This document shows positions 1 to 64,000 of a DNA stretch of 64,000 nucleotides, piece by piece (position 1 is the stretch's first letter; every line of letters begins with the position of its first letter). A program made the translations under genes and the position numbers. Source of the stretch: an uncultured Prevotellaceae bacterium (GTDB lineage: Bacteria; Bacteroidota; Bacteroidia; Bacteroidales; Bacteroidaceae). Under the pieces are notes generated by a model that had not been told where the DNA came from, made no database searches, and worked only from the letters and a program-made list of their open reading frames with translations. The DNA is taken from assembly GCA_902769705.1 (NCBI GenBank), contig CACXPX010000004.1, positions 1-64,000 on the forward strand, read 5' to 3'.

Positions 1-2
1 AA

Positions 3-1097
3 TGGTTCTGCTATATGAATAATTTGGAGGAGATAGAAGGCTTGGAATACCTGAACACCAGCGAGGTGACGAACATGAACAGCATGTTCTACGAATGCTC
101 CAAGCTGACGACCCTCGACCTCAACAAATTTGATGTCAGCAAGGTTACCAACGCCACTTCGATGTTCCAATATGCTACTGGATTGACCACTATCTACTGC
201 GATAATGTGTGGAATATTTCAACCGCTGGAGATATGTTTGGTGGCACTTACAGTCTTGTCGGTGCTGTCAATTATAGCGGAAGCAAGACGGGCTGCGAGA
301 TGGCCACCCCCAAAGGCTACTTCACATCTCGCACGACGCTGGCCGCCAACGAGGACAACACCTCGCTGCTCACTGCTCGCGACCAATACTATGGCGACGT
401 GACACTTGATGGAACAACGTTATACCACAACGGCAAATGGAACACCCTCTGCCTGCCATTCAATCTCACCACTCAACAGTTGGCCAACGAGAACTGCCCG
501 CTCTATGGGGCAACCATCAAGACGCTCAACACTGCGTACGTCAACAACGGAAAGCTGACGCTGGACTTCGCTGACGTCTCGAGCATCGAGGCAGGCAAGC
601 CTTATCTCATCAGATGGAGCACCGATGGCGACAACGTTGAGAATCCCGTGTTCAAGGGCGTAACCATCAGCAACGTGGACAATCCCGTCGTGACCGCAGC
701 CATCACCTTCAAGGGCACTTATTCGCCGGTTGAGGTGACGAGTGACAACAAGACGATGATTAGCCTGGACGGGAACAACACCCTCCACTACCCCACCGCC
801 GACTTGAATGCCTTCACTGCCTACTTTGCCCCATTAGCGTTCGGCGACGGCATGGGCGACCTCAACCTTGACGGTAGCGTGGATGTGGCCGACATCACAA
901 CGATGGTGAACATCGTGCTCAACAAGGGCACCGACGAGCACAATAATGCCGACCTCAATGGCAACGGCAGTGTGACCATTGAAGATGTAACCATCTTGGT
1001 GAACATCATCCTCGGCAAGTATTCCGGCACGCTGAACATCACGGACGTCGATAGCGGTGAACTCGAGCCCGCACTTGAATGGGGAATTGATAATTGA
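3..1097 (+). CDS. BspA/DUF285-type surface protein with C-terminal dockerin, 5' end outside window
   Basis: The reading frame is open to the left edge, and the codons before the first ATG (position 15) read W-F-C-Y, which fits the repeat, so the gene starts upstream. The visible N-terminal part has DUF285/BspA-like repeats (EGLEYLNTSEVTNMNSMF, then a second NKFDVSKVTNATSMF copy). A beta-rich segment follows with the motif WNTLCLPFNL, also seen as WETIALPFDV in the large surface protein at 29-35 kb. Near the C-terminus two calcium-loop repeats (DLNLDGSVDVADI and DLNGNGSVTIEDV) form a type I dockerin-like pair. Dockerins normally dock onto cohesins, but no cohesin is visible here. Probably cell-surface or secreted; its ligand is unknown. 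Confidence 0.85.
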   Translation, partial: WFCYMNNLEEIEGLEYLNTSEVTNMNSMFYECSKLTTLDLNKFDVSKVTNATSMFQYATGLTTIYCDNVWNISTAGDMFGGTYSLVGAVNYSGSKTGCEMATPKGYFTSRTTLAANEDNTSLLTARDQYYGDVTLDGTTLYHNGKWNTLCLPFNLTTQQLANENCPLYGATIKTLNTAYVNNGKLTLDFADVSSIEAGKPYLIRWSTDGDNVENPVFKGVTISNVDNPVVTAAITFKGTYSPVEVTSDNKTMISLDGNNTLHYPTADLNAFTAYFAPLAFGDGMGDLNLDGSVDVADITTMVNIVLNKGTDEHNNADLNGNGSVTIEDVTILVNIILGKYSGTLNITDVDSGELEPALEWGIDN

Positions 1098-1147
1098 TAA
1101 TTGATAATTGACAATTGAAAATTGAGAATTGACTATTTACTATTTGA
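1085..1147. repeat. Heptamer tandem repeat (AATTGAN)
   Basis: About seven direct copies of AATTGAT/C/A/G run from 1085 to 1133. They continue as degenerate TATTTAC/TATTTGA heptamers to about 1147. The array starts inside the last codons of the preceding gene and fills the gap to the next one. AT-rich, with no hairpin of note. Confidence 0.85.
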
Positions 1148-1167
1148 CTATTTAAACATATACATAT

Positions 1168-2010
1168 ATGAAAGCTTTCGGTTTTTTGGCTGCAATGCTG
1201 CTTGGTCTGATGCCGTATACGGCCGATGCACAGGGGACTGACGTTAACAGTCGCGACCTTCGAGGAAAAGTGGTTTATCAGGATGACGAAGTCGTGTTTC
1301 GCCAGCTTGACGAGCATACATGGATAGGTAATGGACATAGGGTCTATAACGAGTCGCTCTACCTCGTTGAGGGTAATGACCGTGCCATTCTGATTGATGC
1401 CGGGACACGCATTCCTGAGTTGGACAAGATTGTGGCAAAGATTACGTCCAAGCCTGTCACGATGATGTTGACCCATGCCCATGGCGACCATGTGGGTGGC
1501 GTAGGGCCTTTCCCTGAGGTTTATCTGAATGCAGGTGACATGACGATTGTGTCGAATAACATGCGTAACTACAAGGGGCAGATCAGGTATCTTAACGATG
1601 GCCAAGTGATTGATCTTGGTGGCCGTGAGATAGAGGTCGTCTTTACGCCCGGTCATACAGCCGGAAGCACTACGTTCTTCGACAAGGCACGGCATTATGG
1701 ATTCAGTGGTGATGCCTTCGGCTCGACCAACCTGCTGGTGTTCACCAACCTTTCAACCGAAATGTACACTGCCGAGAGGATTGAGCGATATATGAAGAAG
1801 AATGACATTCGTTTCCTCTTTCCCGGTCATTACAGCGGTGATAATCTGGAGACTCTCCAGCGTGTTACCGACATCAAGAACATGTGCCGCGAGATACTGG
1901 ACGGCGAACGCAAACCTACCGTCAGCAACGGTAACAACGGAGGCAACGACATGATGGTCGACGACAAGGGCGTGCGTATCAACTTCAGCAGCCGGACTGG
2001 AATGAAATGA
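1168..2010 (+). CDS. Secreted metallo-beta-lactamase-fold hydrolase
   Basis: A 280-residue protein with an N-terminal signal peptide (MKAFGFLAAMLLGLMPYTADAQ). All metal ligands of the MBL fold are visible: HAHGDH near residue 103, a His in PGHTAGS, an Asp in FSGDAFG and a C-terminal His in FPGHYSG. The enzyme should therefore bind one or two zinc ions and act in the periplasm or outside the cell. The family includes glyoxalase-II-like, lactonase and beta-lactamase members, and nothing here fixes the substrate. It stands alone, preceded by heptamer repeats and followed by a strong terminator. Confidence 0.88.
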   Translation: MKAFGFLAAMLLGLMPYTADAQGTDVNSRDLRGKVVYQDDEVVFRQLDEHTWIGNGHRVYNESLYLVEGNDRAILIDAGTRIPELDKIVAKITSKPVTMMLTHAHGDHVGGVGPFPEVYLNAGDMTIVSNNMRNYKGQIRYLNDGQVIDLGGREIEVVFTPGHTAGSTTFFDKARHYGFSGDAFGSTNLLVFTNLSTEMYTAERIERYMKKNDIRFLFPGHYSGDNLETLQRVTDIKNMCREILDGERKPTVSNGNNGGNDMMVDDKGVRINFSSRTGMK

Positions 2011-2053
2011 TCATGGAAGAGGGTGATAGCCCCCTTATTAACTAATAAAACAG

Positions 2054-2084
2054 AAGGTCACCGAACTAATTCGATGACCTTTTT
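2054..2084 (+). terminator. Rho-independent terminator after the MBL gene
   Basis: AAGGTCA-CCGAA and TTCGATGACCTT form a hairpin with a short loop, followed directly by a T run. It lies 44 bp after the stop codon at 2010. Confidence 0.8.
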
Positions 2085-2085
2085 C

Positions 2086-2106
2086 AATTGTTAATTGTTA
2101 ATTGTT
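2086..2106. repeat. Heptamer tandem repeat (AATTGTT x3)
   Basis: Three exact copies of AATTGTT directly follow the terminator T run. Same repeat class as the array at 1085. Confidence 0.8.
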
Positions 2107-2181
2107 TTTACAAAGCATACGTCCCCTTTAGCTCTTCCACTCCCCTTTAGGCACTTTATACTCTTCAACTCGTTGAATTAT

Positions 2182-3417
2182 TCAAATCTTGTATTTGTTC
2201 TTCCGATTTGCCCGACGCGGCGTCATGGTGCCGAAGTCGAACGAGCCTCCACGCGCCATTCCACGATATTGTGCCCAGCGGTCGCGGATGCGGGCCACAT
2301 AATCCACGGTCTCGCTGCCACGCATGTAGCCATGCTTCACCACCGGGTCGGTGTAGTATTCGGCAGAGCTCAGCTTCAGGACATACTCCGAAACATCTGC
2401 CCAGCGGTGTGGATTGCGCCCGTATTTCCGAGCCAATGCCATAGCGTCGCGGATGTGGAAGAACCCGCCGTTGTAGGCGCCCAAAACGAAATAGACGCGT
2501 TCCTCGCCATTGGGGATGTCGCTGAAGTGTCCGGTCAGCTCGCTGATGTATCGTGCGGCTGCGGCAATATTGGCCTCAGGCTCGTAGATGCGCGCCATAG
2601 AGAGTCCCAGATGGGCTGCTGTGCCAGGCATAATCTGCATCAGGCCGCATGCTCCTGCCCACGAATGGGCTCGCGGGTCGAAGGTGGACTCCTGATAGCA
2701 TTGGGCTGCCAGCAGACGCCAATCCCACCGCGCCACTGAGGAGTATTGCTGGAAGAGATGGTCATAGTGGGAGATGACACCACTCTGCTTGTTCAACATC
2801 GGCGAATAGACGCGACGCGTGACGCTGCGTGTGGACAAAGCAAACGACTCTTGCTTGCGCACTTGGGCAATGAGCTCGGGACGGAACCATCCGTTCAGCT
2901 TGTCGGCCAACTCCTGATTGCCTTTCTGCACTGCCCATGAGGACTGCAAGGAGTCCTTCTGCCCTTCCTTCTTCTCCGTCATCTTCACACCGCAATATTC
3001 AATGCTGTCGAGCGTCAGAGGGAGCGGATAGGCCACCACGTCGCCTTCGCCCTTGCGCAGCCTCTGCACCATCTCCATCGTGTCCTTGCACACCTCCACA
3101 CGCAATGAGACACCGATGCCCTGGGCGAACTTCTCGCACAACAGGTATTGAAGGCCCATGCCGTGGCCGTGATAGTCGTAGTAAGTCTCAGGGCCGCTCA
3201 GGGTGAGCATGATGAGTTCGCCATTGTTGACGATGTCGGAAAGTGTGAAATTGTCAGAGGATGCAGCCGAACCGTTGCCATTTGGCATGTCTGTCGTCTC
3301 GCTGGCGGGAGTGCCCCAAGGCGTTGTGTCCGGGCGTTTCTCCTCGCATCCCATGAGCGCAAAGAAAAGCAGGCACAAACAAAGCAGTCTCCCGAATAAC
3401 GTGAATTTAATGTGCAT
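2182..3417 (-). CDS. mltF: MltF-like membrane-bound lytic murein transglycosylase (lipoprotein)
   Basis: A 411-residue protein beginning MHIKFTLFGRLLCLCLLFF with a lipobox (ALMGC), so probably an outer-membrane lipoprotein. Residues about 60-220 resemble a periplasmic solute-binding (SBP_bac_3) domain. Residues about 240-390 are an SLT/lysozyme-like domain with the catalytic Glu in QCYQESTFDP and the family motifs AGACGLMQIMPGTA and AYNGG. This two-domain order is that of MltF, which cleaves peptidoglycan glycan strands to 1,6-anhydro ends. An upstream in-frame ATG at 3447 is rejected because it overlaps the -7 box (3447-3454) of this gene's likely promoter. Divergent from the his operon. Confidence 0.9.
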   Translation of the reverse strand: MHIKFTLFGRLLCLCLLFFALMGCEEKRPDTTPWGTPASETTDMPNGNGSAASSDNFTLSDIVNNGELIMLTLSGPETYYDYHGHGMGLQYLLCEKFAQGIGVSLRVEVCKDTMEMVQRLRKGEGDVVAYPLPLTLDSIEYCGVKMTEKKEGQKDSLQSSWAVQKGNQELADKLNGWFRPELIAQVRKQESFALSTRSVTRRVYSPMLNKQSGVISHYDHLFQQYSSVARWDWRLLAAQCYQESTFDPRAHSWAGACGLMQIMPGTAAHLGLSMARIYEPEANIAAAARYISELTGHFSDIPNGEERVYFVLGAYNGGFFHIRDAMALARKYGRNPHRWADVSEYVLKLSSAEYYTDPVVKHGYMRGSETVDYVARIRDRWAQYRGMARGGSFDFGTMTPRRANRKNKYKI

Positions 3418-3446
3418 AAAACAACGGTTCAGTTTCAAAAACGCCA

Positions 3447-3454
3447 CAAAATTA
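3447..3454 (-). promoter_or_regulatory. -7 element for mltF
   Basis: On the minus strand this reads TAATTTTG, a perfect match to the Bacteroidetes -7 consensus TAnnTTTG. It lies about 30 bp upstream of the ATG at 3417 and supports that start. No clear -33 TTTG was found. Confidence 0.65.
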
Positions 3455-3463
3455 AAACAATTC

Positions 3464-3494
3464 TTGCAGATTAGAACAGAAATGAGTAATTTTG
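3464..3494 (+). promoter_or_regulatory. Promoter of hisGDC
   Basis: TTGC at 3464-3467 (-33, one base off TTTG), a 19-nt spacer, then TAATTTTG at 3487-3494 (-7, perfect TAnnTTTG). The hisG start codon follows at 3524. No his leader peptide or attenuator hairpin is present in the 30-nt leader. Confidence 0.75.
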
Positions 3495-3523
3495 CACTCG
3501 CTTTTTAAGATAATTTGTTTTTT

Positions 3524-4375
3524 ATGTTACGAATTGCCGTTCAATCGAAAGGTCGTCTCTACGAAGACACCATGAATCTGCTGGCCGAGGCAGACATCAA
3601 AGTGAGCAGCAGCAAACGCACATTGCTGGTGCAATCAACCAATTTCCCGCTGGAAGTGCTCTACCTCCGCGACGACGACATCCCGCAGAGCGTGGCTGGC
3701 GGTGTGGCCGACATTGGCATTGTGGGCGAAAACGAGTTCTTGGAGCGCGAGGAAGACGCCAAAATCGTTGCACGTCTGGGCTTCAGCAAATGCCGACTGT
3801 CGCTTGCCATCCCCAAGGAGCATCATTATGAGGGGCTCGAGTGGTTCAACGGCAAACGCATTGCCACCTCCTACCCCAACATCTTGCAGAAATTTCTGAA
3901 CGAGAACGGCATTCATTCCGAGATACACGAGATTACGGGAAGCGTGGAAATCAGTCCGGGCATCGGATTGGCCGACGGCATATTCGACATCGTGAGCAGT
4001 GGTTCGACGCTCGTGAGCAACAACCTGCGCGAGGTGGAAGTGGTGATGAAGAGCGAGGCGCTGCTCATCGCCAACAAAGACCTGAGCGAGGAAAAGCAGC
4101 AGACGCTCAACGAGATGATGTTCCGCATCGAAGCCGTGAAGCAGGCTGAAGACAAGAAGTATGTGCGCATGAATGTACCGAAGGCCAAACTCAGTGAAAT
4201 TATCGATGTGTTGCCTGGACTGAAGAGTCCCACAGTGATTCCCCTGGCCGACGAAGAGTGGTGTTCGGTGCACACGGTGCTCGACCAGAAGCGTTTCTGG
4301 GAAATCATCGGCAAACTGAAGGAATTTGGTGCACAAGGCATACTGGTCACCCCCATCGAGAAAATGATTTTATAA
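3524..4375 (+). CDS. hisG: ATP phosphoribosyltransferase (long form)
   Basis: Catalyses the first step of histidine synthesis: ATP plus PRPP to phosphoribosyl-ATP. The 283-residue protein starts MLRIAVQSKGRL. It has the phosphate-binding loop ISPGIGLADGIFDIVSSGSTL near residues 146-168. A C-terminal ACT-like regulatory domain (about 210-283) marks the long, self-sufficient HisG_L form, which needs no HisZ and is feedback-inhibited by histidine in known members. The ATG at 3524 is chosen because the promoter -7 box ends at 3494 and homologues start at MLRIA. First gene of hisGDC; 8 nt separate it from hisD. Confidence 0.96.
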   Translation: MLRIAVQSKGRLYEDTMNLLAEADIKVSSSKRTLLVQSTNFPLEVLYLRDDDIPQSVAGGVADIGIVGENEFLEREEDAKIVARLGFSKCRLSLAIPKEHHYEGLEWFNGKRIATSYPNILQKFLNENGIHSEIHEITGSVEISPGIGLADGIFDIVSSGSTLVSNNLREVEVVMKSEALLIANKDLSEEKQQTLNEMMFRIEAVKQAEDKKYVRMNVPKAKLSEIIDVLPGLKSPTVIPLADEEWCSVHTVLDQKRFWEIIGKLKEFGAQGILVTPIEKMIL

Positions 4376-4383
4376 ACCGCACA

Positions 4384-5673
4384 ATGAGAATCATCGAATA
4401 TCCCCAACCATCGCAGTGGGCCGACATCGTGGAAAGGCCCCATCTCGACGTGTCGCAACTGAACGCTACGGTAGAGTCGGTGCTTGCCGACATCCGCGAG
4501 CATGGCGACGAGGCTGTCAAGCGCTATGAAGAGAAATTCGACCATGTGGCCTTGCAGTCGTTGGCTGTCAGCGAAGAAGAGATGCTCGAGGCCGAGTCTT
4601 TGGTCTGCGACGAGCTGAAAGAGGCGCTACGTCTGGCTCATCACAATATCGCGACATTCCATGCCGAGCAGCGTTTTGAGGGGAAGAAGATTGAGACGGC
4701 ACCTGGCGTGGTGTGCTGGCAGAAGAGTTCGCCCATCGAAAAGGTGGGACTCTACATTCCCGGCGGCACCGCTCCCCTGTTCTCCACCGTTCTCATGCTG
4801 GCCACACCAGCAAAGATTGCGGGCTGCAAGGAGATTGTGCTTTGCACCCCTCCCAATCGCGAAGGTCGTGTGAACCCCGCCATCCTGATGGCTGCACGCA
4901 TTGCTGGAGTGGACAAAATCTATAAAATCGGTGGTGTGCAAGCCATTGGCGCTATGGCATACGGAACGGAAAGTGTGCCAAAGGTCTACAAGATTTTCGG
5001 TCCTGGAAACCAATATGTGATGGCTGCTAAACAACAGGTGAGCCTGCACGATGTGGCTATCGACATGCCTGCAGGTCCTTCCGAGGTGTGCGTCATTGCC
5101 GACGCCGAGAGCAACGCTGCCTTCGTGGCTGCCGACCTCTTGTCGCAAGCCGAGCATGGTGTAGACTCTCAAGTGTTCTTGATTTCCACCTCGAAAGAGA
5201 TGATTGAGAAGGTGAGAAAAGAAGTTGAAGCACAACTCGAACAACTGCCACGCAAAGAATTGGCTTCCAAGACGTTAGAGAATAGTACATTTGTATTAGT
5301 CAAGGACTCTGAGGAAGCCATTGCACTCAGCAACACCTATGCTCCCGAGCACCTCATCATCGCAACGAAAGACTATGAGCAACTGGCTCAGAAAGTGGTG
5401 AATGCAGGAAGCGTGTTCCTTGGCAAATATGCTTGCGAGAGTGCGGGCGACTATGCCAGCGGCACAAATCACACGCTGCCCACTCACGGCTATGCTATGG
5501 CCTACAGCGGAGTGAACCTCGACAGCTTTGTCCGTAAGATTACCTTCCAGCACCTCAGCTCTGAAGGCATCCATTCGATTGGACGTGCGGTGGAACTGAT
5601 GGCCGAAAACGAACAGCTCCACGCCCACCGCAACGCTATGACGTTAAGGATAAAATCACTTTCCAACAGCTAA
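4384..5673 (+). CDS. hisD: Histidinol dehydrogenase
   Basis: A zinc enzyme that oxidises L-histidinol to L-histidine in two NAD-dependent steps, the last of the pathway. 429 residues, normal family length. Recognisable signatures are [46 protein letters not shown], the zinc/catalytic segment [12 protein letters not shown] and the late APEHL motif. The start [12 protein letters not shown] at 4384 is preferred over an upstream in-frame ATG that lies inside hisG. Second gene of the operon, cytoplasmic. Confidence 0.96.
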
Positions 5674-5701
5674 CACCCATCACCTATCACCCATCACTCA
5701 T
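5674..5701. repeat. Heptamer tandem repeat reaching into the hisC start codon
   Basis: CACCCAT, CACCTAT, CACCCAT and CACTCAT follow each other with an exact 7-nt period. The last copy supplies the AT of the hisC ATG (5700). A gain or loss of one copy would change the hisD-hisC spacing without altering either protein. Confidence 0.8.
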
Positions 5702-6734
5702 GAAATCTCTCGAACAACTCACAAGACCCAATATCTGGCAGCTCTCCCCTTACAGCAGCGCCAGAAACGAATATAGCGGAAAGGTGGCACGCGTGTTTCT
5801 CGATGCCAACGAGAACCCTTACAACAAGCCATTCAACCGTTACCCCGACCCTTTGCAGGAGGAAGTGAAGCAACGCCTCAGCAAAGTGAAGGGAATTCCT
5901 GCCGAATGTATTTTCCTCGGTAATGGAAGCGACGAAGCCATCGACTTGGTCTATCGTTGTTTCTGCCGCCCAGGCATCGACAATGTAGTGGCTATTGAAC
6001 CGACGTATGGCATGTATAAGGTAAGTGCCGACATCAACGATGTGGAATATCGTCCCGTCTTGCTCGACGACAACTATCAGATTTCTGCCGAAAAGTTGCT
6101 GAAGGCATGCGATAATAACACGAAGGTTATTTGGATTTGTAGTCCCAACAACCCCACAGGAAACAGTATCAACCGCGAGGAAATCGAGAAGGTGCTCGAT
6201 GGCTTCGACGCTCTTGTGGTGATTGACGAGGCTTACAGCGACTTCGCCCCACAGAAACCCATGCGTTACCAACTTGCCCAGCGCCCCAACATGATTGTGC
6301 TCAACACCATGAGCAAGGCGTGGGGATGTGCTGCCATCCGACTGGGAATGGCATTTGCCAGCAAGGAAATCATCGGGCTGTTCAACAAAGTGAAATACCC
6401 CTACAACATCAACCAGCTCACCCAGCAGCAAGCCATCGAACTGCTCGACAATCCCTACGATGTGGAAAAATGGGTCAGCATGCTGTTGCTCGAACGCAAA
6501 CGACTGATAGAGGCTTTCCGACTGTTGCCTATCTGCGAAAAGGTGTATCCTACCGACGCCAACTTCTTCCTGGCGAAGATGACCGATGCCAAAGCCATCT
6601 ACGACTATCTGGTGGACCGGGGCATCATCGTTCGCAACCGCACGAGGGTAAGCCTCTGCTTGAACTGCCTGCGTATCACCGTGGGCACAAAAGGCGAAAA
6701 CAACGAGCTGTTGGCTGCGCTTCGCCAATACTAA
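5700..6734 (+). CDS. hisC: Histidinol-phosphate aminotransferase
   Basis: A PLP-dependent class I/II aminotransferase that converts imidazole-acetol phosphate plus glutamate to histidinol phosphate. 344 residues. It shows the family markers [17 protein letters not shown], the PLP-contacting DEAYSDF, the Schiff-base lysine in NTMSKAWG and the C-terminal phosphate-binding Arg in LRITVGT. Third gene of the his operon. In Bacteroides relatives hisB usually follows, but here a strong terminator closes the operon and a transporter gene comes next. Confidence 0.95.
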
Positions 6735-6764
6735 AACCGCACAAAAGAAATAAAAATCAAGGGT

Positions 6765-6800
6765 GGGTAGCAAAATAAATTGGTTTTGCTGCCCATTTTT
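6765..6800 (+). terminator. Terminator closing hisGDC
   Basis: GGGTAGCAAAA (6765-6775) pairs with TTTTGCTGCCC (6784-6794) with one G-U pair and an 8-nt loop, followed by ATTTTT. It sits 30 bp after hisC. Confidence 0.88.
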
Positions 6801-6813
6801 CATTTAATTTGTC

Positions 6814-6821
6814 TATATTTG
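6814..6821 (+). promoter_or_regulatory. -7 element for the dcu gene
   Basis: TATATTTG is a perfect TAnnTTTG -7 box, about 60 nt before the ATG. The best -33 candidate, TTTG at 6785-6788, lies inside the his terminator stem with a long 25-nt spacer, so the -33 is doubtful. Confidence 0.6.
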
Positions 6822-6881
6822 CAGACAAACCGTGAAATAATAACTAAAAACAACAAATAACAAACTAAAAATCTAAGAATT

Positions 6882-8342
6882 ATGACCTTTTTAATGATCA
6901 TCCAACTGCTCATTGTGCTGTTGGCTCTTTGGGTGGGCTCAAGGTATGGCAGCCTCGCATTAGGCGCCATCTCCGGCATTGGCCTTGCCATCCTCGTATT
7001 CGGATTCGGATTGAAGCCTGGTACTCCACCGACCGATGTGATTTACATCATCATTGCAGCCGTTACGTGTGCCGGCATCATGCAAGCCTCTGGCGGTATG
7101 GACTGGCTCATCCAGATGGCCGAACGTCTGTTGCGAAAGAATCCCGACCGCATCACGTTCCTTGCACCGCTTTGCACATTCTTCCTGACGGTGCTCGTGG
7201 GAACTGGTCACGTTGTCTATACGCTGATGCCCATCATCTGCGACATCGCGCTGAAGAAGGGCATTCGTCCGGAGCGTCCGTGTGGTGTGGCTTCCATCGC
7301 CTCGCAGGTGGGTATTACTTGTTCGCCCATCGCCGCAGCCGTTGTGGCTTTCGTGAGTATTTCCAATGCCAACGGTTTCGAAATCACCATCCCTAAGGTT
7401 CTCATGGTCTCCATCCCTGCTTGTGTATGCGGATTGATGGCTGCTGCCGCCGCTTCTTATCATCGCGGACTTGACCTCGACAAAGACCCTCAATTCCAAA
7501 AGAAGATTCAAGACCCCGAGCAGCGCAAGTATATCTATGGCCCAACGGTCACCACGCTTGACAAAGAGATTCCTCAGTCGGCCAAGAATGCCGTATTCAT
7601 CTTCCTCGGTGCACTTGCTGTCATCGTCTTCTTTGCCATCTTCCAAAACGCACTACCCACTTACGAAACCCTGCGTGCAGTCAAGGGCGCAACACCGGCA
7701 ACTCTTGCCGATGGTACAGTCATCACTGCCGAACAGATGATTAAATCGGGTATTCAGGCGTACGGTATGACCGAATGGTATCAAAAACCTCTTGCCATGA
7801 ACATCGTCATCCAGATTGTCATGATTGCCGCCGCAGCCCTGATGATTATCTTCTGCAAGGCTGCTCCCAAGAAGGCCGTCTCTGGTCCTGTATGGCAATC
7901 GGGTATGGTGGCTGTTGTCGCCATCTACGGCATCGCCTGGCTGGCCGACACCTACTTCTCCAACTATCTGGATGAGATGAAACTGATGCTGGCCGACGTT
8001 GTGGCAAGCTATCCGTGGAGCATCGCGCTGGTATTCTTCCTTGTCTCTGTGCTCATCAACTCACAGGGTGCTGTCGTCGTGGCTATGCTGCCATTGGCCT
8101 ATCAGTTAGGCATTGCCGGACCTGTGTTGCTTGGTGTGCTGCCATCGGTATACGGATATTTCTTCATCCCCAACTATCCCAGCGATATCGCGACGGTGAA
8201 CTTCGACCGCTCGGGAACCACCATCATCGGTAAATACCTGCTCAACCACTCGTTCATGATGCCTGGCCTCATTTGTGTCATCACGAGCACCATCGTGGCT
8301 TACATCCTGGCTAACGTGTTGCATGGAGCAGGTTTGTTCTAA
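6882..8342 (+). CDS. dcuB: Anaerobic C4-dicarboxylate transporter (DcuA/DcuB family)
   Basis: An inner-membrane antiporter that exchanges succinate for fumarate, malate or aspartate during anaerobic fumarate respiration. 486 residues with about 10-12 hydrophobic segments. Family motifs include the N-terminal LWVGSRYGSLALGAISGIGL, the strongly conserved VGTGHVVYTLMPII near residue 107, GITCSPIAAAVVAF, and a C-terminal half with GVLPSVYGYFFIPNYPSDIA and FDRSGTT. In Bacteroidales, succinate export is central to fermentation, which fits. DcuA versus DcuB cannot be decided from sequence alone. Monocistronic, between a terminator/promoter and the 22-nt repeat array. Confidence 0.92.
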   Translation: MTFLMIIQLLIVLLALWVGSRYGSLALGAISGIGLAILVFGFGLKPGTPPTDVIYIIIAAVTCAGIMQASGGMDWLIQMAERLLRKNPDRITFLAPLCTFFLTVLVGTGHVVYTLMPIICDIALKKGIRPERPCGVASIASQVGITCSPIAAAVVAFVSISNANGFEITIPKVLMVSIPACVCGLMAAAAASYHRGLDLDKDPQFQKKIQDPEQRKYIYGPTVTTLDKEIPQSAKNAVFIFLGALAVIVFFAIFQNALPTYETLRAVKGATPATLADGTVITAEQMIKSGIQAYGMTEWYQKPLAMNIVIQIVMIAAAALMIIFCKAAPKKAVSGPVWQSGMVAVVAIYGIAWLADTYFSNYLDEMKLMLADVVASYPWSIALVFFLVSVLINSQGAVVVAMLPLAYQLGIAGPVLLGVLPSVYGYFFIPNYPSDIATVNFDRSGTTIIGKYLLNHSFMMPGLICVITSTIVAYILANVLHGAGLF

Positions 8343-8350
8343 GCGGCAAA

Positions 8351-8449
8351 TGACTGTGTCATTAGGGGCTAATGAGCGTGTCATTAAGGGCTTTTGACCG
8401 TGTCATTAGGGGTTAATGAGAACGTCATTAGGGGCTAATGAGCCGCTCA
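8351..8449. repeat. 22-nt periodic array A
   Basis: TGA occurs at 8351, 8373, 8395, 8417 and 8439, and TCA at 8359, 8381, 8403, 8425 and 8447: an exact 22-nt period over five units. The 11-nt core between TCA and TGA is TTAGGGGCTAA or a close variant. TCATTAG-GGG-CTAATGA can therefore form a 7-bp hairpin in each unit. It lies just after the dcu gene, between two convergent genes. Shares its grammar with arrays B-F. Confidence 0.93.
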
Positions 8450-8487
8450 TATATGGCCTATTATAATGGTATCGAAATACCAACATC

Positions 8488-8530
8488 AAAAAGCAGGAAG
8501 GAGTAAAGTTTCCTTCCTGCTTCTTCTTTT
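8488..8530. terminator. Bidirectional terminator between dcu and GH127
   Basis: AAGCAGGAAGGA (8491-8502) and TCCTTCCTGCTT (8511-8522) form a perfect 12-bp stem with an 8-nt loop. It is flanked by an A run on the left and CTTCTTTT on the right, so it can stop transcription from both convergent genes. Confidence 0.85.
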
Positions 8531-8549
8531 GGCCAAAGTGATGGTTGTT

Positions 8550-10985
8550 TTATGGATTCACTTTCCATTCCAACACCCCACCAGACTGGCCGTCGCGGAG
8601 TTTCGCCACTATCTTCAAACCTGTTGTCTCGACAGGACGGAAATCCACGCTGTTGTAGCAGTCTTTCATGACTGTATAAGGCGTATGGTCTTCCACCTCG
8701 CGCCATTCTTCACTTACTCCTTGCCCATCATCCCTCACCACTTTATAATAAAGTGTCCACTTCTCCGGCGTGCGGAAAGAGCCGTCATAATGGTCGAAGT
8801 CGAGCCAATAAACCTGAACGTTCGAGACCTTATACTCGCGGTCGAACTGATAGGCGATAGCCTCTGTTGTGCCACGTTTGAGCCACCAATAATGATAGGG
8901 TTTTGAAGTGTCGCTGCTACGCCGGGGTTCCCATTGGTCGTTCACGCCACCCGCCCACGAATCCGTTGGGGCTGTGGCTGGTGCATCATTCTGAATTGGT
9001 CCACGATTGCTGAACGTTTGCGCCTTCGAAGCGATGGTCTCTAAAGGAATAGGAGTAGCTTGAGCGGGCGAATGGGCAATCCACACCTCCATCTGCTGAG
9101 CTCCACGATTGTTCCATGTGGAATAAGGAATGGCGCGGCAAGTCACATCGCTGATGGTCCCATCCTGCTCCACCTGCTTGGCTGGGGCTTCCAAAACAAC
9201 GACACCGCCCAGCAAACCACTCTCGAAACGGGCGTCTATGGCCGAAGAGTTGAGGATGTACTTATTGAAAACATGGCGGTCGGCTTGGTCATTAGCCTCC
9301 AAGCAATAAACAATCGGACCACGCTCCAGAGCCACCTTCCCACGCAAGTCTTCTGCATTGTCATTGGCCACGATTCGTCTCACTTCCATCGGGAAATCGA
9401 GTTCTACGACATCACCCTTCTTCCACAAGCGGTTGATGACGATATAATCGCGATTCTCGGGATACAATCCTTGCCCGTTCACACTGACGCTATATGGCCG
9501 ACTACGGTCCAAGTAAGTGTAAAGTCCGTTGTTTGTAGGACTGTGTTTCAACCACGAAGGAAGGCGCAATTTCATCGCAAAGCGTCCGCCGCCTTTGTTG
9601 ATTCGTATTCTCACTTTCCCATCCCAGGGATAATCGGTGGTCTGCTCCAGCTCCACTCCGTTGATGACGGCCTTTCCTTGTACATAGAGATTCACGAAGA
9701 TGTCGCGTCCTTGTTTGGCATATATATAATTAGGCACAGAAGCAACAAAGCGCGTGATGTTGCCTGGACAACAGGCACATCCGAACCAACGCTGACGCTC
9801 GTGCTCGCCATCGCTCTCCAACGGGTTGTCATAAAAGAACTTGTCGCCACTCAACGAAACACCACTCAACACATTATTATATAACGCGCGCTCGACAACA
9901 TCCATGTATTTCGACTCGCCCGTAGCGAGAAACATGCGATGGTTCCAATAGACGTTGGCTATTGCCGCGCACGTCTCGCAATAAGCTGTGTGTGAGTTGA
10001 GCTCATAATTGGGACCGAAACCCTCGCCTTGTGCACGGCTTCCGATGCCACCCGTGATGAAAAGTTTCTTCGACGCCATATTGTTCCATATACGCTCCAA
10101 AGCGTGGAAATAGGCCGTGTCACCTGTGAGGGCGGCAACATCAGCCACACCGCTATAGAGATAACCTGCACGAACGGCATGGCCCACAATTTCGTCTTGC
10201 TGAAGAATAGGCTTGTGGTCTTGAGAATAGGCTGAAGGCTGATGGCCATCGGTGCATCGTCCAGTCTCTTCCACAAAATAGCGTGCACCTTCCAGATATC
10301 GCTTTTCGCCCGTTACCTTGTACAACTTGCAAAGCGCCATCTCTATGATGGGATGTCCACCAGGACGATGAATCTGCCCTTCATTCGGACCAAACGTCTT
10401 GCAAACCAAATCGGCGTTCCGTATGGCGACATTCAGAAACGTCTTCTTTCCCGTAGCACGATAGTGGGCCACAGCACTCTCTATCAGATGTCCGCTGTTG
10501 TAGAGCTCATGCGAATTGATTTTCTCCCATTTATGCGTACCCCACCAACCCGACAATCGAGTACAACGGTTCGTCACGCATGTCGTCAGATAGCCGTCGG
10601 GCTCTTGGGCGGCGGCAATAATGCTAATGACCGAATCCAGATAATGGTCGAGCCGAGCATCGTATTTCACAGCCAACGAATAGCTTGCCCCCTCTATCAC
10701 CTTATAGGGGTCGGTATCATCGAACGAAAAGTCACCACGATGCTCTCCCTTCATCAGTCCTCCGGCAATCGCGAAATTGTCGAACCGACCGTTCTTCTCG
10801 CATTCGCGGAAAGCCGAGGGAATACTCACCGTGCGGTTGATTTCTATACGTGGTCTCCAAAAGCCATCGTTCACATGCACCGCCGTAAAGGGCACTTCCT
10901 CTATGGGCATTGGTCGTTGGGCTGCAACAAAAGCGGGGAACGACAGAGTCATTATGCCTGTCATCAACAATCTCATCTTTCTCAT
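8550..10985 (-). CDS. Secreted GH127 beta-L-arabinofuranosidase-type glycoside hydrolase (DUF1680)
   Basis: 811 residues starting MRKMRLLMTGIMTLSF with a signal peptide ending near VAAQ. The (alpha/alpha)-barrel region carries DTDPYKVIEGASY, AAQEPDGYL and SHELYNSGHLIE. The zinc and nucleophile cysteines of the GH127 family are present: ETC in YCETCAAIAN and the CC pair in WFGCACCPGN. In HypBA1 these bind zinc and the second cluster supplies the nucleophilic Cys. The enzyme probably removes L-arabinofuranose from plant glycans or glycoproteins. A C-terminal beta-domain (about 690-811) ends EWKVNP. Divergently paired with a paralogue at 11129. An ATG at 11009 is possible, but 10985 gives a better signal peptide. 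Confidence 0.9.
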   Translation of the reverse strand: MRKMRLLMTGIMTLSFPAFVAAQRPMPIEEVPFTAVHVNDGFWRPRIEINRTVSIPSAFRECEKNGRFDNFAIAGGLMKGEHRGDFSFDDTDPYKVIEGASYSLAVKYDARLDHYLDSVISIIAAAQEPDGYLTTCVTNRCTRLSGWWGTHKWEKINSHELYNSGHLIESAVAHYRATGKKTFLNVAIRNADLVCKTFGPNEGQIHRPGGHPIIEMALCKLYKVTGEKRYLEGARYFVEETGRCTDGHQPSAYSQDHKPILQQDEIVGHAVRAGYLYSGVADVAALTGDTAYFHALERIWNNMASKKLFITGGIGSRAQGEGFGPNYELNSHTAYCETCAAIANVYWNHRMFLATGESKYMDVVERALYNNVLSGVSLSGDKFFYDNPLESDGEHERQRWFGCACCPGNITRFVASVPNYIYAKQGRDIFVNLYVQGKAVINGVELEQTTDYPWDGKVRIRINKGGGRFAMKLRLPSWLKHSPTNNGLYTYLDRSRPYSVSVNGQGLYPENRDYIVINRLWKKGDVVELDFPMEVRRIVANDNAEDLRGKVALERGPIVYCLEANDQADRHVFNKYILNSSAIDARFESGLLGGVVVLEAPAKQVEQDGTISDVTCRAIPYSTWNNRGAQQMEVWIAHSPAQATPIPLETIASKAQTFSNRGPIQNDAPATAPTDSWAGGVNDQWEPRRSSDTSKPYHYWWLKRGTTEAIAYQFDREYKVSNVQVYWLDFDHYDGSFRTPEKWTLYYKVVRDDGQGVSEEWREVEDHTPYTVMKDCYNSVDFRPVETTGLKIVAKLRDGQSGGVLEWKVNP

Positions 10986-11034
10986 ATGTTGTCTTGCTAT
11001 ATGAATCATTCGAGGTAAAATTGGTTTTCAGCCA

Positions 11035-11066
11035 CAAAGATAGGAAAAAATGTCTGATATTTCAAA
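11035..11066 (-). promoter_or_regulatory. Promoter of the minus-strand GH127 gene
   Basis: On the minus strand TTTG (11063-11066) is followed after 20 nt by TATCTTTG (11035-11042), matching both boxes of the Bacteroidetes promoter exactly. The leader to the ATG at 10985 is about 45 nt. Confidence 0.8.
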
Positions 11067-11074
11067 TAAATCAC

Positions 11075-11082
11075 TATCTTTG
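11075..11082 (+). promoter_or_regulatory. -7 element of the plus-strand GH127 gene
   Basis: TATCTTTG is identical to the -7 box of the divergent paralogue. The two promoters lie back to back within 48 bp, so one regulator could act on both. The -33 is weak. Confidence 0.65.
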
Positions 11083-11095
11083 CAATTGTAAATAT

Positions 11096-11128
11096 CACCC
11101 AACACCCTCACCTAACACCTATAACACA
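11096..11128. repeat. Imperfect CACC-type heptamer repeat
   Basis: Four to five units of the form CACCYAN (periods 7, 6, 7, 7) fill the leader immediately before the ATG at 11129. They resemble the CACCYAT heptamers before hisC. Confidence 0.55.
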
Positions 11129-13600
11129 ATGAAACGACTCCATCGCATCTCCTTACTTGTCTTCACCGCCTCAGCCCTCTCCCTTGGCTGCATAGCACAA
11201 AACAAAAAAGCGGCAAGCCCGACATACCCCATCACTCCCGTACCGTTCACGTCGGTAAAAGTGACGCCGAACACGTTTTGGGGACAACGACTTGAAGCCA
11301 GTCGCAAAACCACCATTCCTCTTGCTTTCAGCAAATGTGAGGAGACTGGCCGATACACCAACTTCGTGAACGCCACCACGCACATGAAAGACCCCTCGAA
11401 GACGTTCAAGGTGGGAGGATACAGTTTCGACGATACTGACCCCTATAAGACCATTGAAGGGGCGAGCTACATTCTGCAGACATTCCCCGACAAGAAACTG
11501 GAAGCCTATATCGACTCTGTGCTCGACATCATTGCCGCTGCCCAAGAGCCCGACGGATATCTCTACACAGCCCGGACGCAAAACCCACAGCATCCTCACG
11601 AATGGGCAGGCGACCGCAGATGGGTCAAGGAAGAAGACCTCAGCCACGAGCTCTATAATCTTGGGCATATGGTGGAGGCAGCCATCGCCCACCACCAAGC
11701 CACGGGAAGCCGTAAGTTTCTCGACATCGCCATCAAGTATGCCGATTGCGTATGCCGTGAAGTGGGACCAAAACAAGGGCAAGCCTGCGTGGTGCCCGGT
11801 CATCAGATTGCGGAAATGGCACTCGCAAAGCTATATCTTGCCACAGGAGACAAGAAATATCTGGATGAAGCGAAATTCTTCTTGGACTATCGCGGAAAGA
11901 CAACCATCGTCCACGACTACAGCCAGGCACACAAACCTGTTGTTGACCAAGACGAGGCTGTAGGTCATGCTGTCAGAGCCGCATACATGTATGCTGGTAT
12001 GGCCGATGTCGCCGCTCTAACGGGAGACACTGCCTACATTCATGCCATCGACCGCATCTGGGAGAACATCGTCGCCAAGAAGCTCTATATCACGGGAGGC
12101 ATAGGGGCAACGTCAAGCGGAGAAGCCTTCGGCAAGAATTACGAGCTACCGAACATGAGTGCCTACTGCGAGACGTGTGCCGCCATTGGAAACGTCTATG
12201 TCAACCATCGGCTCTTTTTATTGCACGGCGACTCGAAATACTACGACGTTTTGGAACGCACGCTCTACAACGGACTCATCTCTGGCGTTTCACTCGATGG
12301 AGACAGCTTCTTCTACCCCAATCCGCTCGCCAGCATTGGACAACACCAACGGCAGGCTTGGTTCGGATGCGCATGCTGCCCGAGCAACATCTGCCGCTTC
12401 ATCCCCTCGCTTCCGGGCTACATCTATGCGGTAAGAGACGGAGCACATGCCCCAGTTGGAGCATTGGGATTGCCGGCGGTATATGTGAACCTGTTCTTGT
12501 CGAACAGTTCTACGCTTGATGTCGAAGGAAAGAAGCTCACGCTCACCCAAGAAACCAACTACCCGTGGGACGGCGATATCACCATTCGCGTCGACAAGTC
12601 CAACGCTGGCATGTTCACAATGAAGATTCGCATTCCCGGATGGCTTAAGAACCAACCTGTGCCTTCCGACCTTTACCAATATACGGACAACCAGCGCCTT
12701 GCCGCCAGCTGTTCTTTGAACGGTACCAAAATCGATGTCAAGCCCTTTGAAGACGGATATCTCAACCTCACCCGCCGCTGGAAGAAAGGTGACGTCATCA
12801 AATTGCATTTCGACATGCAACCTCGAACCGTTCGTGCATCAAGCAAAGTGGAGGCCGACCGGGGGATGGTTTCCATCGAAAGAGGTCCTCTTGTCTATTG
12901 TGCTGAATGGGCCGATAACGACTTCGACATCATGGGGACGCTTGTCAACCAAGAGCCAAGATTTGAACTCGGCGACGCCACGATTGCCAACACACCCGTT
13001 AAGACAATCAAGACGCAAGCCCAAACGTTGAGTTTCTCGAAAGATGGGCGTTTGGAGGCCAAAGACGCCACGCTGACGCTTATCCCCTACTACGCTTGGT
13101 GTCATCGCGGAAGCGGAAAAATGAGCGTGTGGCTCGCACAAGACCTGAGCGCCACCACTCCCACACTACCCGCAACTTTGGCTTCGCAAAGCAAAGTTGA
13201 AACATCGAGCAAGATACCGGCATTAACCTCGCTCAACGACCGACTGACACCACGCGACGAGAACGACCGTTCGGTTCCATACACCCATTGGTGGCCCAAA
13301 CAAGCATCAACAGAATGGATCACCTATGAGTTCCCCACCGTTTCCACCATCCAGAGTTCCACCGTCTGGTGGTTTGACGATGGTCCTTGGGGCGGTTGCC
13401 GCGTGCCGAAATCGTGGAACATCTATTATCGTGACGAACAAGGCAATTGGCAACCTGTTGCACATCCCGACCATTTCGGTGTGAAAAAAGGAATGGGAAA
13501 CACCGTCAACTTCGACCCCGAGAAGACAAAAGCCCTAAAGCTGGAAGTGACGCTGCCCGATGACAATTCCGCAGGTATCTTCGAATGGAGCGTGAAGTGA
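11129..13600 (+). CDS. Secreted GH127 beta-L-arabinofuranosidase-type glycoside hydrolase, second paralogue
   Basis: 823 residues starting MKRLHRISLLVF, with a signal peptide and a possible lipobox (LSLGC), so it may be a lipoprotein while its partner is soluble. Catalytic-domain motifs match the neighbour: DTDPYKTIEGASY, AAQEPDGYLYT, LSHELYNLGHMVEAA, YCETCAAIGN and WFGCACCPSN, the latter two carrying the zinc/nucleophile cysteines. The C-terminal part (about 700-823) with STVWWFDDGPWGGCRVPKSW and EWSVK resembles a carbohydrate-binding beta-sandwich. The two paralogues probably share an arabinose-rich plant substrate with different linkage preference (inference). The start follows the promoter; the longer upstream frame crosses the promoter and is not used. 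Confidence 0.92.
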   Translation: MKRLHRISLLVFTASALSLGCIAQNKKAASPTYPITPVPFTSVKVTPNTFWGQRLEASRKTTIPLAFSKCEETGRYTNFVNATTHMKDPSKTFKVGGYSFDDTDPYKTIEGASYILQTFPDKKLEAYIDSVLDIIAAAQEPDGYLYTARTQNPQHPHEWAGDRRWVKEEDLSHELYNLGHMVEAAIAHHQATGSRKFLDIAIKYADCVCREVGPKQGQACVVPGHQIAEMALAKLYLATGDKKYLDEAKFFLDYRGKTTIVHDYSQAHKPVVDQDEAVGHAVRAAYMYAGMADVAALTGDTAYIHAIDRIWENIVAKKLYITGGIGATSSGEAFGKNYELPNMSAYCETCAAIGNVYVNHRLFLLHGDSKYYDVLERTLYNGLISGVSLDGDSFFYPNPLASIGQHQRQAWFGCACCPSNICRFIPSLPGYIYAVRDGAHAPVGALGLPAVYVNLFLSNSSTLDVEGKKLTLTQETNYPWDGDITIRVDKSNAGMFTMKIRIPGWLKNQPVPSDLYQYTDNQRLAASCSLNGTKIDVKPFEDGYLNLTRRWKKGDVIKLHFDMQPRTVRASSKVEADRGMVSIERGPLVYCAEWADNDFDIMGTLVNQEPRFELGDATIANTPVKTIKTQAQTLSFSKDGRLEAKDATLTLIPYYAWCHRGSGKMSVWLAQDLSATTPTLPATLASQSKVETSSKIPALTSLNDRLTPRDENDRSVPYTHWWPKQASTEWITYEFPTVSTIQSSTVWWFDDGPWGGCRVPKSWNIYYRDEQGNWQPVAHPDHFGVKKGMGNTVNFDPEKTKALKLEVTLPDDNSAGIFEWSVK

Positions 13601-13698
13601 AGCTTTATCAAAGCTATGCAATGAGCGTGTCAAAGCTATGCAATGAGGAGGCCAAAGCTATGCAATGAGCGTGTCAAAGCTATGCAATGACGTTGTCA

Positions 13699-13765
13699 AA
13701 ACTGCGAGTAAGTGAGTGGAGAGTCAAGTCAAGTTTGCTTGAACTATCCCGAACGTGAGCAGTTT
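13699..13765. repeat. AAACTGC/GCAGTTT palindromic module, copy 1
   Basis: An outer inverted repeat AAACTGC (13699-13705) / GCAGTTT (13759-13765) encloses an inner TCAAG-TTTG-CTTGA hairpin (13729-13742). The remaining sequence is nearly identical to copy 2. It resembles REP-like extragenic palindromes of Bacteroidales. Confidence 0.8.
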
Positions 13766-13864
13766 CGGCGAAGCCAAAGCTATGGAATGAGCGTGTTAAA
13801 GCTATGCAATGAGCGTGTCAAAGCTATGCAATGAGCGTGTCAAAGCTATGCAATGAGCAGGTCA

Positions 13865-13926
13865 AAACTGCGAGTAAGTGAGTGGAGAGTAGAATTTATT
13901 CTAACTATCCCGAATGTGAGCAGTTT
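13865..13926. repeat. AAACTGC/GCAGTTT palindromic module, copy 2
   Basis: The same outer arms (13865-13871 and 13920-13926) enclose a different inner hairpin, TAGAAT-TT-ATTCTA (13890-13903). The inner stem differs in sequence from copy 1 but still pairs, which points to conserved structure rather than sequence. Confidence 0.8.
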
Positions 13927-13989
13927 CGGCGTAGCCAAAGCTATGCTTTCATCTTGTCAAACAGCATCAATTGTATTAAAACAAAAATG

Positions 13990-14031
13990 AAAACAAAAAG
14001 TGCAACGAAACAAACGTCTCGCTGCACTTTA
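13990..14031 (-). terminator. Terminator of the ppiD-like gene
   Basis: AAAGTGCAACGA (13997-14008) pairs imperfectly with TCGCTGCACTTT (14019-14030). On the minus strand the stem is followed by a T-rich run (the A run at 13992-13999). It lies about 40 bp past the stop of the gene at 14069. Confidence 0.75.
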
Positions 14032-14068
14032 TGTCTAATCCACTTGCAAAGAAGAGGATGTCTTATTC

Positions 14069-16210
14069 TTAGAAGAACAAGTAGCGGTTGTCAGTCACCT
14101 TCGACTTGATGTAGAGCTCGTTGGTGAAGCTGCCAGCATATTGCATAGCACGCTGACGAAGCTTCTGCTCCTGTGCCTTCTCGTCAAGCTTTGCCTCGCG
14201 GTTGGTACGATTGTTCACTTGGAAGAGATAGATACCAGCATTACCCTTGACAGGCTGCTTGCTGAATGCGCCCTTGGCCGTAGCTGCCACAGCACCACTC
14301 AGAGCGGGCTCGCTGGCACCCGTTGCAGAAACATAGACAGGAGCGGCGAATGTAACCTGCTCAACAGTAGAGACGTTGGCACCCTTGCCTTTGGCTGCAG
14401 CAATAGAGTTGACACCCTTAACCTTCTCCATGAGTTGGGCGGCTTTCTTGTCCTTCAACACTTCAGCCTTAACCATCTCTTTCACCTGCTCGTCGGTAAG
14501 AGCACGGTTGCCGGGAGTATGAATCTTGTCGAGAACAACAACCAACAGGTGGTTGTTGTCACCACACTCATACATCGGAGAGATGTCGCCTTCCTTAGCT
14601 TCGAAGAGCCATTTCAGAGCTTCGCGAGTGCTGCGGATACCAGCCAGATAGTGCTCAGACGTGGTGATGTCCTTGCGCTCCTGCACTTTATAACCACTCT
14701 TCTGGGCGTTCTTCACGATGTCGTCAGCCTTCTGATTAGCGCTGACAAACGAGCTGAACTTGTTATAAGCGGTGCGATAGGTGTCTTTCGAGAAGTCGAT
14801 GGTCTTCTTCACAACAGCAGCGGTGTACTTGTTGATCATGTTCTTGCGGTCCACCACCTGCACGATGAGGTTGCCCTGAGTGAGCTCCACATTCTTCAGC
14901 TCGCCAACAGCCATCGTGTTGATGCTGCTGATGAAGTTGCGTGTCTCCACATCGAGCGAAGGAGCATTCTGATATTGGCGTGTCACCATCCAAGTCTTCT
15001 CACCAGTCTGGTTGTACTTCTTGGCGATAGCCTCGAAATCAGCACCACCCTTCAGAGCCTGATAGATGGAGTCAGCAGTCTTGCGAGCGGCTTCAAGAGA
15101 TGCGCCGGGAACCTGAATCTGACGATACTGAACAGAGTCAGGCAGCTGAGTCTTGGCAACAAGCTTGATGAGGTTGAGCGTATTGTCCTGTGTGTTCTCG
15201 AAAGGACCATAGACATTACCCACAGCCATAGAGTCGAGACGAGAGGCGATATCCATTGGGAAAGCCTCCTTGGTTACGGGAAGACCCAGATAAGAGATGA
15301 GCGAAGTGCTCTTGCGAACCACGTCGGTGGGGTCGGCAGCCTCTGCCAAATCGGTGGCATAAGCGGCAAACTGCTTCTGAAGTTCAGCACGGTCGGCCTC
15401 GGATGCGTTGACTTGAATGTCAACATACTTCACATCGCGGCTCTCGACATACTGCTTGAACTGAGACTTCATCTCCTCGTATTTAGCCTTGAGGTCAGCA
15501 TCTGTTACTTGAACCTTGCTGTCGTCGATGCTAGCGTATGGGAATGCGGCGAGCTCAATAGCGCTCTCGGTATTCTCGTCAGCGAAAGACATCTTAGCCT
15601 CAACGGGGTTAGAGACGAGGCATTGTGCCAACAGGGTCTGGTATTTCTGAGCAAGAGTCTGCTGACGCAGGGTCTTCTCGATGAAAGTCCAATAACGATA
15701 AATCGACTCATACTGCTTTGCCAACTGTGGGTTGGTAGCCTGCTGTGTCTTGTAGTCGGCCAAGAACTTCTGCAGAGCGTTAGCATCGAAGCGTCCGGTT
15801 TGCTGATTGACAAACGGAGTCTGTGTGAGCAAGGGGCTGGTACCTTCCTTGAGGATAGCCTGCATTTCACCATCGGTTACCGTCAAACCAAGTTGCTTAG
15901 CCTGGTTCTCGATAATCTTCGACTGGACGAACTGATTCCAGACCATATCCTTGACGCGGTTCATCTGGTCTTCGTTGAGCTGGTCTTGACCCTGCTGCAT
16001 CTTGATGACCTCTGTGTACTCGTCAACGAGCTTCTGGAACTCCTGCACGTTGATTTTCTCTCCTAACACTTCGCCGACCTGCTGACGCTGATTGTTGCGA
16101 GATGCCTCGCACGAGCGGAACATTTCTTCGGCAATGAAAGCGAACAAGCCCAATCCGATGATACAGATAAGGGCTATTCCCTGTTTTCTAATTTTTCCTA
16201 ATGCTGCCAT
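14069..16210 (-). CDS. ppiD: PpiD/SurA-like periplasmic peptidyl-prolyl isomerase
   Basis: A 713-residue envelope foldase. It starts MAALGKIRKQ followed by one transmembrane helix (GIALICIIGLGLFAFIAEEMF), so it is anchored in the inner membrane with the bulk in the periplasm. An N-terminal SurA_N-type chaperone region (about 40-200) is followed by one or two parvulin-like domains (about 345-460, with GADFEAIAKKYNQTG). PpiD helps outer-membrane and secreted proteins fold as they leave Sec. It heads no operon here but lies downstream of the CorC-lptC-OMP genes in the same direction, an order typical for Bacteroidales. Confidence 0.88.
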   Translation of the reverse strand: MAALGKIRKQGIALICIIGLGLFAFIAEEMFRSCEASRNNQRQQVGEVLGEKINVQEFQKLVDEYTEVIKMQQGQDQLNEDQMNRVKDMVWNQFVQSKIIENQAKQLGLTVTDGEMQAILKEGTSPLLTQTPFVNQQTGRFDANALQKFLADYKTQQATNPQLAKQYESIYRYWTFIEKTLRQQTLAQKYQTLLAQCLVSNPVEAKMSFADENTESAIELAAFPYASIDDSKVQVTDADLKAKYEEMKSQFKQYVESRDVKYVDIQVNASEADRAELQKQFAAYATDLAEAADPTDVVRKSTSLISYLGLPVTKEAFPMDIASRLDSMAVGNVYGPFENTQDNTLNLIKLVAKTQLPDSVQYRQIQVPGASLEAARKTADSIYQALKGGADFEAIAKKYNQTGEKTWMVTRQYQNAPSLDVETRNFISSINTMAVGELKNVELTQGNLIVQVVDRKNMINKYTAAVVKKTIDFSKDTYRTAYNKFSSFVSANQKADDIVKNAQKSGYKVQERKDITTSEHYLAGIRSTREALKWLFEAKEGDISPMYECGDNNHLLVVVLDKIHTPGNRALTDEQVKEMVKAEVLKDKKAAQLMEKVKGVNSIAAAKGKGANVSTVEQVTFAAPVYVSATGASEPALSGAVAATAKGAFSKQPVKGNAGIYLFQVNNRTNREAKLDEKAQEQKLRQRAMQYAGSFTNELYIKSKVTDNRYLFF

Positions 16211-16268
16211 TATTCAATTTTACTTTATTATTTATTGTTTTATTTTTTCGGTTTTACAAAAAAGCGTA

Positions 16269-16276
16269 CAAAAATA
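16269..16276 (-). promoter_or_regulatory. -7 element for the ppiD-like gene
   Basis: TATTTTTG on the minus strand, a perfect TAnnTTTG box, lies about 60 nt upstream of the ATG at 16210. A fitting -33 was not found. Confidence 0.5.
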
Positions 16277-16321
16277 CAAAAAAGATAGCAAACAACGTAA
16301 TTTTTTGCTCAAAAAGTGATT

Positions 16322-17632
16322 TTATGAGGTCACTTTTAGCTTTACGAGCTCTATTTTCGTCATTGTATTCTTGATTATCTTGAATTCCCACCGCCCAATC
16401 TTGACCACTTCGTTGAGTTTGGGGAAGCTCTGATATTCGTGCAAAATAAGGCCGCCGATGGTCATATATTCGTCGCTCTCGGGCAGATTGAGGTCGAACA
16501 TTTCGTTCACCTTGTCAATCTCCAAACGTGCCGACAACACATACTCGCCCGTTTCGGTCTTCTTAGCCACATATTTCTGGCTGTCGTGCTCGTCCTCAAT
16601 ATCGCCGAAAATCTCCTCGACAATATCTTCCAACGACACGATGCCGCTCGTGCCTCCGAACTCATCGACCACGATGCCCAAAGACTTCTTCTGCTGGAGG
16701 AATATCTGCATGAGCTTTTGGGCCATCATCGTCTCGGGAACAAAGGGCATCGGACGAATCAACGAATGATGAAGTTTCAGGAACGAAGCGTCAGCTGAAG
16801 CCGTCTTCAATTCGTCTCTCAACCGGAACATCTCCGAAGAGTGGACATAACCTACGATATGGTCGATATCTTCCTCATAGACAACGATTTTCGAATGGCC
16901 GCTCTCGATGAATTTCTGCTTCAACTCGTCAACCGAACAATCGATATCCACCGCATTAATCTCGGTTCGCGGAACCATACAATCGCGCACCTTTGTCTCG
17001 CCAAAGTCCAATGCATTCTGGAATATCTTCACCTCGTCTTCGATGTCGTCATCACTTTTGGCGCTGTCTATGCTCGATTGCAACAGATAGTCGAGGTCCA
17101 CTTTCGTGAAACCTTCCTCCTCGGTCTCGTTGGTCATCTTGATACCCATGACGCGAAGCAACCCACGCGACAATAACGTGGAGAACTTGCTGATGGGCCA
17201 AAGAACGATGTAGCACAAATAAGCCGGCACGGCGAAAATGGTCAACAACCGGTTGGGGTTGTTCTTGAAAAGCGTCTTGGGAAGGAACTCTCCCGTGAAA
17301 AGCACTATCAACGTAGAGAGGATGGTATCGGCTGGAACCGTGAAGCCCGGCTCAAGTCCTTTAAACAAAGTGTTGTCGAAGAAACGGGCAATCAAGATAC
17401 CATAGACAACCAAAGCGATGTTGTTGCCCACCAGCATGGTGCTCACAAACCCGTTAGGATGGGCATAGAACAAGGAGAGTATTTTCTGGGGAATCCCATT
17501 CTTCTCCTTATCCATCTCGGCCAACATGCGGTTGCTCGAAACAAAGGCAATTTCCATCCCCGAGAAGAAGGCGGAAAAAACCATTGCCACCAAGATTCCT
17601 ATGATTAGCATTAAATCTATTTGTCCTTCCAT
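16322..17632 (-). CDS. CorC/HlyC-family transporter-associated protein (CNNM + CBS)
   Basis: 436 residues. A DUF21/CNNM transmembrane domain (about 1-190, with SAFFSGMEIAFVSS and FGEFLPKTL-like LFTGEFLPKTLF) is followed by a CBS pair (about 205-335, VRDCMVPRTEINAVD and KSLGIVVDEFGGTSGIVSLED) and a C-terminal CorC_HlyC domain (about 350-436). Members are linked to magnesium/cobalt efflux or membrane-damage tolerance; hemolysin is a historical label. The start MEGQIDLMLIIG at 17632 is chosen because the longer frame would overlap the end of lptC, which stops 13 nt upstream. Confidence 0.9.
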   Translation of the reverse strand: MEGQIDLMLIIGILVAMVFSAFFSGMEIAFVSSNRMLAEMDKEKNGIPQKILSLFYAHPNGFVSTMLVGNNIALVVYGILIARFFDNTLFKGLEPGFTVPADTILSTLIVLFTGEFLPKTLFKNNPNRLLTIFAVPAYLCYIVLWPISKFSTLLSRGLLRVMGIKMTNETEEEGFTKVDLDYLLQSSIDSAKSDDDIEDEVKIFQNALDFGETKVRDCMVPRTEINAVDIDCSVDELKQKFIESGHSKIVVYEEDIDHIVGYVHSSEMFRLRDELKTASADASFLKLHHSLIRPMPFVPETMMAQKLMQIFLQQKKSLGIVVDEFGGTSGIVSLEDIVEEIFGDIEDEHDSQKYVAKKTETGEYVLSARLEIDKVNEMFDLNLPESDEYMTIGGLILHEYQSFPKLNEVVKIGRWEFKIIKNTMTKIELVKLKVTS

Positions 17633-17645
17633 GCTTGATTTGTCA

Positions 17646-18287
17646 TTAGTTTGGATTGCTTCGACGCTGAGGTTGGCTTTGCGGACGCATCGGATAACTG
17701 GAAGACGAGGAGCTTGAACTCTCATCATCGCCCGTGAAATCGCTCTTCTCAAACGAGCCCTTGCTGTTCGATATATAGTAATGCGTCATGCGCTCGTCAC
17801 TCCGGAAATAGGTTCCTTCCAAAGTGCGGTCGGGAGTTATAATCTTCGAATAGACGTGAGAATAGAGCTCGTGCTTGCCCTCGTTCCAAAACAGCTGTTC
17901 GCTTGAAAAACGCACGCCCGTCTTGGTCAGGATGCGCACACGCCCACGAAGTTCCCAAAGCTTGAGTTTGTCGTAGTTGTAGGCCGTATCACATTGGATG
18001 TAGGATTGCACGTGAAATTTCTCGTCGAATTGCGTCAGGAAGATGCCTTTCTCGAAAACCGACCTCGAGGGATTGCGATTGGGATTGAGCTCCCAACGCT
18101 CGGTTACAATCCTGTATTTCACCACTCCCGAATCCGATATGAGCGCATTCACCCCATAGCTGGTCATCAACGCGACCGAATCGCGCGGATAGATGGCCGG
18201 TGCCGTGTGCTCCACGGGCTCATCGCACGAAGCGAAAAGCAACAAGCCCAACAACAAGCACGATATGGAACGAAGCGGTTTATGCAT
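17646..18287 (-). CDS. lptC: LPS export protein LptC (lipoprotein form)
   Basis: 213 residues with a lipoprotein signal (LLLFASC). The LptC-type beta-jellyroll is visible: sequences such as YRIVTERWELNPN, VFEKGIFLTQFDEKFHVQSYIQCDTA and LWELRGRVRILT match the Bacteroidales LptC pattern. It passes LPS from the LptBFG ABC complex to LptA. The C-terminus ends in an unusual low-complexity tail with eight consecutive serines, then a Pro/Arg/Gln-rich stretch. It lies between the OMP gene (20 nt upstream) and the CorC gene (13 nt downstream), so it is almost surely cotranscribed with them. Confidence 0.88.
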   Translation of the reverse strand: MHKPLRSISCLLLGLLLFASCDEPVEHTAPAIYPRDSVALMTSYGVNALISDSGVVKYRIVTERWELNPNRNPSRSVFEKGIFLTQFDEKFHVQSYIQCDTAYNYDKLKLWELRGRVRILTKTGVRFSSEQLFWNEGKHELYSHVYSKIITPDRTLEGTYFRSDERMTHYYISNSKGSFEKSDFTGDDESSSSSSSSYPMRPQSQPQRRSNPN

Positions 18288-18307
18288 CTCGGTTTACAAC
18301 AATCGGT

Positions 18308-19606
18308 TTACTCCACCTTCCACTTCATGAACCAGCGTTCGTTGAACGTCAATCCGATGTTGATGCGGAACACATTCTCCGTCATGAACAATTTGCAATC
18401 GTTTCTCACCCATTGGCCGCTAATGTTCAATGTCGACAAACTGTTACGGTTCATGATGGGAATGCCAAAACCAAGACTGGCACTCATCTCCTTTGGACCA
18501 TCGTGCCCATTTATTAATAAATAAGGTGTAGCATAGGATACGCCAGCCCTATAGTGCACACGGTCCAGGAACTTCCTACCGTTTTCAACCGGGCACAAGT
18601 CGAAACCTAACGTTACCTTATGGCGGTCTTTCAACAAGTTGCTGCTCATCGAATAGTCAACCACATTATTGGTCGTGACGTATTCGGGAGTCTTCACCTT
18701 CCCCCATTGCTGATATTGATAGTCGGCACCAATCTTCAGGCTGTTGTTATGATTGAACATCACACCCGCTCCAAACGTTGTGGGAATCTCCAAATCCAGC
18801 TTTCCATGCAACGGATATGAGGTGGTGTCGGCCACCTGCGTCTGCTTGTTGGTCGAAATCACAAGACAACTCGGATTACCGCCAATCTTATGTCCGTAAC
18901 CATAAGTCGCACCAAGCGTCAACTCGTCTTTCTTCGACAACTTGACCGTGAACTGAACGCCCACATCCAGCTTGTAGCTGTTGACGTTGGCCGAATAGTA
19001 CTTAGACAACGTGTTAGCCGTTGATTCGGCATTATAGCTGTTCACCATCGAGCGGTCGTATCCGCCCCACAGATAGCCGCCATTCACACCGATGGCAACA
19101 CCCTTGAACGGTTGCCAGCCAACGCCCAAGTAAGCTTGACGGATGCCGCCCGAACCGGTATATGTATTCGTGTACGAAGAGGTTTTCGTCTCGCCGATGA
19201 ATTCGGTAGCGGCATATTTATACCCCACATTCGTAAAGGGAAGAATGCCAAAGCTCACACCCACATGCCTGGCCGCACGGAAAGCCGCCACCGCATATTC
19301 GAAATTAGCCGTCTTTGCATTCAGCTTCTTTCCGCCTTCCTGGAAGTTGGTGAGCTGACCCGACATTCCCACATCGAAAAGAAAAGTCAGAGAGTCAATA
19401 GCAGAATAAGACGCGGGGTTCGTGAAATTCACCTGATCGTGCTCACGAAATCCGATACCAAGACCGTTCATGCCCCGGTTGAAACCACTACTCTGCTCGG
19501 CCAAAGTTCCCAATCCGAACTGGCTATAGGGAGAATTAGTGCCGCTCTGTGCTGAAGCGAAAAGTGAACATGACAACACGCTCGCGGCAATTAATATTCG
19601 TTTCAT
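18308..19606 (-). CDS. Outer-membrane beta-barrel protein, FadL/OmpP1-like
   Basis: 432 residues with a signal peptide (MKRILIAASVLSCSLFASAQ). The mature start SGTNSPYSQFGLGTLAEQSS, the FTNPASYSAID motif and regularly spaced amphipathic strands through to a terminal aromatic strand (WFMKWKVE) fit the long-chain fatty-acid-transporter-like barrels of Bacteroidetes. The ligand is unknown. First gene of the OMP-lptC-CorC cluster, divergent from the Lnb-like gene with a -7 box at 19632-19639. Confidence 0.82.
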   Translation of the reverse strand: MKRILIAASVLSCSLFASAQSGTNSPYSQFGLGTLAEQSSGFNRGMNGLGIGFREHDQVNFTNPASYSAIDSLTFLFDVGMSGQLTNFQEGGKKLNAKTANFEYAVAAFRAARHVGVSFGILPFTNVGYKYAATEFIGETKTSSYTNTYTGSGGIRQAYLGVGWQPFKGVAIGVNGGYLWGGYDRSMVNSYNAESTANTLSKYYSANVNSYKLDVGVQFTVKLSKKDELTLGATYGYGHKIGGNPSCLVISTNKQTQVADTTSYPLHGKLDLEIPTTFGAGVMFNHNNSLKIGADYQYQQWGKVKTPEYVTTNNVVDYSMSSNLLKDRHKVTLGFDLCPVENGRKFLDRVHYRAGVSYATPYLLINGHDGPKEMSASLGFGIPIMNRNSLSTLNISGQWVRNDCKLFMTENVFRINIGLTFNERWFMKWKVE

Positions 19607-19631
19607 TATCTGATAATTTCAATTTTGGATG

Positions 19632-19639
19632 CAAAATTA
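19632..19639 (-). promoter_or_regulatory. -7 element for the OMP-lptC operon
   Basis: TAATTTTG on the minus strand, 26 nt upstream of the ATG at 19606. Confidence 0.6.
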
Positions 19640-19684
19640 TTGAAAAAAATTGATATAATCGCACGTTAAGTGCAAAATATAAAC

Positions 19685-19692
19685 TATTTTTG
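19685..19692 (+). promoter_or_regulatory. -7 element for the Lnb-like gene
   Basis: TATTTTTG is a perfect TAnnTTTG box ending 5 nt before the GTG at 19697. Transcription would begin at or next to the start codon, so the mRNA would be almost leaderless if both calls are right. Confidence 0.6.
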
Positions 19693-19696
19693 CATC

Positions 19697-20926
19697 GTGA
19701 AACGTTTTAAAAGCATTTTAAGGCTTCAATTCCTGATTCTGCTGCTCCTCTTTGGTAGTGGCAATATGGCATTTGCCTCCAACGAGTTGACGGACTCCGT
19801 CACCCTTGCCCACGCCGACTCCGCCATTCAAATCGGATTGCTCACCTGCCAACCCGGGCAAGAAGTCTATAGCGTCTACGGGCACACCGCCCTTCATTAC
19901 ATCAACACCGACAAAAACATCGACGTGGCCATCAATTATGGCACATTCGACTTCAACCAACCCAATTTCGTATTGAACTACGTACTCGGCCGAACCGACT
20001 ACATGATGAGCATCGTCCCATTCCAATATTTTTGTGCCGAATACAACTACGAGGAACGCGGAGTGGTCGAACAAGTGCTCGACATTCCCCCGATGGACAA
20101 GTTGCGTTTCGTGGAGGCTATCGAAGAGAACAGCCGACCCGAGAACTTGCAATACCGTTATAATTTCTTCTACGACAACTGTACGACCCGAGCCCGGGAC
20201 ATTGCCTTGGGCGAATTGGGAAGCCAGACAAAATATGAAAGAGCTGACGGCGGCCCCACTCTTCGCGAGATGATTCACCAATACAACGAAGACCGCCCTT
20301 GGGCGCGTATGGGCAACGACCTGCTATTGGGCTTCCAAGCCGACCGCCCCACCACCGTGAGCGAACAACAGTTCCTTCCCTACCACTTGATGGAAGACTT
20401 CGACAAGGCCGTTGTTGGCCCCGACGGCCACAAACTGGTGAAGGAAACACGCACCGTCATCAAGCCGTTCACGCACGTCGTAGAGAAAGAGTTCCCCCTC
20501 TCGCCCACCGCATGCGCCATCATCCTTGCCGTCCTCATCGTTCTCCTGACGCTCCTCGAGCGCAAGCTCCACAAGACGTTCTGGCTCCTCGACCTCGTGC
20601 TTCTGCTCTTGATAGGAGCGTGCGGAGTGGTTTTGGCGGTCATGATGTTCTCGCAACATCCCACCGTGCGCCTCAACCTTCAGATGCTGCTGCTCAACCC
20701 TGTGGCACTCATCTGCCTCATTCCCGTCGTCCGACGCGGCATAAAGAACAGGAGCCATTGGTTCTGGGCATTCTATTTCGTATGCATCCTCGCCTTCTTC
20801 GTCGGCAACCTCATACAAAGCTATGCCGAGGGCATGAACATTTTGGCATTGTCTTTGCTCGTGAGAAGCGGGATGAGCGTTTGGAAGAATAAACAAACAC
20901 CAGTCATTCAACAACAAAAAGCATGA
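19697..20926 (+). CDS. Lnb-like lipoprotein N-acyltransferase (DUF4105) with C-terminal membrane domain
   Basis: About 409 residues. An N-terminal signal/anchor (KRFKSILRLQFLILLLLFGSG) precedes a DUF4105 domain. Its conserved His (VYSVYGHTALHY) and Cys (FFYDNCTTRARD) are the likely catalytic pair. The C-terminal third has about four transmembrane helices. DUF4105 has been identified as the periplasmic domain of Lnb, which adds the third acyl chain to lipoproteins in Bacteroidetes; assigning this gene to that role is by family. A GTG at 19697 (protein KRFKS...) is used because no ATG gives a full signal segment. Overlaps the next gene by 4 nt. Confidence 0.82.
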   Translation: MKRFKSILRLQFLILLLLFGSGNMAFASNELTDSVTLAHADSAIQIGLLTCQPGQEVYSVYGHTALHYINTDKNIDVAINYGTFDFNQPNFVLNYVLGRTDYMMSIVPFQYFCAEYNYEERGVVEQVLDIPPMDKLRFVEAIEENSRPENLQYRYNFFYDNCTTRARDIALGELGSQTKYERADGGPTLREMIHQYNEDRPWARMGNDLLLGFQADRPTTVSEQQFLPYHLMEDFDKAVVGPDGHKLVKETRTVIKPFTHVVEKEFPLSPTACAIILAVLIVLLTLLERKLHKTFWLLDLVLLLLIGACGVVLAVMMFSQHPTVRLNLQMLLLNPVALICLIPVVRRGIKNRSHWFWAFYFVCILAFFVGNLIQSYAEGMNILALSLLVRSGMSVWKNKQTPVIQQQKA

Positions 20927-22329
20927 ACAGATACCTCGCCATCATACTGACAGTCCTCTACGGAACAGAGATTCACGCCATACAACTGGCCCCGCGGCTC
21001 GTGGTGAACATCACCATCGACCAACTCCGTTCCGACTATATGGAAGCCTTCTCACCCCTCTTCAACGCCAACGGATTCCGCCGACTGCTCAATCAGGGAA
21101 CGGTTTTCGAAGCTGCCTCCTACCCCTTCACGCCTGTCGACCGCGCCTCGGCCATCGCCACCCTCTCGACGGGAACGTCTCCCTATTATAACGGAATCAT
21201 CAGCACCCGATGGCTCGACCGCAACACCCTGCGGCCCGTCTTTTGTGTCGACGACGCGCAACATTTCGCCTCGCCCGCCCGACTGATGACCTCCACCATA
21301 GGCGATGAGCTGAAAGTGAGCACGCATGGCGCATCCATCGTGTGGAGCGTTGCCGCCACGCGCGAGGCTGCCATCTTGTCGGCAGGTCATGCGGCCAACG
21401 GAGCCTTGTGGATTGACGAGAAAACCAACCAATGGAAGTCGTCAACCTACTATACAACGACCTCTTCCGAATGGTTAAAGGCTTATTCTAACGTATCTCA
21501 GAATATCTCTGAGAATAAGCAACTTATCAACGACGTTGTAATGAAGATGGCCATTCAGGCCGTCAACAGTTGCTCGATGGGACACGACGAGGTGAGCGAC
21601 ATGCTCTGCGTCACCCTCTCGGCCGCCAAGCCCACGGGATACGTGACAAACTGGCAGACCGAGATGGAGAGCGTCTACATGCAACTCGACAACACGCTCG
21701 GCCAACTCGTCTCGGGCATCGAGAAGATTGTGGGCGCCGAACACGTCCTTTTCGTCGTCACCAGCACGGGATATGCCGACGAGGGCTACACCGACCTCTC
21801 GCAATACCGCATCCCCACGGGCACTTTCTACATCAACCGCACCGCCAACCTCCTGAACATGTACCTGGGAGCCATCTATGGGCAAGGGCGCTATGTGGAG
21901 ACGTGCTACAAGAACGAGATGTACCTGAACCACAAGCTCCTCGAGCAGAAGCGTGCGGGCATCTCCGAAGTGCTCTCCCGCTCTCAGGAGTTCTTGGTGC
22001 AAAATGCCGGAGTGGCCGACGTCTACACCACCGAACGCCTGCTCAACGGCAACAACGACATCCTGAAGCTTCGAAACGGCTTCAGCCCCACCCTTAGCGG
22101 CGACATCATCATCGAGATAGCTCCGGGTTGGCAATTGCTGAACGAAGACACGCAAGAGACATTCACCTCGCGTGCCGGATTCGTTCCCTTCCCCGTCATC
22201 TTCTTTGGCGCCGGCGTGAAAGCCGAGCGCATCACCACGCCCGTAACTGTTGACCGCATTGCGCCAACAATAGCCAAGAGCATCCGCATACGCGCTCCAA
22301 ACGCTTGCTCGTCGGAACCCCTGTTCTAA
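20923..22329 (+). CDS. Alkaline-phosphatase-superfamily protein, probably catalytically degenerate
   Basis: 468 residues with a signal peptide (MNRYLAIILTVLYGTEIHA). The fold is recognisable from RLVVNITIDQLRSDYMEAF, the nucleophile-region YPFTPVDRASAIATLSTGTSPYYNGI and FPVIFFGAGV. Active PafA-type relatives have Asp and His ligands in a TDYVGHxxGP-like segment, in TADHG, and a late His. Here those places read LSAAKPTGYVTNW, VTSTGYADEG and SRAGFVPFPVIF, so several zinc ligands are missing. It is likely a pseudo-enzyme or uses other residues. Translationally coupled to the Lnb-like gene and upstream of secA, so a role in lipoprotein or envelope biogenesis is plausible but inferred. Confidence 0.75.
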   Translation: MNRYLAIILTVLYGTEIHAIQLAPRLVVNITIDQLRSDYMEAFSPLFNANGFRRLLNQGTVFEAASYPFTPVDRASAIATLSTGTSPYYNGIISTRWLDRNTLRPVFCVDDAQHFASPARLMTSTIGDELKVSTHGASIVWSVAATREAAILSAGHAANGALWIDEKTNQWKSSTYYTTTSSEWLKAYSNVSQNISENKQLINDVVMKMAIQAVNSCSMGHDEVSDMLCVTLSAAKPTGYVTNWQTEMESVYMQLDNTLGQLVSGIEKIVGAEHVLFVVTSTGYADEGYTDLSQYRIPTGTFYINRTANLLNMYLGAIYGQGRYVETCYKNEMYLNHKLLEQKRAGISEVLSRSQEFLVQNAGVADVYTTERLLNGNNDILKLRNGFSPTLSGDIIIEIAPGWQLLNEDTQETFTSRAGFVPFPVIFFGAGVKAERITTPVTVDRIAPTIAKSIRIRAPNACSSEPLF

Positions 22330-22338
22330 AAGGTTTCC

Positions 22339-22421
22339 CCAAAAGCCTCATCCAACGTTGTCAGAGACCGTCTTTGAGCCGCTCAAAGACCCGTCTTGAC
22401 CGCGCAAAAGGCCGTCTATGG
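22339..22421. repeat. 22-nt periodic array D (short)
   Basis: Two clear units: TCA 22361, TGA 22375, TCA 22383, TGA 22397, with cores GAGACCGTCTT and AAGACCCGTCT. Degenerate slots in the same phase flank them: CCA 22339, CAA 22353, CAA 22405, TGG 22419. The junction GTCTTTGAGC-C-GCTCAAAGAC is a perfect 10-bp inverted repeat, but no T run follows, so it is not an obvious terminator. Lies between the phosphatase-fold gene and secA. Confidence 0.75.
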
Positions 22422-22508
22422 GAAAACCAACTGCCCTCAGGTGTTCTGAAAAAAGCCCTAAAACCATCATTTTTTATAATAATAAGGTTATAATTGGGGA
22501 TTTTTTCG

Positions 22509-22516
22509 TAATTTTG
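22509..22516 (+). promoter_or_regulatory. -7 element for secA
   Basis: TAATTTTG, a perfect -7 box, 41 nt before the secA ATG. A matching -33 is unclear. Confidence 0.65.
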
Positions 22517-22557
22517 CAGAGATTTTTCACGAAACAATAAAAAAACAATATAGCAAA

Positions 22558-26031
<3,474 letters not shown>

Positions 26032-26035
26032 ACAG

Positions 26036-26185
26036 CCCCCCTCCAACTTCCCCCCTCCCTACGGGGGAGGGGGAAGGGAAATGGCGAGAAACGATAAAGG
26101 ACTATAAGAGGTATCCCCTCCTTCGGGAAAGCTAAAACGGAGGAATCCCCTCCTTCGGGAAGGAGGGGTCGGGGGTGGTAGCGAC
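26036..26185. repeat. GC-rich CCCCTCC palindromic repeats
   Basis: CTTCCCCCCTCC/GGGGGAGGGGGAAG around 26049-26078 and two copies of CCCCTCCTTCGGGAA (around 26115-26165, the second closed by GGAGGGG and followed by TCGGGGGTGG) form a cluster of G+C-rich hairpins. Similar elements occur at 42.6 kb and 43.7-44.1 kb. They look like a dispersed extragenic palindrome family and contain no gene. Confidence 0.75.
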
Positions 26186-26209
26186 TCAGAGGTAGTAGGT
26201 AATCTCGTT

Positions 26210-26237
26210 CCTCATTCCTCATTCCTCATTCCTCATT
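26210..26237. repeat. Heptamer tandem repeat (CCTCATT x4)
   Basis: Four exact heptamers CCTCATT end 28 nt before the ABC-transporter start codon. Same 7-nt period as the arrays at 1085, 2086 and 5674, but with a different unit. Confidence 0.85.
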
Positions 26238-26265
26238 CCTCGAACATATAATACAACAAAAGACT

Positions 26266-26964
26266 ATGATTAAAATCCAATCCTTAAAAAAGACCTTCGG
26301 TGAGAAGACAGCCGTCAACATCTCCGAGTTCAACATCAACAAAGGCGACATCCTCGGACTCGTGGGAAACAACGGAGCCGGTAAGACCACCCTCTTCCGC
26401 ATGATTCTCGACCTCCTCAAGCCCGACGAGGGAGAAGTGGCCATCGACGGCGTCAACCCCGCCGAGCACGAAGACTGGAAGCCCACCACCGGCGCCTACA
26501 TCGACGAGGCATTCCTCATCGACTTCCTCACACCCGAGGAGTATTTCGAGTTCGTAGGCAAGACCTACTCCATGAGCAAAGAGCAGATCGAGCAACGCCA
26601 GCACGACTTCGACCAGTTCATGGACGGCGAAATCCTCGACCAGAAGAAGCTCATACGCGACTTCAGCGCCGGAAACAAGCAGAAGATAGGCATCGTAGCC
26701 GCACTCTTCAACCGTCCCAACCTCGTCATCCTCGACGAGCCCTTCAACTTCCTCGACCCCTCGTCGCAGAACATCCTCAAGAAGATGCTCACCGCCTATC
26801 ACGAGGAAACAGGCGCCACCATCCTCATCTCGTCGCACAATCTGCAACACACCGTCGAGATATCCTCGCGCATCGCCCTCCTCGAACACGGCGTCATCAT
26901 CAAAGACCTGCCCAACGAAAACGGCAGCGCCGAGCAGGAACTCGAAAACTATTTCAACGTGTAA
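26266..26964 (+). CDS. ABC transporter ATP-binding protein
   Basis: A 232-residue nucleotide-binding subunit. Walker A GNNGAGKTT is near residue 38, the signature is the variant FSAGNKQKIGI near 136, Walker B is LVILDEPFNFLD, and the switch His is in LISSHNLQHT. The permissive signature and short length fit the CcmA/DrrA-like exporter group. No membrane partner lies next to it: the gene is followed by a strong terminator and preceded by repeats, so its permease must be encoded elsewhere. The substrate cannot be told. Confidence 0.9.
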   Translation: MIKIQSLKKTFGEKTAVNISEFNINKGDILGLVGNNGAGKTTLFRMILDLLKPDEGEVAIDGVNPAEHEDWKPTTGAYIDEAFLIDFLTPEEYFEFVGKTYSMSKEQIEQRQHDFDQFMDGEILDQKKLIRDFSAGNKQKIGIVAALFNRPNLVILDEPFNFLDPSSQNILKKMLTAYHEETGATILISSHNLQHTVEISSRIALLEHGVIIKDLPNENGSAEQELENYFNV

Positions 26965-26985
26965 AAAACTTATTCAGCACATAAA

Positions 26986-27015
26986 CAAAGGGCGTAGAGA
27001 TGTCTACGCCCTTTG
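26986..27015. terminator. Bidirectional terminator between the ABC ATPase and the BACON gene
   Basis: CAAAGGGCGTAGA (26986-26998) and TCTACGCCCTTTG (27003-27015) form a perfect 13-bp stem with loop GATG. It lies between convergent genes, 22 bp after one stop and 6 bp before the other. Confidence 0.85.
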
Positions 27016-27020
27016 TTGCT

Positions 27021-27998
27021 TTATATTGATGGAGGATTATTGTCTCCATTTTCAGGAATTCCAGAATACTCTTTACCCTTTTGAGACACTTTGATTGTCG
27101 CTGACAATCCCTCAGGCCCTGATACGACTATGTTGCCCGAACGTTCTTCATACGAGGGATTTTCACCAACACTGACCGTTATCGTGGCATTTCCCGTTCC
27201 TGAAGATTTGGAAAGGGCACACCATCCTGGGGCCTCTATCGTCCAACTGACATTGCTTTCAATTGTAAACTCCGATTGGCCTTGTTCAGCTTCAAATGAC
27301 AATGAGTTCGTGCCAACTGTCAATGCAGGAGGCGGAGGTGTCTTGCCCTTCTGTGTCACCTTAATAGTCGCTGACAAATTATCCGTTCCTGACACGACGA
27401 TGTTTCCCGAACACTCTTCAGTTGACGGATTATCACCGACACTGACTGTTATCGTGGCATCTCCCGTCCCTGAAGATTTGGAAAGGGTGCACCATCCTGG
27501 GGCCTCTATCGCCCAACTGGTATTACTCTCAATCGTAAACTCCAATTGGCCTTGTTCAGCTTCAAAAGCCAAAGTGGTAGTGCCTACCGCCAAAGTAGGC
27601 GTAGGAGGTTGGTCTTTACCCTGCTGAGAAATTTTGATTGTCGCCGACAGGCCATCTGTACCAGAAACAACAATATTCCCTGAACGTACATCAGACGATA
27701 GATTCTCACTTACGCTGACCGTTATCGTAGCATTCCCACTTCCTGAAGATACAGAAAGCGAGCACCATTCAGGAGCCTCTATCGTCCAACTCCCATTGCT
27801 CTCAATCGTGAAACTCTTCTGACCTTGCACCGCCTCAAATTCCAACGAGGATGTGCCAACCACCAATGTTGGTTTTGGCTTATCATCTGATGGGACATAC
27901 TCCTTTCTAACGACAACACCTTCTAAGTCGCCAACCTCACTGCATGAACACACACCTAATAAAAGGAATAATGCCAATATATATTTATTCTTATCCAT
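27021..27998 (-). CDS. Lipoprotein with three BACON domains
   Basis: 325 residues starting MDKNKYILALFLLLGVCSCSEV with a clear lipobox (GVCSC), so a lipoprotein, probably surface-exposed. Three tandem BACON-type Ig-like domains (about 45-135, 140-230, 235-320) each show the pattern L.FEA.QGQ..FTIESN.SW.IEAP.WC.LS.SSG.G.ATITVSV, separated by Lys/Pro linkers. BACON domains in Bacteroidales are usually glycan- or mucin-associated spacer modules. It is the last gene of the 27-41 kb minus-strand train, 7 nt after its neighbour. The start at 27998 is chosen because the longer frame overlaps the previous gene. Confidence 0.88.
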   Translation of the reverse strand: MDKNKYILALFLLLGVCSCSEVGDLEGVVVRKEYVPSDDKPKPTLVVGTSSLEFEAVQGQKSFTIESNGSWTIEAPEWCSLSVSSGSGNATITVSVSENLSSDVRSGNIVVSGTDGLSATIKISQQGKDQPPTPTLAVGTTTLAFEAEQGQLEFTIESNTSWAIEAPGWCTLSKSSGTGDATITVSVGDNPSTEECSGNIVVSGTDNLSATIKVTQKGKTPPPPALTVGTNSLSFEAEQGQSEFTIESNVSWTIEAPGWCALSKSSGTGNATITVSVGENPSYEERSGNIVVSGPEGLSATIKVSQKGKEYSGIPENGDNNPPSI

Positions 27999-28005
27999 AG
28001 CCTTC

Positions 28006-29055
28006 CTAGAATAAAATGTTGACACCCAATTCAAGATGAAGTCCGTCAGTCCAACTCTTGAACTTACTGTCATTTTCACTAATCAACTTGCAATTGTTGC
28101 TTTTATACATTCCGAGGGAATAAGCTGGTGTGATATGCAGCTTTATGTTCCGTCCTACCAGAGCAGAGAGCCTGACAGCTGGAGCTATAGAGAATGATGA
28201 AGCCGCTTTGTAATAATCCGGATAGTCGGGATTTGTCTTCTCATCCGTACCCTGAAACGCATTCAAGCTCAAACCTATCATCGGAGCAATGGAAATCATT
28301 TCTGCTAACTTCACTCCATAGCCGTACTGCAGCTGCACACGCATCGGATGGTACGAACGCCCAGCAATGAGATTACCTTTGGAATCATAGAAATACAAGA
28401 TGTCTGTTTTGCCAAAGCCTATCACCCCACCGATTTCAATGATATGGCTACCGACCTCCATTCCAATCCTACCCGTTACACCAGTCATCGAAAACGCTTC
28501 TAAGCCAATACCAGCATACATATGCATTTCTGTATCATTCGCTTTTGTTTTCTTCTCATTGACCGGAGAAACTGAAGAAGAAACTGGCATCTTCTTCACT
28601 ACCACGGTATCCTTTGGCAGAGGTGGAGTCTCAACGGAGTCTTTCTCTTCCATCTTTGGGAGTGCGTGGGGTATACCATTTGCTATTATCGTCGCATCAT
28701 ATGTTCTCTTGGGTTCTAGTTTGACGGGAATCTTATAGCCACGTAGCGGAAGAAGTCCATCACGTTTGACGGTCAACCTTCTTGTCATAGTCGGCACATA
28801 AAGCAAAATTTCTCCAGGCCCCGTAGTCCTTTTAATAAAACCCATATTAGGTTCTATCACAAATGTAGTATCACTCACCGAAAAACGAATTAAGGCACAA
28901 AACTCTCCTGACAAGTCCGAAACAGGATTCAAGCTCGCCCTTAGATCCCTGATATTTTCCTTAAAATCTCTGATTTCAATATCCTGCGCACTCGCTCCAC
29001 AACTCATCAGCAGAAGGAGCAGGACACCACACATTTTCTTACATATAGTTCTCAT
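28006..29055 (-). CDS. Secreted protein with N-terminal PEGA-like domain and C-terminal outer-membrane barrel
   Basis: 349 residues with a signal peptide (MRTICKKMCGVLLLLLMSCGASAQ). Residues about 25-135 contain a DLSGE-CALIR... and TRRLTVKRDGLLPLRGYKIPVKLEPKRTYDATI pattern resembling PEGA-type surface modules. A Pro/Lys/Thr linker (about 140-170) leads to a region of alternating strands with glycines (MYAGIGLEAFSMTGVTGRIG... HLELGVNILF) that looks like an 8-10-stranded outer-membrane barrel ending in Phe. It probably anchors or displays something at the outer membrane. It lies 6 nt after the giant repeat protein and is likely cotranscribed. Confidence 0.75.
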   Translation of the reverse strand: MRTICKKMCGVLLLLLMSCGASAQDIEIRDFKENIRDLRASLNPVSDLSGEFCALIRFSVSDTTFVIEPNMGFIKRTTGPGEILLYVPTMTRRLTVKRDGLLPLRGYKIPVKLEPKRTYDATIIANGIPHALPKMEEKDSVETPPLPKDTVVVKKMPVSSSVSPVNEKKTKANDTEMHMYAGIGLEAFSMTGVTGRIGMEVGSHIIEIGGVIGFGKTDILYFYDSKGNLIAGRSYHPMRVQLQYGYGVKLAEMISIAPMIGLSLNAFQGTDEKTNPDYPDYYKAASSFSIAPAVRLSALVGRNIKLHITPAYSLGMYKSNNCKLISENDSKFKSWTDGLHLELGVNILF

Positions 29056-29061
29056 AGCTTT

Positions 29062-32000
29062 TTATTTCACTACTTTTTTCTTTCCGTCAATGATATACAC
29101 TCCTTTACGCAGATGGCTGATTCTTCCGTTTTCATCAAGCCTTATTTGCTGACCACTCAGGTTATAAACCTTCTTTTTACCTTCAATGTTCAGCAATTCT
29201 ATATTACGAATTCCAGAAGTTCCATCTTCAAAGACAGCTATCACACTCTTCGCATTTGTTCCCGAGACTGTCATATACGCCTCAAATGGATGTATCCGGC
29301 GAAGGTTCTTTACAAACACACTTCCTTCCGTGTAGCCACCTGTAGCATTTTCAAATTCATTGTCCACATTCAGTGCGTACAATGATGCTGCCTTATCCTT
29401 ATTCATGAAATTAGGAATGAAAGTCTTCTCACCACTCGATGCTGACTTCAAGTCATCAGTAGTCATCACCTTCGCATTCGATGCTGAGAACACCACATTA
29501 CCAGTAATGCAATACTCTTCAACGTACCGCTCATTGTTTGGCATACTAATAATATAAGGTGTATTTGCCTTGATGCTACCCGTCATCACCCATCCGCTAT
29601 TATCCAATTCATACAACCAGAACGGGCGTCCATCACCACCTGTTTGCCAAGTGGCAAACGGCAAGAGCTTTCCTTTTGAGTCAGAAACCTGCTGCACGTC
29701 AAATGGCAAAGCAATCGTCTCCCATCCTCGGCTCTCGCCGAAGCCGGTCATCATTTCAAAACGATGGGCATAGTTGATACTCGATGCCGTGAACTCCTGT
29801 GGGCAATAGAAATTGTTCCCACTCTCAGCATCCGTTAAGATAATCTCTTCTGCCGCACCATTAACGATAACATTCTGGATTCCCGACGGCGCGTATTGCT
29901 TATCCACCACATACATCAACAAGTTTGGGTTCTCCACCCTCGCCGTGAATGCAACAGATGGATTCCACACCACAGCTGCCAAGTCCTTACTACCGCTCAG
30001 AGCATCGTCATCTATGCCAACAACGCGCCAAGTAAAGCCATTCGATGCGAATTCCGTCGGCACAGTCAAACACAAGCCATAGTCCCCACTCGACACCTTC
30101 ACCGTCTTGTCTTCGTATGAGACAACCACGTAATTCACACCATCATTTGTCAATGCCTTAATATCCTCCACAAACACCACCTCCACCGTCGTGTTCGCCG
30201 TGATATTACTAATGGTGTATTGATTGTTAGCCACCTGCGTCGTTACATCCACATCATTCACTTTCACACTTGCAATCCTATAGCCATCACCTGGTGTAAT
30301 AGTTATTGTAGCAGAAGTACCCTCGTTCACCATAAATGAACTTGTTTGTTCTTTGACTGTCACGCCATCATAAGAAACATCTCCATTTCCAGTTGCAGCA
30401 ATCGAAAGCGAATAAGTCACTATTGGAATCTCTTCAAATGTTACAACCACCGTTGTGTTCGCTGTAATGTTATTGATGGTATATTGGTTATTCGAGACTT
30501 GTGAAGTCACATCCACATCGTTCACTTTCACACTAGCTATCCTATAGCCATCACCAGGCACGAATGTCATTGTCACAGCACTTCCTTCATTCACAGTAAA
30601 AGTCTGCGTTCCATTCGTGACATTCTTGTCGTCGTACGAGACTGAGCCTCCACCTAAAACTGATATATTCAAAGTATAAGTCTGAGGAGGTATGGCTTCG
30701 AACGTCACCACCACAGCCGTATTATCCGAGATTTTGCTGATAGTATATTGGTTGTTCGACACTTGTAAGGTTACATCCACGTCATTTACCTTCACGCTTG
30801 CAATCCTATAACCAGCACCAGGGGTTAACACCAAAGTTGCAGAACTCCCTTCTGTCACAGGATACGTACTTGTCCCACTGTTGACACTCTCTCCATTGAA
30901 TGAGACAGATCCTTCACCCGATGCCGTAATAGTCAATGAACATATCTGAAGCGGTTTCTCTTCAAAAGTCACCACTATCCATATGTCTTCCTTGATGTTA
31001 CTAACAACATATTGATTATCCACCACCTCGGATGTCACATCCACATCGTTAACTTTCACACTTGCAATTCTGTAACCTTCGTCAGGTGCAAATGAAATCG
31101 TAGCAGAGACTCCTTCGTTCACAGAATATGACCGATTTAGATTCCTCACTTCATTCCCTTGATAAGTGACAACTCCATATCCTGATGCTGAAACCGTAAG
31201 CGTATGAGTGATTGCGCTAAATGTCACTTCTACTGTTGTATTCTGCGATATGTTACTGATAGTGTATTTGTTATTTGAAACCTGAGAAGTCACATCCGTA
31301 TTATTGACCTTTACACTCGCAAGTCTATAGCCTGCGTTTGGAGTAATTGTCAGTGTGGCCGAACTACCTTCATTCACATAATATGTCTTTGTCCCCTCCG
31401 AGACAGATTCACTATTATACGAAACTGTACCACCAACAGATGCCGAAATGTTTAGTGAATAAGTTAAAGGAGGAATTTCTTCAAACGTAACAATTACATC
31501 TGCATTCTGCGTAATGTTACTGATGGTATATTGATTATTCAACACTTGCGAAGTCACATCCGTATCATTCACTTTCACGCTCACAAGTCTGTAGCCATAA
31601 TTAGGAGTGATGGTCATTGTAGCAGAACTACCCTCATATACACTAAAGCTCCTGCTTCCATTTGTGACATATATACTATTATACAAGACTGTACCACCGG
31701 CTGATGTCGTTATACTCAGCGAGTATGTAGGAATTGCTTCAAACGTCACAACCACTGACGTGTTCTGCGATATATTACTGATGGTATATTGATTATTCGA
31801 CACCTGCGAAGTCACATCCGTATCATTGACTTTCACACTCGCTAACCTGTAACCAATATTTGGAGTAAACGCCAATGTGACAGAACTACCACTATTAACG
31901 CTAAAGTTCTGTGTACCATCCGAAACTTTAACACTATTATACGAGATGGTACCACCAGCAGATGATGTTATACTCAAAGAGTATGATATCATTTGGAACG

Positions 32001-35000
32001 CCACTTCAACAGTCGTATTCTTCGAAATATTACTAATAGTAAATTGATTATTCGACACTTGCGAAGTTACATCCGTATTATTCACTTTCACACTCGCAAG
32101 TCTATAACCAGAGTTGGGAGTGAATGTCAACGTCACTGAGCTACCCTCATTGACACTAAAATTCTGTGTTCCATTCGCAATAGATGTACCATTATACGAA
32201 ATAGAGCCACTACCAGAGGCAGATATATTAAGTGAGTAAGTGATGGCCTCGAACGTCACTACCACTGTGGTGTTCTGGGATATTTTACTAATGGTATATT
32301 TGTTATTCGACACCTGAGATGTAACATCGGTGTTATTAACCTTCACACTCTTAAGCCTATTTCCTGTATTGCACGTAAATGTCAATGTCACAGCACTTCC
32401 TTCATTCACAGTAAAAGTCTGCGTTCCGTTCGTGATATTTGTACCATCATACGTGACTGAACCACCGCCAGAGGCAGATACACTTAGTGAGTAATTTATG
32501 GCCTCAAACGTCGCTACCACTATTGTGTTCTGGGATATATTGCTAATGGTATATCGGTTATTTGATACTTTCGAGGTCACATCCGTATTATTGACCTTAA
32601 CGCTCGCAATCTTATAACCCAGGTTCGGAGTAAATGTCAAAGTCGCTGTGCTTCCCTTTTGAATGAAATAAGAATTCGTTTTGTTACTAAAACTCACGTC
32701 ATTATAGGTAACAAATCCATTTCCTGATGCTGTAATGCTGAGAATGTATGAGGAATTTACTTCAACAATTTCTTTGAAATATGTACTCCAGCTGGAAAGC
32801 GCTTGATAAGCACTCACTGTTCCATTAGGCACATGCAATACAGCATTAGAAGGGATTCCTCCAAAAGCATAATTTGATATTGAAGAAGGAGAAGCAATCT
32901 CAGAAACGACCAATACCAAACTACTGCAATTATTAAAAGCATAATTGCCTATGCTGATCACACTGCTCGGTATGGTAATAGTAGTGAGACTGCTACATGC
33001 CGCAAATGCATAATTGCCGATGCTTGTCAAAGTATTAGGGAGGGTCACTGAAGAAAGACTCGTGCAATATTGGAAAGTATATAACCCCGTATTCTTCACA
33101 CTGCTCGGGATGGTAATTGAAGTCAGACCTGTACAACCAGAGAAGGCACCTTCTATGTTTGTCACACTGCTTGGTATGGTGATTGTAGTCAGGCTACTGC
33201 ACCCAGCGAAAGCTCCCTCAATGTTTGTCACAGTGTTCGGGATGACCGTGTTTTTACAACCTATAATGAGCGCATTGGTCGCTGTTTCAATGACGCCGTT
33301 ACAATTATTGCGAGAGTCATATTCAGGGTTCCCACTCTCCACTTTGATAGAGGACAGCCCACTACAGCCATAGAAAGCATTTCCGGCAATGCTCGTCACA
33401 CTTTTGGGGATGGTGATTGAGGTCAGGCTACTACAATTGTAGAAAGCACTCATTCCTATAACCTCCACACTATTAGGAATAGATATAGATGCAAGATTGC
33501 TACAACCAAAGAAAACGCTTTCATCAATGATAGTAATGCCGTTCGGAATATTCACAGAAGTCAAACTACTACACTTCAAAAACGCCTGAACTCCAATATT
33601 ATTCACGCTATTCGGAATGGTTACCGATATCAAGCCACTAGAATTATAAAAAGCATTTTTTCCAATAGATGTGACAGTAAAATTGGTACCATCATAAGAA
33701 ATTGTATTAGGAATCGTGACATTTCCAGAGTAACTATTCCCCGATGGACTTTGCATCACTTCAACAGCAATGCCTCCTATGGAAAAATCCTCGCCTAGAA
33801 CTTCATAATAAATTCCATTAACCACAAAAAAGCCCTCAATCTCCCACATATGTTCTACAATATCCTTGAAATAAGCTCTCCAAGCTTGATAGGCGTTCTT
33901 AGTCCCTTTAGGAACTAGCAATACTGCATTAGAAGGAATTCCACTGAAAGCGCCATTTGATATTGAAAAAGGAGTAGTAATCTCAGAAACAATCAACTCC
34001 AAACTACTGCAATTATTAAAAGCATATTGACCGATTGATTTCACACTGCTGGGAATGGTAACAGAGGTGAGACTGGAACAGCCATAAAACGCATTAGCAC
34101 CGATGCTGGTCACAGAGTTGGGGATAGTCACGGAGGTGAGACTGGAACAGCCATATAACGCATTAGCACCGATGCTGGCCACAGAGTTGGGGATAGTCAC
34201 GGAGGTGAGGCCTGTACAACCATCGAACGCAAAGCTGCCAATGCTGGTCACGGAATTGGGGATAACCAAATCTTTCACTTCCTCGCCATTCAAATATAAA
34301 TGGTGAGCATAGCTTAGCGGATTAGAGCCACTATTATTAAATGTAAACCTACACCATGCTGCCAAGTCAGATATATGTACGGAGGTCAGGCTGGAGCATC
34401 CATAGAACGCATTGTTGCCAATACTTGTCACAGATTCGGGGATGGTGACGGAGGTTAGGCCTGTGCAACCATCGAACGCAAAGTTGCCAATGCTGGTCAC
34501 AGAGTTGGGGATAGTCACGGAGGTGAGGCCTATACAACCATCCAACACATAGTTGCCAATACTTGTCACAGAGTTGGGAACGACCAAATCTTTCACTTCC
34601 TCCCCGTTCAAAAATAAATGGTGAGCATAGTAAAGTGGGTTTGACATATTACCCATGAATGAGATCTTGAACCATAATGCCAAATCAGTAATATAGACAG
34701 AGGTAAGGTTGGAGCAATTTTCGAACGCATTAGAACCGATGAAGGTTATGGTTTGGGGGATGGTGATGGAGGTAAGACCACTGCAATTTGCAAAAGCAGA
34801 ATTACAAATAGTGGTAACAGAATATTGGACTCCATTATAAAGAACAGTATTAGGAATTTCAATAATACCAGTGTAGTTACTTTGAATCACTCCAACTGTA
34901 TTAGAAGATTCCACGTAATAAGATATTCCATTTGATTCAAAAGCGTATGATTGGATGGATACAAATAAAAAGACTTGTATCAATCGCCAGACTTTGTTAA

Positions 35001-35010
35001 ATTTACTCAT
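29062..35010 (-). CDS. Giant surface protein: BspA leucine-rich repeats, ten InlB B-like repeats, C-terminal sorting domain
   Basis: About 1980 residues. After a signal peptide (MSKFNKVWRLIQVFLFVSIQSYAFE), residues about 30-740 are LRR_5/BspA repeats (C.SLTSVTIPNSVTSIG.NAF.GC type). Ten repeats of about 80 residues follow (about 750-1620), each with Y.L.I.ASG.G.V.Y.......F.V.EGS..T.T.TP..GYR.ASVKVN..DVTSQV.NNQYTISNI..NT.V.VTFE, close to the divergent InlB B-repeat. Next comes a WETIALPFDV module, also in the protein at 3-1097. The C-terminus (VYNLSGQQIRLDENGRIS...GVYIIDGKKVVK-like) is a T9SS type-A-like sorting domain, suggesting export by the type IX system and surface attachment. Earlier ATGs at 35028 and 35070 are possible. 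Confidence 0.88.
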   Translation of the reverse strand: MSKFNKVWRLIQVFLFVSIQSYAFESNGISYYVESSNTVGVIQSNYTGIIEIPNTVLYNGVQYSVTTICNSAFANCSGLTSITIPQTITFIGSNAFENCSNLTSVYITDLALWFKISFMGNMSNPLYYAHHLFLNGEEVKDLVVPNSVTSIGNYVLDGCIGLTSVTIPNSVTSIGNFAFDGCTGLTSVTIPESVTSIGNNAFYGCSSLTSVHISDLAAWCRFTFNNSGSNPLSYAHHLYLNGEEVKDLVIPNSVTSIGSFAFDGCTGLTSVTIPNSVASIGANALYGCSSLTSVTIPNSVTSIGANAFYGCSSLTSVTIPSSVKSIGQYAFNNCSSLELIVSEITTPFSISNGAFSGIPSNAVLLVPKGTKNAYQAWRAYFKDIVEHMWEIEGFFVVNGIYYEVLGEDFSIGGIAVEVMQSPSGNSYSGNVTIPNTISYDGTNFTVTSIGKNAFYNSSGLISVTIPNSVNNIGVQAFLKCSSLTSVNIPNGITIIDESVFFGCSNLASISIPNSVEVIGMSAFYNCSSLTSITIPKSVTSIAGNAFYGCSGLSSIKVESGNPEYDSRNNCNGVIETATNALIIGCKNTVIPNTVTNIEGAFAGCSSLTTITIPSSVTNIEGAFSGCTGLTSITIPSSVKNTGLYTFQYCTSLSSVTLPNTLTSIGNYAFAACSSLTTITIPSSVISIGNYAFNNCSSLVLVVSEIASPSSISNYAFGGIPSNAVLHVPNGTVSAYQALSSWSTYFKEIVEVNSSYILSITASGNGFVTYNDVSFSNKTNSYFIQKGSTATLTFTPNLGYKIASVKVNNTDVTSKVSNNRYTISNISQNTIVVATFEAINYSLSVSASGGGSVTYDGTNITNGTQTFTVNEGSAVTLTFTCNTGNRLKSVKVNNTDVTSQVSNNKYTISKISQNTTVVVTFEAITYSLNISASGSGSISYNGTSIANGTQNFSVNEGSSVTLTFTPNSGYRLASVKVNNTDVTSQVSNNQFTISNISKNTTVEVAFQMISYSLSITSSAGGTISYNSVKVSDGTQNFSVNSGSSVTLAFTPNIGYRLASVKVNDTDVTSQVSNNQYTISNISQNTSVVVTFEAIPTYSLSITTSAGGTVLYNSIYVTNGSRSFSVYEGSSATMTITPNYGYRLVSVKVNDTDVTSQVLNNQYTISNITQNADVIVTFEEIPPLTYSLNISASVGGTVSYNSESVSEGTKTYYVNEGSSATLTITPNAGYRLASVKVNNTDVTSQVSNNKYTISNISQNTTVEVTFSAITHTLTVSASGYGVVTYQGNEVRNLNRSYSVNEGVSATISFAPDEGYRIASVKVNDVDVTSEVVDNQYVVSNIKEDIWIVVTFEEKPLQICSLTITASGEGSVSFNGESVNSGTSTYPVTEGSSATLVLTPGAGYRIASVKVNDVDVTLQVSNNQYTISKISDNTAVVVTFEAIPPQTYTLNISVLGGGSVSYDDKNVTNGTQTFTVNEGSAVTMTFVPGDGYRIASVKVNDVDVTSQVSNNQYTINNITANTTVVVTFEEIPIVTYSLSIAATGNGDVSYDGVTVKEQTSSFMVNEGTSATITITPGDGYRIASVKVNDVDVTTQVANNQYTISNITANTTVEVVFVEDIKALTNDGVNYVVVSYEDKTVKVSSGDYGLCLTVPTEFASNGFTWRVVGIDDDALSGSKDLAAVVWNPSVAFTARVENPNLLMYVVDKQYAPSGIQNVIVNGAAEEIILTDAESGNNFYCPQEFTASSINYAHRFEMMTGFGESRGWETIALPFDVQQVSDSKGKLLPFATWQTGGDGRPFWLYELDNSGWVMTGSIKANTPYIISMPNNERYVEEYCITGNVVFSASNAKVMTTDDLKSASSGEKTFIPNFMNKDKAASLYALNVDNEFENATGGYTEGSVFVKNLRRIHPFEAYMTVSGTNAKSVIAVFEDGTSGIRNIELLNIEGKKKVYNLSGQQIRLDENGRISHLRKGVYIIDGKKKVVK

Positions 35011-35090
35011 GGTTCTTATAGTTTTCATCGTTTTCAATAGACCTCCTCGTCTTTTCATGCATTTCCTCATGACGCATACACATTTATGGT

Positions 35091-36083
35091 TTACAAATCA
35101 AAGTCTCCTAATGAGAACACGTCATTGGGATTGAGTTTTTGTCCACTTACCTTGTCGATATATTCAGGTTGCCATGTACGCACATGTATTTGCGGCTCAT
35201 CAAGGTTACGAATATCCCATACCATGAAAACATAGCCTTCGTCACTGTAACGAGCGGAATTCCATCGCTGATGAACAGTCACACCGTAAATGTCATGAAT
35301 AGTAGGATGCTTCACAATGACCACATCATCAAAGTCCACTTTAATATAACTATTAGCCTTGAATGCACGACTGAGGTTCTCAAGATATTGCCTCTTTGAT
35401 TGTGTGGTATAAATGACCTTCTTTCCTGCTGGCATGACTTCAGATTTGCGTACCTTGATAACGTTACCCGTGATGATAAGTGCATCATCGGAGAACACTT
35501 GCTGCAGGAAATTGAGATCTTTTTGGTTGTAGGATGTGCGGAAATGCTCCACATAGTCGAGTATCATCATCCGGTCTTTGATATCTGTCACTTCGCGACG
35601 TCTTTCCATTAGTGTGTCCTTTATCAAACTGGAATAGATTTCAGGATGGATGGTGTAATAGAAACTGACGATGACACCTTCTTTATCAAAATTAATAACA
35701 GCCTCTTGATAGCCTTGTGCCCCATCCTTAGTAACAGCATTGATAATAAGTGGAATTCCACGCACTTGATAACCTGTATAAGAAGTGAGGCAACGTTCCT
35801 CTATCTCCTCCTCCACGCAACGCATATGCTCATTGCTCCACAACTTGTTCAATTCATCTTGAGTCTCTTTGGATACATAGGTTTCGGGCAGGGAAAGCTG
35901 CGAAAGGTTTTGCTCCTGCGAACGGTTGATTTCGGTCATTAACACCGAGACAGCCCTTTCCATCTTGGCTTTCAACTGTGGGTTGTCGATTCCATCGGTG
36001 AATACCAATCGCACAGGATTGTAGGCCATCGTTGGAACGAGAAAACAAGACAAAAGATATAAGATAAAGACTGATTTCTTCAT
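35091..36083 (-). CDS. Secreted protein, possible NTF2/SnoaL-like domain, unknown function
   Basis: 330 residues with a signal peptide (MKKSVFILYLLSCFLVPTMA). The C-terminal half (about 165-310) contains MMILDYVEHFRTSYNQKDLNFLQQVFSDDALIITGNVI and ends with HIRTWQP-like strands (QIHVRTWQPEYIDK), a pattern of NTF2-like cone folds. The N-terminal part has a helical region with MERAVSVLMTEINRSQ. I do not recognise a named family. It sits 12 nt after the neighbour upstream and opens the secreted half of the gene train. No catalytic residues can be pointed out. Confidence 0.75.
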   Translation of the reverse strand: MKKSVFILYLLSCFLVPTMAYNPVRLVFTDGIDNPQLKAKMERAVSVLMTEINRSQEQNLSQLSLPETYVSKETQDELNKLWSNEHMRCVEEEIEERCLTSYTGYQVRGIPLIINAVTKDGAQGYQEAVINFDKEGVIVSFYYTIHPEIYSSLIKDTLMERRREVTDIKDRMMILDYVEHFRTSYNQKDLNFLQQVFSDDALIITGNVIKVRKSEVMPAGKKVIYTTQSKRQYLENLSRAFKANSYIKVDFDDVVIVKHPTIHDIYGVTVHQRWNSARYSDEGYVFMVWDIRNLDEPQIHVRTWQPEYIDKVSGQKLNPNDVFSLGDFDL

Positions 36084-36095
36084 ATCGTTGATTCA

Positions 36096-37187
36096 TTATT
36101 TGTTTTTATTGTTCGACTTTCTGAAAGCGGCAAACATGTTGGCCACATTGTGCATGGGAACGTATGGATAGAGTTGCGCTTCCAAGTCGCCTTTCTGATG
36201 ATGTATGGTTTCTGTCGGAATTCGTACTGTCAGCACGTGGTTGTAGTTCTCTTTCTTGTTCACTGCCAACACAACGACATCCAGCAGCTGGCCCTCCATT
36301 TCTTTTTCTTCCTCCATTCCTTCCACACCAAAGTATAGTTCGCAACCAGTTTCCTGACAAAAGGCTATCCATTGCTTTAAAAGAACGGAGAAAGTGGTTT
36401 TCTTGAATCCATATGAGATCTGGTTGATGCGAAGAGTGTATTCACCAATGGTTTCTTGGCTGAGCATCATGTTAGCCGCCGACTCCAAAGGATGATTAAC
36501 GCTCGAGAGCAACACCCCTTTTCCTCCAAGCGTCTGGCTCCCAACTGCCTCTTTATAATACAGCCGATTGGAGAATTCTGTCAGATAATGGTCGTCTACG
36601 ACATTGCCCTTGCGATGGTCCACCCCACTCACTTCTGTTGCCTGTATATCATGGGCCAAAAGATCTTCTGCTTCAATCTTGTTCTCTCCGCTCATCAACT
36701 GGTATTCTACGGGAAATGATACTGAAAGCAGCTCCACACCTTGACGACTCCATGTAGCGGTATAACGATGACGGTTGTAGTTGTATTGGAACTCATCCGT
36801 AGGCAGCAATCGTGCGATGGACTGTATAGAACCTTTCTCGAACTTGAACTCATCATCACGAATCATGTTTGATGCGGTCTTCTGTTGGGGCGGGTATTTC
36901 AATTGCAGGAAGTAACGCTCTAGGAAATTGAAGATGGGCGAATCATCTATCTTGCGTATATCTTCAGAAAACAGTTGCAGCCCTACATGGTTGACAATAC
37001 TGTCTTTCACAAAAACAACAAGGTTGGCCCCTGCTGTCGAGGGATAGTTGCAGCCCTCATGCAACGATGCAGCATCAATGCCAACCACCTCCACCAAACG
37101 CTTCAATTCGTTTGTGCGGAAAGCTGGCTGTGCATTGGTCGCCATCGCCAACAGCCAACAGCTAACAGCTATCACCCAACTCTTCAT
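36096..37187 (-). CDS. Secreted protein of unknown function
   Basis: 363 residues beginning MKSWVIAVSCWLLAMATNAQ, a clear signal peptide. The body is mixed alpha/beta with no motif I recognise. It has an Asn/Lys-rich end (KSNNKNK) and a region VVVLAVNKKENYNHVLTVRIPTE that looks like a conserved beta-sheet core. The start overlaps the stop of the pseudokinase gene by 4 nt (ATGA), so translation is coupled. Together with the NTF2-like protein that follows, it may form the periplasmic part of the system. Function unknown. Confidence 0.75.
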   Translation of the reverse strand: MKSWVIAVSCWLLAMATNAQPAFRTNELKRLVEVVGIDAASLHEGCNYPSTAGANLVVFVKDSIVNHVGLQLFSEDIRKIDDSPIFNFLERYFLQLKYPPQQKTASNMIRDDEFKFEKGSIQSIARLLPTDEFQYNYNRHRYTATWSRQGVELLSVSFPVEYQLMSGENKIEAEDLLAHDIQATEVSGVDHRKGNVVDDHYLTEFSNRLYYKEAVGSQTLGGKGVLLSSVNHPLESAANMMLSQETIGEYTLRINQISYGFKKTTFSVLLKQWIAFCQETGCELYFGVEGMEEEKEMEGQLLDVVVLAVNKKENYNHVLTVRIPTETIHHQKGDLEAQLYPYVPMHNVANMFAAFRKSNNKNK

Positions 37188-38047
37188 AGGACGATCTCCT
37201 TTCCTTTCTTCACTATCTCAACCTCCTTACCATCGGCATTGTACCATGAACCGTTGAAAGGCTTTCCATCAGAGAAATCACCAACAAAATAGAAGCCACC
37301 TTCCTTCAGCGTCACCTTTCCATGTTGGATGGTGTCACCAGCAAAGGTTCCCACAAACACATTACCATCGGCATAAATGAAGCGAGCATTCTTGTCTGCC
37401 CGTTTCCCATTCAAGAAACGCCCTTCGTAGAATCGGCCATCCTTATATTTTGCCGTACCAATGCCATTCGGTTTCCCGTCTGTCCATTGACCTTCATAAT
37501 AGAAATCATTATACTCACGAGCCAACGTCTCTGTTTTTTTAGTCGGCTGGGATGTTTTCTTTTTGAAATACAAGAAACCACATGTCAAGCAAAAGGCCAC
37601 AAACAATACGGCTGCGAAAACAGGAAGAGACTTCGTTGAGCCAGAAGTAACTTGTCCTGAGGATGATGTGGACGTCTCAGTATTATCATCGGATGAAGAT
37701 TGAGAATTGCCATTTGTTTTGCCAATCCCATCATGCATCGTAGTATGGGATGTTTTTTTGCCTGTCAACAGATAATGATGAACAGCCTTCAGGTCACGGA
37801 AATCTGTTTCAGCCCCTTGCTCACTATAGGACTGGCTGACCGTTGATTCCTTTAATGTCACCTTGCCATTGACATCAAGAAGAATCATGTCGGGACGTAC
37901 ATCGAGATGGCAGATGTGACGTTCGTTGTGCAACCGTTCCAATGCACTGGCTATCTCGTTGATATAACCAGTTGCAAGCATTGCCGTTAGCGGGCCATTC
38001 TGCCAAACATAGTCTTGAAGTGACTTTCGCTGTTCCATTATAGACAT
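37184..38047 (-). CDS. Truncated pseudokinase domain, transmembrane helix and MORN repeats
   Basis: 287 residues. Residues about 5-100 match only the C-lobe start of a Ser/Thr kinase: QDYVWQNGPL..., ALERLHNERHICHLDVRPDMILLDVNGKVTLKES. The HRD motif is HLD, the metal-binding Asn is Met, DFG is replaced by KES, and the whole N-lobe (glycine loop, VAIK Lys) is absent, so it cannot be an active kinase. A Ser/Thr-rich linker precedes one transmembrane helix (LPVFAAVLFVAFCLTCGFLYF). The periplasmic part has MORN-like repeats (YEGQWTDGKPNGIGTAKYKDG, then YEGRFLNGK and FVGDFSDGK). It directly abuts the Sel1 gene (TAA then ATG). It probably binds partners rather than phosphorylating them. Confidence 0.82.
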   Translation of the reverse strand: MSIMEQRKSLQDYVWQNGPLTAMLATGYINEIASALERLHNERHICHLDVRPDMILLDVNGKVTLKESTVSQSYSEQGAETDFRDLKAVHHYLLTGKKTSHTTMHDGIGKTNGNSQSSSDDNTETSTSSSGQVTSGSTKSLPVFAAVLFVAFCLTCGFLYFKKKTSQPTKKTETLAREYNDFYYEGQWTDGKPNGIGTAKYKDGRFYEGRFLNGKRADKNARFIYADGNVFVGTFAGDTIQHGKVTLKEGGFYFVGDFSDGKPFNGSWYNADGKEVEIVKKGKEIVL

Positions 38048-38497
38048 TTAAAATTGATGGTTCTTCAAAAACGCCTGAGCCTCACGACTGCCTCGACGGG
38101 CTGCTTCCTTCAGTTGGTTCACGCCTTTAGCCACACTCACAGAGTCGCCCTTGAGCACCCAACGTTTTCCCAGTATATATTGAGCATTGGCATCACCTTT
38201 ATAAGCCTTCAGTTCTAATTCATAGTCTTTCAGTTTGCTCATATCTTTGGAGGAAGTGGTAGAAGCTGGAGGAACGGGAGAAGTATTAGCCATATCCCGA
38301 TTAAGGGGAACAGACTTTATCTCTTTTTGGTTCCCTTTAGCCACCTTGCTGCTTGACTCTTGTTGCTTGTTACTTTTTACAACCTTAACATCTTTTGATT
38401 GCTGCGCAACCTTTGGTGGTGCAAAGTTAGCTTGTGCACTAGCAACAGAAACCATCAGCCAAAAGCCCAGGATCATCAATATTTGCCTCATACTCAT
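38048..38497 (-). CDS. Small secreted Sel1-repeat protein
   Basis: 149 residues with a signal peptide (MSMRQILMILGFWLMVSVASAQ). A Lys/Ser/Pro-rich low-complexity stretch (about 28-85) leads to one or two Sel1-like helical repeats (YELELKAYKGDANAQYILGKRWV and GVNQLKEAARRGSREAQAFL). Sel1 repeats are protein-protein scaffolds in the periplasm. It overlaps the upstream FHA gene by 4 nt and abuts the pseudokinase gene, so all three are translationally coupled. Confidence 0.8.
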   Translation of the reverse strand: MSMRQILMILGFWLMVSVASAQANFAPPKVAQQSKDVKVVKSNKQQESSSKVAKGNQKEIKSVPLNRDMANTSPVPPASTTSSKDMSKLKDYELELKAYKGDANAQYILGKRWVLKGDSVSVAKGVNQLKEAARRGSREAQAFLKNHQF

Positions 38498-38967
38498 TTG
38501 TAAATTATTATGGTTTCACCTAATTGAATCTCATCGCCAAGTTGCAACAGCACCTCGTCGCCTTCTGCCAAAGGGAGCCCGGCCACCGACACACAACAAT
38601 CATCCGCAGAGGAATATAAAAATGGCAACCCGGTAAGAACACATTTACCATCTCCATTCTTCAGGCGAATGACATTGACGCAAGCATGTTCGGTTTGCAA
38701 CAACGGGTCGCCTGTGGCAATCTGGATGTCAGCTTTAGATGAAGGATGCTTTCGGCCAATCACGTTCGTTCCTTCCTTCAGTTCGTAACGGGCATCGCCA
38801 AAGAACAAACTCCCTATATGGAAGTCCACTTTCGTCTCCTCATGAAACGCGATGTCAAGTGTCGTCTTACAACTGGGACATGCAATTCGTTTCACGGCTT
38901 CGTTCTTCGAGTTTTTCACATCGAGAATGACACCACATGCGGGACACTTGATTCTGAGTTCTTCCAT
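38494..38967 (-). CDS. Zinc-ribbon plus FHA domain protein
   Basis: 157 residues, no signal peptide, cytoplasmic. An N-terminal zinc ribbon (CPACG at about 9-13, CPSCK at about 32-36) is followed by an FHA-type fold (about 60-157): GTNVIGRKHPSSKADIQI, then LLQTEHACVNV, then a region where the canonical N-G is not evident. FHA domains read phosphothreonine. The Arg and His of the GR...S..H signature are kept, but the Ser is replaced by Thr and the Asn is missing, so binding may be altered. 37 nt after the upstream gene; second FHA gene of the locus. Confidence 0.8.
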   Translation of the reverse strand: MEELRIKCPACGVILDVKNSKNEAVKRIACPSCKTTLDIAFHEETKVDFHIGSLFFGDARYELKEGTNVIGRKHPSSKADIQIATGDPLLQTEHACVNVIRLKNGDGKCVLTGLPFLYSSADDCCVSVAGLPLAEGDEVLLQLGDEIQLGETIIIYK

Positions 38968-39004
38968 TTGAATTGATTTATGAGTTTGAAGAAAAAGGTG
39001 GCGC

Positions 39005-39847
39005 TTAAAGCGAATACATCATATCGGCCCCATCATCTTGAGTCGGCGTTTCGTCAGTGGCCACAAAACCATTGTCTTGTTCTTCAGCCATCGCTACGTC
39101 TTCTTCAGGGGCACTAGTCCGCTCTTGATCGAATGCAACTGTCTCACCAGTATGCAAGTCAATCACTTCACCCTCATCAGGACGTCCATTTTGGTTGAAA
39201 TCGGACATGGCATAGTCGCCATATCCATCGTTATCTACATCAATAATGGTTACACGGCGTCCATTATGTTCCACTTCTTCCACACCGATATATTGGCCAT
39301 TAGGTGCCATCAGCCGTTCTTGCCCTACAATGCGCACATCATCGTCACCACTATCGGGTTGGCTATCTGGAGTGGCAACCACAACATCTTCGTCTGGCAT
39401 CACGGGAGATTCTTTTACATCATCATTTTCTCCGGCAAGATCCTGCTGGTTCTCCACAAAATCTTCCTCATGACTTGCCGCATAAGCCAACTGTTGCGTG
39501 TCAATCTCGTCAACAGGCACTTCCGGCTCCATACGTGCAACAAACTGCTGCTGTTCGTGGTGAGACATGGCATTCCATTCTTCGACTGTATATGTGTTAT
39601 AGACATTTCCATGCCAACGGAACACGCCACCAGGGCCTAACTCAGCGCGTGCGGCTTCGAATGCCTGACCAAAGGAAAGGTCTTCACTTGGCTCAGGCAC
39701 ATCAACAATTTGTTTTTCAACAGAGGTGGTGTTTCCCGTCGTCTCAGAGGAAGCATGTGTTTGGTACAAATACATGGTGCCAGCACCCATCAAAATACCC
39801 GTGAAACCACCTATCGTCACTGGTTTCCATCTTTTCTTTTCATTCAT
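39005..39847 (-). CDS. Single-pass membrane protein with acidic domain and calcium-loop motifs
   Basis: 280 residues. MNEKKRWKPVTIGGFTGILMGAGTMYLY gives one N-terminal transmembrane helix. It is followed by a distinctive segment SFGQAFEAARAELGPGGVF then FRWHGNVYNTYTVEEWNAMS (about 65-105) that I cannot name but which looks like a conserved domain. The rest is very acidic. Near 205-235 two loops, DVDNDGYGDYAM and DFNQNGRPDEGE, have the spacing of EF-hand/thrombospondin-type calcium sites. It lies between the two FHA genes, so it may be the membrane link of this system (inference). Confidence 0.75.
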   Translation of the reverse strand: MNEKKRWKPVTIGGFTGILMGAGTMYLYQTHASSETTGNTTSVEKQIVDVPEPSEDLSFGQAFEAARAELGPGGVFRWHGNVYNTYTVEEWNAMSHHEQQQFVARMEPEVPVDEIDTQQLAYAASHEEDFVENQQDLAGENDDVKESPVMPDEDVVVATPDSQPDSGDDDVRIVGQERLMAPNGQYIGVEEVEHNGRRVTIIDVDNDGYGDYAMSDFNQNGRPDEGEVIDLHTGETVAFDQERTSAPEEDVAMAEEQDNGFVATDETPTQDDGADMMYSL

Positions 39848-39940
39848 AATCGTATAGTTTTAATTGGTTTACGGTGCAAATATCAGCATTATTATCTAAG
39901 CTGACAACTATTTGTTCGCATATTCCACGAAATGGTGGGA

Positions 39941-40621
39941 TTAATGTATGAACTTTCTCTTGCAATAGGGACAACAGACGTTTTGGCTCAAAATGTCGTA
40001 AGGTTGATTCCCTAGAAAATGCCCACAATTAGGGCAGACATATTTCTTTTGAAACTGTTGGTTCAGCTCTTTCGTTTTCACAGGAATAGCCGATGCGTCT
40101 TTGTATGCTTTTATGGTAAAAGCCACCGAGACAAGAACGGCAATCACATATAGAAGTACGAACCATGCACTTTGACGACCTGTCAACATACTGAGTGCGA
40201 TGGCTGCCATCGTAATCAAGCCCGTAGCCGAACGTAGACTGTTGAATCGGCGGTCGGCAATCTGCTGATCGAGACGATGAGCATCGAAATCGTTCCATAC
40301 TTTTTTCAATGGACGGATGTCGGCCACCGGAGGAATCACCTCATCAATCGCCTTCCAATCAACAACATAATGGTCTTGCCCCAATTCTATGCGGTCGCCT
40401 CGGCTAATGGTCTTCAACTCCACACCGCGACCTTCAACATAGGTGAAGTTGTTGATATCAAGGTTTTTCACCCTGAACATCTCATTCTCACATTCAAGCA
40501 AGATATGAGATGGGCTTACCGATTCGGGAACGGAATTCGGAAGGCCGTATAAATAGGTTTTCCCTTCACAAACGAGTTTTAGCCTAGAGTTCTTCAAGTA
40601 TCTTCCAATAGTGATTGTCAT
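39941..40621 (-). CDS. FHA domain, two transmembrane helices and C-terminal zinc ribbon
   Basis: 226 residues. FHA at about 3-90: ITIGRYLKNS, then ESVSPSHILLEC, then VKNLDINNFTYVEG, with GR, S..H and N intact, so likely able to bind phosphothreonine. A helical linker leads to a hairpin of two transmembrane segments (LITMAAIALSMLTG and WFVLLYVIAVLVSVAFTI). A C-terminal zinc ribbon (CPNCGHFLG ... CCPYCKRKF) follows. It starts 6 nt after the LytTR gene, so the two are cotranscribed. The domain set is a mirror of the protein at 38494-38967 (zinc ribbon before FHA there). Confidence 0.85.
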   Translation of the reverse strand: MTITIGRYLKNSRLKLVCEGKTYLYGLPNSVPESVSPSHILLECENEMFRVKNLDINNFTYVEGRGVELKTISRGDRIELGQDHYVVDWKAIDEVIPPVADIRPLKKVWNDFDAHRLDQQIADRRFNSLRSATGLITMAAIALSMLTGRQSAWFVLLYVIAVLVSVAFTIKAYKDASAIPVKTKELNQQFQKKYVCPNCGHFLGNQPYDILSQNVCCPYCKRKFIH

Positions 40622-40627
40622 AGTTTT

Positions 40628-40987
40628 TCAAATATTGATTGTGTTTGTCATGAGTTCTTTCATCTTGCGCAACGCATCTTTAGAAATGTTCAACTGAAAT
40701 GCAAAATGGTCGTAGTCGGAAAGTATCAAATGCTGTTTCAGCACATTAATTTGATAAACATATTCCATGTTAATGATATAACGCTTGCCGATACGAACGA
40801 AGATTCTGCTCTCTGTTCCCAATTGCCGCGCAAGGGCATTCTCCATCTCGCCCAAGTTCATACAGACTGCCGCCCGTAGCTTGTTAACCATCACAATATT
40901 GGTGTAATTGCCATCAGCCTCAAAATAGACAATCTTTGAGATTTCTATTCGTAAAAGTTCGTCGCGAGATTTGAAGTATATGAACAT
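40628..40987 (-). CDS. Stand-alone LytTR DNA-binding regulator
   Basis: 119 residues, essentially one LytTR domain (MFIYFKSRDELLRIEISKIVYFEADGNYTNIV..., IFVRIGKRYIINMEYVYQIN), with no receiver domain. LytTR proteins bind tandem imperfect repeats in promoters. The input signal must come from elsewhere, possibly from the FHA or pseudokinase products cotranscribed with it. The ATG at 40987 is chosen because a -7 box (41017-41024) lies just upstream and rules out the longer frame. First gene of the 14-kb train. Confidence 0.88.
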   Translation of the reverse strand: MFIYFKSRDELLRIEISKIVYFEADGNYTNIVMVNKLRAAVCMNLGEMENALARQLGTESRIFVRIGKRYIINMEYVYQINVLKQHLILSDYDHFAFQLNISKDALRKMKELMTNTINI

Positions 40988-41016
40988 GATTGTTGAGCGT
41001 AATAGTAGAATAATTG

Positions 41017-41024
41017 CAAATTTA
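41017..41024 (-). promoter_or_regulatory. -7 element for the LytTR-FHA gene train
   Basis: TAAATTTG on the minus strand matches TAnnTTTG and lies 29 nt upstream of the LytTR start. A -33 was not found. This may be the main promoter of the 27-41 kb genes. Confidence 0.6.
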
Positions 41025-41213
41025 AGAAATAATTCTGAAATATCACTAATTTTTTGCAAAAAACTTTTAGGGAAAATTTATTATTGATGAAAAATCATGA
41101 CAAAAGTTTGTTGACTTTTACTTGCATTCTAGAACAAAATAGAGTGTGAATATTTCATCTAAATGTTCTGGGTTTTTGCGAATTCAACATTAGAATTTGG
41201 TACATGTATGATG

Positions 41214-41304
41214 TGAGACTGTCAGGTATAACATGTAAGCTGCTCAGGTATAACACCTAAGCGCTTTACATCTTATGTGTGACAGGGTCAGAAGCCACAA
41301 GTGA
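41214..41304. repeat. 22-nt periodic array E
   Basis: Slots in exact 22-nt phase: TGA 41214, TCA 41222, TAA 41236, TCA 41244, TAA 41258, TTA 41266, TGA 41280, TCA 41288, TGA 41302. Every slot is a stop codon on one strand or the other. Cores are GGTATAACATG, GGTATAACACC and CATCTTATGTG. About 70% identical over four units to array F at 52846, so the two are homologous. Confidence 0.92.
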
Positions 41305-41573
41305 CAATTCAAAAGGATATCTTTTGTTGGCTGAGAGAATGTAAAGAAAACGGAAGTGGTTAAGAATCAACAACTTCTAGAAATGAAGATTTTTGGCATT
41401 TTTTGCACCTAAGTCTGTCTCGATTCAAAAGAAGGCCGTTATTTGAGGCCAAAATTCGGAATTTATTTTACAAATTAGGAGTTTAGTGTCAGGGGCAAGA
41501 CATAGGAGCTTGACAATTCCTTTTAATATATATTCGTTTTAAAACTATTTCTTTAAGTGCGACGGGGTGGTGC

Positions 41574-41781
41574 TAGATTGCAAGATTGCATATTGCATTC
41601 GTTTTTTTCGATGCGAAAAAATGAGTGAGGTAAAATAAGGGTAAATATAGAGAGTAAATATTATATAAAGTATTATATATCAATTAGTTATATTATTAAT
41701 TATTACTATAATTACTACTATTTTTCTTCTCCTTCCACTCAACCTCAAAAAAATGAATGCAATATGCAATCTTGCAATCTA
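41574..41781. mobile_element. MITE-like element with perfect 27-bp terminal inverted repeats
   Basis: The left end (41574-41600, begins TAGATTGCAAGATTGC) and the right end (41755-41781) are exact reverse complements over 27 bp. The similarity extends inward imperfectly (a T run on one side, an A run on the other). The 154-bp interior is AT-rich with no ORF. The TA at each outer edge could be a TA target duplication, as with IS630/Tc1-type elements, but this is not proven. Confidence 0.7.
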
Positions 41782-41827
41782 TTTTTTGTAGAGGTGACAA
41801 ATAGCCATGATTAAGCTTAGTTGTTCC

Positions 41828-42442
41828 TCAGTCCTCCTCGCCTCGGAGTTTGGGAAGGGAGATGTGGTAGCGCATGGCGAGGAAGCGCACGAGGCAGATG
41901 AAGAAGAACGTGAGGAGGGAGGCGAAGCCGGGATGGGCTCCGGTGACCATGAGGAGCCAATAGAGGAGTCCGCCGGCAATGCTGGCCATCGCATAGATCT
42001 CTTTCTGGAAGATGAGGGGTTCCTTGTTGAGGAGGATGTCGCGGATGACGCCGCCTGCCGCTCCGGTGATGCATCCCATGATGACGGCGACCCAGATGGC
42101 ATGTCCGCAATCGAGGGTCTTCTGGAGTCCGGCGATGGTGAAGAGGGCGAGTCCGAGGGTGTCGAAGACGAACCACGCGTTGTCGAGGCGCTTGAGGGAA
42201 CGGGCGAAGACGATGACGAAGACTTGAGCGAGGGCGGTGCAGATGAGGTAGAACGGCGAGGTCATCCAGAAGGGGGTGACGCCGAGCAGCAGGTCGCGGA
42301 TGGTGCCGCCTCCGATGGCTACGGCCACTCCACAGACGAAGCCGCCAAACCAGTCGAAATGCTTGGCTGCGGCGTGCCGGATGCCGGAGATGGCGAAGGC
42401 GAAGGTGCCGAGAAACTCTATGAGCTGTTGTACTATTTCCAT
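41828..42442 (-). CDS. TRIC/UPF0126-family cation channel
   Basis: 204 residues, seven hydrophobic segments. Two internally repeated UPF0126 halves carry the paired motifs GGGTIRDLLLG (about 44-54) and GAAGGVIRDILLN (about 127-139). This is the prokaryotic TRIC (trimeric intracellular cation) channel family, also called YadS/YicG-like. It should form a homotrimeric potassium-permeable channel in the inner membrane. It stands alone on the minus strand, followed by the MITE-like element and preceded by GC-rich repeats. Confidence 0.9.
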   Translation of the reverse strand: MEIVQQLIEFLGTFAFAISGIRHAAAKHFDWFGGFVCGVAVAIGGGTIRDLLLGVTPFWMTSPFYLICTALAQVFVIVFARSLKRLDNAWFVFDTLGLALFTIAGLQKTLDCGHAIWVAVIMGCITGAAGGVIRDILLNKEPLIFQKEIYAMASIAGGLLYWLLMVTGAHPGFASLLTFFFICLVRFLAMRYHISLPKLRGEED

Positions 42443-42575
42443 TTTTTACGAGGAATGTGGACTTTTTTGTGGAAGGTGGAATGTGGAATGTGGAACCAAC
42501 GGTCGCTGTTCGCAAAGCGAGGGAAAGCAATGTGGAGTGAGAATAGCCTCGCCATTTGAGAAGCATTTCGTCTCC

Positions 42576-42712
42576 ACCCCCTCCGTCGCTTCGCTCCCCT
42601 CATCGCTCCCTCCTCGCGCTTCGCCCCTCACCTCCATCCCGAGCTTCGCTCGGGATGGAGGGGGCGGGGGTGAGGCTTTCTCCCCTCCCCTTTGGGGAGG
42701 TTGGGAGGGGTC
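42576..42712. repeat. GC-rich repeat cluster with 57-bp element, copy 1
   Basis: Positions 42576-42632 are identical to 43887-43943 (57 bp). Then follow the hairpin CATCCCGAGC-TTCG-CTCGGGATG and CCCCTCCCC-TTTGGGGAGG-type palindromes, up to the stop codon of the dehydrogenase gene. Upstream, 42443-42575 holds nothing recognisable. Confidence 0.85.
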
Positions 42713-42713
42713 T

Positions 42714-43664
42714 TCACACCACGTTCTGGGGATGTCCTTCGACGAATGCTTTCACGTTGGCTACGGCGATGGCCATGAGGCGTTCGCGGGCTTCGCGGGT
42801 GGCCCATGCCACGTGGGGCGTGATGAAGGCGTTGGGCTGAAGGAGGAGCGGGTTGTCGGCGCGTGGGGGTTCGCTACACATCACGTCGGCTCCGTAGGCG
42901 GCCAGTCGGCCTTCGGCCAGGGCGTCGGCCACGTCCTGCTCGTTGACGAGCGGTCCGCGCCCCGTGTTGATGAGGATGGCGCTGGGCTTCATCTTGGCGA
43001 GTGTGTCGCGGTTGATCATCTCGCGTGTGGAGTCGGTGAGCGGGCAATGGAGGGTGAGGATGTCGCTCACGGCCAGGAGTCCGTCGAGGGTGGTCTTCTG
43101 AATGCCGTCGGGGAGGTCGGCGGAGTTCTTGCTGGTGAGGGCGAACACGTCCATGCCGAACTGGCGGGCGATGGCTGCCACTCGCATGCCGATGTGTCCG
43201 AGGCCTACGATGCCGATGGTCTTGCCTGCCACCTCGTTGAGGGGCGTGTCCCAATAGCAGAAGTCGGGGTTGTCGCTCCATCGTCCGTTGCGGTTCTGAC
43301 GGGCGTAATGCTCCACTCGGTTGGTGATGGCGAAGATGAGTGCGAACGTGGTTTGTGCCACGCTGTCGGTGCTATAGGCTGGTATGTTGGTCACGATGAC
43401 GCCTTGCCGATGGGCCGCCTCGACATCCACCACGTTGTATCCGGTGGCCAGCACGCCCACGTACTTGAGTCGCGGGAGTGCCTTGAGGATTGGGGCATCG
43501 AGCACCACCTTGTTGGTGAAGACTATCTCGGCATCCTTTGCACGGGCGACCGTCTCTTCGCGCGACGTGCGGGGGTAGACCGTCAGTTCTCCAAACTCAC
43601 GCAAGCCATCCCACGACAAATCGCCGGGGTTGGCGCCATATCCGTCTAATACTACTATTTTCAT
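42714..43664 (-). CDS. D-2-hydroxyacid dehydrogenase, NAD-binding
   Basis: 316 residues. Rossmann dinucleotide motif GLGHIGMRVA (about 153), the substrate-binding VLATGYNVVDVEA (about 71), catalytic Arg in LINTGRGPLV (about 233), a Glu in MCSEPP and His in TPHVAW (about 286). This is the 2-hydroxyacid dehydrogenase family (glycerate, lactate or phosphoglycerate dehydrogenase-like); glycerate/hydroxypyruvate reductase-like is the closest feel. The start MKIVVLDGYGAN at 43664 excludes an upstream extension that runs into GC-rich repeats. Flanked on both sides by copies of the same 57-bp repeat. Confidence 0.88.
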   Translation of the reverse strand: MKIVVLDGYGANPGDLSWDGLREFGELTVYPRTSREETVARAKDAEIVFTNKVVLDAPILKALPRLKYVGVLATGYNVVDVEAAHRQGVIVTNIPAYSTDSVAQTTFALIFAITNRVEHYARQNRNGRWSDNPDFCYWDTPLNEVAGKTIGIVGLGHIGMRVAAIARQFGMDVFALTSKNSADLPDGIQKTTLDGLLAVSDILTLHCPLTDSTREMINRDTLAKMKPSAILINTGRGPLVNEQDVADALAEGRLAAYGADVMCSEPPRADNPLLLQPNAFITPHVAWATREARERLMAIAVANVKAFVEGHPQNVV

Positions 43665-43679
43665 TGTTTCAAAAGCCTC

Positions 43680-44108
43680 TCCCCCAGCCCCCATCCCGAG
43701 CAAAGCTCGCCTCCCCGTAGCCTTCCCCCAAATAGGGAGGGGAGTATCACTCGCGAGCATAAAACCGCCCTTCCGTAGCCCCTCAACTAGGGAGGGGAGT
43801 CCGAGGTGGAGGAATGTGAAATGTCTTATTATCTTGTTATTATCTCCTTAATATCTTCTTATTTACCCCCTATTTAGTTTGTCGCTACCCCCTCCGTCGC
43901 TTCGCTCCCCTCATCGCTCCCTCCTCGCGCTTCGCCCCTCACCCCTCCTTCCCGAAGAAGGGGACTTCACCGTCCTTATTGCTTACTCCATTTCCTTCTC
44001 CCCTCGCCCTTTGGGAAGGCTACGGGGGGGCGAGCTTCGCTCGGGATGGGGGGGTCGGGGGTGAGGCTGTCCCCCCTCCCTAGTTGGGGAGGGGGCTGGG
44101 GGGAGAGG
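43680..44108. repeat. GC-rich repeat cluster with 57-bp element, copy 2
   Basis: The 447-bp gap between rarA and the dehydrogenase gene is filled with GC-rich hairpins: GAGCAAAGCTC, several CCCTCCCT/AGGGAGGGG units, the exact 57-bp copy at 43887-43943, GAGCTTCGCTC and CCCCTCCC-TAGT-TGGGGAGGGG (44071-44095). No gene is credible here. Confidence 0.85.
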
Positions 44109-44111
44109 CCT

Positions 44112-45386
44112 CTACTCTTTGAATCTCTCTCCCCAGCACTTGAGCATCCACTGGTATTGCTTCTCCTCGGAGGGCGAGTGTTGGGCGTGCCAGAGGCGTG
44201 TGGTCTGCAAGTCGTCGGGCATGTATTGCTGAACGACGAAATGGCCGGGGAAGTCGTGGCTGTACTTATAGCCGTCGCTATAGCCCAGCTGCTTCATCAA
44301 CGACGTGGGGGCGTTGCGCAGATGGAGCGGAACTGGGAGGTTGCCCGTCTGGCGGACCAGAGCCAAGGCGGCGTCGATGCCCAGATAGGCGGAGTTGCTC
44401 TTGGGGCTCGTGGCCAGATAGACGGCAGCCTCGGCGAGCGGTATGCGTCCCTCGGGCCATCCCAGCTTGTTCACGGCGTCGAAGGCGGCATTGGCGAGGA
44501 GGAGCGCGTTGGGGTTGGCGAGTCCCACGTCTTCGGCGGCGCTGATGACCAGCCGTCGGGCGATGAACTTGGGGTCTTCGCCTCCTTCAATCATGCGTGC
44601 CATCCAATAGAGGGCGGCATCGGGGTCACTTCCGCGAATGCTCTTGATGAAGGCCGAGATGATGTCGTAGTGCATCTCGCCATCCTTGTCGTAGGCCAGG
44701 GGATTCTGTTGCAGGCGGTCGACCACCACGTCGTCGTTGATTTCGACATCGCCCTCGCCAGCGGCCTCGACCACCAGCTCGAGGATGTTGAGCAGTTTGC
44801 GCGCGTCTCCCCCGCTATAGCGAAGCAGGGCGTCGGTCTCGCGGACCTCGATATGGCGTTTCTTGAGCTCCACATCGTCCGTCAAGGCGCGATGGAGCAG
44901 CTCCAGGAGGTCGTCTTTCTCCAAGGGCTGGAGCACATAGAGCTGGCAACGCGAGAGCAGGGGGCGTATGACCTCGAAGGAGGGGTTCTCGGTGGTGGCT
45001 CCAATGAGCGTGACATCTCCGCGTTCGACAGCTCCCAAGAGTGAGTCTTGTTGCGACTTGCTGAACCGATGGATTTCGTCGATGAAGAGGATGGGCGACG
45101 CGGTGGAGAAGAAGCGGTTGTTCTTGGCCCGGTCGATGACGTCGCGTACGTCTTTCACGCCGCTGGTGACGGCACTCAGGGTGTAGAAGGGAATCTCGAG
45201 CTTATGTGCGATGATTTGCGCCAGCGTGGTCTTCCCCACTCCCGGCGGTCCCCAGAGGATGAAAGAGGATATCCGTCCTGCGTCAATCATCTTGCGCAAG
45301 ACGGCCCCCTCGCCCACCAGATGTTTCTGCCCGACGTATTCGTCGAGCGAGCGTGGACGCATTCTTTCGGCCAACGGTGTGCTCAT
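44112..45386 (-). CDS. rarA: Replication-associated recombination ATPase RarA (MgsA)
   Basis: 424 residues. Walker A WGPPGVGKTT (about 45), Walker B ILFIDEIHRF (about 100), sensor regions and the C-terminal MgsA_C/tetramerisation domain (about 250-424, with LLLANAAFDAVNKLGWPEGRIPLAEAAVYLATSPKSN). This AAA+ family acts at blocked replication forks together with SSB. The N-terminus MSTPLAERMRPRSLDEYVGQ is typical. Divergent from the omega-amidase gene; a -7 box at 45394-45401 lies right before the ATG, so the leader is very short. Confidence 0.95.
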   Translation of the reverse strand: MSTPLAERMRPRSLDEYVGQKHLVGEGAVLRKMIDAGRISSFILWGPPGVGKTTLAQIIAHKLEIPFYTLSAVTSGVKDVRDVIDRAKNNRFFSTASPILFIDEIHRFSKSQQDSLLGAVERGDVTLIGATTENPSFEVIRPLLSRCQLYVLQPLEKDDLLELLHRALTDDVELKKRHIEVRETDALLRYSGGDARKLLNILELVVEAAGEGDVEINDDVVVDRLQQNPLAYDKDGEMHYDIISAFIKSIRGSDPDAALYWMARMIEGGEDPKFIARRLVISAAEDVGLANPNALLLANAAFDAVNKLGWPEGRIPLAEAAVYLATSPKSNSAYLGIDAALALVRQTGNLPVPLHLRNAPTSLMKQLGYSDGYKYSHDFPGHFVVQQYMPDDLQTTRLWHAQHSPSEEKQYQWMLKCWGERFKE

Positions 45387-45393
45387 AATGGCA

Positions 45394-45401
45394 CAAAGAT
45401 A
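45394..45401 (-). promoter_or_regulatory. -7 element for rarA
   Basis: TATCTTTG on the minus strand, only 8 nt upstream of the ATG at 45386. No -33 match was found. Confidence 0.5.
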
Positions 45402-45471
45402 CGAAAAAGTTCAGAGCGAGAGGCACTTTTATGAACATTTTTTCGTTTCTACGAATTTTTTATTCAAAAAG

Positions 45472-45503
45472 TTTGCTCATTCAGTACATTCTGCTTATTT
45501 TTG
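45472..45503 (+). promoter_or_regulatory. Promoter of the omega-amidase gene
   Basis: TTTG at 45472-45475, 20-nt spacer, TATTTTTG at 45496-45503: both boxes perfect. The ATG follows at 45523, which rules out the longer frame that starts inside rarA's upstream region. Confidence 0.82.
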
Positions 45504-45522
45504 CACCAACTATAAGATTGAG

Positions 45523-46275
45523 ATGAAGATAACAATCCTCCAGACCGACATCGAATGGGGAAATCCCTCCCAGAACGCCGACAACGCCTACGAAATGATA
45601 AGCAGGGCTGAGAAGAGCGACCTCTATGTGCTGCCCGAGATGTGGAGCACGGGATTTGCCACCAATCCGACAGGGATGGCTGAGGTCGACGGCGGGTTGT
45701 CGCTCGAATGGATGAAGGGAGTGGCAAAAGAGTTTGATGCCGCCATCTGCGGGAGCATCTCCATCTACGACTCTCACGATGGCACCTATCGCAACCGCCA
45801 CTATTTTGTTTATCCTAACGGGGAATACGCTTTCTACGACAAGCACCACCTCTTCAGCTATGGAGGCGAGGACAGATTCTACAAGGCGGGCGAGGAACGG
45901 ACAACCGTAGGATTCGGGGAATTCAGGTTCCTGCTTGTGACGTGCTACGACCTTCGGTTCCCCAAATGGGTGCGCTATGAAGACGATTACGACGCCATCA
46001 TCGTGGTGGCCAACTGGCCCAAGTCGAGGCAGAACGCGTGGCAGATTCTGACGAGGGCGCGGGCGATAGAAAACCAAAGTTTCCTGATTGGTTGCAACAG
46101 GGTGGGCAAAGACGAGTCGTGCGAATACATCGGGCGGAGCGTGGTGGTAGGGCCTAAAGGGCAAACCATCGCCCAAGCGCACTCGGGAAGGCAACAATGG
46201 ATTACCGCCGACATCAGCATGGAGAGCCTCAACCGGTTGAGAGGCAAGTTCAGGGTGCTCGACGAGCGCGACTAA
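45523..46275 (+). CDS. Carbon-nitrogen hydrolase, YafV/omega-amidase type
   Basis: 250 residues. The nitrilase-superfamily triad is visible: Glu in LPEMWSTGF (about 41), Lys in YDKHHLF (about 106) and Cys in VTCYDLRFP (about 141). The YafV/Nit2 group removes the amide from 2-oxoglutaramate or 2-oxosuccinamate, closing glutamine/methionine transaminase routes. Start at MKITILQTDIEW, 20 nt after its promoter. A gap of 35 nt separates it from the next gene on the same strand. Confidence 0.9.
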   Translation: MKITILQTDIEWGNPSQNADNAYEMISRAEKSDLYVLPEMWSTGFATNPTGMAEVDGGLSLEWMKGVAKEFDAAICGSISIYDSHDGTYRNRHYFVYPNGEYAFYDKHHLFSYGGEDRFYKAGEERTTVGFGEFRFLLVTCYDLRFPKWVRYEDDYDAIIVVANWPKSRQNAWQILTRARAIENQSFLIGCNRVGKDESCEYIGRSVVVGPKGQTIAQAHSGRQQWITADISMESLNRLRGKFRVLDERD

Positions 46276-46310
46276 CAACTTCAACACGATTAACAAAAAA
46301 CAAAAACAAT

Positions 46311-47129
46311 ATGAAAGAACAGTCAAAGAAAACGCTGACACTAAAGACACTTACCAAAAGCAACGTTTGGGACGTGCAGGAGAACGACATCTTCAGAATG
46401 TGGGAGGCCGCCGAGAAAGACGCCGACCTGAAGGACAACATGCGGCACTACATCGACGTGATCAAGAGCGCATTCGAGATGGAGGAAGTGAAAATCGACA
46501 AGCCCGAGGTGATTAAGAAATATGAAGACAGAGGCTTCAAGGTGGCTTCCATCAGAATCGACGAGAACACGAAAATCAAATGGGCCGTCAAGAAACGCCC
46601 CATCCTGCGTGTCACCGACCTGACGTATGAGAACATCCGACACATCAGCGCCGCCAAGCTCATGGAGGTCATCGACCGCAACTTCGGAGGCGGATGGGAG
46701 TCGTTGTCGCAAAGCATCAAGGACATCATCGAGAGCGGATTCGACATCAGCACCACCACCCTTCCCCAAGACCGTCTGCACAAGCCCGGCGGCATGTATG
46801 AGAAGAAGGTGAACGACGGATTCGACGTGCTCGAGATACAGAAGGGAACGTGGGTGGAGGCCATCTTCGCCAAAGTGAAGCCCATCGTGGAGAAACCCAA
46901 GAAGAAGTTCGACCCCGACGAGGAAGACGAAGTGGACGAAAGCGAAATCAACGAAGACGAAGACGAGGACGTGGAGGTGGAAGACCACTACAACGACATC
47001 GACGATGATGACGACGACTTCGACGAGGACAAGCTGACCGAAGAGAGCTATCGCACCACCTTCGAGACCGACCCCGACGACCTCTCTCTCGAGGCTGCCG
47101 ACGTTTCCGACGAAGACGACGGGTATTGA
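46311..47129 (+). CDS. Uncharacterised protein with long acidic tail
   Basis: 272 residues, no signal peptide. The N-terminal two-thirds (MKEQSKKTLTLKTLTKSNVW..., AKLMEVIDRNFGGGWESLSQSIKDIIESGFDISTTTL) is mixed helix/strand and looks globular. A short lysine segment (KPKKKFDPDEED) then leads to a tail of Asp/Glu runs (about 205-272). I do not recognise the family. Acidic tails of this sort occur on chaperones and nucleic-acid-mimic proteins, but that is only a comparison. Probably cotranscribed with the omega-amidase gene. Confidence 0.75.
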   Translation: MKEQSKKTLTLKTLTKSNVWDVQENDIFRMWEAAEKDADLKDNMRHYIDVIKSAFEMEEVKIDKPEVIKKYEDRGFKVASIRIDENTKIKWAVKKRPILRVTDLTYENIRHISAAKLMEVIDRNFGGGWESLSQSIKDIIESGFDISTTTLPQDRLHKPGGMYEKKVNDGFDVLEIQKGTWVEAIFAKVKPIVEKPKKKFDPDEEDEVDESEINEDEDEDVEVEDHYNDIDDDDDDFDEDKLTEESYRTTFETDPDDLSLEAADVSDEDDGY

Positions 47130-47187
47130 TTAATTGGAAGAATATCATTCGCAATTAAACAAATAAACAATTTACAACTTTATTATA

Positions 47188-47580
47188 ATGAAAAAAGTAA
47201 TCAAAAACTTGGCAATTGGAGCAATTCTGATTACATCGATGTCTTCATGTGCTACGATTGTTGCAGGTGGCAGTCCCAGAATCACTATTGACGGTGACAC
47301 GAAAGAGCCCGTTACTATTATTACAGAGAAGCAGACTTATCCAAATGTGCAACTCCCTTATACTGTACAAGTAAACCGCCATCATATCGACGGCCAGCGT
47401 ATCCAAATTCAGTCAGATAAAGATTCCTATCGCGATGTTGTTTTGGAGAAAAAAGTAAACAGCTGGACATGGGGAAACATTTTGTTAGGCGGCCTGATTG
47501 GTTGGTCTGTGGACCTTATTACGAATTGTGTTTCAAAACCATCCAAACCAAATTATTTTATTGAAAAGAGAACTGAATAA
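47188..47580 (+). CDS. Small lipoprotein of unknown function
   Basis: 130 residues, signal peptide with lipobox (SMSSC). The mature part starts ATIVAGGSPRITIDGD. It has a PEGA-like strand pattern (EPVTIITEKQTYPNVQLPYTVQVNR) and ends with a glycine-rich helix GNILLGGLIGWSVDLITNCV that resembles the GN-GG-IG-D segment of many small enterobacterial and Bacteroidales lipoproteins. Function unknown. A strong terminator follows. Confidence 0.8.
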   Translation: MKKVIKNLAIGAILITSMSSCATIVAGGSPRITIDGDTKEPVTIITEKQTYPNVQLPYTVQVNRHHIDGQRIQIQSDKDSYRDVVLEKKVNSWTWGNILLGGLIGWSVDLITNCVSKPSKPNYFIEKRTE

Positions 47581-47616
47581 TATAGTTTCTTATTGAATCA
47601 AGAACACAATAGATAT

Positions 47617-47650
47617 CTGCCAACTCGCTATCGGGTTGGCAGTTTTCTTT
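47617..47650 (+). terminator. Terminator after the small lipoprotein gene
   Basis: CTGCCAACTCG and CGGGTTGGCAG pair over 11 bp (one G-U pair) with a CTAT loop, followed by TTTTCTTTT. It lies 37 bp after the stop. Confidence 0.88.
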
Positions 47651-47717
47651 TGAGCAAACAAACTATAGGGCGACCATAGTCGACAATTCGGCAATCTACG
47701 CGCAGATGATTAAAAGC

Positions 47718-48635
47718 TCAATAGACCTTGAGACGGTCGCCCACCCTGATTTGATAGTCGGGTGAGAGCTTATTCAACTTATACAGGTATTTCAGCTGCA
47801 TGCCATACAATTGCGAGATGGTGTACATGCTTTCGCCGGCCTTAACTATGTGGACTGGGTCCATGTATTTACGGTCGGCATATTTTTGCTTCTTCTTCAG
47901 GTAGACAATCTCGCCCGGCTCGAGAACGGCATCTACATCGCGCTCGTTGTATTTTGCAAGGCTCTTGGCCTTGATGCCAATCTCTTTGGCTATGGAGCGA
48001 TAGGTGTCGCCCTTGCGAGCATAGAGATAATAGTTCTGGTTGTAAATCTTGATGGGATGCAAGTCGGCCTGAGGCTTCGTGCTTTTCCCGGTGTGTTGCG
48101 CCATAAACTTGTCGTAGGATTTGGCGCGGTCGAATTCGTTGAGCTTGTATAGCTCGATGAGGTCTATCAGGCTATAGGCATAGCGTGGATTGGTGGCATA
48201 GCCGCATTCCTTCAAGCCGTGTGCCCAACCCTTGTAATCGGTGCGGGAGAGCTGGAAGAGCCGGCTATAGCGTTTCGAACCGGAAAGGAACTTGCTATGG
48301 TCCTCGTAGCTTTCCAAAGCCGAGCGATAGGCGCGGAAGCACTCGCCCGTTGCATCGTCGTCGTGATAAACCCGGTCGCCCGTCCAGTCGTGGCACTTGA
48401 TGCCGAAATGGTTGTTTCCCTTGCGGCAGAGCTCGCTCTCGCCCGCCCCACTCTCGAGAATGCCCTGGGCAAGCGTGATGCTGGCGGGAATGTTATAGCG
48501 AAGCATCTCTTGGATGGCCAAGTCCTTGTATTTGTCGATATAGCTCTGGAAGCGCTGGTTCCACTTTGCCGTTTGTGCATTAGCAAAAAGGGCAGAAACG
48601 AACAAGAGGCCTACCAGGTATAGTTTTTTGTTCAT
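47718..48635 (-). CDS. Secreted glucosaminidase with LysM domain
   Basis: 305 residues. A signal peptide (MNKKLYLVGLLFVSALFANAQ) is followed by a GH73-type N-acetylglucosaminidase domain (about 25-175: SITLAQGILESGAGESELC with the likely catalytic Glu, NNHFGIKCHDW, and a Tyr-rich core). The C-terminal part has one clear LysM peptidoglycan-binding domain (HIVKAGESMYTISQLYGMQLKYLYKLN...GDRLKV) and a weaker one before it. It probably cleaves peptidoglycan during growth or division. The ATG at 48635 is chosen over a longer frame because a perfect promoter (48665-48696) lies upstream. Confidence 0.9.
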   Translation of the reverse strand: MNKKLYLVGLLFVSALFANAQTAKWNQRFQSYIDKYKDLAIQEMLRYNIPASITLAQGILESGAGESELCRKGNNHFGIKCHDWTGDRVYHDDDATGECFRAYRSALESYEDHSKFLSGSKRYSRLFQLSRTDYKGWAHGLKECGYATNPRYAYSLIDLIELYKLNEFDRAKSYDKFMAQHTGKSTKPQADLHPIKIYNQNYYLYARKGDTYRSIAKEIGIKAKSLAKYNERDVDAVLEPGEIVYLKKKQKYADRKYMDPVHIVKAGESMYTISQLYGMQLKYLYKLNKLSPDYQIRVGDRLKVY

Positions 48636-48664
48636 GACGGTTCGATGGTTGGTTGTAATTGATG

Positions 48665-48696
48665 CAAATTTACTGAAAATCATAAAAAAACACAAA
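48665..48696 (-). promoter_or_regulatory. Promoter of the glucosaminidase gene
   Basis: On the minus strand TTTG (48693-48696), 20-nt spacer, TAAATTTG (48665-48672). Both boxes are perfect and decide the start at 48635. Confidence 0.8.
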
Positions 48697-48723
48697 ACAT
48701 GAACGTCATTTAAGAATATTTAG

Positions 48724-48731
48724 TAATTTTG
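48724..48731 (+). promoter_or_regulatory. -7 element for the mini-HPPK gene
   Basis: TAATTTTG, 5 nt before the ATG at 48737. The transcript would be almost leaderless. Confidence 0.6.
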
Positions 48732-48736
48732 CAGAG

Positions 48737-49135
48737 ATGGAAAAGAAATCGACTCTACTACTCGCCTTGGGCTCCAATGATGACGCCGAACAAAACATGG
48801 AGAACGCAAAGGGCATGCTCCAACATCTCTTCCGGGGTGTTGTCTTCACTTCGTGTATTTGGACCGACCCTATTAACATCGAGTCCAACAAGTTCTTGAA
48901 TTGTCTGGCACTTGCCGAGTCTACCCACAACCTGAAGCAACTCGAGATGGCGTTGAAACAAATCGAGAAGAAGTGTGGCGACAGCAAACCGAAGCGACAG
49001 ATGAACATCGTGAAAATGGACATCGACGTTCTGGAATATAGGGGCGTGGTCTATCATGAAAAAGACTGGGACCGGCCTTATATCAAAGAGCTGTTGGGCG
49101 AATTGAAAGCCGAAAGTGGAGATTCAGAGAAATAA
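48737..49135 (+). CDS. Short HPPK-like protein
   Basis: 132 residues, shorter than typical FolK (about 160). MEKKSTLLLALGSNDDAEQNM and FNCLALAEST-like segments plus an IEKKCGDSKPKRQMNIVKMDIDVLEY tail follow the 6-hydroxymethyl-7,8-dihydropterin pyrophosphokinase pattern. The usual R..RWGPR.LDLDIL segment is replaced by KPKRQMNIVKMDIDVL, so ATP-binding arginines are partly lost. Whether it is a working folate enzyme is open; it may be a specialised paralogue. Upstream of the M64 peptidase gene by 27 nt. Confidence 0.72.
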   Translation: MEKKSTLLLALGSNDDAEQNMENAKGMLQHLFRGVVFTSCIWTDPINIESNKFLNCLALAESTHNLKQLEMALKQIEKKCGDSKPKRQMNIVKMDIDVLEYRGVVYHEKDWDRPYIKELLGELKAESGDSEK

Positions 49136-49162
49136 CAATATACCATTCAGTATTAACGACTT

Positions 49163-50437
49163 ATGAAAACGAGAAACATAGTGTTGGCCGTCGTTGCACT
49201 CGTTTGCGGCCAAGCGCACGCACAATCATTCGACACCTATTTTGAAGACAACACCCTGAGGATTGACTACCAGTTTTCGGGCGACGCGCAACATCAAGAG
49301 ATTGCCGTCGACCAGCTGAATCTTGTGCCAAGATGGTTTGGAAAACGGCAACGCCTCGCCGAACTTCCCGTAGAAGGAAACGGGCAAATCACCGTGAAAG
49401 ACCACAAGAGCGGAGCGGTCATCTATCGCAATTCGTTCTCCACGCTTTTCCAAGAATGGCTCTCTTATCCCGAAGCCAACAGGACAAGGAAGTCGTTCGA
49501 GAATGTGTTCCTGGTGCCTATGCCCAAAGATACGGCGGACATCACCGTTGACTTGCGCAACAATCGCCGGGAAGTGGTTGCCACACTCACCCATCAGGTG
49601 GTGCCTACCGACATACTCATCCGGCGCATCGGCTTTCAAGACGTGACTCCATACGAAACGCTTCAACAAGCCGCCGACACCACGCGTTGCATTCATATCG
49701 CCTATCTGGCCGAAGGATACACCGAAGAGGAGATGCCGCTCTTCATCGAAGACGTACAAGTGGCCAACGAGGCGCTTTTCGCCCACGAGCCTTTCAAGTC
49801 GTTGCGCCAACGTTTCAACATCGTGGCCGTGAAGGCTCCATCGAAGGAAAGCGGAACCAGCGAGCCGGGCAAAGGCATCTGGAAGAACACCGCCCTGCAC
49901 TCTCATTTCGACACGTTCTATAGCCAGCGCTATCTCACCACTTTGCACCTGAAAGACATGCACGACTGGCTTGCCGGCACTCCCTATGAGCACATCATCG
50001 TTCTCGTGAATTCGGAGCGATATGGCGGAGGCGGCATTCTGAATCTCTATAACCTCACGTCTACCCACCACTCCAAATACAAGCCCGTGGTGGTGCACGA
50101 ATTCGGGCATAGCTTCTGCGGACTTGGAGACGAGTATGCCTACGAATACGAGGACATCCCCATGTATCCGCACGACGTGGAGCCTTGGGAACCCAACCTG
50201 ACCACACTTGTAGACTTCCGTGGGAAATGGGAGGATATGGTGAAGAAGAACACGCCTGTGCCCACTCCGGTAGGTAAAGACAAAGACAAGGTGGGATTCT
50301 ACGAAGGGGCCGGATATAGCATGAAAGGCGTCTACAGGGCCCTTCCCGATTGCCGTATGCGTACAAACGAGAACCCCGAGTTCTGCCCAGTTTGCCAACG
50401 CGCGCTCATCCGGTTGATTGACTTCTACACCAAATAA
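49163..50437 (+). CDS. Secreted M64-family metallopeptidase
   Basis: 424 residues with a signal peptide (MKTRNIVLAVVALVCGQAHAQ). An N-terminal beta-sandwich domain (about 22-150) is followed by a peptidase domain (about 165-424) with the zinc motif HEFGHSFCGLGDEY (about 312), a third-ligand region, and a pair C..C (CPVCQ) near the end. The family is named after a Clostridium IgA-specific peptidase, but most Bacteroidales members are of unknown target. Secreted into the periplasm or beyond. 19 nt before the TPR gene. Confidence 0.9.
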   Translation: MKTRNIVLAVVALVCGQAHAQSFDTYFEDNTLRIDYQFSGDAQHQEIAVDQLNLVPRWFGKRQRLAELPVEGNGQITVKDHKSGAVIYRNSFSTLFQEWLSYPEANRTRKSFENVFLVPMPKDTADITVDLRNNRREVVATLTHQVVPTDILIRRIGFQDVTPYETLQQAADTTRCIHIAYLAEGYTEEEMPLFIEDVQVANEALFAHEPFKSLRQRFNIVAVKAPSKESGTSEPGKGIWKNTALHSHFDTFYSQRYLTTLHLKDMHDWLAGTPYEHIIVLVNSERYGGGGILNLYNLTSTHHSKYKPVVVHEFGHSFCGLGDEYAYEYEDIPMYPHDVEPWEPNLTTLVDFRGKWEDMVKKNTPVPTPVGKDKDKVGFYEGAGYSMKGVYRALPDCRMRTNENPEFCPVCQRALIRLIDFYTK

Positions 50438-50456
50438 TAAAAGGTCAATAGAAGAG

Positions 50457-51176
50457 ATGAAGCGGAAGCTGTTTGTCGCATTTCTGGTAATCGCCTTCGT
50501 TGCGCTCTTGTGCCACAATTCTCAACCCACAAGAGCCCAGTCGCGCACACCTGCCAACGATAGCGAGATGCTGGGGAAAGCTATCGAATATTTTCAAAGC
50601 GGAAAGTTTCATGAGGCGCTCCTGCTTTTCGCCAATCTCGACAAACGCTACAAGCTGAACCCGCGATTCAGGGCTTTCCTGGCGGTTTGCTACTATTACG
50701 ATTGGAACGACGAGAAGACATGTGAGTATCTCGACTCGCTCATCCCCCAACTGGAGCCTTTTGCGCCCCACGAACGTTCCATCTATTATTACATCAACGC
50801 CGAAAGCCATTTCAATCTGAAACAATACGAGAAAGCCATCGGCTACTATGAGCAAATGGTGAACGTCTGCTATAATAATGAGAAGTCGGATGCGTTCTAT
50901 CGGTTGGGCTATTGCCACTTGTTCAACAACGACTCGATTGCCGCCTACGACTATTTCAACTCGGCGCTCGCCTATTACAAGCAATTCCGCAACTTTGAGA
51001 GCGACAAGCCGAGAGTGGCTCAGATAGAGAAGATGATCAAGGGTCTGACGCCCGACAAGCATGTGTTGCAAGAAGAGCAACTGATGGTTCGCGACACGAT
51101 AAAGGGCCGCATCATCAACGACATCAACCTTAGCGACATCTACGAACACCAGATGCTCATCGAAGTGGATGAATGA
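50457..51176 (+). CDS. Secreted tetratricopeptide-repeat protein
   Basis: 239 residues. An N-terminal signal/anchor (MKRKLFVAFLVIAFVALLC) precedes TPR repeats (about 45-190: AIEYFQSGKFHEALLLFANLD, INAESHFNLKQYEKAIGYYEQM, GYCHLFNNDSIAAYDYFNSAL). Such proteins scaffold periplasmic complexes. It follows the M64 peptidase gene closely and is likely cotranscribed. The ATG at 50457 gives the signal sequence; the longer frame is rejected. No further function can be told. Confidence 0.82.
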   Translation: MKRKLFVAFLVIAFVALLCHNSQPTRAQSRTPANDSEMLGKAIEYFQSGKFHEALLLFANLDKRYKLNPRFRAFLAVCYYYDWNDEKTCEYLDSLIPQLEPFAPHERSIYYYINAESHFNLKQYEKAIGYYEQMVNVCYNNEKSDAFYRLGYCHLFNNDSIAAYDYFNSALAYYKQFRNFESDKPRVAQIEKMIKGLTPDKHVLQEEQLMVRDTIKGRIINDINLSDIYEHQMLIEVDE

Positions 51177-51235
51177 AACAACGTAACATCTGAATAACGA
51201 TATAACGTAATAACATCACTTCGAAATACAAACAA

Positions 51236-51269
51236 AAAAGCCGATGCCCAACATTGAGCACCGGCTTTT
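51236..51269. terminator. Bidirectional terminator between the TPR gene and rplT
   Basis: AAAAGCCG (51236-51243) pairs with CGGCTTTT (51262-51269) across an 18-nt loop that can pair further. T-rich ends on both strands fit convergent transcription. Confidence 0.78.
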
Positions 51270-51291
51270 ATTGTAGAGTGTAATTGTTTAC

Positions 51292-51636
51292 TTACTTCAC
51301 CTTGTTCACGATAGCCTTGAAAGCCTCGGGGTTGTTCATAGCGAGGTCGGCGAGCACCTTGCGGTTGATCTCGATACCAGCCTTTGTGAGAGCACCCATC
51401 AGCTTCGAATAGCTCATACCCTCCAAACGGGCGGCAGCATTGATACGCTGAATCCAAAGTGCGCGGAATGTACGCTTCTTGTTACGACGATCGCGATAAG
51501 CGTAGGTCAAACCCTTCTCCCAAGTGTTCTTTGCTACGGTCCAAACATTCTTACGTGCTCCGTAATATCCCTTAGTGAGCTTCAGAATTCTCTTTCTTCT
51601 TGCTTTTGAAGCAACATGATTTACTGATCTTGGCAT
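51292..51636 (-). CDS. rplT: 50S ribosomal protein L20
   Basis: 114 residues, standard length. [20 protein letters not shown] and the [35 protein letters not shown] and [13 protein letters not shown] signatures are unambiguous. L20 is an early-assembly 23S rRNA-binding protein. Last gene of infC-rpmI-rplT. No obvious L20 leader site was identified. Confidence 0.99.
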
Positions 51637-51672
51637 AATTTTACTTCTTTAAATGTTCAACTAATTGATAAA

Positions 51673-51870
51673 TTAACGGAGACAAAGCAAGTCTCTCACC
51701 TGCTTCATGTTGCTCGTATCGACGAGAGTCGAATGAACGAGGTTTCTCTTTTGTTTCTTTGTCTTCTTAGTCAGAATGTGACTGTGGTAAGCATGATTAC
51801 GCTTCACCTTTCCTGTTCCGGTAAAGCGGAAACGCTTTTTCGCACCGGAGTTTGTCTTTACTTTTGGCAT
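51673..51870 (-). CDS. rpmI: 50S ribosomal protein L35
   Basis: 65 residues, standard length. [18 protein letters not shown] and [19 protein letters not shown] match L35. Lies 36 nt upstream of rplT and 114 nt downstream of infC in the conserved order. Confidence 0.99.
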
Positions 51871-51984
51871 TTTTTTAATTTTTAAATATTATAATTTGTA
51901 ATTATTATAGCGGCGGCAACGCATATACCGGGCGTTACGCACCTTGTTCTTTCCATTCTATCGGCCACGCGGGCTCTCGTATTC

Positions 51985-52668
51985 CTATTCGCCCTCTTGT
52001 AGCTTCTTCAGCAACTCCTCGCCGCCTTTGGCGTTAGCAAACAAGCCATTAGCTGCGGCAGTTGTCTCCTCCTCTTGGCGTGCTGCCTCTTTGGCTTCGG
52101 CCTCACGGCGCTCGTTGTCACGCTTCTGCTGGCTCTTCTTGGCCACTCCGGCTTTCTTAGGAGCCATATAGAGGAACATCTTCTTGCCTTCAAGCTTGGG
52201 CAGCTGCTCAACCTTTCCGTATTCCTCCAAATCGTTAGCAAAACGTAGCAACAACACTTCGCCTTGTTCTTTGAACAGAATCGAGCGGCCGCGGAAAAAC
52301 ACGTATGCCCTCACCTTGTTGCCCTCTTCCAGGAACTCTTTCGCATGCTTCAGCTTGAACTGATAGTCGTGCTCGTCGGTTTGGGGACCGAAACGAATTT
52401 CCTTGACTTCCACCTTCACCTGCTTGGCCTTCATCTCCTTTTGATGCTTCTTCTGCTGGTAAAGGAATTTTGAATAGTCGATGAGACGACAAACAGGTGG
52501 TTGCGCATTAGGTGAAATCTCAACGAGATCCACACCCTGCTGGCGTGCCATATCAAGTGCCTGTCGTGTAGGGACTACCTCAGAACCGCCGTCGCCTACA
52601 ATGCGGACTTCCCTAACGTGAATTTGTTCATTCACGCGGTACTGATTTTTCATTTTGTCATTCTTCAT
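51985..52668 (-). CDS. infC: Translation initiation factor IF-3
   Basis: 227 residues. N-domain ([20 protein letters not shown], about 6-75) and C-domain ([31 protein letters not shown], about 88-170) are complete. A C-terminal extension rich in Arg/Glu/Ala (about 180-227) goes beyond the E. coli protein and is common in Bacteroidales. IF-3 controls start-codon selection. The start at [12 protein letters not shown] (52668) follows a perfect promoter; a TTG one codon earlier is less likely. Confidence 0.97.
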
Positions 52669-52705
52669 CAAACTATTTTAAGTCACTATTTTTGCTAAAC
52701 GGCTG

Positions 52706-52736
52706 CAAAGTTACTGATTTTCAACGAAAGAACAAA
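52706..52736 (-). promoter_or_regulatory. Promoter of infC-rpmI-rplT
   Basis: On the minus strand TTTG (52733-52736), 19-nt spacer, TAACTTTG (52706-52713). Both boxes are perfect. It separates this operon from thrS. Confidence 0.82.
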
Positions 52737-52845
52737 ATAAAAACTTGTTTAATTTTTCATAAAAACATTTTTTGACGCTTTTTTGACCATTTCAATCGAC
52801 AATCAGCTTCAAAAGTGCGGTTTTCAACCGTTTAATAGGGTTTTG

Positions 52846-52950
52846 TCACATGTATGTTCTGAGCCCGTCAGATGTGGCATGTAAGCCCCTTAGAGTTATC
52901 ATCTGAGCGCCTCAGGTGATATGTGTGACAGGGTCAGATGATGCATGTGA
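52846..52950. repeat. 22-nt periodic array F
   Basis: Slots in exact 22-nt phase: TCA 52846, TGA 52860, TCA 52868, TAA 52882, TTA 52890, TGA 52904, TCA 52912, TGA 52926, TCA 52934, TGA 52948; one more TCA in phase at 52824. All are stop triplets on one or the other strand. Cores: CATGTATGTTC, GATGTGGCATG, GAGTTATCATC, GGTGATATGTG, GATGATGCATG. Homologous to array E. It lies between thrS and the infC promoter. Confidence 0.93.
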
Positions 52951-52961
52951 AAAAGAACAAC

Positions 52962-53000
52962 AAAAACGCAGATTCCAAACAAGTGGAACCTGCGCTTTTT
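52962..53000 (-). terminator. Terminator of thrS
   Basis: AAAAACGCAG-ATTCCA pairs with TGGAA-CCTGCGCTTTTT (one bulge). On the minus strand the stem ends in a T run. It lies 22 bp past the thrS stop. Confidence 0.85.
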
Positions 53001-53021
53001 GATGTCTATAACTGGAATTCC

Positions 53022-54986
53022 TTAATCGTTCGGTTTCAGATTGGTAGCCTTCAGCATTTCCGTCACCTCGTCGTTAATGCGCTGGGCAAACTCTTCCATC
53101 TTCATCGTGGCCTGCTCGCCTCCACCCTGCTTACGCATGGATACAAGGCCTTCGGCCATTTCTTGCTCACCCACGATGACCATGTAGGGAACACGTTTCA
53201 ATTCGTTATCGCGAATCTTGCGGCCAATCTTCTCGTTGCGGTCGTCGAGCGATGCACGAACGCCTTGTTCTCCGAGATACGAAGCCACTTTCTTGGCGTA
53301 GTCGTTATACTTCTCCGAGATGGGAAGGATAGCCACCTGCTCGGGTGTGAGCCAAAGTGGGAAATGACCAGCCGTGTGCTCGATGAGAACGGCGGTGAAA
53401 CGCTCCATAGAGCCGAACGGAGCACGGTGAACCATCACGGGCGTCTGCTTCGAGTTGTCCTCGGCGGTATATTCGAGGCGGAAACGCTGGGGCAGGTTAT
53501 AGTCAACCTGAATAGTTCCGAGCTGCCAACGGCGTCCGATAGCGTCTTTCACCATGAAGTCGAGCTTCGGTCCATAGAAGGCAGCTTCGCCATATTCAAC
53601 CTTAGCCTCGAGGCCTTTCTCCTTACAAGCATCGATGATAGCTTGTTCAGACTCAGCCCAAACCTCATCCGAACCGATATACTTCTCGGTGTCCTTCGGG
53701 TCGCGCAAGGAAATCTGAGCCTCAACGTTCTCGAAATTGAAGATGGAGAACACGGCCTTGATGATGTCCATCACACGCATGAACTCGCCTTTCACCTGAT
53801 CAGCACGGCAGAAGATATGGGCATCGTCCTGAGTGAAGGAGCGCACACGAGTGAGTCCGTGCAACTCGCCCGACTTCTCGTAACGATAGACAGTACCAAA
53901 CTCGGCAATGCGGAGAGGCAGGTCTTTATACGAACGGGGCTTCCAAGCGAAAATCTCGCAATGGTGAGGACAGTTCATGGGCTTCAGCATGTATTCCTCT
54001 TCCTCCTCCGGAGTGGTGATGGGACGGAATGCATCTTTCGAATAATGTGCATAGTGGCCTGATGTCACATAGAGGTTCTTGCCACCAATGTGCGGTGTGA
54101 TAACTTCCTGATAGCCAAAGTTCTTCTGGATTTTGCGCAACATATCCTGCAAGCGAAGACGCAGGTCGGTTCCTTTCGGCAACCAGATGGGGAGACCCTT
54201 ACCAACACGGTCGGAGAACATGAAGAGCTCCATCTCCTTGCCAATCTTGCGGTGGTCGCGTTTCTTGGCTTCCTCGAGCATGACGAGATACTCGTCGAGC
54301 ATCTTCTTCTTGGGGAATGAAACGCCATAGAGGCGCTGCATCTGCTCGCGCTCGGCATCACCACGCCAGAAAGCACCTGCCACGCTGGTGAGCTTCACGG
54401 CTTTGATGAGACCTGTGGAGACAAGGTGAGGACCGCGGCAAAGGTCGGTGAAGTTGCCTTGCGTATATGTGGAGATGGTTCCGTCCTCGAGGTCTTGCTC
54501 GATGTGCTCGCACTTGTAGGTCTGCCCATCAGCGGCAAACTCTTTCAAAGCATCGGCCTTGGCCACTTCGCGACGCACAACTGGCTCATCCTTGCGAGCC
54601 AGCTCAAGCATCTTTGCCTCGATTGTCGGAAAATCGCTTTCCTTTACCATTTCACCGCCCGGAAGCAGCACATCGTAGAAGAAACCGTTGTCTACGGCTG
54701 GTCCGAAGCCGAATTGCACGCCAGGATAGAGCTCTTGCAAAGCCTCGGCCAGCAAGTGGGCAGAGGTGTGCCAGAACGTGTGCTTGCCCTCGTCATCGTC
54801 AAACTTGTAAAGTGCGATGGAGGCATCGGCATTAATAGGGCGGTTGAGTTCAACTGTCTCGCCATTGACACCGCAAGATACAACGTTGCGGGCGAGAGCC
54901 GGCGAGATGCTCTCGGCGATTTGATAACCAGTAACGCCCTCTGCATATTCACGCACAGAGCCGTCTGGGAATGTGATTTTTACCAT
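53022..54986 (-). CDS. thrS: Threonyl-tRNA synthetase
   Basis: 654 residues, standard length. N-terminal TGS domain (about 1-62), editing domain with [11 protein letters not shown] (about 73) and a second zinc-site region, class II catalytic core with [10 protein letters not shown] (about 338) and [16 protein letters not shown], and a C-terminal anticodon-binding domain (about 540-645). Charges tRNA-Thr and edits Ser-tRNA-Thr. It has its own perfect promoter at 55017-55048. Confidence 0.98.
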
Positions 54987-55016
54987 AACAAATTAGTATT
55001 TTCAATTAATCGGATG

Positions 55017-55048
55017 CAAAGTTAATGAAATCCGAGCGCATAGCCAAA
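55017..55048 (-). promoter_or_regulatory. Promoter of thrS
   Basis: On the minus strand TTTG (55045-55048), 20-nt spacer, TAACTTTG (55017-55024), with a leader of about 25 nt. No T-box leader is present. Confidence 0.82.
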
Positions 55049-55106
55049 AAGAATCCGTTCTTTTTTCAATCTTCCTCGCCCAATCTCCCTTCATCATGCT
55101 TCTTTC

Positions 55107-55796
55107 CTACGAGTTAACCCGCTTAGGCGTCATTCGACGTCCGTCGCACTCCATCTCAACGGCTTTCTCCAAATGAGGCTTCAGCTCGTTCATATCAACC
55201 CGATAGACCTTAGCCTTGATGCTTCGCGGATAGCGTCGGAAATAAGGGTCAACGACGTAGTACCACGTCATCTTCGAAATATCAAAACGTACAGGCAACT
55301 CGCGATAGATGTGGAAGATGCGCGTTCGGGCGCAAACCGTGATGCCCGTCTCACCACTTTTCATATGCGTCAGGCAAATGATGACAGGTTGCTCACGGGT
55401 GTCTTCGGGCAATTCCTCCTTCGTGCTATGATGCGAAATCGTGATGTGCCGCCCATATTTCTGATTGATGTCGTTCATCATCCGCCGAAACACCTGACCA
55501 TGCTTCGAAGTGTCGCGAATGCCATTCAGCAGAATGAAGTAATGAATCATTTCATGCAGAATGACGTCATCCATGTCGCTCTCTTCAAGATGAAAACACG
55601 TGCTGATGCGCAACACATAGCCGAAAGTCTCCAACTTGCCGTCAATTCCCTTCCGTTGCTTGTAGTTCACACAACCCAACACACGCCGCGAACGACCCAA
55701 ACGAATGGGAGGAGTCGGCAGTTGGTCGTCGAAGCACAAACGGTTGAAATGCTCGAAGCGGCCGCGTATATAGGGAATTGTCAGTTTCTTCTTCAT
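55107..55796 (-). CDS. SprT-like zinc metalloprotease-fold protein
   Basis: 229 residues. The SprT-like domain (about 5-120) has HEMIHYFILLNG with the HExxH zinc motif (about 78) and a downstream KHGQVFRRMM with a likely third ligand. The zinc-ribbon end of classical SprT is replaced by a longer beta-rich tail (about 130-229). The family relates to Spartan-type DNA-protein crosslink repair, but bacterial members are little studied. The start MKKKLTIPYIRGRF at 55796 follows its promoter. Confidence 0.85.
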   Translation of the reverse strand: MKKKLTIPYIRGRFEHFNRLCFDDQLPTPPIRLGRSRRVLGCVNYKQRKGIDGKLETFGYVLRISTCFHLEESDMDDVILHEMIHYFILLNGIRDTSKHGQVFRRMMNDINQKYGRHITISHHSTKEELPEDTREQPVIICLTHMKSGETGITVCARTRIFHIYRELPVRFDISKMTWYYVVDPYFRRYPRSIKAKVYRVDMNELKPHLEKAVEMECDGRRMTPKRVNS

Positions 55797-55820
55797 CGTC
55801 CAAATCACGATTGGCAAGTG

Positions 55821-55852
55821 CAAAGGTACGAAATAAAGGGGAAAGCATCAAA
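55821..55852 (-). promoter_or_regulatory. Promoter of the SprT-like gene
   Basis: On the minus strand TTTG (55849-55852), 20-nt spacer, TACCTTTG (55821-55828). Both boxes are perfect; the -33 abuts the T run of the rprY terminator. Confidence 0.82.
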
Positions 55853-55885
55853 TAAAAACGCCGGCAGATGATATTCCGCCGGCGT
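55853..55885 (-). terminator. Terminator of rprXY
   Basis: ACGCCGGC (55858-55865) and GCCGGCGT (55878-55885) form a perfect 8-bp stem followed, on the minus strand, by a T run. Confidence 0.85.
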
Positions 55886-55928
55886 ATTTTTCATTTCAAT
55901 TGAAAGTTTCAACTGAGCATTCAGGCGC

Positions 55929-56627
55929 TTACTCCTCCTCGGGTGTGATGAGTTTGTAGCCTTTGCCGTGAATGTTGATGATCTCAATCTGGTCGTCAGC
56001 CTTCAAATGCTTGCGCAATTTGGTGATGTAAACATCCATTGAGCGGGCGTTGAAATAGTTGTCGTCAATCCAGATGGTCTTCAAAGCAAAGTCGCGCTGA
56101 AGGATTTCGTTAGCATGCGAGCAAAGCAGAGCCAACAGTTCGTTCTCCTTGGTGGTGAGCTTGGTCTGCTTGTCACCGATGGTCAGCAACTGCTTCTGAG
56201 TGTCGAACGTGAAGCGGCCGATACGATAAACCGATGCTTCCTTGTTCTTCTTGCCACGTACGCGACGCAGAATAGCCTCAATACGAAGCACGAGCTCTTC
56301 CATCGAGAATGGCTTGGTGATGTAGTCGTCGGCACCCAGTTTGAAACCTTCGAGAATATCATCTTTCAAGATCTTAGCCGTGAGGAAGATGATAGGCATT
56401 TCAGCATTGGCTTGTCTGATTTCCTGAGCCAACGTAAAGCCGTCCTTCTTAGGCATCATCACATCGAGAACACAAATATCGAACTTGGTCTTGAGGAAAG
56501 CCTTGTAGCCAGCCTCACCATCGGGGCAGAGTTCTGTGGTGTAACCCTTAGCCTGCAGATACTCGCGAAGCAACATACCGAGGTTTTCGTCGTCTTCGCA
56601 CAACAAGATTTTCAGTTTCTCATCCAT
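55929..56627 (-). CDS. rprY: OmpR-family response regulator, RprY-like
   Basis: 232 residues. Receiver domain (about 5-118) with the acidic pair ED near 14, phosphoacceptor Asp in CVLDVMMP (about 56), Thr in FLTAK and Lys in YITKPF. A winged-helix DNA-binding domain follows (about 135-230: LTTKENELLALLCSHANEIL and YNARSMDVYITKLRKHLK-like). The sequence is close to Bacteroides RprY. Cotranscribed with the kinase gene 102 nt upstream. The ATG at 56627 excludes an unlikely extension. Confidence 0.93.
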   Translation of the reverse strand: MDEKLKILLCEDDENLGMLLREYLQAKGYTTELCPDGEAGYKAFLKTKFDICVLDVMMPKKDGFTLAQEIRQANAEMPIIFLTAKILKDDILEGFKLGADDYITKPFSMEELVLRIEAILRRVRGKKNKEASVYRIGRFTFDTQKQLLTIGDKQTKLTTKENELLALLCSHANEILQRDFALKTIWIDDNYFNARSMDVYITKLRKHLKADDQIEIINIHGKGYKLITPEEE

Positions 56628-56729
56628 AATCGTTTGCCTCCCCCTACTCCTCTTTTGGAAGGTAGTGTCCGCCGGTTTGTGGGAGTTTGATGGCGGACGG
56701 ATTGTTATCACTATTTTATATTTTTCTCT

Positions 56730-58292
56730 TTATTCTTCTTTCAAGACGGGCAATTTGATGGTGAACTTGGTACCCTTTCCGTATTCGCTATCCACCTTAA
56801 TTTCACCCTGATGCAAGTCGACAATTTTCTTCACGTAAGCCAATCCAAGACCGAAGCCCTTCACATCGTGAACATTACCCGTGTGCACCCGATAGAATTT
56901 GTCGAACACTTTCTTCAGGTTGTCTTTCTTGATGCCGACACCCGTGTCTCGGATGGAGAGATAAAGATGCTCGTCATCGTTCCAAGTGCGAATGTAGATG
57001 TCTATAGGCTGGTCGGGCTTGCGGTATTTCACCGCGTTGTCAAGCAGATTGTTGATGACATTCTGGAAATGCACTTCATCTACATAGATGGCCGAGTCGA
57101 TGGCTTCAATCTCCGTATAAATCTTGCCGCCCGTATGTTCCACGCGCAAGGTGAAAGAATTGGCGATAGTTTCCACCATCTCATTGAGGTCAAGCTCCTT
57201 CTTCTTGAACGTGGCATTCTGACGGTCGAACATCGACATTTGCAACACCTTTTCCACCAAGAAGCGCAAACGCTTTGTCTCGTCATTAATCACTCCGCCC
57301 AAATGGCTCATCATCTGCGGACTCTTCGTCACCGAATTGTCGTTCATCATCTGTGCGGCCAAAGAGATGCTGGCAATAGGAGTCTTCAACTCATGCGTCA
57401 TGTTGTTGATGAAGTCGTTCTTAATCTCTGAGTAACGCTTCTGACGGAAGATGACCACGATGGTGAAGATGAAAGTCACGAGCAACACAACGGTGAAAAT
57501 GATGCTGGGAATCATGAACCGAACGGACGAATAGATGTAGGAATTGGTATCGGGGAAATGAACCTTCACCACGCCCATCTTGTTTTGCGGGTCGTTGCGG
57601 AAAAGCACCTGGGAATAGGTATAATCCTCGCCCTCCTCTACATAGTCTGGACAACGATAAACCTCACGTCCATCTTGTGTCGAAACCGTGAAATGATACG
57701 GAATGTTGATTCCGTTGTTCATCAACTCGGCTTTCAGGTCTTGGTCGAGCAATTTGAAGTTAATGCGCTCGCGCAAAGGTTTTTCGGAAGCGGAATAAAG
57801 AATGGAATAAACCACCTCATTGAGCAGAGCTTTCTGATAGATATAGCGGTTCTTCACAATCTCTTGCATCGACTTGTTAGCTTCGCTGACCGCATTCTTA
57901 TCGGGACGGAGAATCATCGCCTTCGGCATTTGAGAGGGCTTTGTCTCAATGGTTTTCAATTCGAACGATGAATAGATTGTACCGTCTTTACCTGTTACAG
58001 AAAACTGATGACTCTCTTGAACAGAACCATCGGGAGCACCCGTACGAGTGCCCATAGAATCTTTCTGGAAAGCGCGACGCTTCGTTTCGTTGACGTCTTT
58101 TTCCAGATAACGCAACGTCTCGTTCAGTTCCAAGTTGCGGCTGGCTTGATAGAGCGCACGATTGACCGACTCATCAAACTGCTCCTTCTTCATTTCCGCC
58201 ATCTCCTTGATGTATTGGAGCTGAAGAAAAAGCAATGCCAGGAACGAGAGTCCCATAATGATTGCTATGGCCCAAATGGTTTTCTGTTTCAT
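56730..58292 (-). CDS. rprX: Sensor histidine kinase, RprX-like
   Basis: 520 residues. First transmembrane helix at about 5-23 (WAIAIIMGLSFLALLFLQLQY), a large periplasmic sensor region, a second helix near 265-287, then a dimerisation/phosphoacceptor domain with NMTHELKTPIASI (His about 304) and an ATPase domain with N-box NNLLDNAVKY, DTGVGI and GFGLGLAYVK. The C-terminus is complete. The RprXY pair in Bacteroides responds to envelope conditions and affects redox and tetracycline-related genes. Confidence 0.93.
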   Translation of the reverse strand: MKQKTIWAIAIIMGLSFLALLFLQLQYIKEMAEMKKEQFDESVNRALYQASRNLELNETLRYLEKDVNETKRRAFQKDSMGTRTGAPDGSVQESHQFSVTGKDGTIYSSFELKTIETKPSQMPKAMILRPDKNAVSEANKSMQEIVKNRYIYQKALLNEVVYSILYSASEKPLRERINFKLLDQDLKAELMNNGINIPYHFTVSTQDGREVYRCPDYVEEGEDYTYSQVLFRNDPQNKMGVVKVHFPDTNSYIYSSVRFMIPSIIFTVVLLVTFIFTIVVIFRQKRYSEIKNDFINNMTHELKTPIASISLAAQMMNDNSVTKSPQMMSHLGGVINDETKRLRFLVEKVLQMSMFDRQNATFKKKELDLNEMVETIANSFTLRVEHTGGKIYTEIEAIDSAIYVDEVHFQNVINNLLDNAVKYRKPDQPIDIYIRTWNDDEHLYLSIRDTGVGIKKDNLKKVFDKFYRVHTGNVHDVKGFGLGLAYVKKIVDLHQGEIKVDSEYGKGTKFTIKLPVLKEE

Positions 58293-58418
58293 GATGGCAA
58301 AGATAGGAAATTAACTTAAATCATTAACAAGATTATGTTAATTATTTATTCGATATTCAATAATTTTAACTATAATGTAATAATTTAATTAAGTATATAC
58401 AACTAAATTGTATAAAGA

Positions 58419-58458
58419 ATATCCCCGACAACCTAATTGTAGTAGGCGTCGGGGATAT
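58419..58458 (-). terminator. Hairpin after the EF-G2-like gene
   Basis: ATATCCCCGAC (58419-58429) pairs perfectly with GTCGGGGATAT (58448-58458), and the loop contains a further CCTA/TAGG pair. On the minus strand only a weak T-rich stretch follows, so termination strength is uncertain. The rest of 58293-58514 is AT-rich with no visible signal. Confidence 0.65.
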
Positions 58459-58514
58459 GTAATGATGTTTCAAAGGAATAGAACCTGAAACACCTTTTTC
58501 GAGACAAGTTGTCC

Positions 58515-60674
58515 TTACTCTTCTTCTTTGAGCTCAGCCTCGTGAGCCGCAATGAGTTGAGACTGGATGTCGGCAGGTACAAGTTCATAGCTGGCGAACT
58601 TGGTGCTGAACGAAGCACGACCACCAGTGAGCGAACTCAGGGCGATAGAATAGTTGGAGAGTTCCTTCAGAGGAATCTTAGCCGAGAGCTTCTGATAACC
58701 AGCCTCGCTATCCATACCCATGATGAGGGCACGACGGCCTTGCAAATCACTCATCACGTCGCCCATATAGTCGCCGGGAACAAGCACTTCGAGGTCGTAG
58801 ATAGGCTCCAGAATCTTCGGTCCTGCCTCACGGAATGCAGCCGAGAAGGCGTTACGTGCGGCCAACATGAACGAAAGCTCATTGCTGTCCACCGGGTGCA
58901 TCTTTCCATCGTAAACGATGACACGAACGTCGCGGGCATACGAACCTGTAAGCGGGCCTTGCTCCATGCGCTCCATCACACCCTTGAGAATAGCGGGCAT
59001 GAAACGGGCATCAATGGCACCACCCACCACAGAGTTGATGAAGACAAGTTTTCCACCCCACTCCAAATCAATCTCTTCCTTACCTTTGATGTTCATCTTG
59101 AACTCCTGGCCGTTGATCTTGAATGATGTGGGATCGGGCATTCCTTCTGCATAAGGCTCAACAATCATGTGAACCTCACCGAACTGACCTGCACCACCCG
59201 ACTGCTTCTTGTGACGATAGTCGGCACGAGCCATCTTCGTAATGGTTTCGCGATAAGGAATCTTCGGTTCCTCGTACACCACCGGAATCTTCTCGTTGTT
59301 CTCCAGACGCCACTTCAACGTGCGAAGGTGGAACTCACCCTGACCGTGAACGATGGTTTGCTTGAGCTCCTTAGATTGCTCAACCACCCACGTGGGATCT
59401 TCCTGACGCATGCGGAGCACGGCAGCCATCAGTTTCTCCATCTCAGAAGAGTTAACGGCCTTGATGGCACGAGAATACTTCGAGTTGGGATACTTGATGA
59501 AGTCGAAACGCCACTCGCAATCCTTGCTATTCAGCGTGTTGCCAGTCTTCACGTCCTTCAACTTCACCGTACAACCGATATCACCAGCCTTCAGCTCGTC
59601 AACAGCAATACGGTTGGCACCTGCACAAGCGTAAATGGTTCCGATGCGCTCCTTAGAGCCGCGGTCGGCATTGGTCAAGTCGTCACCGGGCTTGACGCTT
59701 CCACTCATCACTTTGAAGTAAGAAACCTCACCAATATGTGGCTCCATACCAGTCTTGAAGAAATAAATCGACTCAGGACCGTTGCTATCAGCGGCAATTT
59801 CCTCACCACGTGTGTTATGAACCTTTGGCATTTCGTTCACGAAAGGCACAACGTTTCCAAGGAATTCCATCAAGCGGCGCACACCCATATCCTTGCCTGC
59901 ACAAACGCAGAACACGGGGAAAATGGAACGTGTGACAAGACCCTTGCGAATACCTTCGCGCATCTCGTCTTCGGTCAGCGTCTCTTCCTCGAAGAACTTC
60001 TCCATCAAAGCGTCGTCGTTTCCGGCAGCTGCCTCCACGAGGGCTGCATGAAGCTCCTTAGCCTTGTCCATTTCGTCGGCGGGAATGTCCTCGATGATGG
60101 GAGCGCCACCTTCGGGCTTCCACGAATATTTCTTCATCAAGAGCACGTCGATAACGGCATTGAAGCCAGGACCTGTAGCAATAGGATACTGGACAGGAAC
60201 ACACTTCGAACCATAAATCTCCTTCATGTTGTTCAGGATGGAATCGAAGTCGCAATTGTCGCGGTCGAGTTGGTTCACCAAGAAGATGACGGGCTTGTTC
60301 AGCTTATCAGTATAGCGGAAGGCGTTTTGAGTACCCACCTCGGGGCCATACTGACCATTCACCAAAATCACGGCTTGGTCTGTAACGTTCAAGGCCGTAA
60401 TGGCACCACCTACGAAGTCATCACTACCCGGGCAGTCGATGACGTTCAGTTTCTTGTTGTTCCACTCTACATGGAAAACGGTTGGGAACACGGAATAACC
60501 ATACTCTTGCTCTACGGGGAAGTAGTCGCTGACGGTGTTCTTCGCCTCAACCGTTCCACGGCGCTTGATGATGCCGGCTTCAAATAACATGCTTTCGGCA
60601 AGAGTGGTCTTGCCGCTACCCGCACTGCCAATAAGGGCAATGTTCTTGATCTCGTTAGTCTGATAAATTTTCAT
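58515..60674 (-). CDS. EF-G2-like translation elongation factor lacking the catalytic His
   Basis: 719 residues with the five EF-G domains. G1 is GSAGSGKTTL, the switch I motif RGITI is absent (the region reads EYGYSVFPTVFHVEW), G3 reads DCPGSDDF where canonical EF-G has DTPGHVDF (catalytic His replaced by Ser), and G4 is NQLDRD. Domain IV has the RHKKQSGGAGQFGEV loop. These differences match Bacteroides EF-G2, a second factor reported to translocate without GTP hydrolysis and induced by Cur under carbon limitation. A long leader (about 90 nt) with a GGCGAA/TTCGCC hairpin (60733-60752) precedes it. Confidence 0.88.
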   Translation of the reverse strand: MKIYQTNEIKNIALIGSAGSGKTTLAESMLFEAGIIKRRGTVEAKNTVSDYFPVEQEYGYSVFPTVFHVEWNNKKLNVIDCPGSDDFVGGAITALNVTDQAVILVNGQYGPEVGTQNAFRYTDKLNKPVIFLVNQLDRDNCDFDSILNNMKEIYGSKCVPVQYPIATGPGFNAVIDVLLMKKYSWKPEGGAPIIEDIPADEMDKAKELHAALVEAAAGNDDALMEKFFEEETLTEDEMREGIRKGLVTRSIFPVFCVCAGKDMGVRRLMEFLGNVVPFVNEMPKVHNTRGEEIAADSNGPESIYFFKTGMEPHIGEVSYFKVMSGSVKPGDDLTNADRGSKERIGTIYACAGANRIAVDELKAGDIGCTVKLKDVKTGNTLNSKDCEWRFDFIKYPNSKYSRAIKAVNSSEMEKLMAAVLRMRQEDPTWVVEQSKELKQTIVHGQGEFHLRTLKWRLENNEKIPVVYEEPKIPYRETITKMARADYRHKKQSGGAGQFGEVHMIVEPYAEGMPDPTSFKINGQEFKMNIKGKEEIDLEWGGKLVFINSVVGGAIDARFMPAILKGVMERMEQGPLTGSYARDVRVIVYDGKMHPVDSNELSFMLAARNAFSAAFREAGPKILEPIYDLEVLVPGDYMGDVMSDLQGRRALIMGMDSEAGYQKLSAKIPLKELSNYSIALSSLTGGRASFSTKFASYELVPADIQSQLIAAHEAELKEEE

Positions 60675-60770
60675 ATCAAAAGTTTTTAGTTGTTAGTGAT
60701 ATTCTCTCTAAGGTCTCTTTAGATTTAGGCGTGGCGAAATGTTAAATTCGCCCGTTTCGAAAATCGTCGC

Positions 60771-60801
60771 TAAAATTACGGAATTTTTAGCAAATAGCAA
60801 A
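60771..60801 (-). promoter_or_regulatory. Promoter of the EF-G2-like gene
   Basis: On the minus strand TTTG (60798-60801), 19-nt spacer, TAATTTTA (60771-60778, one mismatch in the -7). A weaker -7 fits a promoter that needs an activator. Confidence 0.6.
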
Positions 60802-60841
60802 AGAAACCTCCGAAAACAATCTATATTTTAAAACATATTAG

Positions 60842-60849
60842 TAATTTTG
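60842..60849 (+). promoter_or_regulatory. -7 element for hemW
   Basis: TAATTTTG, 19 nt before the ATG at 60869. No good -33 was found. Confidence 0.55.
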
Positions 60850-60868
60850 TGGCAAAAATTGATGATTT

Positions 60869-62023
60869 ATGTCAGGTTTATACATTCATATTCCCTTTTG
60901 CAAAAGTCGATGTATCTATTGCGGCTTCTATAGTACCACGCTTCTCTCTTGGCAAGACCGCTATGTGGAAGCGCTATGTAGGGAAATGCAATTGAGACTA
61001 AAGGACGGAAAACTCCCCTATGAGCCTCATAACAAGCTGACAACCATATACTTGGGTGGTGGAACGCCCTCGCAACTCTCACCTTCGAACCTTGAAAAAC
61101 TCTTTATATATATAAATAAGGTGTATGGTGGAATCTTGGAAGAATCAGAGGGAAAAAACGAGTTGGAAATCACGATGGAATGCAACCCCGACGACATCAG
61201 CGACTCGTTTTGCGACTTGCTAAGACGCCTGCCCGTGAACCGCATTTCGATGGGAGCACAGACATTTTCAGACGAGCGCCTGAGATTCCTTCATCGCCGC
61301 CATTCGTCCCATCAAGTAGGTGAAGCCGTCAACAAATTAAGAGCCGCCGGCATCAACAACATCAGCATCGACCTGATGTTCGGCTTCCCTGGCGAAACGC
61401 TTGAAGAATGGGAAAACGACATCAAGCAAGCTATCAAGCTACAAGTGGAACACATTTCCGCCTATAGCCTCATGTATGAAGAGGGAACGCCGTTATACGA
61501 GCTTTCCATCCGAAATCCGCAATTCAAGAAGACGGACGAGGACGTGGAGCGAAGCATGTATGAAACTCTTATCGACCATCTGGAAGCGGCCGGCTTCGAG
61601 CATTACGAAATCAGCAACTTTGCCCTACCCGGCAGACGCTCAAAACACAACAGCAGCTATTGGCAAGGCATTCCCTATATGGGAATTGGAGCCGCCGCAC
61701 ATAGCTACGACCTCAAAACTCGCTCGTGGAACGTGGCCGATTTGAGGAAATACATAGAATCGATTGAGCAAGGCGAATTGCCTCAAGAAGTAGAATCAAT
61801 AGACGAAACAACTCGATACAACGACTTGATAACCACAGCCTTACGCACGCAAGAAGGAATACTCACCAACGAAGTGGAACCCCGCTTCCGCGATTATCTT
61901 CTGAAAAATGCGCAACCTCATATCGAACGCCATCTGCTTACGCTCGAAGAAGGAAGGCTCCATCTCACACGCGAAGGACTTTTTGTGAGCGACGACATCA
62001 TGTCCGACTTGGTTTTCGTTTAA
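60869..62023 (+). CDS. hemW: HemW-like radical SAM protein
   Basis: 384 residues. The radical SAM cluster motif CKSRCIYCGF (CxxxCxxC) is near residue 10, followed by LGGGTPSQLS and the HemN/HemW-shared GAQTFSDERLRFLHRRH. It lacks the extra N-terminal region of true HemN, and the end HNSSYWQGIPYMGIGAAAHSY is typical of HemW. HemW is a heme chaperone that loads heme onto respiratory enzymes and is often misannotated as coproporphyrinogen oxidase. Transcribed alone, followed by array C. Confidence 0.92.
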   Translation: MSGLYIHIPFCKSRCIYCGFYSTTLLSWQDRYVEALCREMQLRLKDGKLPYEPHNKLTTIYLGGGTPSQLSPSNLEKLFIYINKVYGGILEESEGKNELEITMECNPDDISDSFCDLLRRLPVNRISMGAQTFSDERLRFLHRRHSSHQVGEAVNKLRAAGINNISIDLMFGFPGETLEEWENDIKQAIKLQVEHISAYSLMYEEGTPLYELSIRNPQFKKTDEDVERSMYETLIDHLEAAGFEHYEISNFALPGRRSKHNSSYWQGIPYMGIGAAAHSYDLKTRSWNVADLRKYIESIEQGELPQEVESIDETTRYNDLITTALRTQEGILTNEVEPRFRDYLLKNAQPHIERHLLTLEEGRLHLTREGLFVSDDIMSDLVFV

Positions 62024-62046
62024 ACGAAGCCGAAAATAAAGGTTTG

Positions 62047-62151
62047 TCATTGACGGCTTTTGACCGTCTCATTTGTGGCTTTTAACCTTGTCATTTGTGG
62101 CTTTTGACCGTCTCATTTGTGGTCTTTGACAACCTCATTTGTGGCTTTTGA
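62047..62151. repeat. 22-nt periodic array C
   Basis: TCA at 62047, 62069, 62091, 62113, 62135; TGA at 62061, 62105, 62127, 62149 and TAA at 62083: an exact 22-nt period over five units. Core TTTGTGGCTTT with small changes. It lies between hemW and the HD-protein promoter, in the only plus-plus intergenic gap of this part. Confidence 0.93.
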
Positions 62152-62238
62152 CAACGCCCTCTTTCCAACTCTTCGAATTCGGAAAAACAAAGGCTTTCAG
62201 CCACGCTATGCCCCTTGACCGTTTTTCAATTGAAAATA

Positions 62239-62270
62239 TTTGGTCAATTATGAAAGAATATGTACCTTTG
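62239..62270 (+). promoter_or_regulatory. Promoter that fixes the start of the HD gene
   Basis: TTTG (62239-62242), 20-nt spacer, TACCTTTG (62263-62270), both perfect. Since transcription should start near 62277, the ATG at 62280 is the start and the ATG at 62250 is excluded. The leader is almost absent. Confidence 0.82.
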
Positions 62271-62279
62271 CGGAGAATT

Positions 62280-63500
62280 ATGAACGACGCCAAAATCATC
62301 AACGACCCCGTCTTCGGGTTCATCAAGATTCCGCGCGGATTGCTGCTCGGCATCGTGAAGCACCCGTTGTTCCAACGTCTGTCCCGCATCAAGCAGCTGG
62401 GATTGGCTTCGGTGGTTTATCCAGGTGCTCAACACACGCGCTTCCAACATTCTTTGGGCGCTTTCCACCTGATGAGCGAAGCCGTGCAATCGCTCTCGCA
62501 AAAGGGAATCTTCTTCTTCGATAGCGAGACCGAAGCCTTGCAAGCCGCCATCTTGATGCACGACATCGGACACGGACCATTCTCCCATGTACTTGAAAAC
62601 ACGCTCATCAGGGGCATTTCCCACGAAGACATCTCGCTGATGATGATGGACCAAATCAATCAGGAGATGAACGGTCAGCTGAATCTGGCCATCAAAATCT
62701 ACAAAGACGAATACCCCAAGCGGTTCATGCACCAGCTGATTTCGAGCCAGCTAGACGTTGACAGGCTTGACTATCTGCGCCGCGACTCGTTCTTCACGGG
62801 TGTTACCGAAGGCAACATCGGCTCGGCTCGCATCATCAAGATGCTCAACGTGGTTGACGACCGTTTGGTGGTGGAGCAGAAAGGCATCTATTCCATCGAG
62901 AACTATCTCACGAGCCGCCGACTGATGTATTGGCAGGTGTATTTGCACAAGGCGACGGTTGCCTACGAGAAAGTGCTGGTAAACGTGCTGCTCAGAGCCA
63001 AGCATCTGGCTCGTCAAGGAGTTCAGCTCTTCGCCACTCCCGCCCTCCGTTTCTTCCTCTACAACGACGTTGACGCCAACCTCTTCCACGCTGAAGAAGA
63101 GGCATTGGCCAACTATGAAATGCTCGACGACAACGACATTTGGAGTAGTGTGAAGACTTGGACCCGACACGAAGACAAAATCCTCTCCATTCTCTCGCGC
63201 GACCTTGTAGAACGCCGGCTCTTCCACGTGGAGATTCGCGAGGAGCCCATCAGCACGAGCGAAATTGAGGAGATTCAAAGCCAGTTGGCCGCCAGATTCG
63301 ACATTCCGTTTGAAGATGCCGCCTACCTGATGAGTGTCAACACCATTCAGAAAGATATGTACGACATCAACGACGACCACATCGACATTCTCTACAAGGA
63401 CGACACCATTAAAGACATCGCCGAAGCGTCCGAAATCCTTAATGTTGCCCTATTATCCATAAAAATTCGCAAATATTACCTCTGTTATCAACGTGTTTAA
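62280..63500 (+). CDS. HD-domain phosphohydrolase
   Basis: 406 residues starting MNDAKIINDPVFGFIKIPRG. The HD domain has TRFQHSLGAFHLM (His about 52), ILMHDIGHGPFSH (HD about 91-92) and a downstream DVDRLDYLRRDSFFTG Asp site: the metal ligands H...HD...D of SAMHD1/dGTPase-like deoxynucleotide or nucleotide phosphohydrolases. The SAMHD1-like YMGxx HD subfamily is common in Bacteroidetes, but the substrate is not certain. It precedes lpxD, as in other Bacteroidales. Confidence 0.88.
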   Translation: MNDAKIINDPVFGFIKIPRGLLLGIVKHPLFQRLSRIKQLGLASVVYPGAQHTRFQHSLGAFHLMSEAVQSLSQKGIFFFDSETEALQAAILMHDIGHGPFSHVLENTLIRGISHEDISLMMMDQINQEMNGQLNLAIKIYKDEYPKRFMHQLISSQLDVDRLDYLRRDSFFTGVTEGNIGSARIIKMLNVVDDRLVVEQKGIYSIENYLTSRRLMYWQVYLHKATVAYEKVLVNVLLRAKHLARQGVQLFATPALRFFLYNDVDANLFHAEEEALANYEMLDDNDIWSSVKTWTRHEDKILSILSRDLVERRLFHVEIREEPISTSEIEEIQSQLAARFDIPFEDAAYLMSVNTIQKDMYDINDDHIDILYKDDTIKDIAEASEILNVALLSIKIRKYYLCYQRV

Positions 63501-63511
63501 TAAAAAATATG

Positions 63512-63519
63512 TATATTTG
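63512..63519 (+). promoter_or_regulatory. -7 element for lpxD
   Basis: TATATTTG, 30 nt before the ATG at 63549. The -33 is weak. Confidence 0.6.
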
Positions 63520-63548
63520 CACTTTGAAAAGAAAAACTGATAAGCGAT

Positions 63549-64000
63549 ATGGAGTTTACAGCTAAACAAATCGCCCAATTCATCGAGGGCAGAATAGAAG
63601 GCGACGAGAACGCCACGGTGAATACATTTGCAAAGATTGAGGAAGGAACGCCAGGTGCCATCTCGTTCCTCTCCAACCCCAAATACACCCACTACATCTA
63701 CGACACTAAGTCGTCGGTGGTGCTCATTGACGAGAAAGTGGAATTGGAACATCCCGTTTCCACAACGCTCATTCGCGTAAAGAATGCATATGAGTGTGTG
63801 GCAAAGTTGCTTCAGCTCTACGACTCGATGAGGCCGAAGAAGACCGGCGTAGACCCACTTGCATTCGTTTCGCCTACGGCAACCATCGGCAAGGATTGCT
63901 ACATCGCTCCATTTGCCTATATCGGCGACGGTGTGGTCATTGGCGACAATTGCCGCATCTATCCCCATGTGACCATCTACGAGGGTTGCAAACTCGGCAA
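63549..64000 (+). CDS. lpxD: UDP-3-O-(3-hydroxyacyl)glucosamine N-acyltransferase, 3' end outside window
   Basis: The first 150 residues are visible: MEFTAKQIAQFIEGRIEGDE, then GTPGAISFLSNPKYTHYIY (uridine-binding N-domain), then from about residue 100 the start of hexapeptide left-handed-helix repeats (ATIGKDCYIAPFAYIGDGVVIGDN). LpxD adds the second acyl chain in lipid A synthesis. The gene runs off the right edge, so the catalytic His and C-terminus cannot be checked. Confidence 0.93.
   Translation, partial: MEFTAKQIAQFIEGRIEGDENATVNTFAKIEEGTPGAISFLSNPKYTHYIYDTKSSVVLIDEKVELEHPVSTTLIRVKNAYECVAKLLQLYDSMRPKKTGVDPLAFVSPTATIGKDCYIAPFAYIGDGVVIGDNCRIYPHVTIYEGCKLG

What the first reader, a model, noticed from the sequence alone, without database searches (positions are those of the whole stretch)
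8351..62151. A dispersed family of exact 22-nt periodic intergenic arrays with a common grammar
Six separate intergenic regions (A 8351-8449, B 13608-13959, C 62047-62151, D 22339-22421, E 41214-41304, F 52846-52950) repeat with an exact 22-nt period. The common plan is S-TCA-N11-TGA-S-NNN, with TTA and TAA as the commonest variants. The 11-nt core is shared inside an array but unrelated between most arrays (TTAGGGGCTAA, AAGCTATGCAA, TTTGTGGCTTT and others). So the frame is conserved genome-wide while the content is array-specific. None lies in a gene. The period is two DNA turns, which would suit a protein binding one face. I do not recognise this as REP, BIME, ERIC, BOX or CRISPR.
Basis: partly seen in the sequence, partly recalled or inferred. 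Interest (0 to 1): 0.88.

Follow-up and report, generated by a model that had tools for sequence, protein, structure and literature searches.

The report
Phased 22-base palindrome arrays between genes
A rumen-type Prevotella genome carries about a hundred short between-gene arrays of palindromic sites spaced exactly 22 bases apart, and many other species of its genus carry the same ruler with different letters, which looks like rows of docking sites for a fast-changing DNA-binding protein.

Summary
The arrays are real. In 464 kb of this genome, 22 nt (with its double, 44) is the only repeat period from 12 to 59 seen more than once. 27 arrays were found there, none in a long gene. A model search gives at least 101 places genome-wide. 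13 of the 27, E included, lie in a dispersed ~390-bp intergenic element; free-standing blocks also occur, most often of five units.

The deeper rule is not TCA/TGA. It is a 17-bp dyad site plus a 5-bp spacer. A model of that geometry matched 62 of 119 genomes of the genus (50 at E <= 0.001) but none of 246 others in an order-wide sample. Core letters differ between species, some shared by a few. Among 22 element copies, TCA/TGA diversity is 0.03 against 0.23 in the flanks, a sign of selection.

Best explanation: side-by-side operator sites, two helical turns apart, for a dimeric DNA-binding protein whose specificity turns over between species, spread by non-autonomous mobile elements. The protein is not identified. 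REP/RAYT, CRISPR and six-frame stops are contradicted. Ten literature searches listed no description.

The parts
8337..8463 (.). Array A: six 22-nt units (first and last degenerate), starting at the end of a DcuA/DcuB-type transporter gene (6882-8342)
13608..13690 (.). Array B1: four units of core AAGCTATGCAA, 7 nt after the stop of a GH127 gene
13774..13856 (.). Array B2: four units of the same core, separated from B1 by an unrelated duplicated insert (166-nt super-period 13609-13946)
22339..22421 (.). D: degenerate remnant, one good unit (TCAGAGACCGTCTTTGA) and damaged neighbours
   Evidence: lag-22 identity 0.46; model R1, E 0.13
41087..41475 (+). Copy of the ~390-bp dispersed intergenic element that contains array E (left end 41087-41155, right part 41345-41475)
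41200..41304 (.). Array E: five units (four perfect) inside the element copy
52846..52950 (.). Array F: five perfect units between infC and thrS; the same intergene of species G128 lacks it
62047..62151 (.). Array C: five perfect free-standing units of core TTTGTGGCTTT; a search with 83 nt of it lists 49 matches in the genome (itself and weak overlapping ones included)

Best explanation
Each array is a row of about four to five 17-bp dyad sites placed side by side with 5-bp spacers, so that their centres lie 22 bp (about two helical turns) apart on one face of the DNA. The most likely job is to let a dimeric, sequence-specific DNA-binding protein (helix-turn-helix type is my guess) bind as a cooperative row. 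The protein's specificity, and with it the core letters, turns over between species, while the geometry (dimer footprint plus dimer-dimer contact) stays fixed. The rows are copied around the chromosome as parts of non-autonomous, MITE-like intergenic elements (~390 bp in this genome) or as stand-alone blocks. Shown: the geometry, copy number, intergenic position, selection-like conservation of the anchors, cores that differ between species, concentration in one genus, and presence/absence at one orthologous intergene. Inferred: protein binding, cooperativity, the kind of protein, and mobility.
For: Period 22 (18 segments; 44 has 9) is the only period from 12 to 59 seen more than once in 464 kb. 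A letter-agnostic dyad scan of the same 464 kb gives 12 hits (10 distinct places) at period 22 and 9 at 33, its 1.5-fold, against 0-1 at each other period from 17 to 40. At least 101 distinct places genome-wide. In 22 copies of the element, picked from 30 loci fetched by whole-element similarity and not by the grammar, mean diversity is 0.03 at TCA/TGA, 0.061 at G7/C11, 0.212 at positions 4-6 and 12-14, 0.326 inside spacers and 0.23 in the flanks (permutation p about 1e-4). Model R1 (four 7-3-7 dyads, 5-nt spacers) matches 62 of 119 genomes of the genus, own included, at E <= 0.01 and 50 at E <= 0.001, and only the own genome of 247 in the order sample at E <= 0.001. Cores differ between species: TAAAAGG.TTA.CCTTTTA, CAAAACC.GTA.GGTTTTG, CGAAACG.GCA.CGTTTCA, TAAATTC.ACT.GAATTTA, TTATATG.TAT.CATATAA; array C itself has no DNA match in 19 relatives although neighbouring gene DNA has in some. 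Arrays lie in tandem, convergent and divergent gaps. Different cores sit in one register, e.g. C2:85110. The element alignment shows almost no RNA covariation (term -0.24). At two orthologous element copies 5 of 210 array positions differ against 32 of 547 element-flank positions. Array F is absent from the thrS-infC intergene of G128.
Against: No binding protein, transposase or autonomous copy was found; the 13 right ends seen in the 464-kb sample all belong to array-bearing elements. Terminal inverted repeats are weak and no target-site duplication was seen by eye. In TCA-type units positions 4-6 and 12-14 are complementary in only 0.35-0.45, little above the shuffled 0.25-0.40, so the dyad is imperfect here. 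The five-unit count is not independent evidence: 10 of the 14 sampled arrays with five perfect units are copies of one element. C/G spacer edges fail in G186 (0 of 8) and are weak in G006 (9 of 18), G003 (3 of 6), G140 (4 of 6), G010 (29 of 40) and G236 (6 of 8). 57 of 119 genomes of the genus show no match, though strict filters were used and at most 38 candidates per genome were scored. In 400 kb of five relatives the dyad scan gives only 3 hits at 22 against 2 at 21 and 0-1 elsewhere, and G007, without an R1 match, has a dyad array at 21 nt. The other-species arrays were selected by a model that rewards dyads at 22 nt, so their dyads and period are not independent evidence.
Confidence: 0.5

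Rival explanations
1. Dispersed selfish minisatellite/MITE with no function for the array: palindromic units multiply by slippage and conversion inside non-autonomous elements and are carried along.
For: 40 places with the element or part of it; multi-copy array-bearing elements in G025 and G220 as well; presence/absence at the thrS-infC intergene; P. gingivalis BrickBuilt, a minisatellite inside a MITE, is a precedent (PMC4596501: abstract, sections 5 and 8 and part 1 of section 7 read).
Against: Anchors vary seven to eight times less than flanks while spacers in the same copies diverge; unrelated cores keep one register in composite arrays; the same geometry appears with unrelated letters in many species.
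Confidence: 0.25
2. RNA-level function: tandem 7-bp hairpins with 3-nt loops in transcripts, bound by an RNA-binding protein or tuning mRNA ends.
For: Most units read from other species are near-perfect 7-3-7 palindromes, though chosen by a dyad model; arrays A and B1 start within 10 nt of a stop codon, so they may lie in 3' untranslated regions.
Against: TCA-type cores are hardly complementary at positions 4-6/12-14; the covariation term of the element alignment is only -0.24 (one strand folded); arrays occur in gaps of every gene orientation; no Rfam match in the window.
Confidence: 0.1
3. REP/BIME-type palindromes spread by a RAYT (Y1 transposase) acting on single-strand hairpins.
For: Intergenic, palindromic, differing between species, clustered and mosaic, as REP/BIME are described to be (passages of PMC6006769; partly recalled).
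Against: Own genome (99.4% complete, at least 101 array places) has no Y1_Tnp (PF01797) match at E <= 1e-4; array-positive genomes have it in 26 of 62, negative in 30 of 57, Fisher p = 0.27.
Confidence: 0.05
4. Six-frame translational stop arrays: with a 22-nt period, TGA/TAA and TCA/TTA put stops in all frames of both strands.
For: 49 of 51 own arrays have stops in all six frames.
Against: Cores of other species such as CAAAACC...GGTTTTG or CGAAACG...CGTTTCG carry no stop at the anchor positions; spacer edges and G7/C11 are conserved too.
Confidence: 0.02

Closest known systems
BrickBuilt minisatellite/MITE of Porphyromonas gingivalis (PMC4596501)
   Same: A Bacteroidales relative (recalled); intergenic; tandem repeat of similar length (23 nt) between non-repetitive leader and tail; multi-copy; species-limited.
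   Different: 23 nt against 22; 1 to 22.8 repeats against mostly four to six; terminal repeats like IS5-family elements (GAGACC...), not seen here; reported from P. gingivalis and P. gulae; no dyad grammar shared across species with different letters is reported in the parts read.
REP/BIME palindromic elements with RAYT transposases (PMC6006769 passages)
   Same: Intergenic, palindromic, differing between species, mosaic and multi-copy.
   Different: No Y1 transposase found in this genome and no association across the genus; direct tandem array with an exact 22-nt register; TCA-type units are poor hairpins.
Tandem phage-type operators (lambda-like 17-bp operators with short spacers; recalled, no call)
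   Same: 17-bp dyad sites, 5-7-bp spacers, neighbouring dimers on nearly one face of the helix.
   Different: At least 101 chromosomal places instead of one control region; array-sized blocks copied around the genome; no repressor identified; none of three viral contigs hit by a core pattern holds an array.
Plasmid iterons of about 22 bp (recalled, no call)
   Same: Direct repeats near 22 bp bound by a protein.
   Different: Dispersed over 39 contigs and dyad-symmetric; no plasmid record matches the element.

Membership tests
REP/BIME with RAYT | Y1 (HuH) transposase encoded in the genome or associated across genomes | tested here: not met
   PF01797: no match in own genome; 26 of 62 array-positive against 30 of 57 array-negative genomes
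REP/BIME with RAYT | Unit forms a stable single-strand hairpin | tested here: inconclusive
   Own TCA-type units: pairs 4/14, 5/13 and 6/12 complementary in only 0.35-0.45. Own TTACC and TAAAATA units, and most units of other species, are palindromic (the latter selected by a dyad model)
BrickBuilt | 23-nt tandem unit | tested here: not met
   Period is 22; no segment at lag 23
BrickBuilt | IS5-like terminal repeats (GAGACC...) | tested here: not met
   Element ends read TGAAAAAACACGACAAA... and ...AGAATTTTCTTGACAA
MITE | Multi-copy, short, non-coding, sharp shared ends | tested here: met
   40 places listed (query copy included), 28 of them end to end and 25 of these 364-366 nt long, 72-88% identical to the query; alignment stops abruptly at both ends
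MITE | Terminal inverted repeats and target-site duplications | tested here: inconclusive
   Only a weak inverted similarity of the ends (AATT.TCTGAA); no duplications seen by eye
MITE | Autonomous partner with the same ends | tested here: inconclusive
   None in 464 kb (13% of the genome); the rest was not examined for it
MITE | Presence/absence of the element at orthologous sites | tested here: inconclusive
   One site only, and for a free-standing array: F in own thrS-infC intergene (350 nt), absent in G128; gain is not told from loss. No such site was found for the 390-bp element
CRISPR | Repeats of about 21-48 nt with unique spacers of about 26-72 nt (sizes recalled) | tested here: not met
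   17-nt units and 5-nt spacers
Described RNA family (Rfam 15) | Match at gathering score | tested here: not met
   0 matches in the window
Operator array for a DNA-binding protein | A protein binds the dyads | not testable with these tools
   No binding data; indirect evidence only

The most novel reading that the evidence does not exclude
A class of chromosomal element not described in the papers searched: a ruler of about four to five dyad sites at 22-bp pitch in Prevotella, whose letters are replaced between species while the geometry is kept, implying a genome-wide DNA-binding system (nucleoid-organising, silencing or anti-mobile-element) that coevolves with its own sites as fast as an arms-race system.
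Probability: 0.35. Interest if true: 0.92.

Novelty: new variant of a known kind. Interest (0 to 1): 0.8.

Why it matters
Dispersed bacterial repeats are usually recognised by their letters; here the conserved thing is a ruler. If the rows are protein platforms, one genus holds many natural re-codings of one binding geometry, which would let one read how a DNA-binding protein and a hundred or so of its sites change specificity together. It also gives a testable handle on chromosome organisation or element control in an abundant gut and rumen genus.

Tried and rejected
Six-frame stop arrays: first attractive because 22 mod 3 = 1 and TAA/TGA alternate, rejected by species whose units hold no stop. 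RNA structure: fold_alignment of one strand gives a covariation term of -0.24 and 5 of 67 pairs with any double change; Rfam had no match in the window. REP/RAYT: rejected. Phage or plasmid origin: the element pattern has no match in viral contigs and the element none in plasmids; a core pattern hit 3 viral contigs, none with even a two-unit chain in the part held; the annotated phage collection was not searched. Gene orientation: 15 tandem, 7 convergent and 5 divergent of 27, against 58, 20 and 39 of all gaps of 120 nt or more; not tested formally, and the crude ORF caller mislabels some gaps (array A lies before the convergent GH127 gene but was counted as tandem). Autonomous copy: none among end hits in 464 kb; a lone middle piece (C2:49364-49422) and a weak left-like piece (C2:115609-115665) were not pursued. 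Shared k-mers in flanks of other-species arrays: no 8-, 9- or 10-mer clearly exceeded the shuffle maxima; the non-A/T-run ones were promoter-like TAnnTTTGCA and GATAATCA types. IHF sites, a motif chosen after seeing these k-mers: WATCAANNNNTTR is enriched beside arrays of other species (19 found, 14 species, shuffle mean 2.6, maximum 6) but not in the own genome (2 against 1.55); kept as a lead. Empty sites of the 390-bp element in six relatives: flanking genes were not found side by side. Strain comparison: named contigs L249 and L251 match own loci at 96-97%, but over a 19.5-kb window query their genomes are 63-94% identical, the longer matches 65-78%, so only two orthologous elements could be compared, with few changes. 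Literature: ten searches listed nothing on these arrays; only open-licence papers are held.
Full report
OBSERVATION. The arrays exist as described, with corrections. The three-unit pattern TYA-N11-TRA at 22-nt phase, up to one mismatch, has 17 matches in the window and none in 100 dinucleotide-preserving shuffles. The genome G000 has 3.6 Mb in 72 contigs and the window is C4:1-64000. I took 400 kb of two other contigs as an unselected sample. In sample plus window (464 kb) 18 segments repeat at lag 22 and 9 at lag 44, and no other lag from 12 to 59 has more than one. 20 chains of three or more units are present, none in 20 shuffled sets. With looser rules 27 arrays were listed. None overlaps an ATG/GTG ORF of 150 aa or more except 6 nt at the start of A. 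Array D is a remnant.

ANATOMY IN THIS GENOME. 14 of the 27 sampled arrays have exactly five perfect units, none has more; but 10 of these 14 are copies of the element described below, so they are not independent. Of eight arrays fetched as best matches to array C (array C included), none with shared flanks, seven have five units and one four, counting units with at least five of six anchor bases. In 51 arrays, many fetched by similarity, 35 have five perfect units. Spacer edges are C or G in 92% and 94% of 220 spacers; outside the first and last unit stand mostly TTG and CAA, more weakly so in other species. The TCA-type core is mostly NNN-G-NNN-C-NNN: positions 7 and 11 are complementary in 0.65 (0.44 expected), positions 4-6 and 12-14 barely above expectation. 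A search with 83 nt of array C lists 49 matches in the genome, with 40 of 143 candidates scored and some weak overlapping matches included. Beside the TCA type, the same 17+5 geometry occurs with TTACC...GGTAA (C2:21296, C3:175124) and TAAAATAAATTATTTTA (next to C2:85110, 101208, 206570; also C2:56965 and 122122), and TCA and TAAAATA units share one array in register. A letter-agnostic scan for dyads gives 12 hits, 10 distinct places, at period 22 and 9 hits at period 33; every other period from 17 to 40 has 0 or 1. Most of these are TTACC and TAAAATA types, because TCA-type dyads are imperfect. The model search counts 129 matches, 101 distinct places, with 150 of 1169 candidates scored; known arrays B and E are not among them, so this is a lower bound.

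CARRIERS. Many arrays, E among them, lie inside a dispersed element of about 390 bp. The search with one 366-nt copy listed 40 places (itself included) plus weaker reverse matches, only 40 of 190 candidates being scored; 28 of the 40 are end to end, 25 of these 364-366 nt long; identity to the query is 72-88%. Ends are sharp. 13 such elements lie in the 464-kb sample, 11 of them with both ends recognised; each of the 13 right ends found goes with an array. Other arrays (A, B, C, F and those of L002-L007 and L009) share no flanks much longer than the array itself with the loci held at that time, apart from the duplicated insert inside B. In G025 and G220, arrays also sit in multi-copy elements, and the right end of the G025 element (AGAATTATCTTTACAA) resembles the own one (AGAATTTTCTTGACAA).

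SELECTION. In 22 element copies (of 30 loci fetched by whole-element similarity), mean pairwise diversity is 0.03 at the TCA/TGA anchors, 0.061 at G7/C11, 0.078 at the centre, 0.212 at positions 4-6 and 12-14, 0.173 at spacer edges, 0.326 inside spacers and 0.228/0.230 in left/right flanks; permutation p about 1e-4. The copies share descent, so p is a guide only. At two orthologous copies in named contigs (L249, L251), 5 of 210 array positions and 32 of 547 element-flank positions differ; too few to test anchors.

OTHER SPECIES. Array C has no DNA match in 19 relatives although neighbouring gene DNA has in some. Stretches of five relatives showed 22-nt dyad arrays with other letters in two, G010 and G006; a further locus gave one in G077. 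In the same 400 kb the dyad scan gives 3 hits at period 22 and 2 at 21. A covariance model R1 of four 7-3-7 dyads with 5-nt spacers was built from nine arrays, six own and one each of G010, G077 and G006. At E up to 0.01 it matched 62 of 119 genomes of the genus (own included; completeness 90 or more), 50 of them at E up to 0.001. At E up to 0.001 it matched only the own genome of 247 in the order sample, at least three of which are of the own family, and 40 of 298 in the family sample, 35 of the same genus and 5 of three other genera (how many of the 298 are of the genus is not shown). Limits: strict filters; at most 38, 18 and 15 candidates scored per genome. Four near relatives searched apart all matched: G180 55, G173 31, G055 19, G186 7 matches. 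I read one array from each of 27 other species plus 40 more that I picked from the best-scoring rows, 67 in all (the script label '26 other species' is a slip, searches count 27). Units per array: 4 in 48, 5 in 16, 6 in 2, 7 in 1 (the model requires four). Position 1 is C 0.50 / T 0.48, position 17 A 0.48 / G 0.49, position 3 A 0.95, position 15 T 0.96. Dyads and period are selected for by the model; the Y/R ends and C/G spacer edges less so. Cores form families, some shared by several species (AAAAGG...CCTTTT in G010, G073, G086; AAAACC...GGTTTT in G006, G025, G102, G187), others seen in one. C/G edges reach 80% in 21 of 27 species; G186 has 0 of 8, G006 9 of 18, G003 3 of 6, G140 4 of 6, G010 29 of 40, G236 6 of 8. 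G180, the closest of 200 sampled species by one gene (87%), has the cores TAATATA.TGA.TATATTA and TAAATTA.AGT.TAATTTA. G007, without an R1 match, has a dyad array at 21 nt, so 22 is not universal.

TURNOVER AT ONE SITE. Array F lies between infC (51985-52671) and thrS (53022-54986). None of the nine closest thrS loci shows a TCA-type chain. In G128, infC also follows thrS, the infC upstream region aligns, and the array is missing; the gap is 350 nt here and about 190 nt there. This shows gain or loss, not which.

WHERE IT OCCURS BY NAME. An element pattern hit three: a Prevotella sp. MAG and a Bacteroidaceae MAG from sheep rumen and an uncultured Bacteroidales MAG. L249 and L251 match own loci at 96-97%, though their genomes are mostly 65-78% identical to the window in the longer matches, so these contigs may be mis-binned. 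'Rumen-type' rests on these names.

MECHANISM. Two-turn spacing, dyads, occurrence in every gene orientation, anchor conservation and lack of RNA covariation favour binding of a dimeric protein to double-stranded DNA, cooperatively along a row. Cores that differ between species with constant geometry fit a protein whose specificity changes while its footprint does not. Protein binding, cooperativity and mobility are inferred. No partner was found. A REP/RAYT system is contradicted: no PF01797 match in the own genome, 26 of 62 against 30 of 57 across the genus, p = 0.27.

KNOWN OR NEW. The nearest described thing I read is BrickBuilt of P. gingivalis (PMC4596501; abstract, sections 5 and 8, part 1 of section 7): 23-nt repeats, 1 to 22.8 copies, IS5-like ends. 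Its text mentions 22-nt tandem repeats in strain W83 without sequence, so a link cannot be excluded. Of PMC5771137, PMC10969869 and PMC6006769 I read passages only. None of the ten searches listed a description of these arrays, in a library that lacks most subscription journals. I file it as a new variant of dispersed intergenic repeat; a categorically new class stays possible.

Noticed in passing
window 13698-13770 and 13864-13931: Inserts in array B (AAAACTGCGAGTAAGTGAGTGG...CCCGAATGTGAGCAGTTTCGG) with GCAGTTT/AAACTGC inverted ends, duplicated with the array at a 166-nt super-period; no other copy in 464 kb.
   Followed up: partly
window 1085-1137 and 26204-26241; G009 stretches L091-L094: Runs of 7-nt units (AATTGAT/TGTCAAC type, CTCATTC); G009 has several such arrays.
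   Followed up: no
200-nt flanks of arrays in 14 other species, e.g. the G086 and G220 loci: IHF-like consensus WATCAANNNNTTR enriched beside arrays of other species (19 found, shuffle mean 2.6); the own element has the related palindrome TTGATAATCAACGACTTCC. Not enriched in the own genome.
   Followed up: partly
L031 and other element copies, after the array: Inverted repeat CGGAAGTCGTTGA-N3-TCAACGACTTCCG in the consensus of the 390-bp element copies.
   Followed up: no
L097 about 12200 (G007:C5 about 52200): Dyad array at 21-nt period (AATACTCCAGGAGTAATTCTC), perhaps a related array with 4-nt spacers.
   Followed up: no
L128 (G102) and L174 (G187): Nearly the same array with the same outer bases in two species; G187's copy lacks one unit.
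   Followed up: no
L249 and L251: Contigs 96-97% identical to own loci inside MAGs that otherwise differ: mis-binned contigs or recent transfer.
   Followed up: partly
window 29062-35070: 2002-aa ORF with internal DNA repeats of 66-69 nt and about 255-318 nt, possibly a large repetitive surface protein.
   Followed up: no
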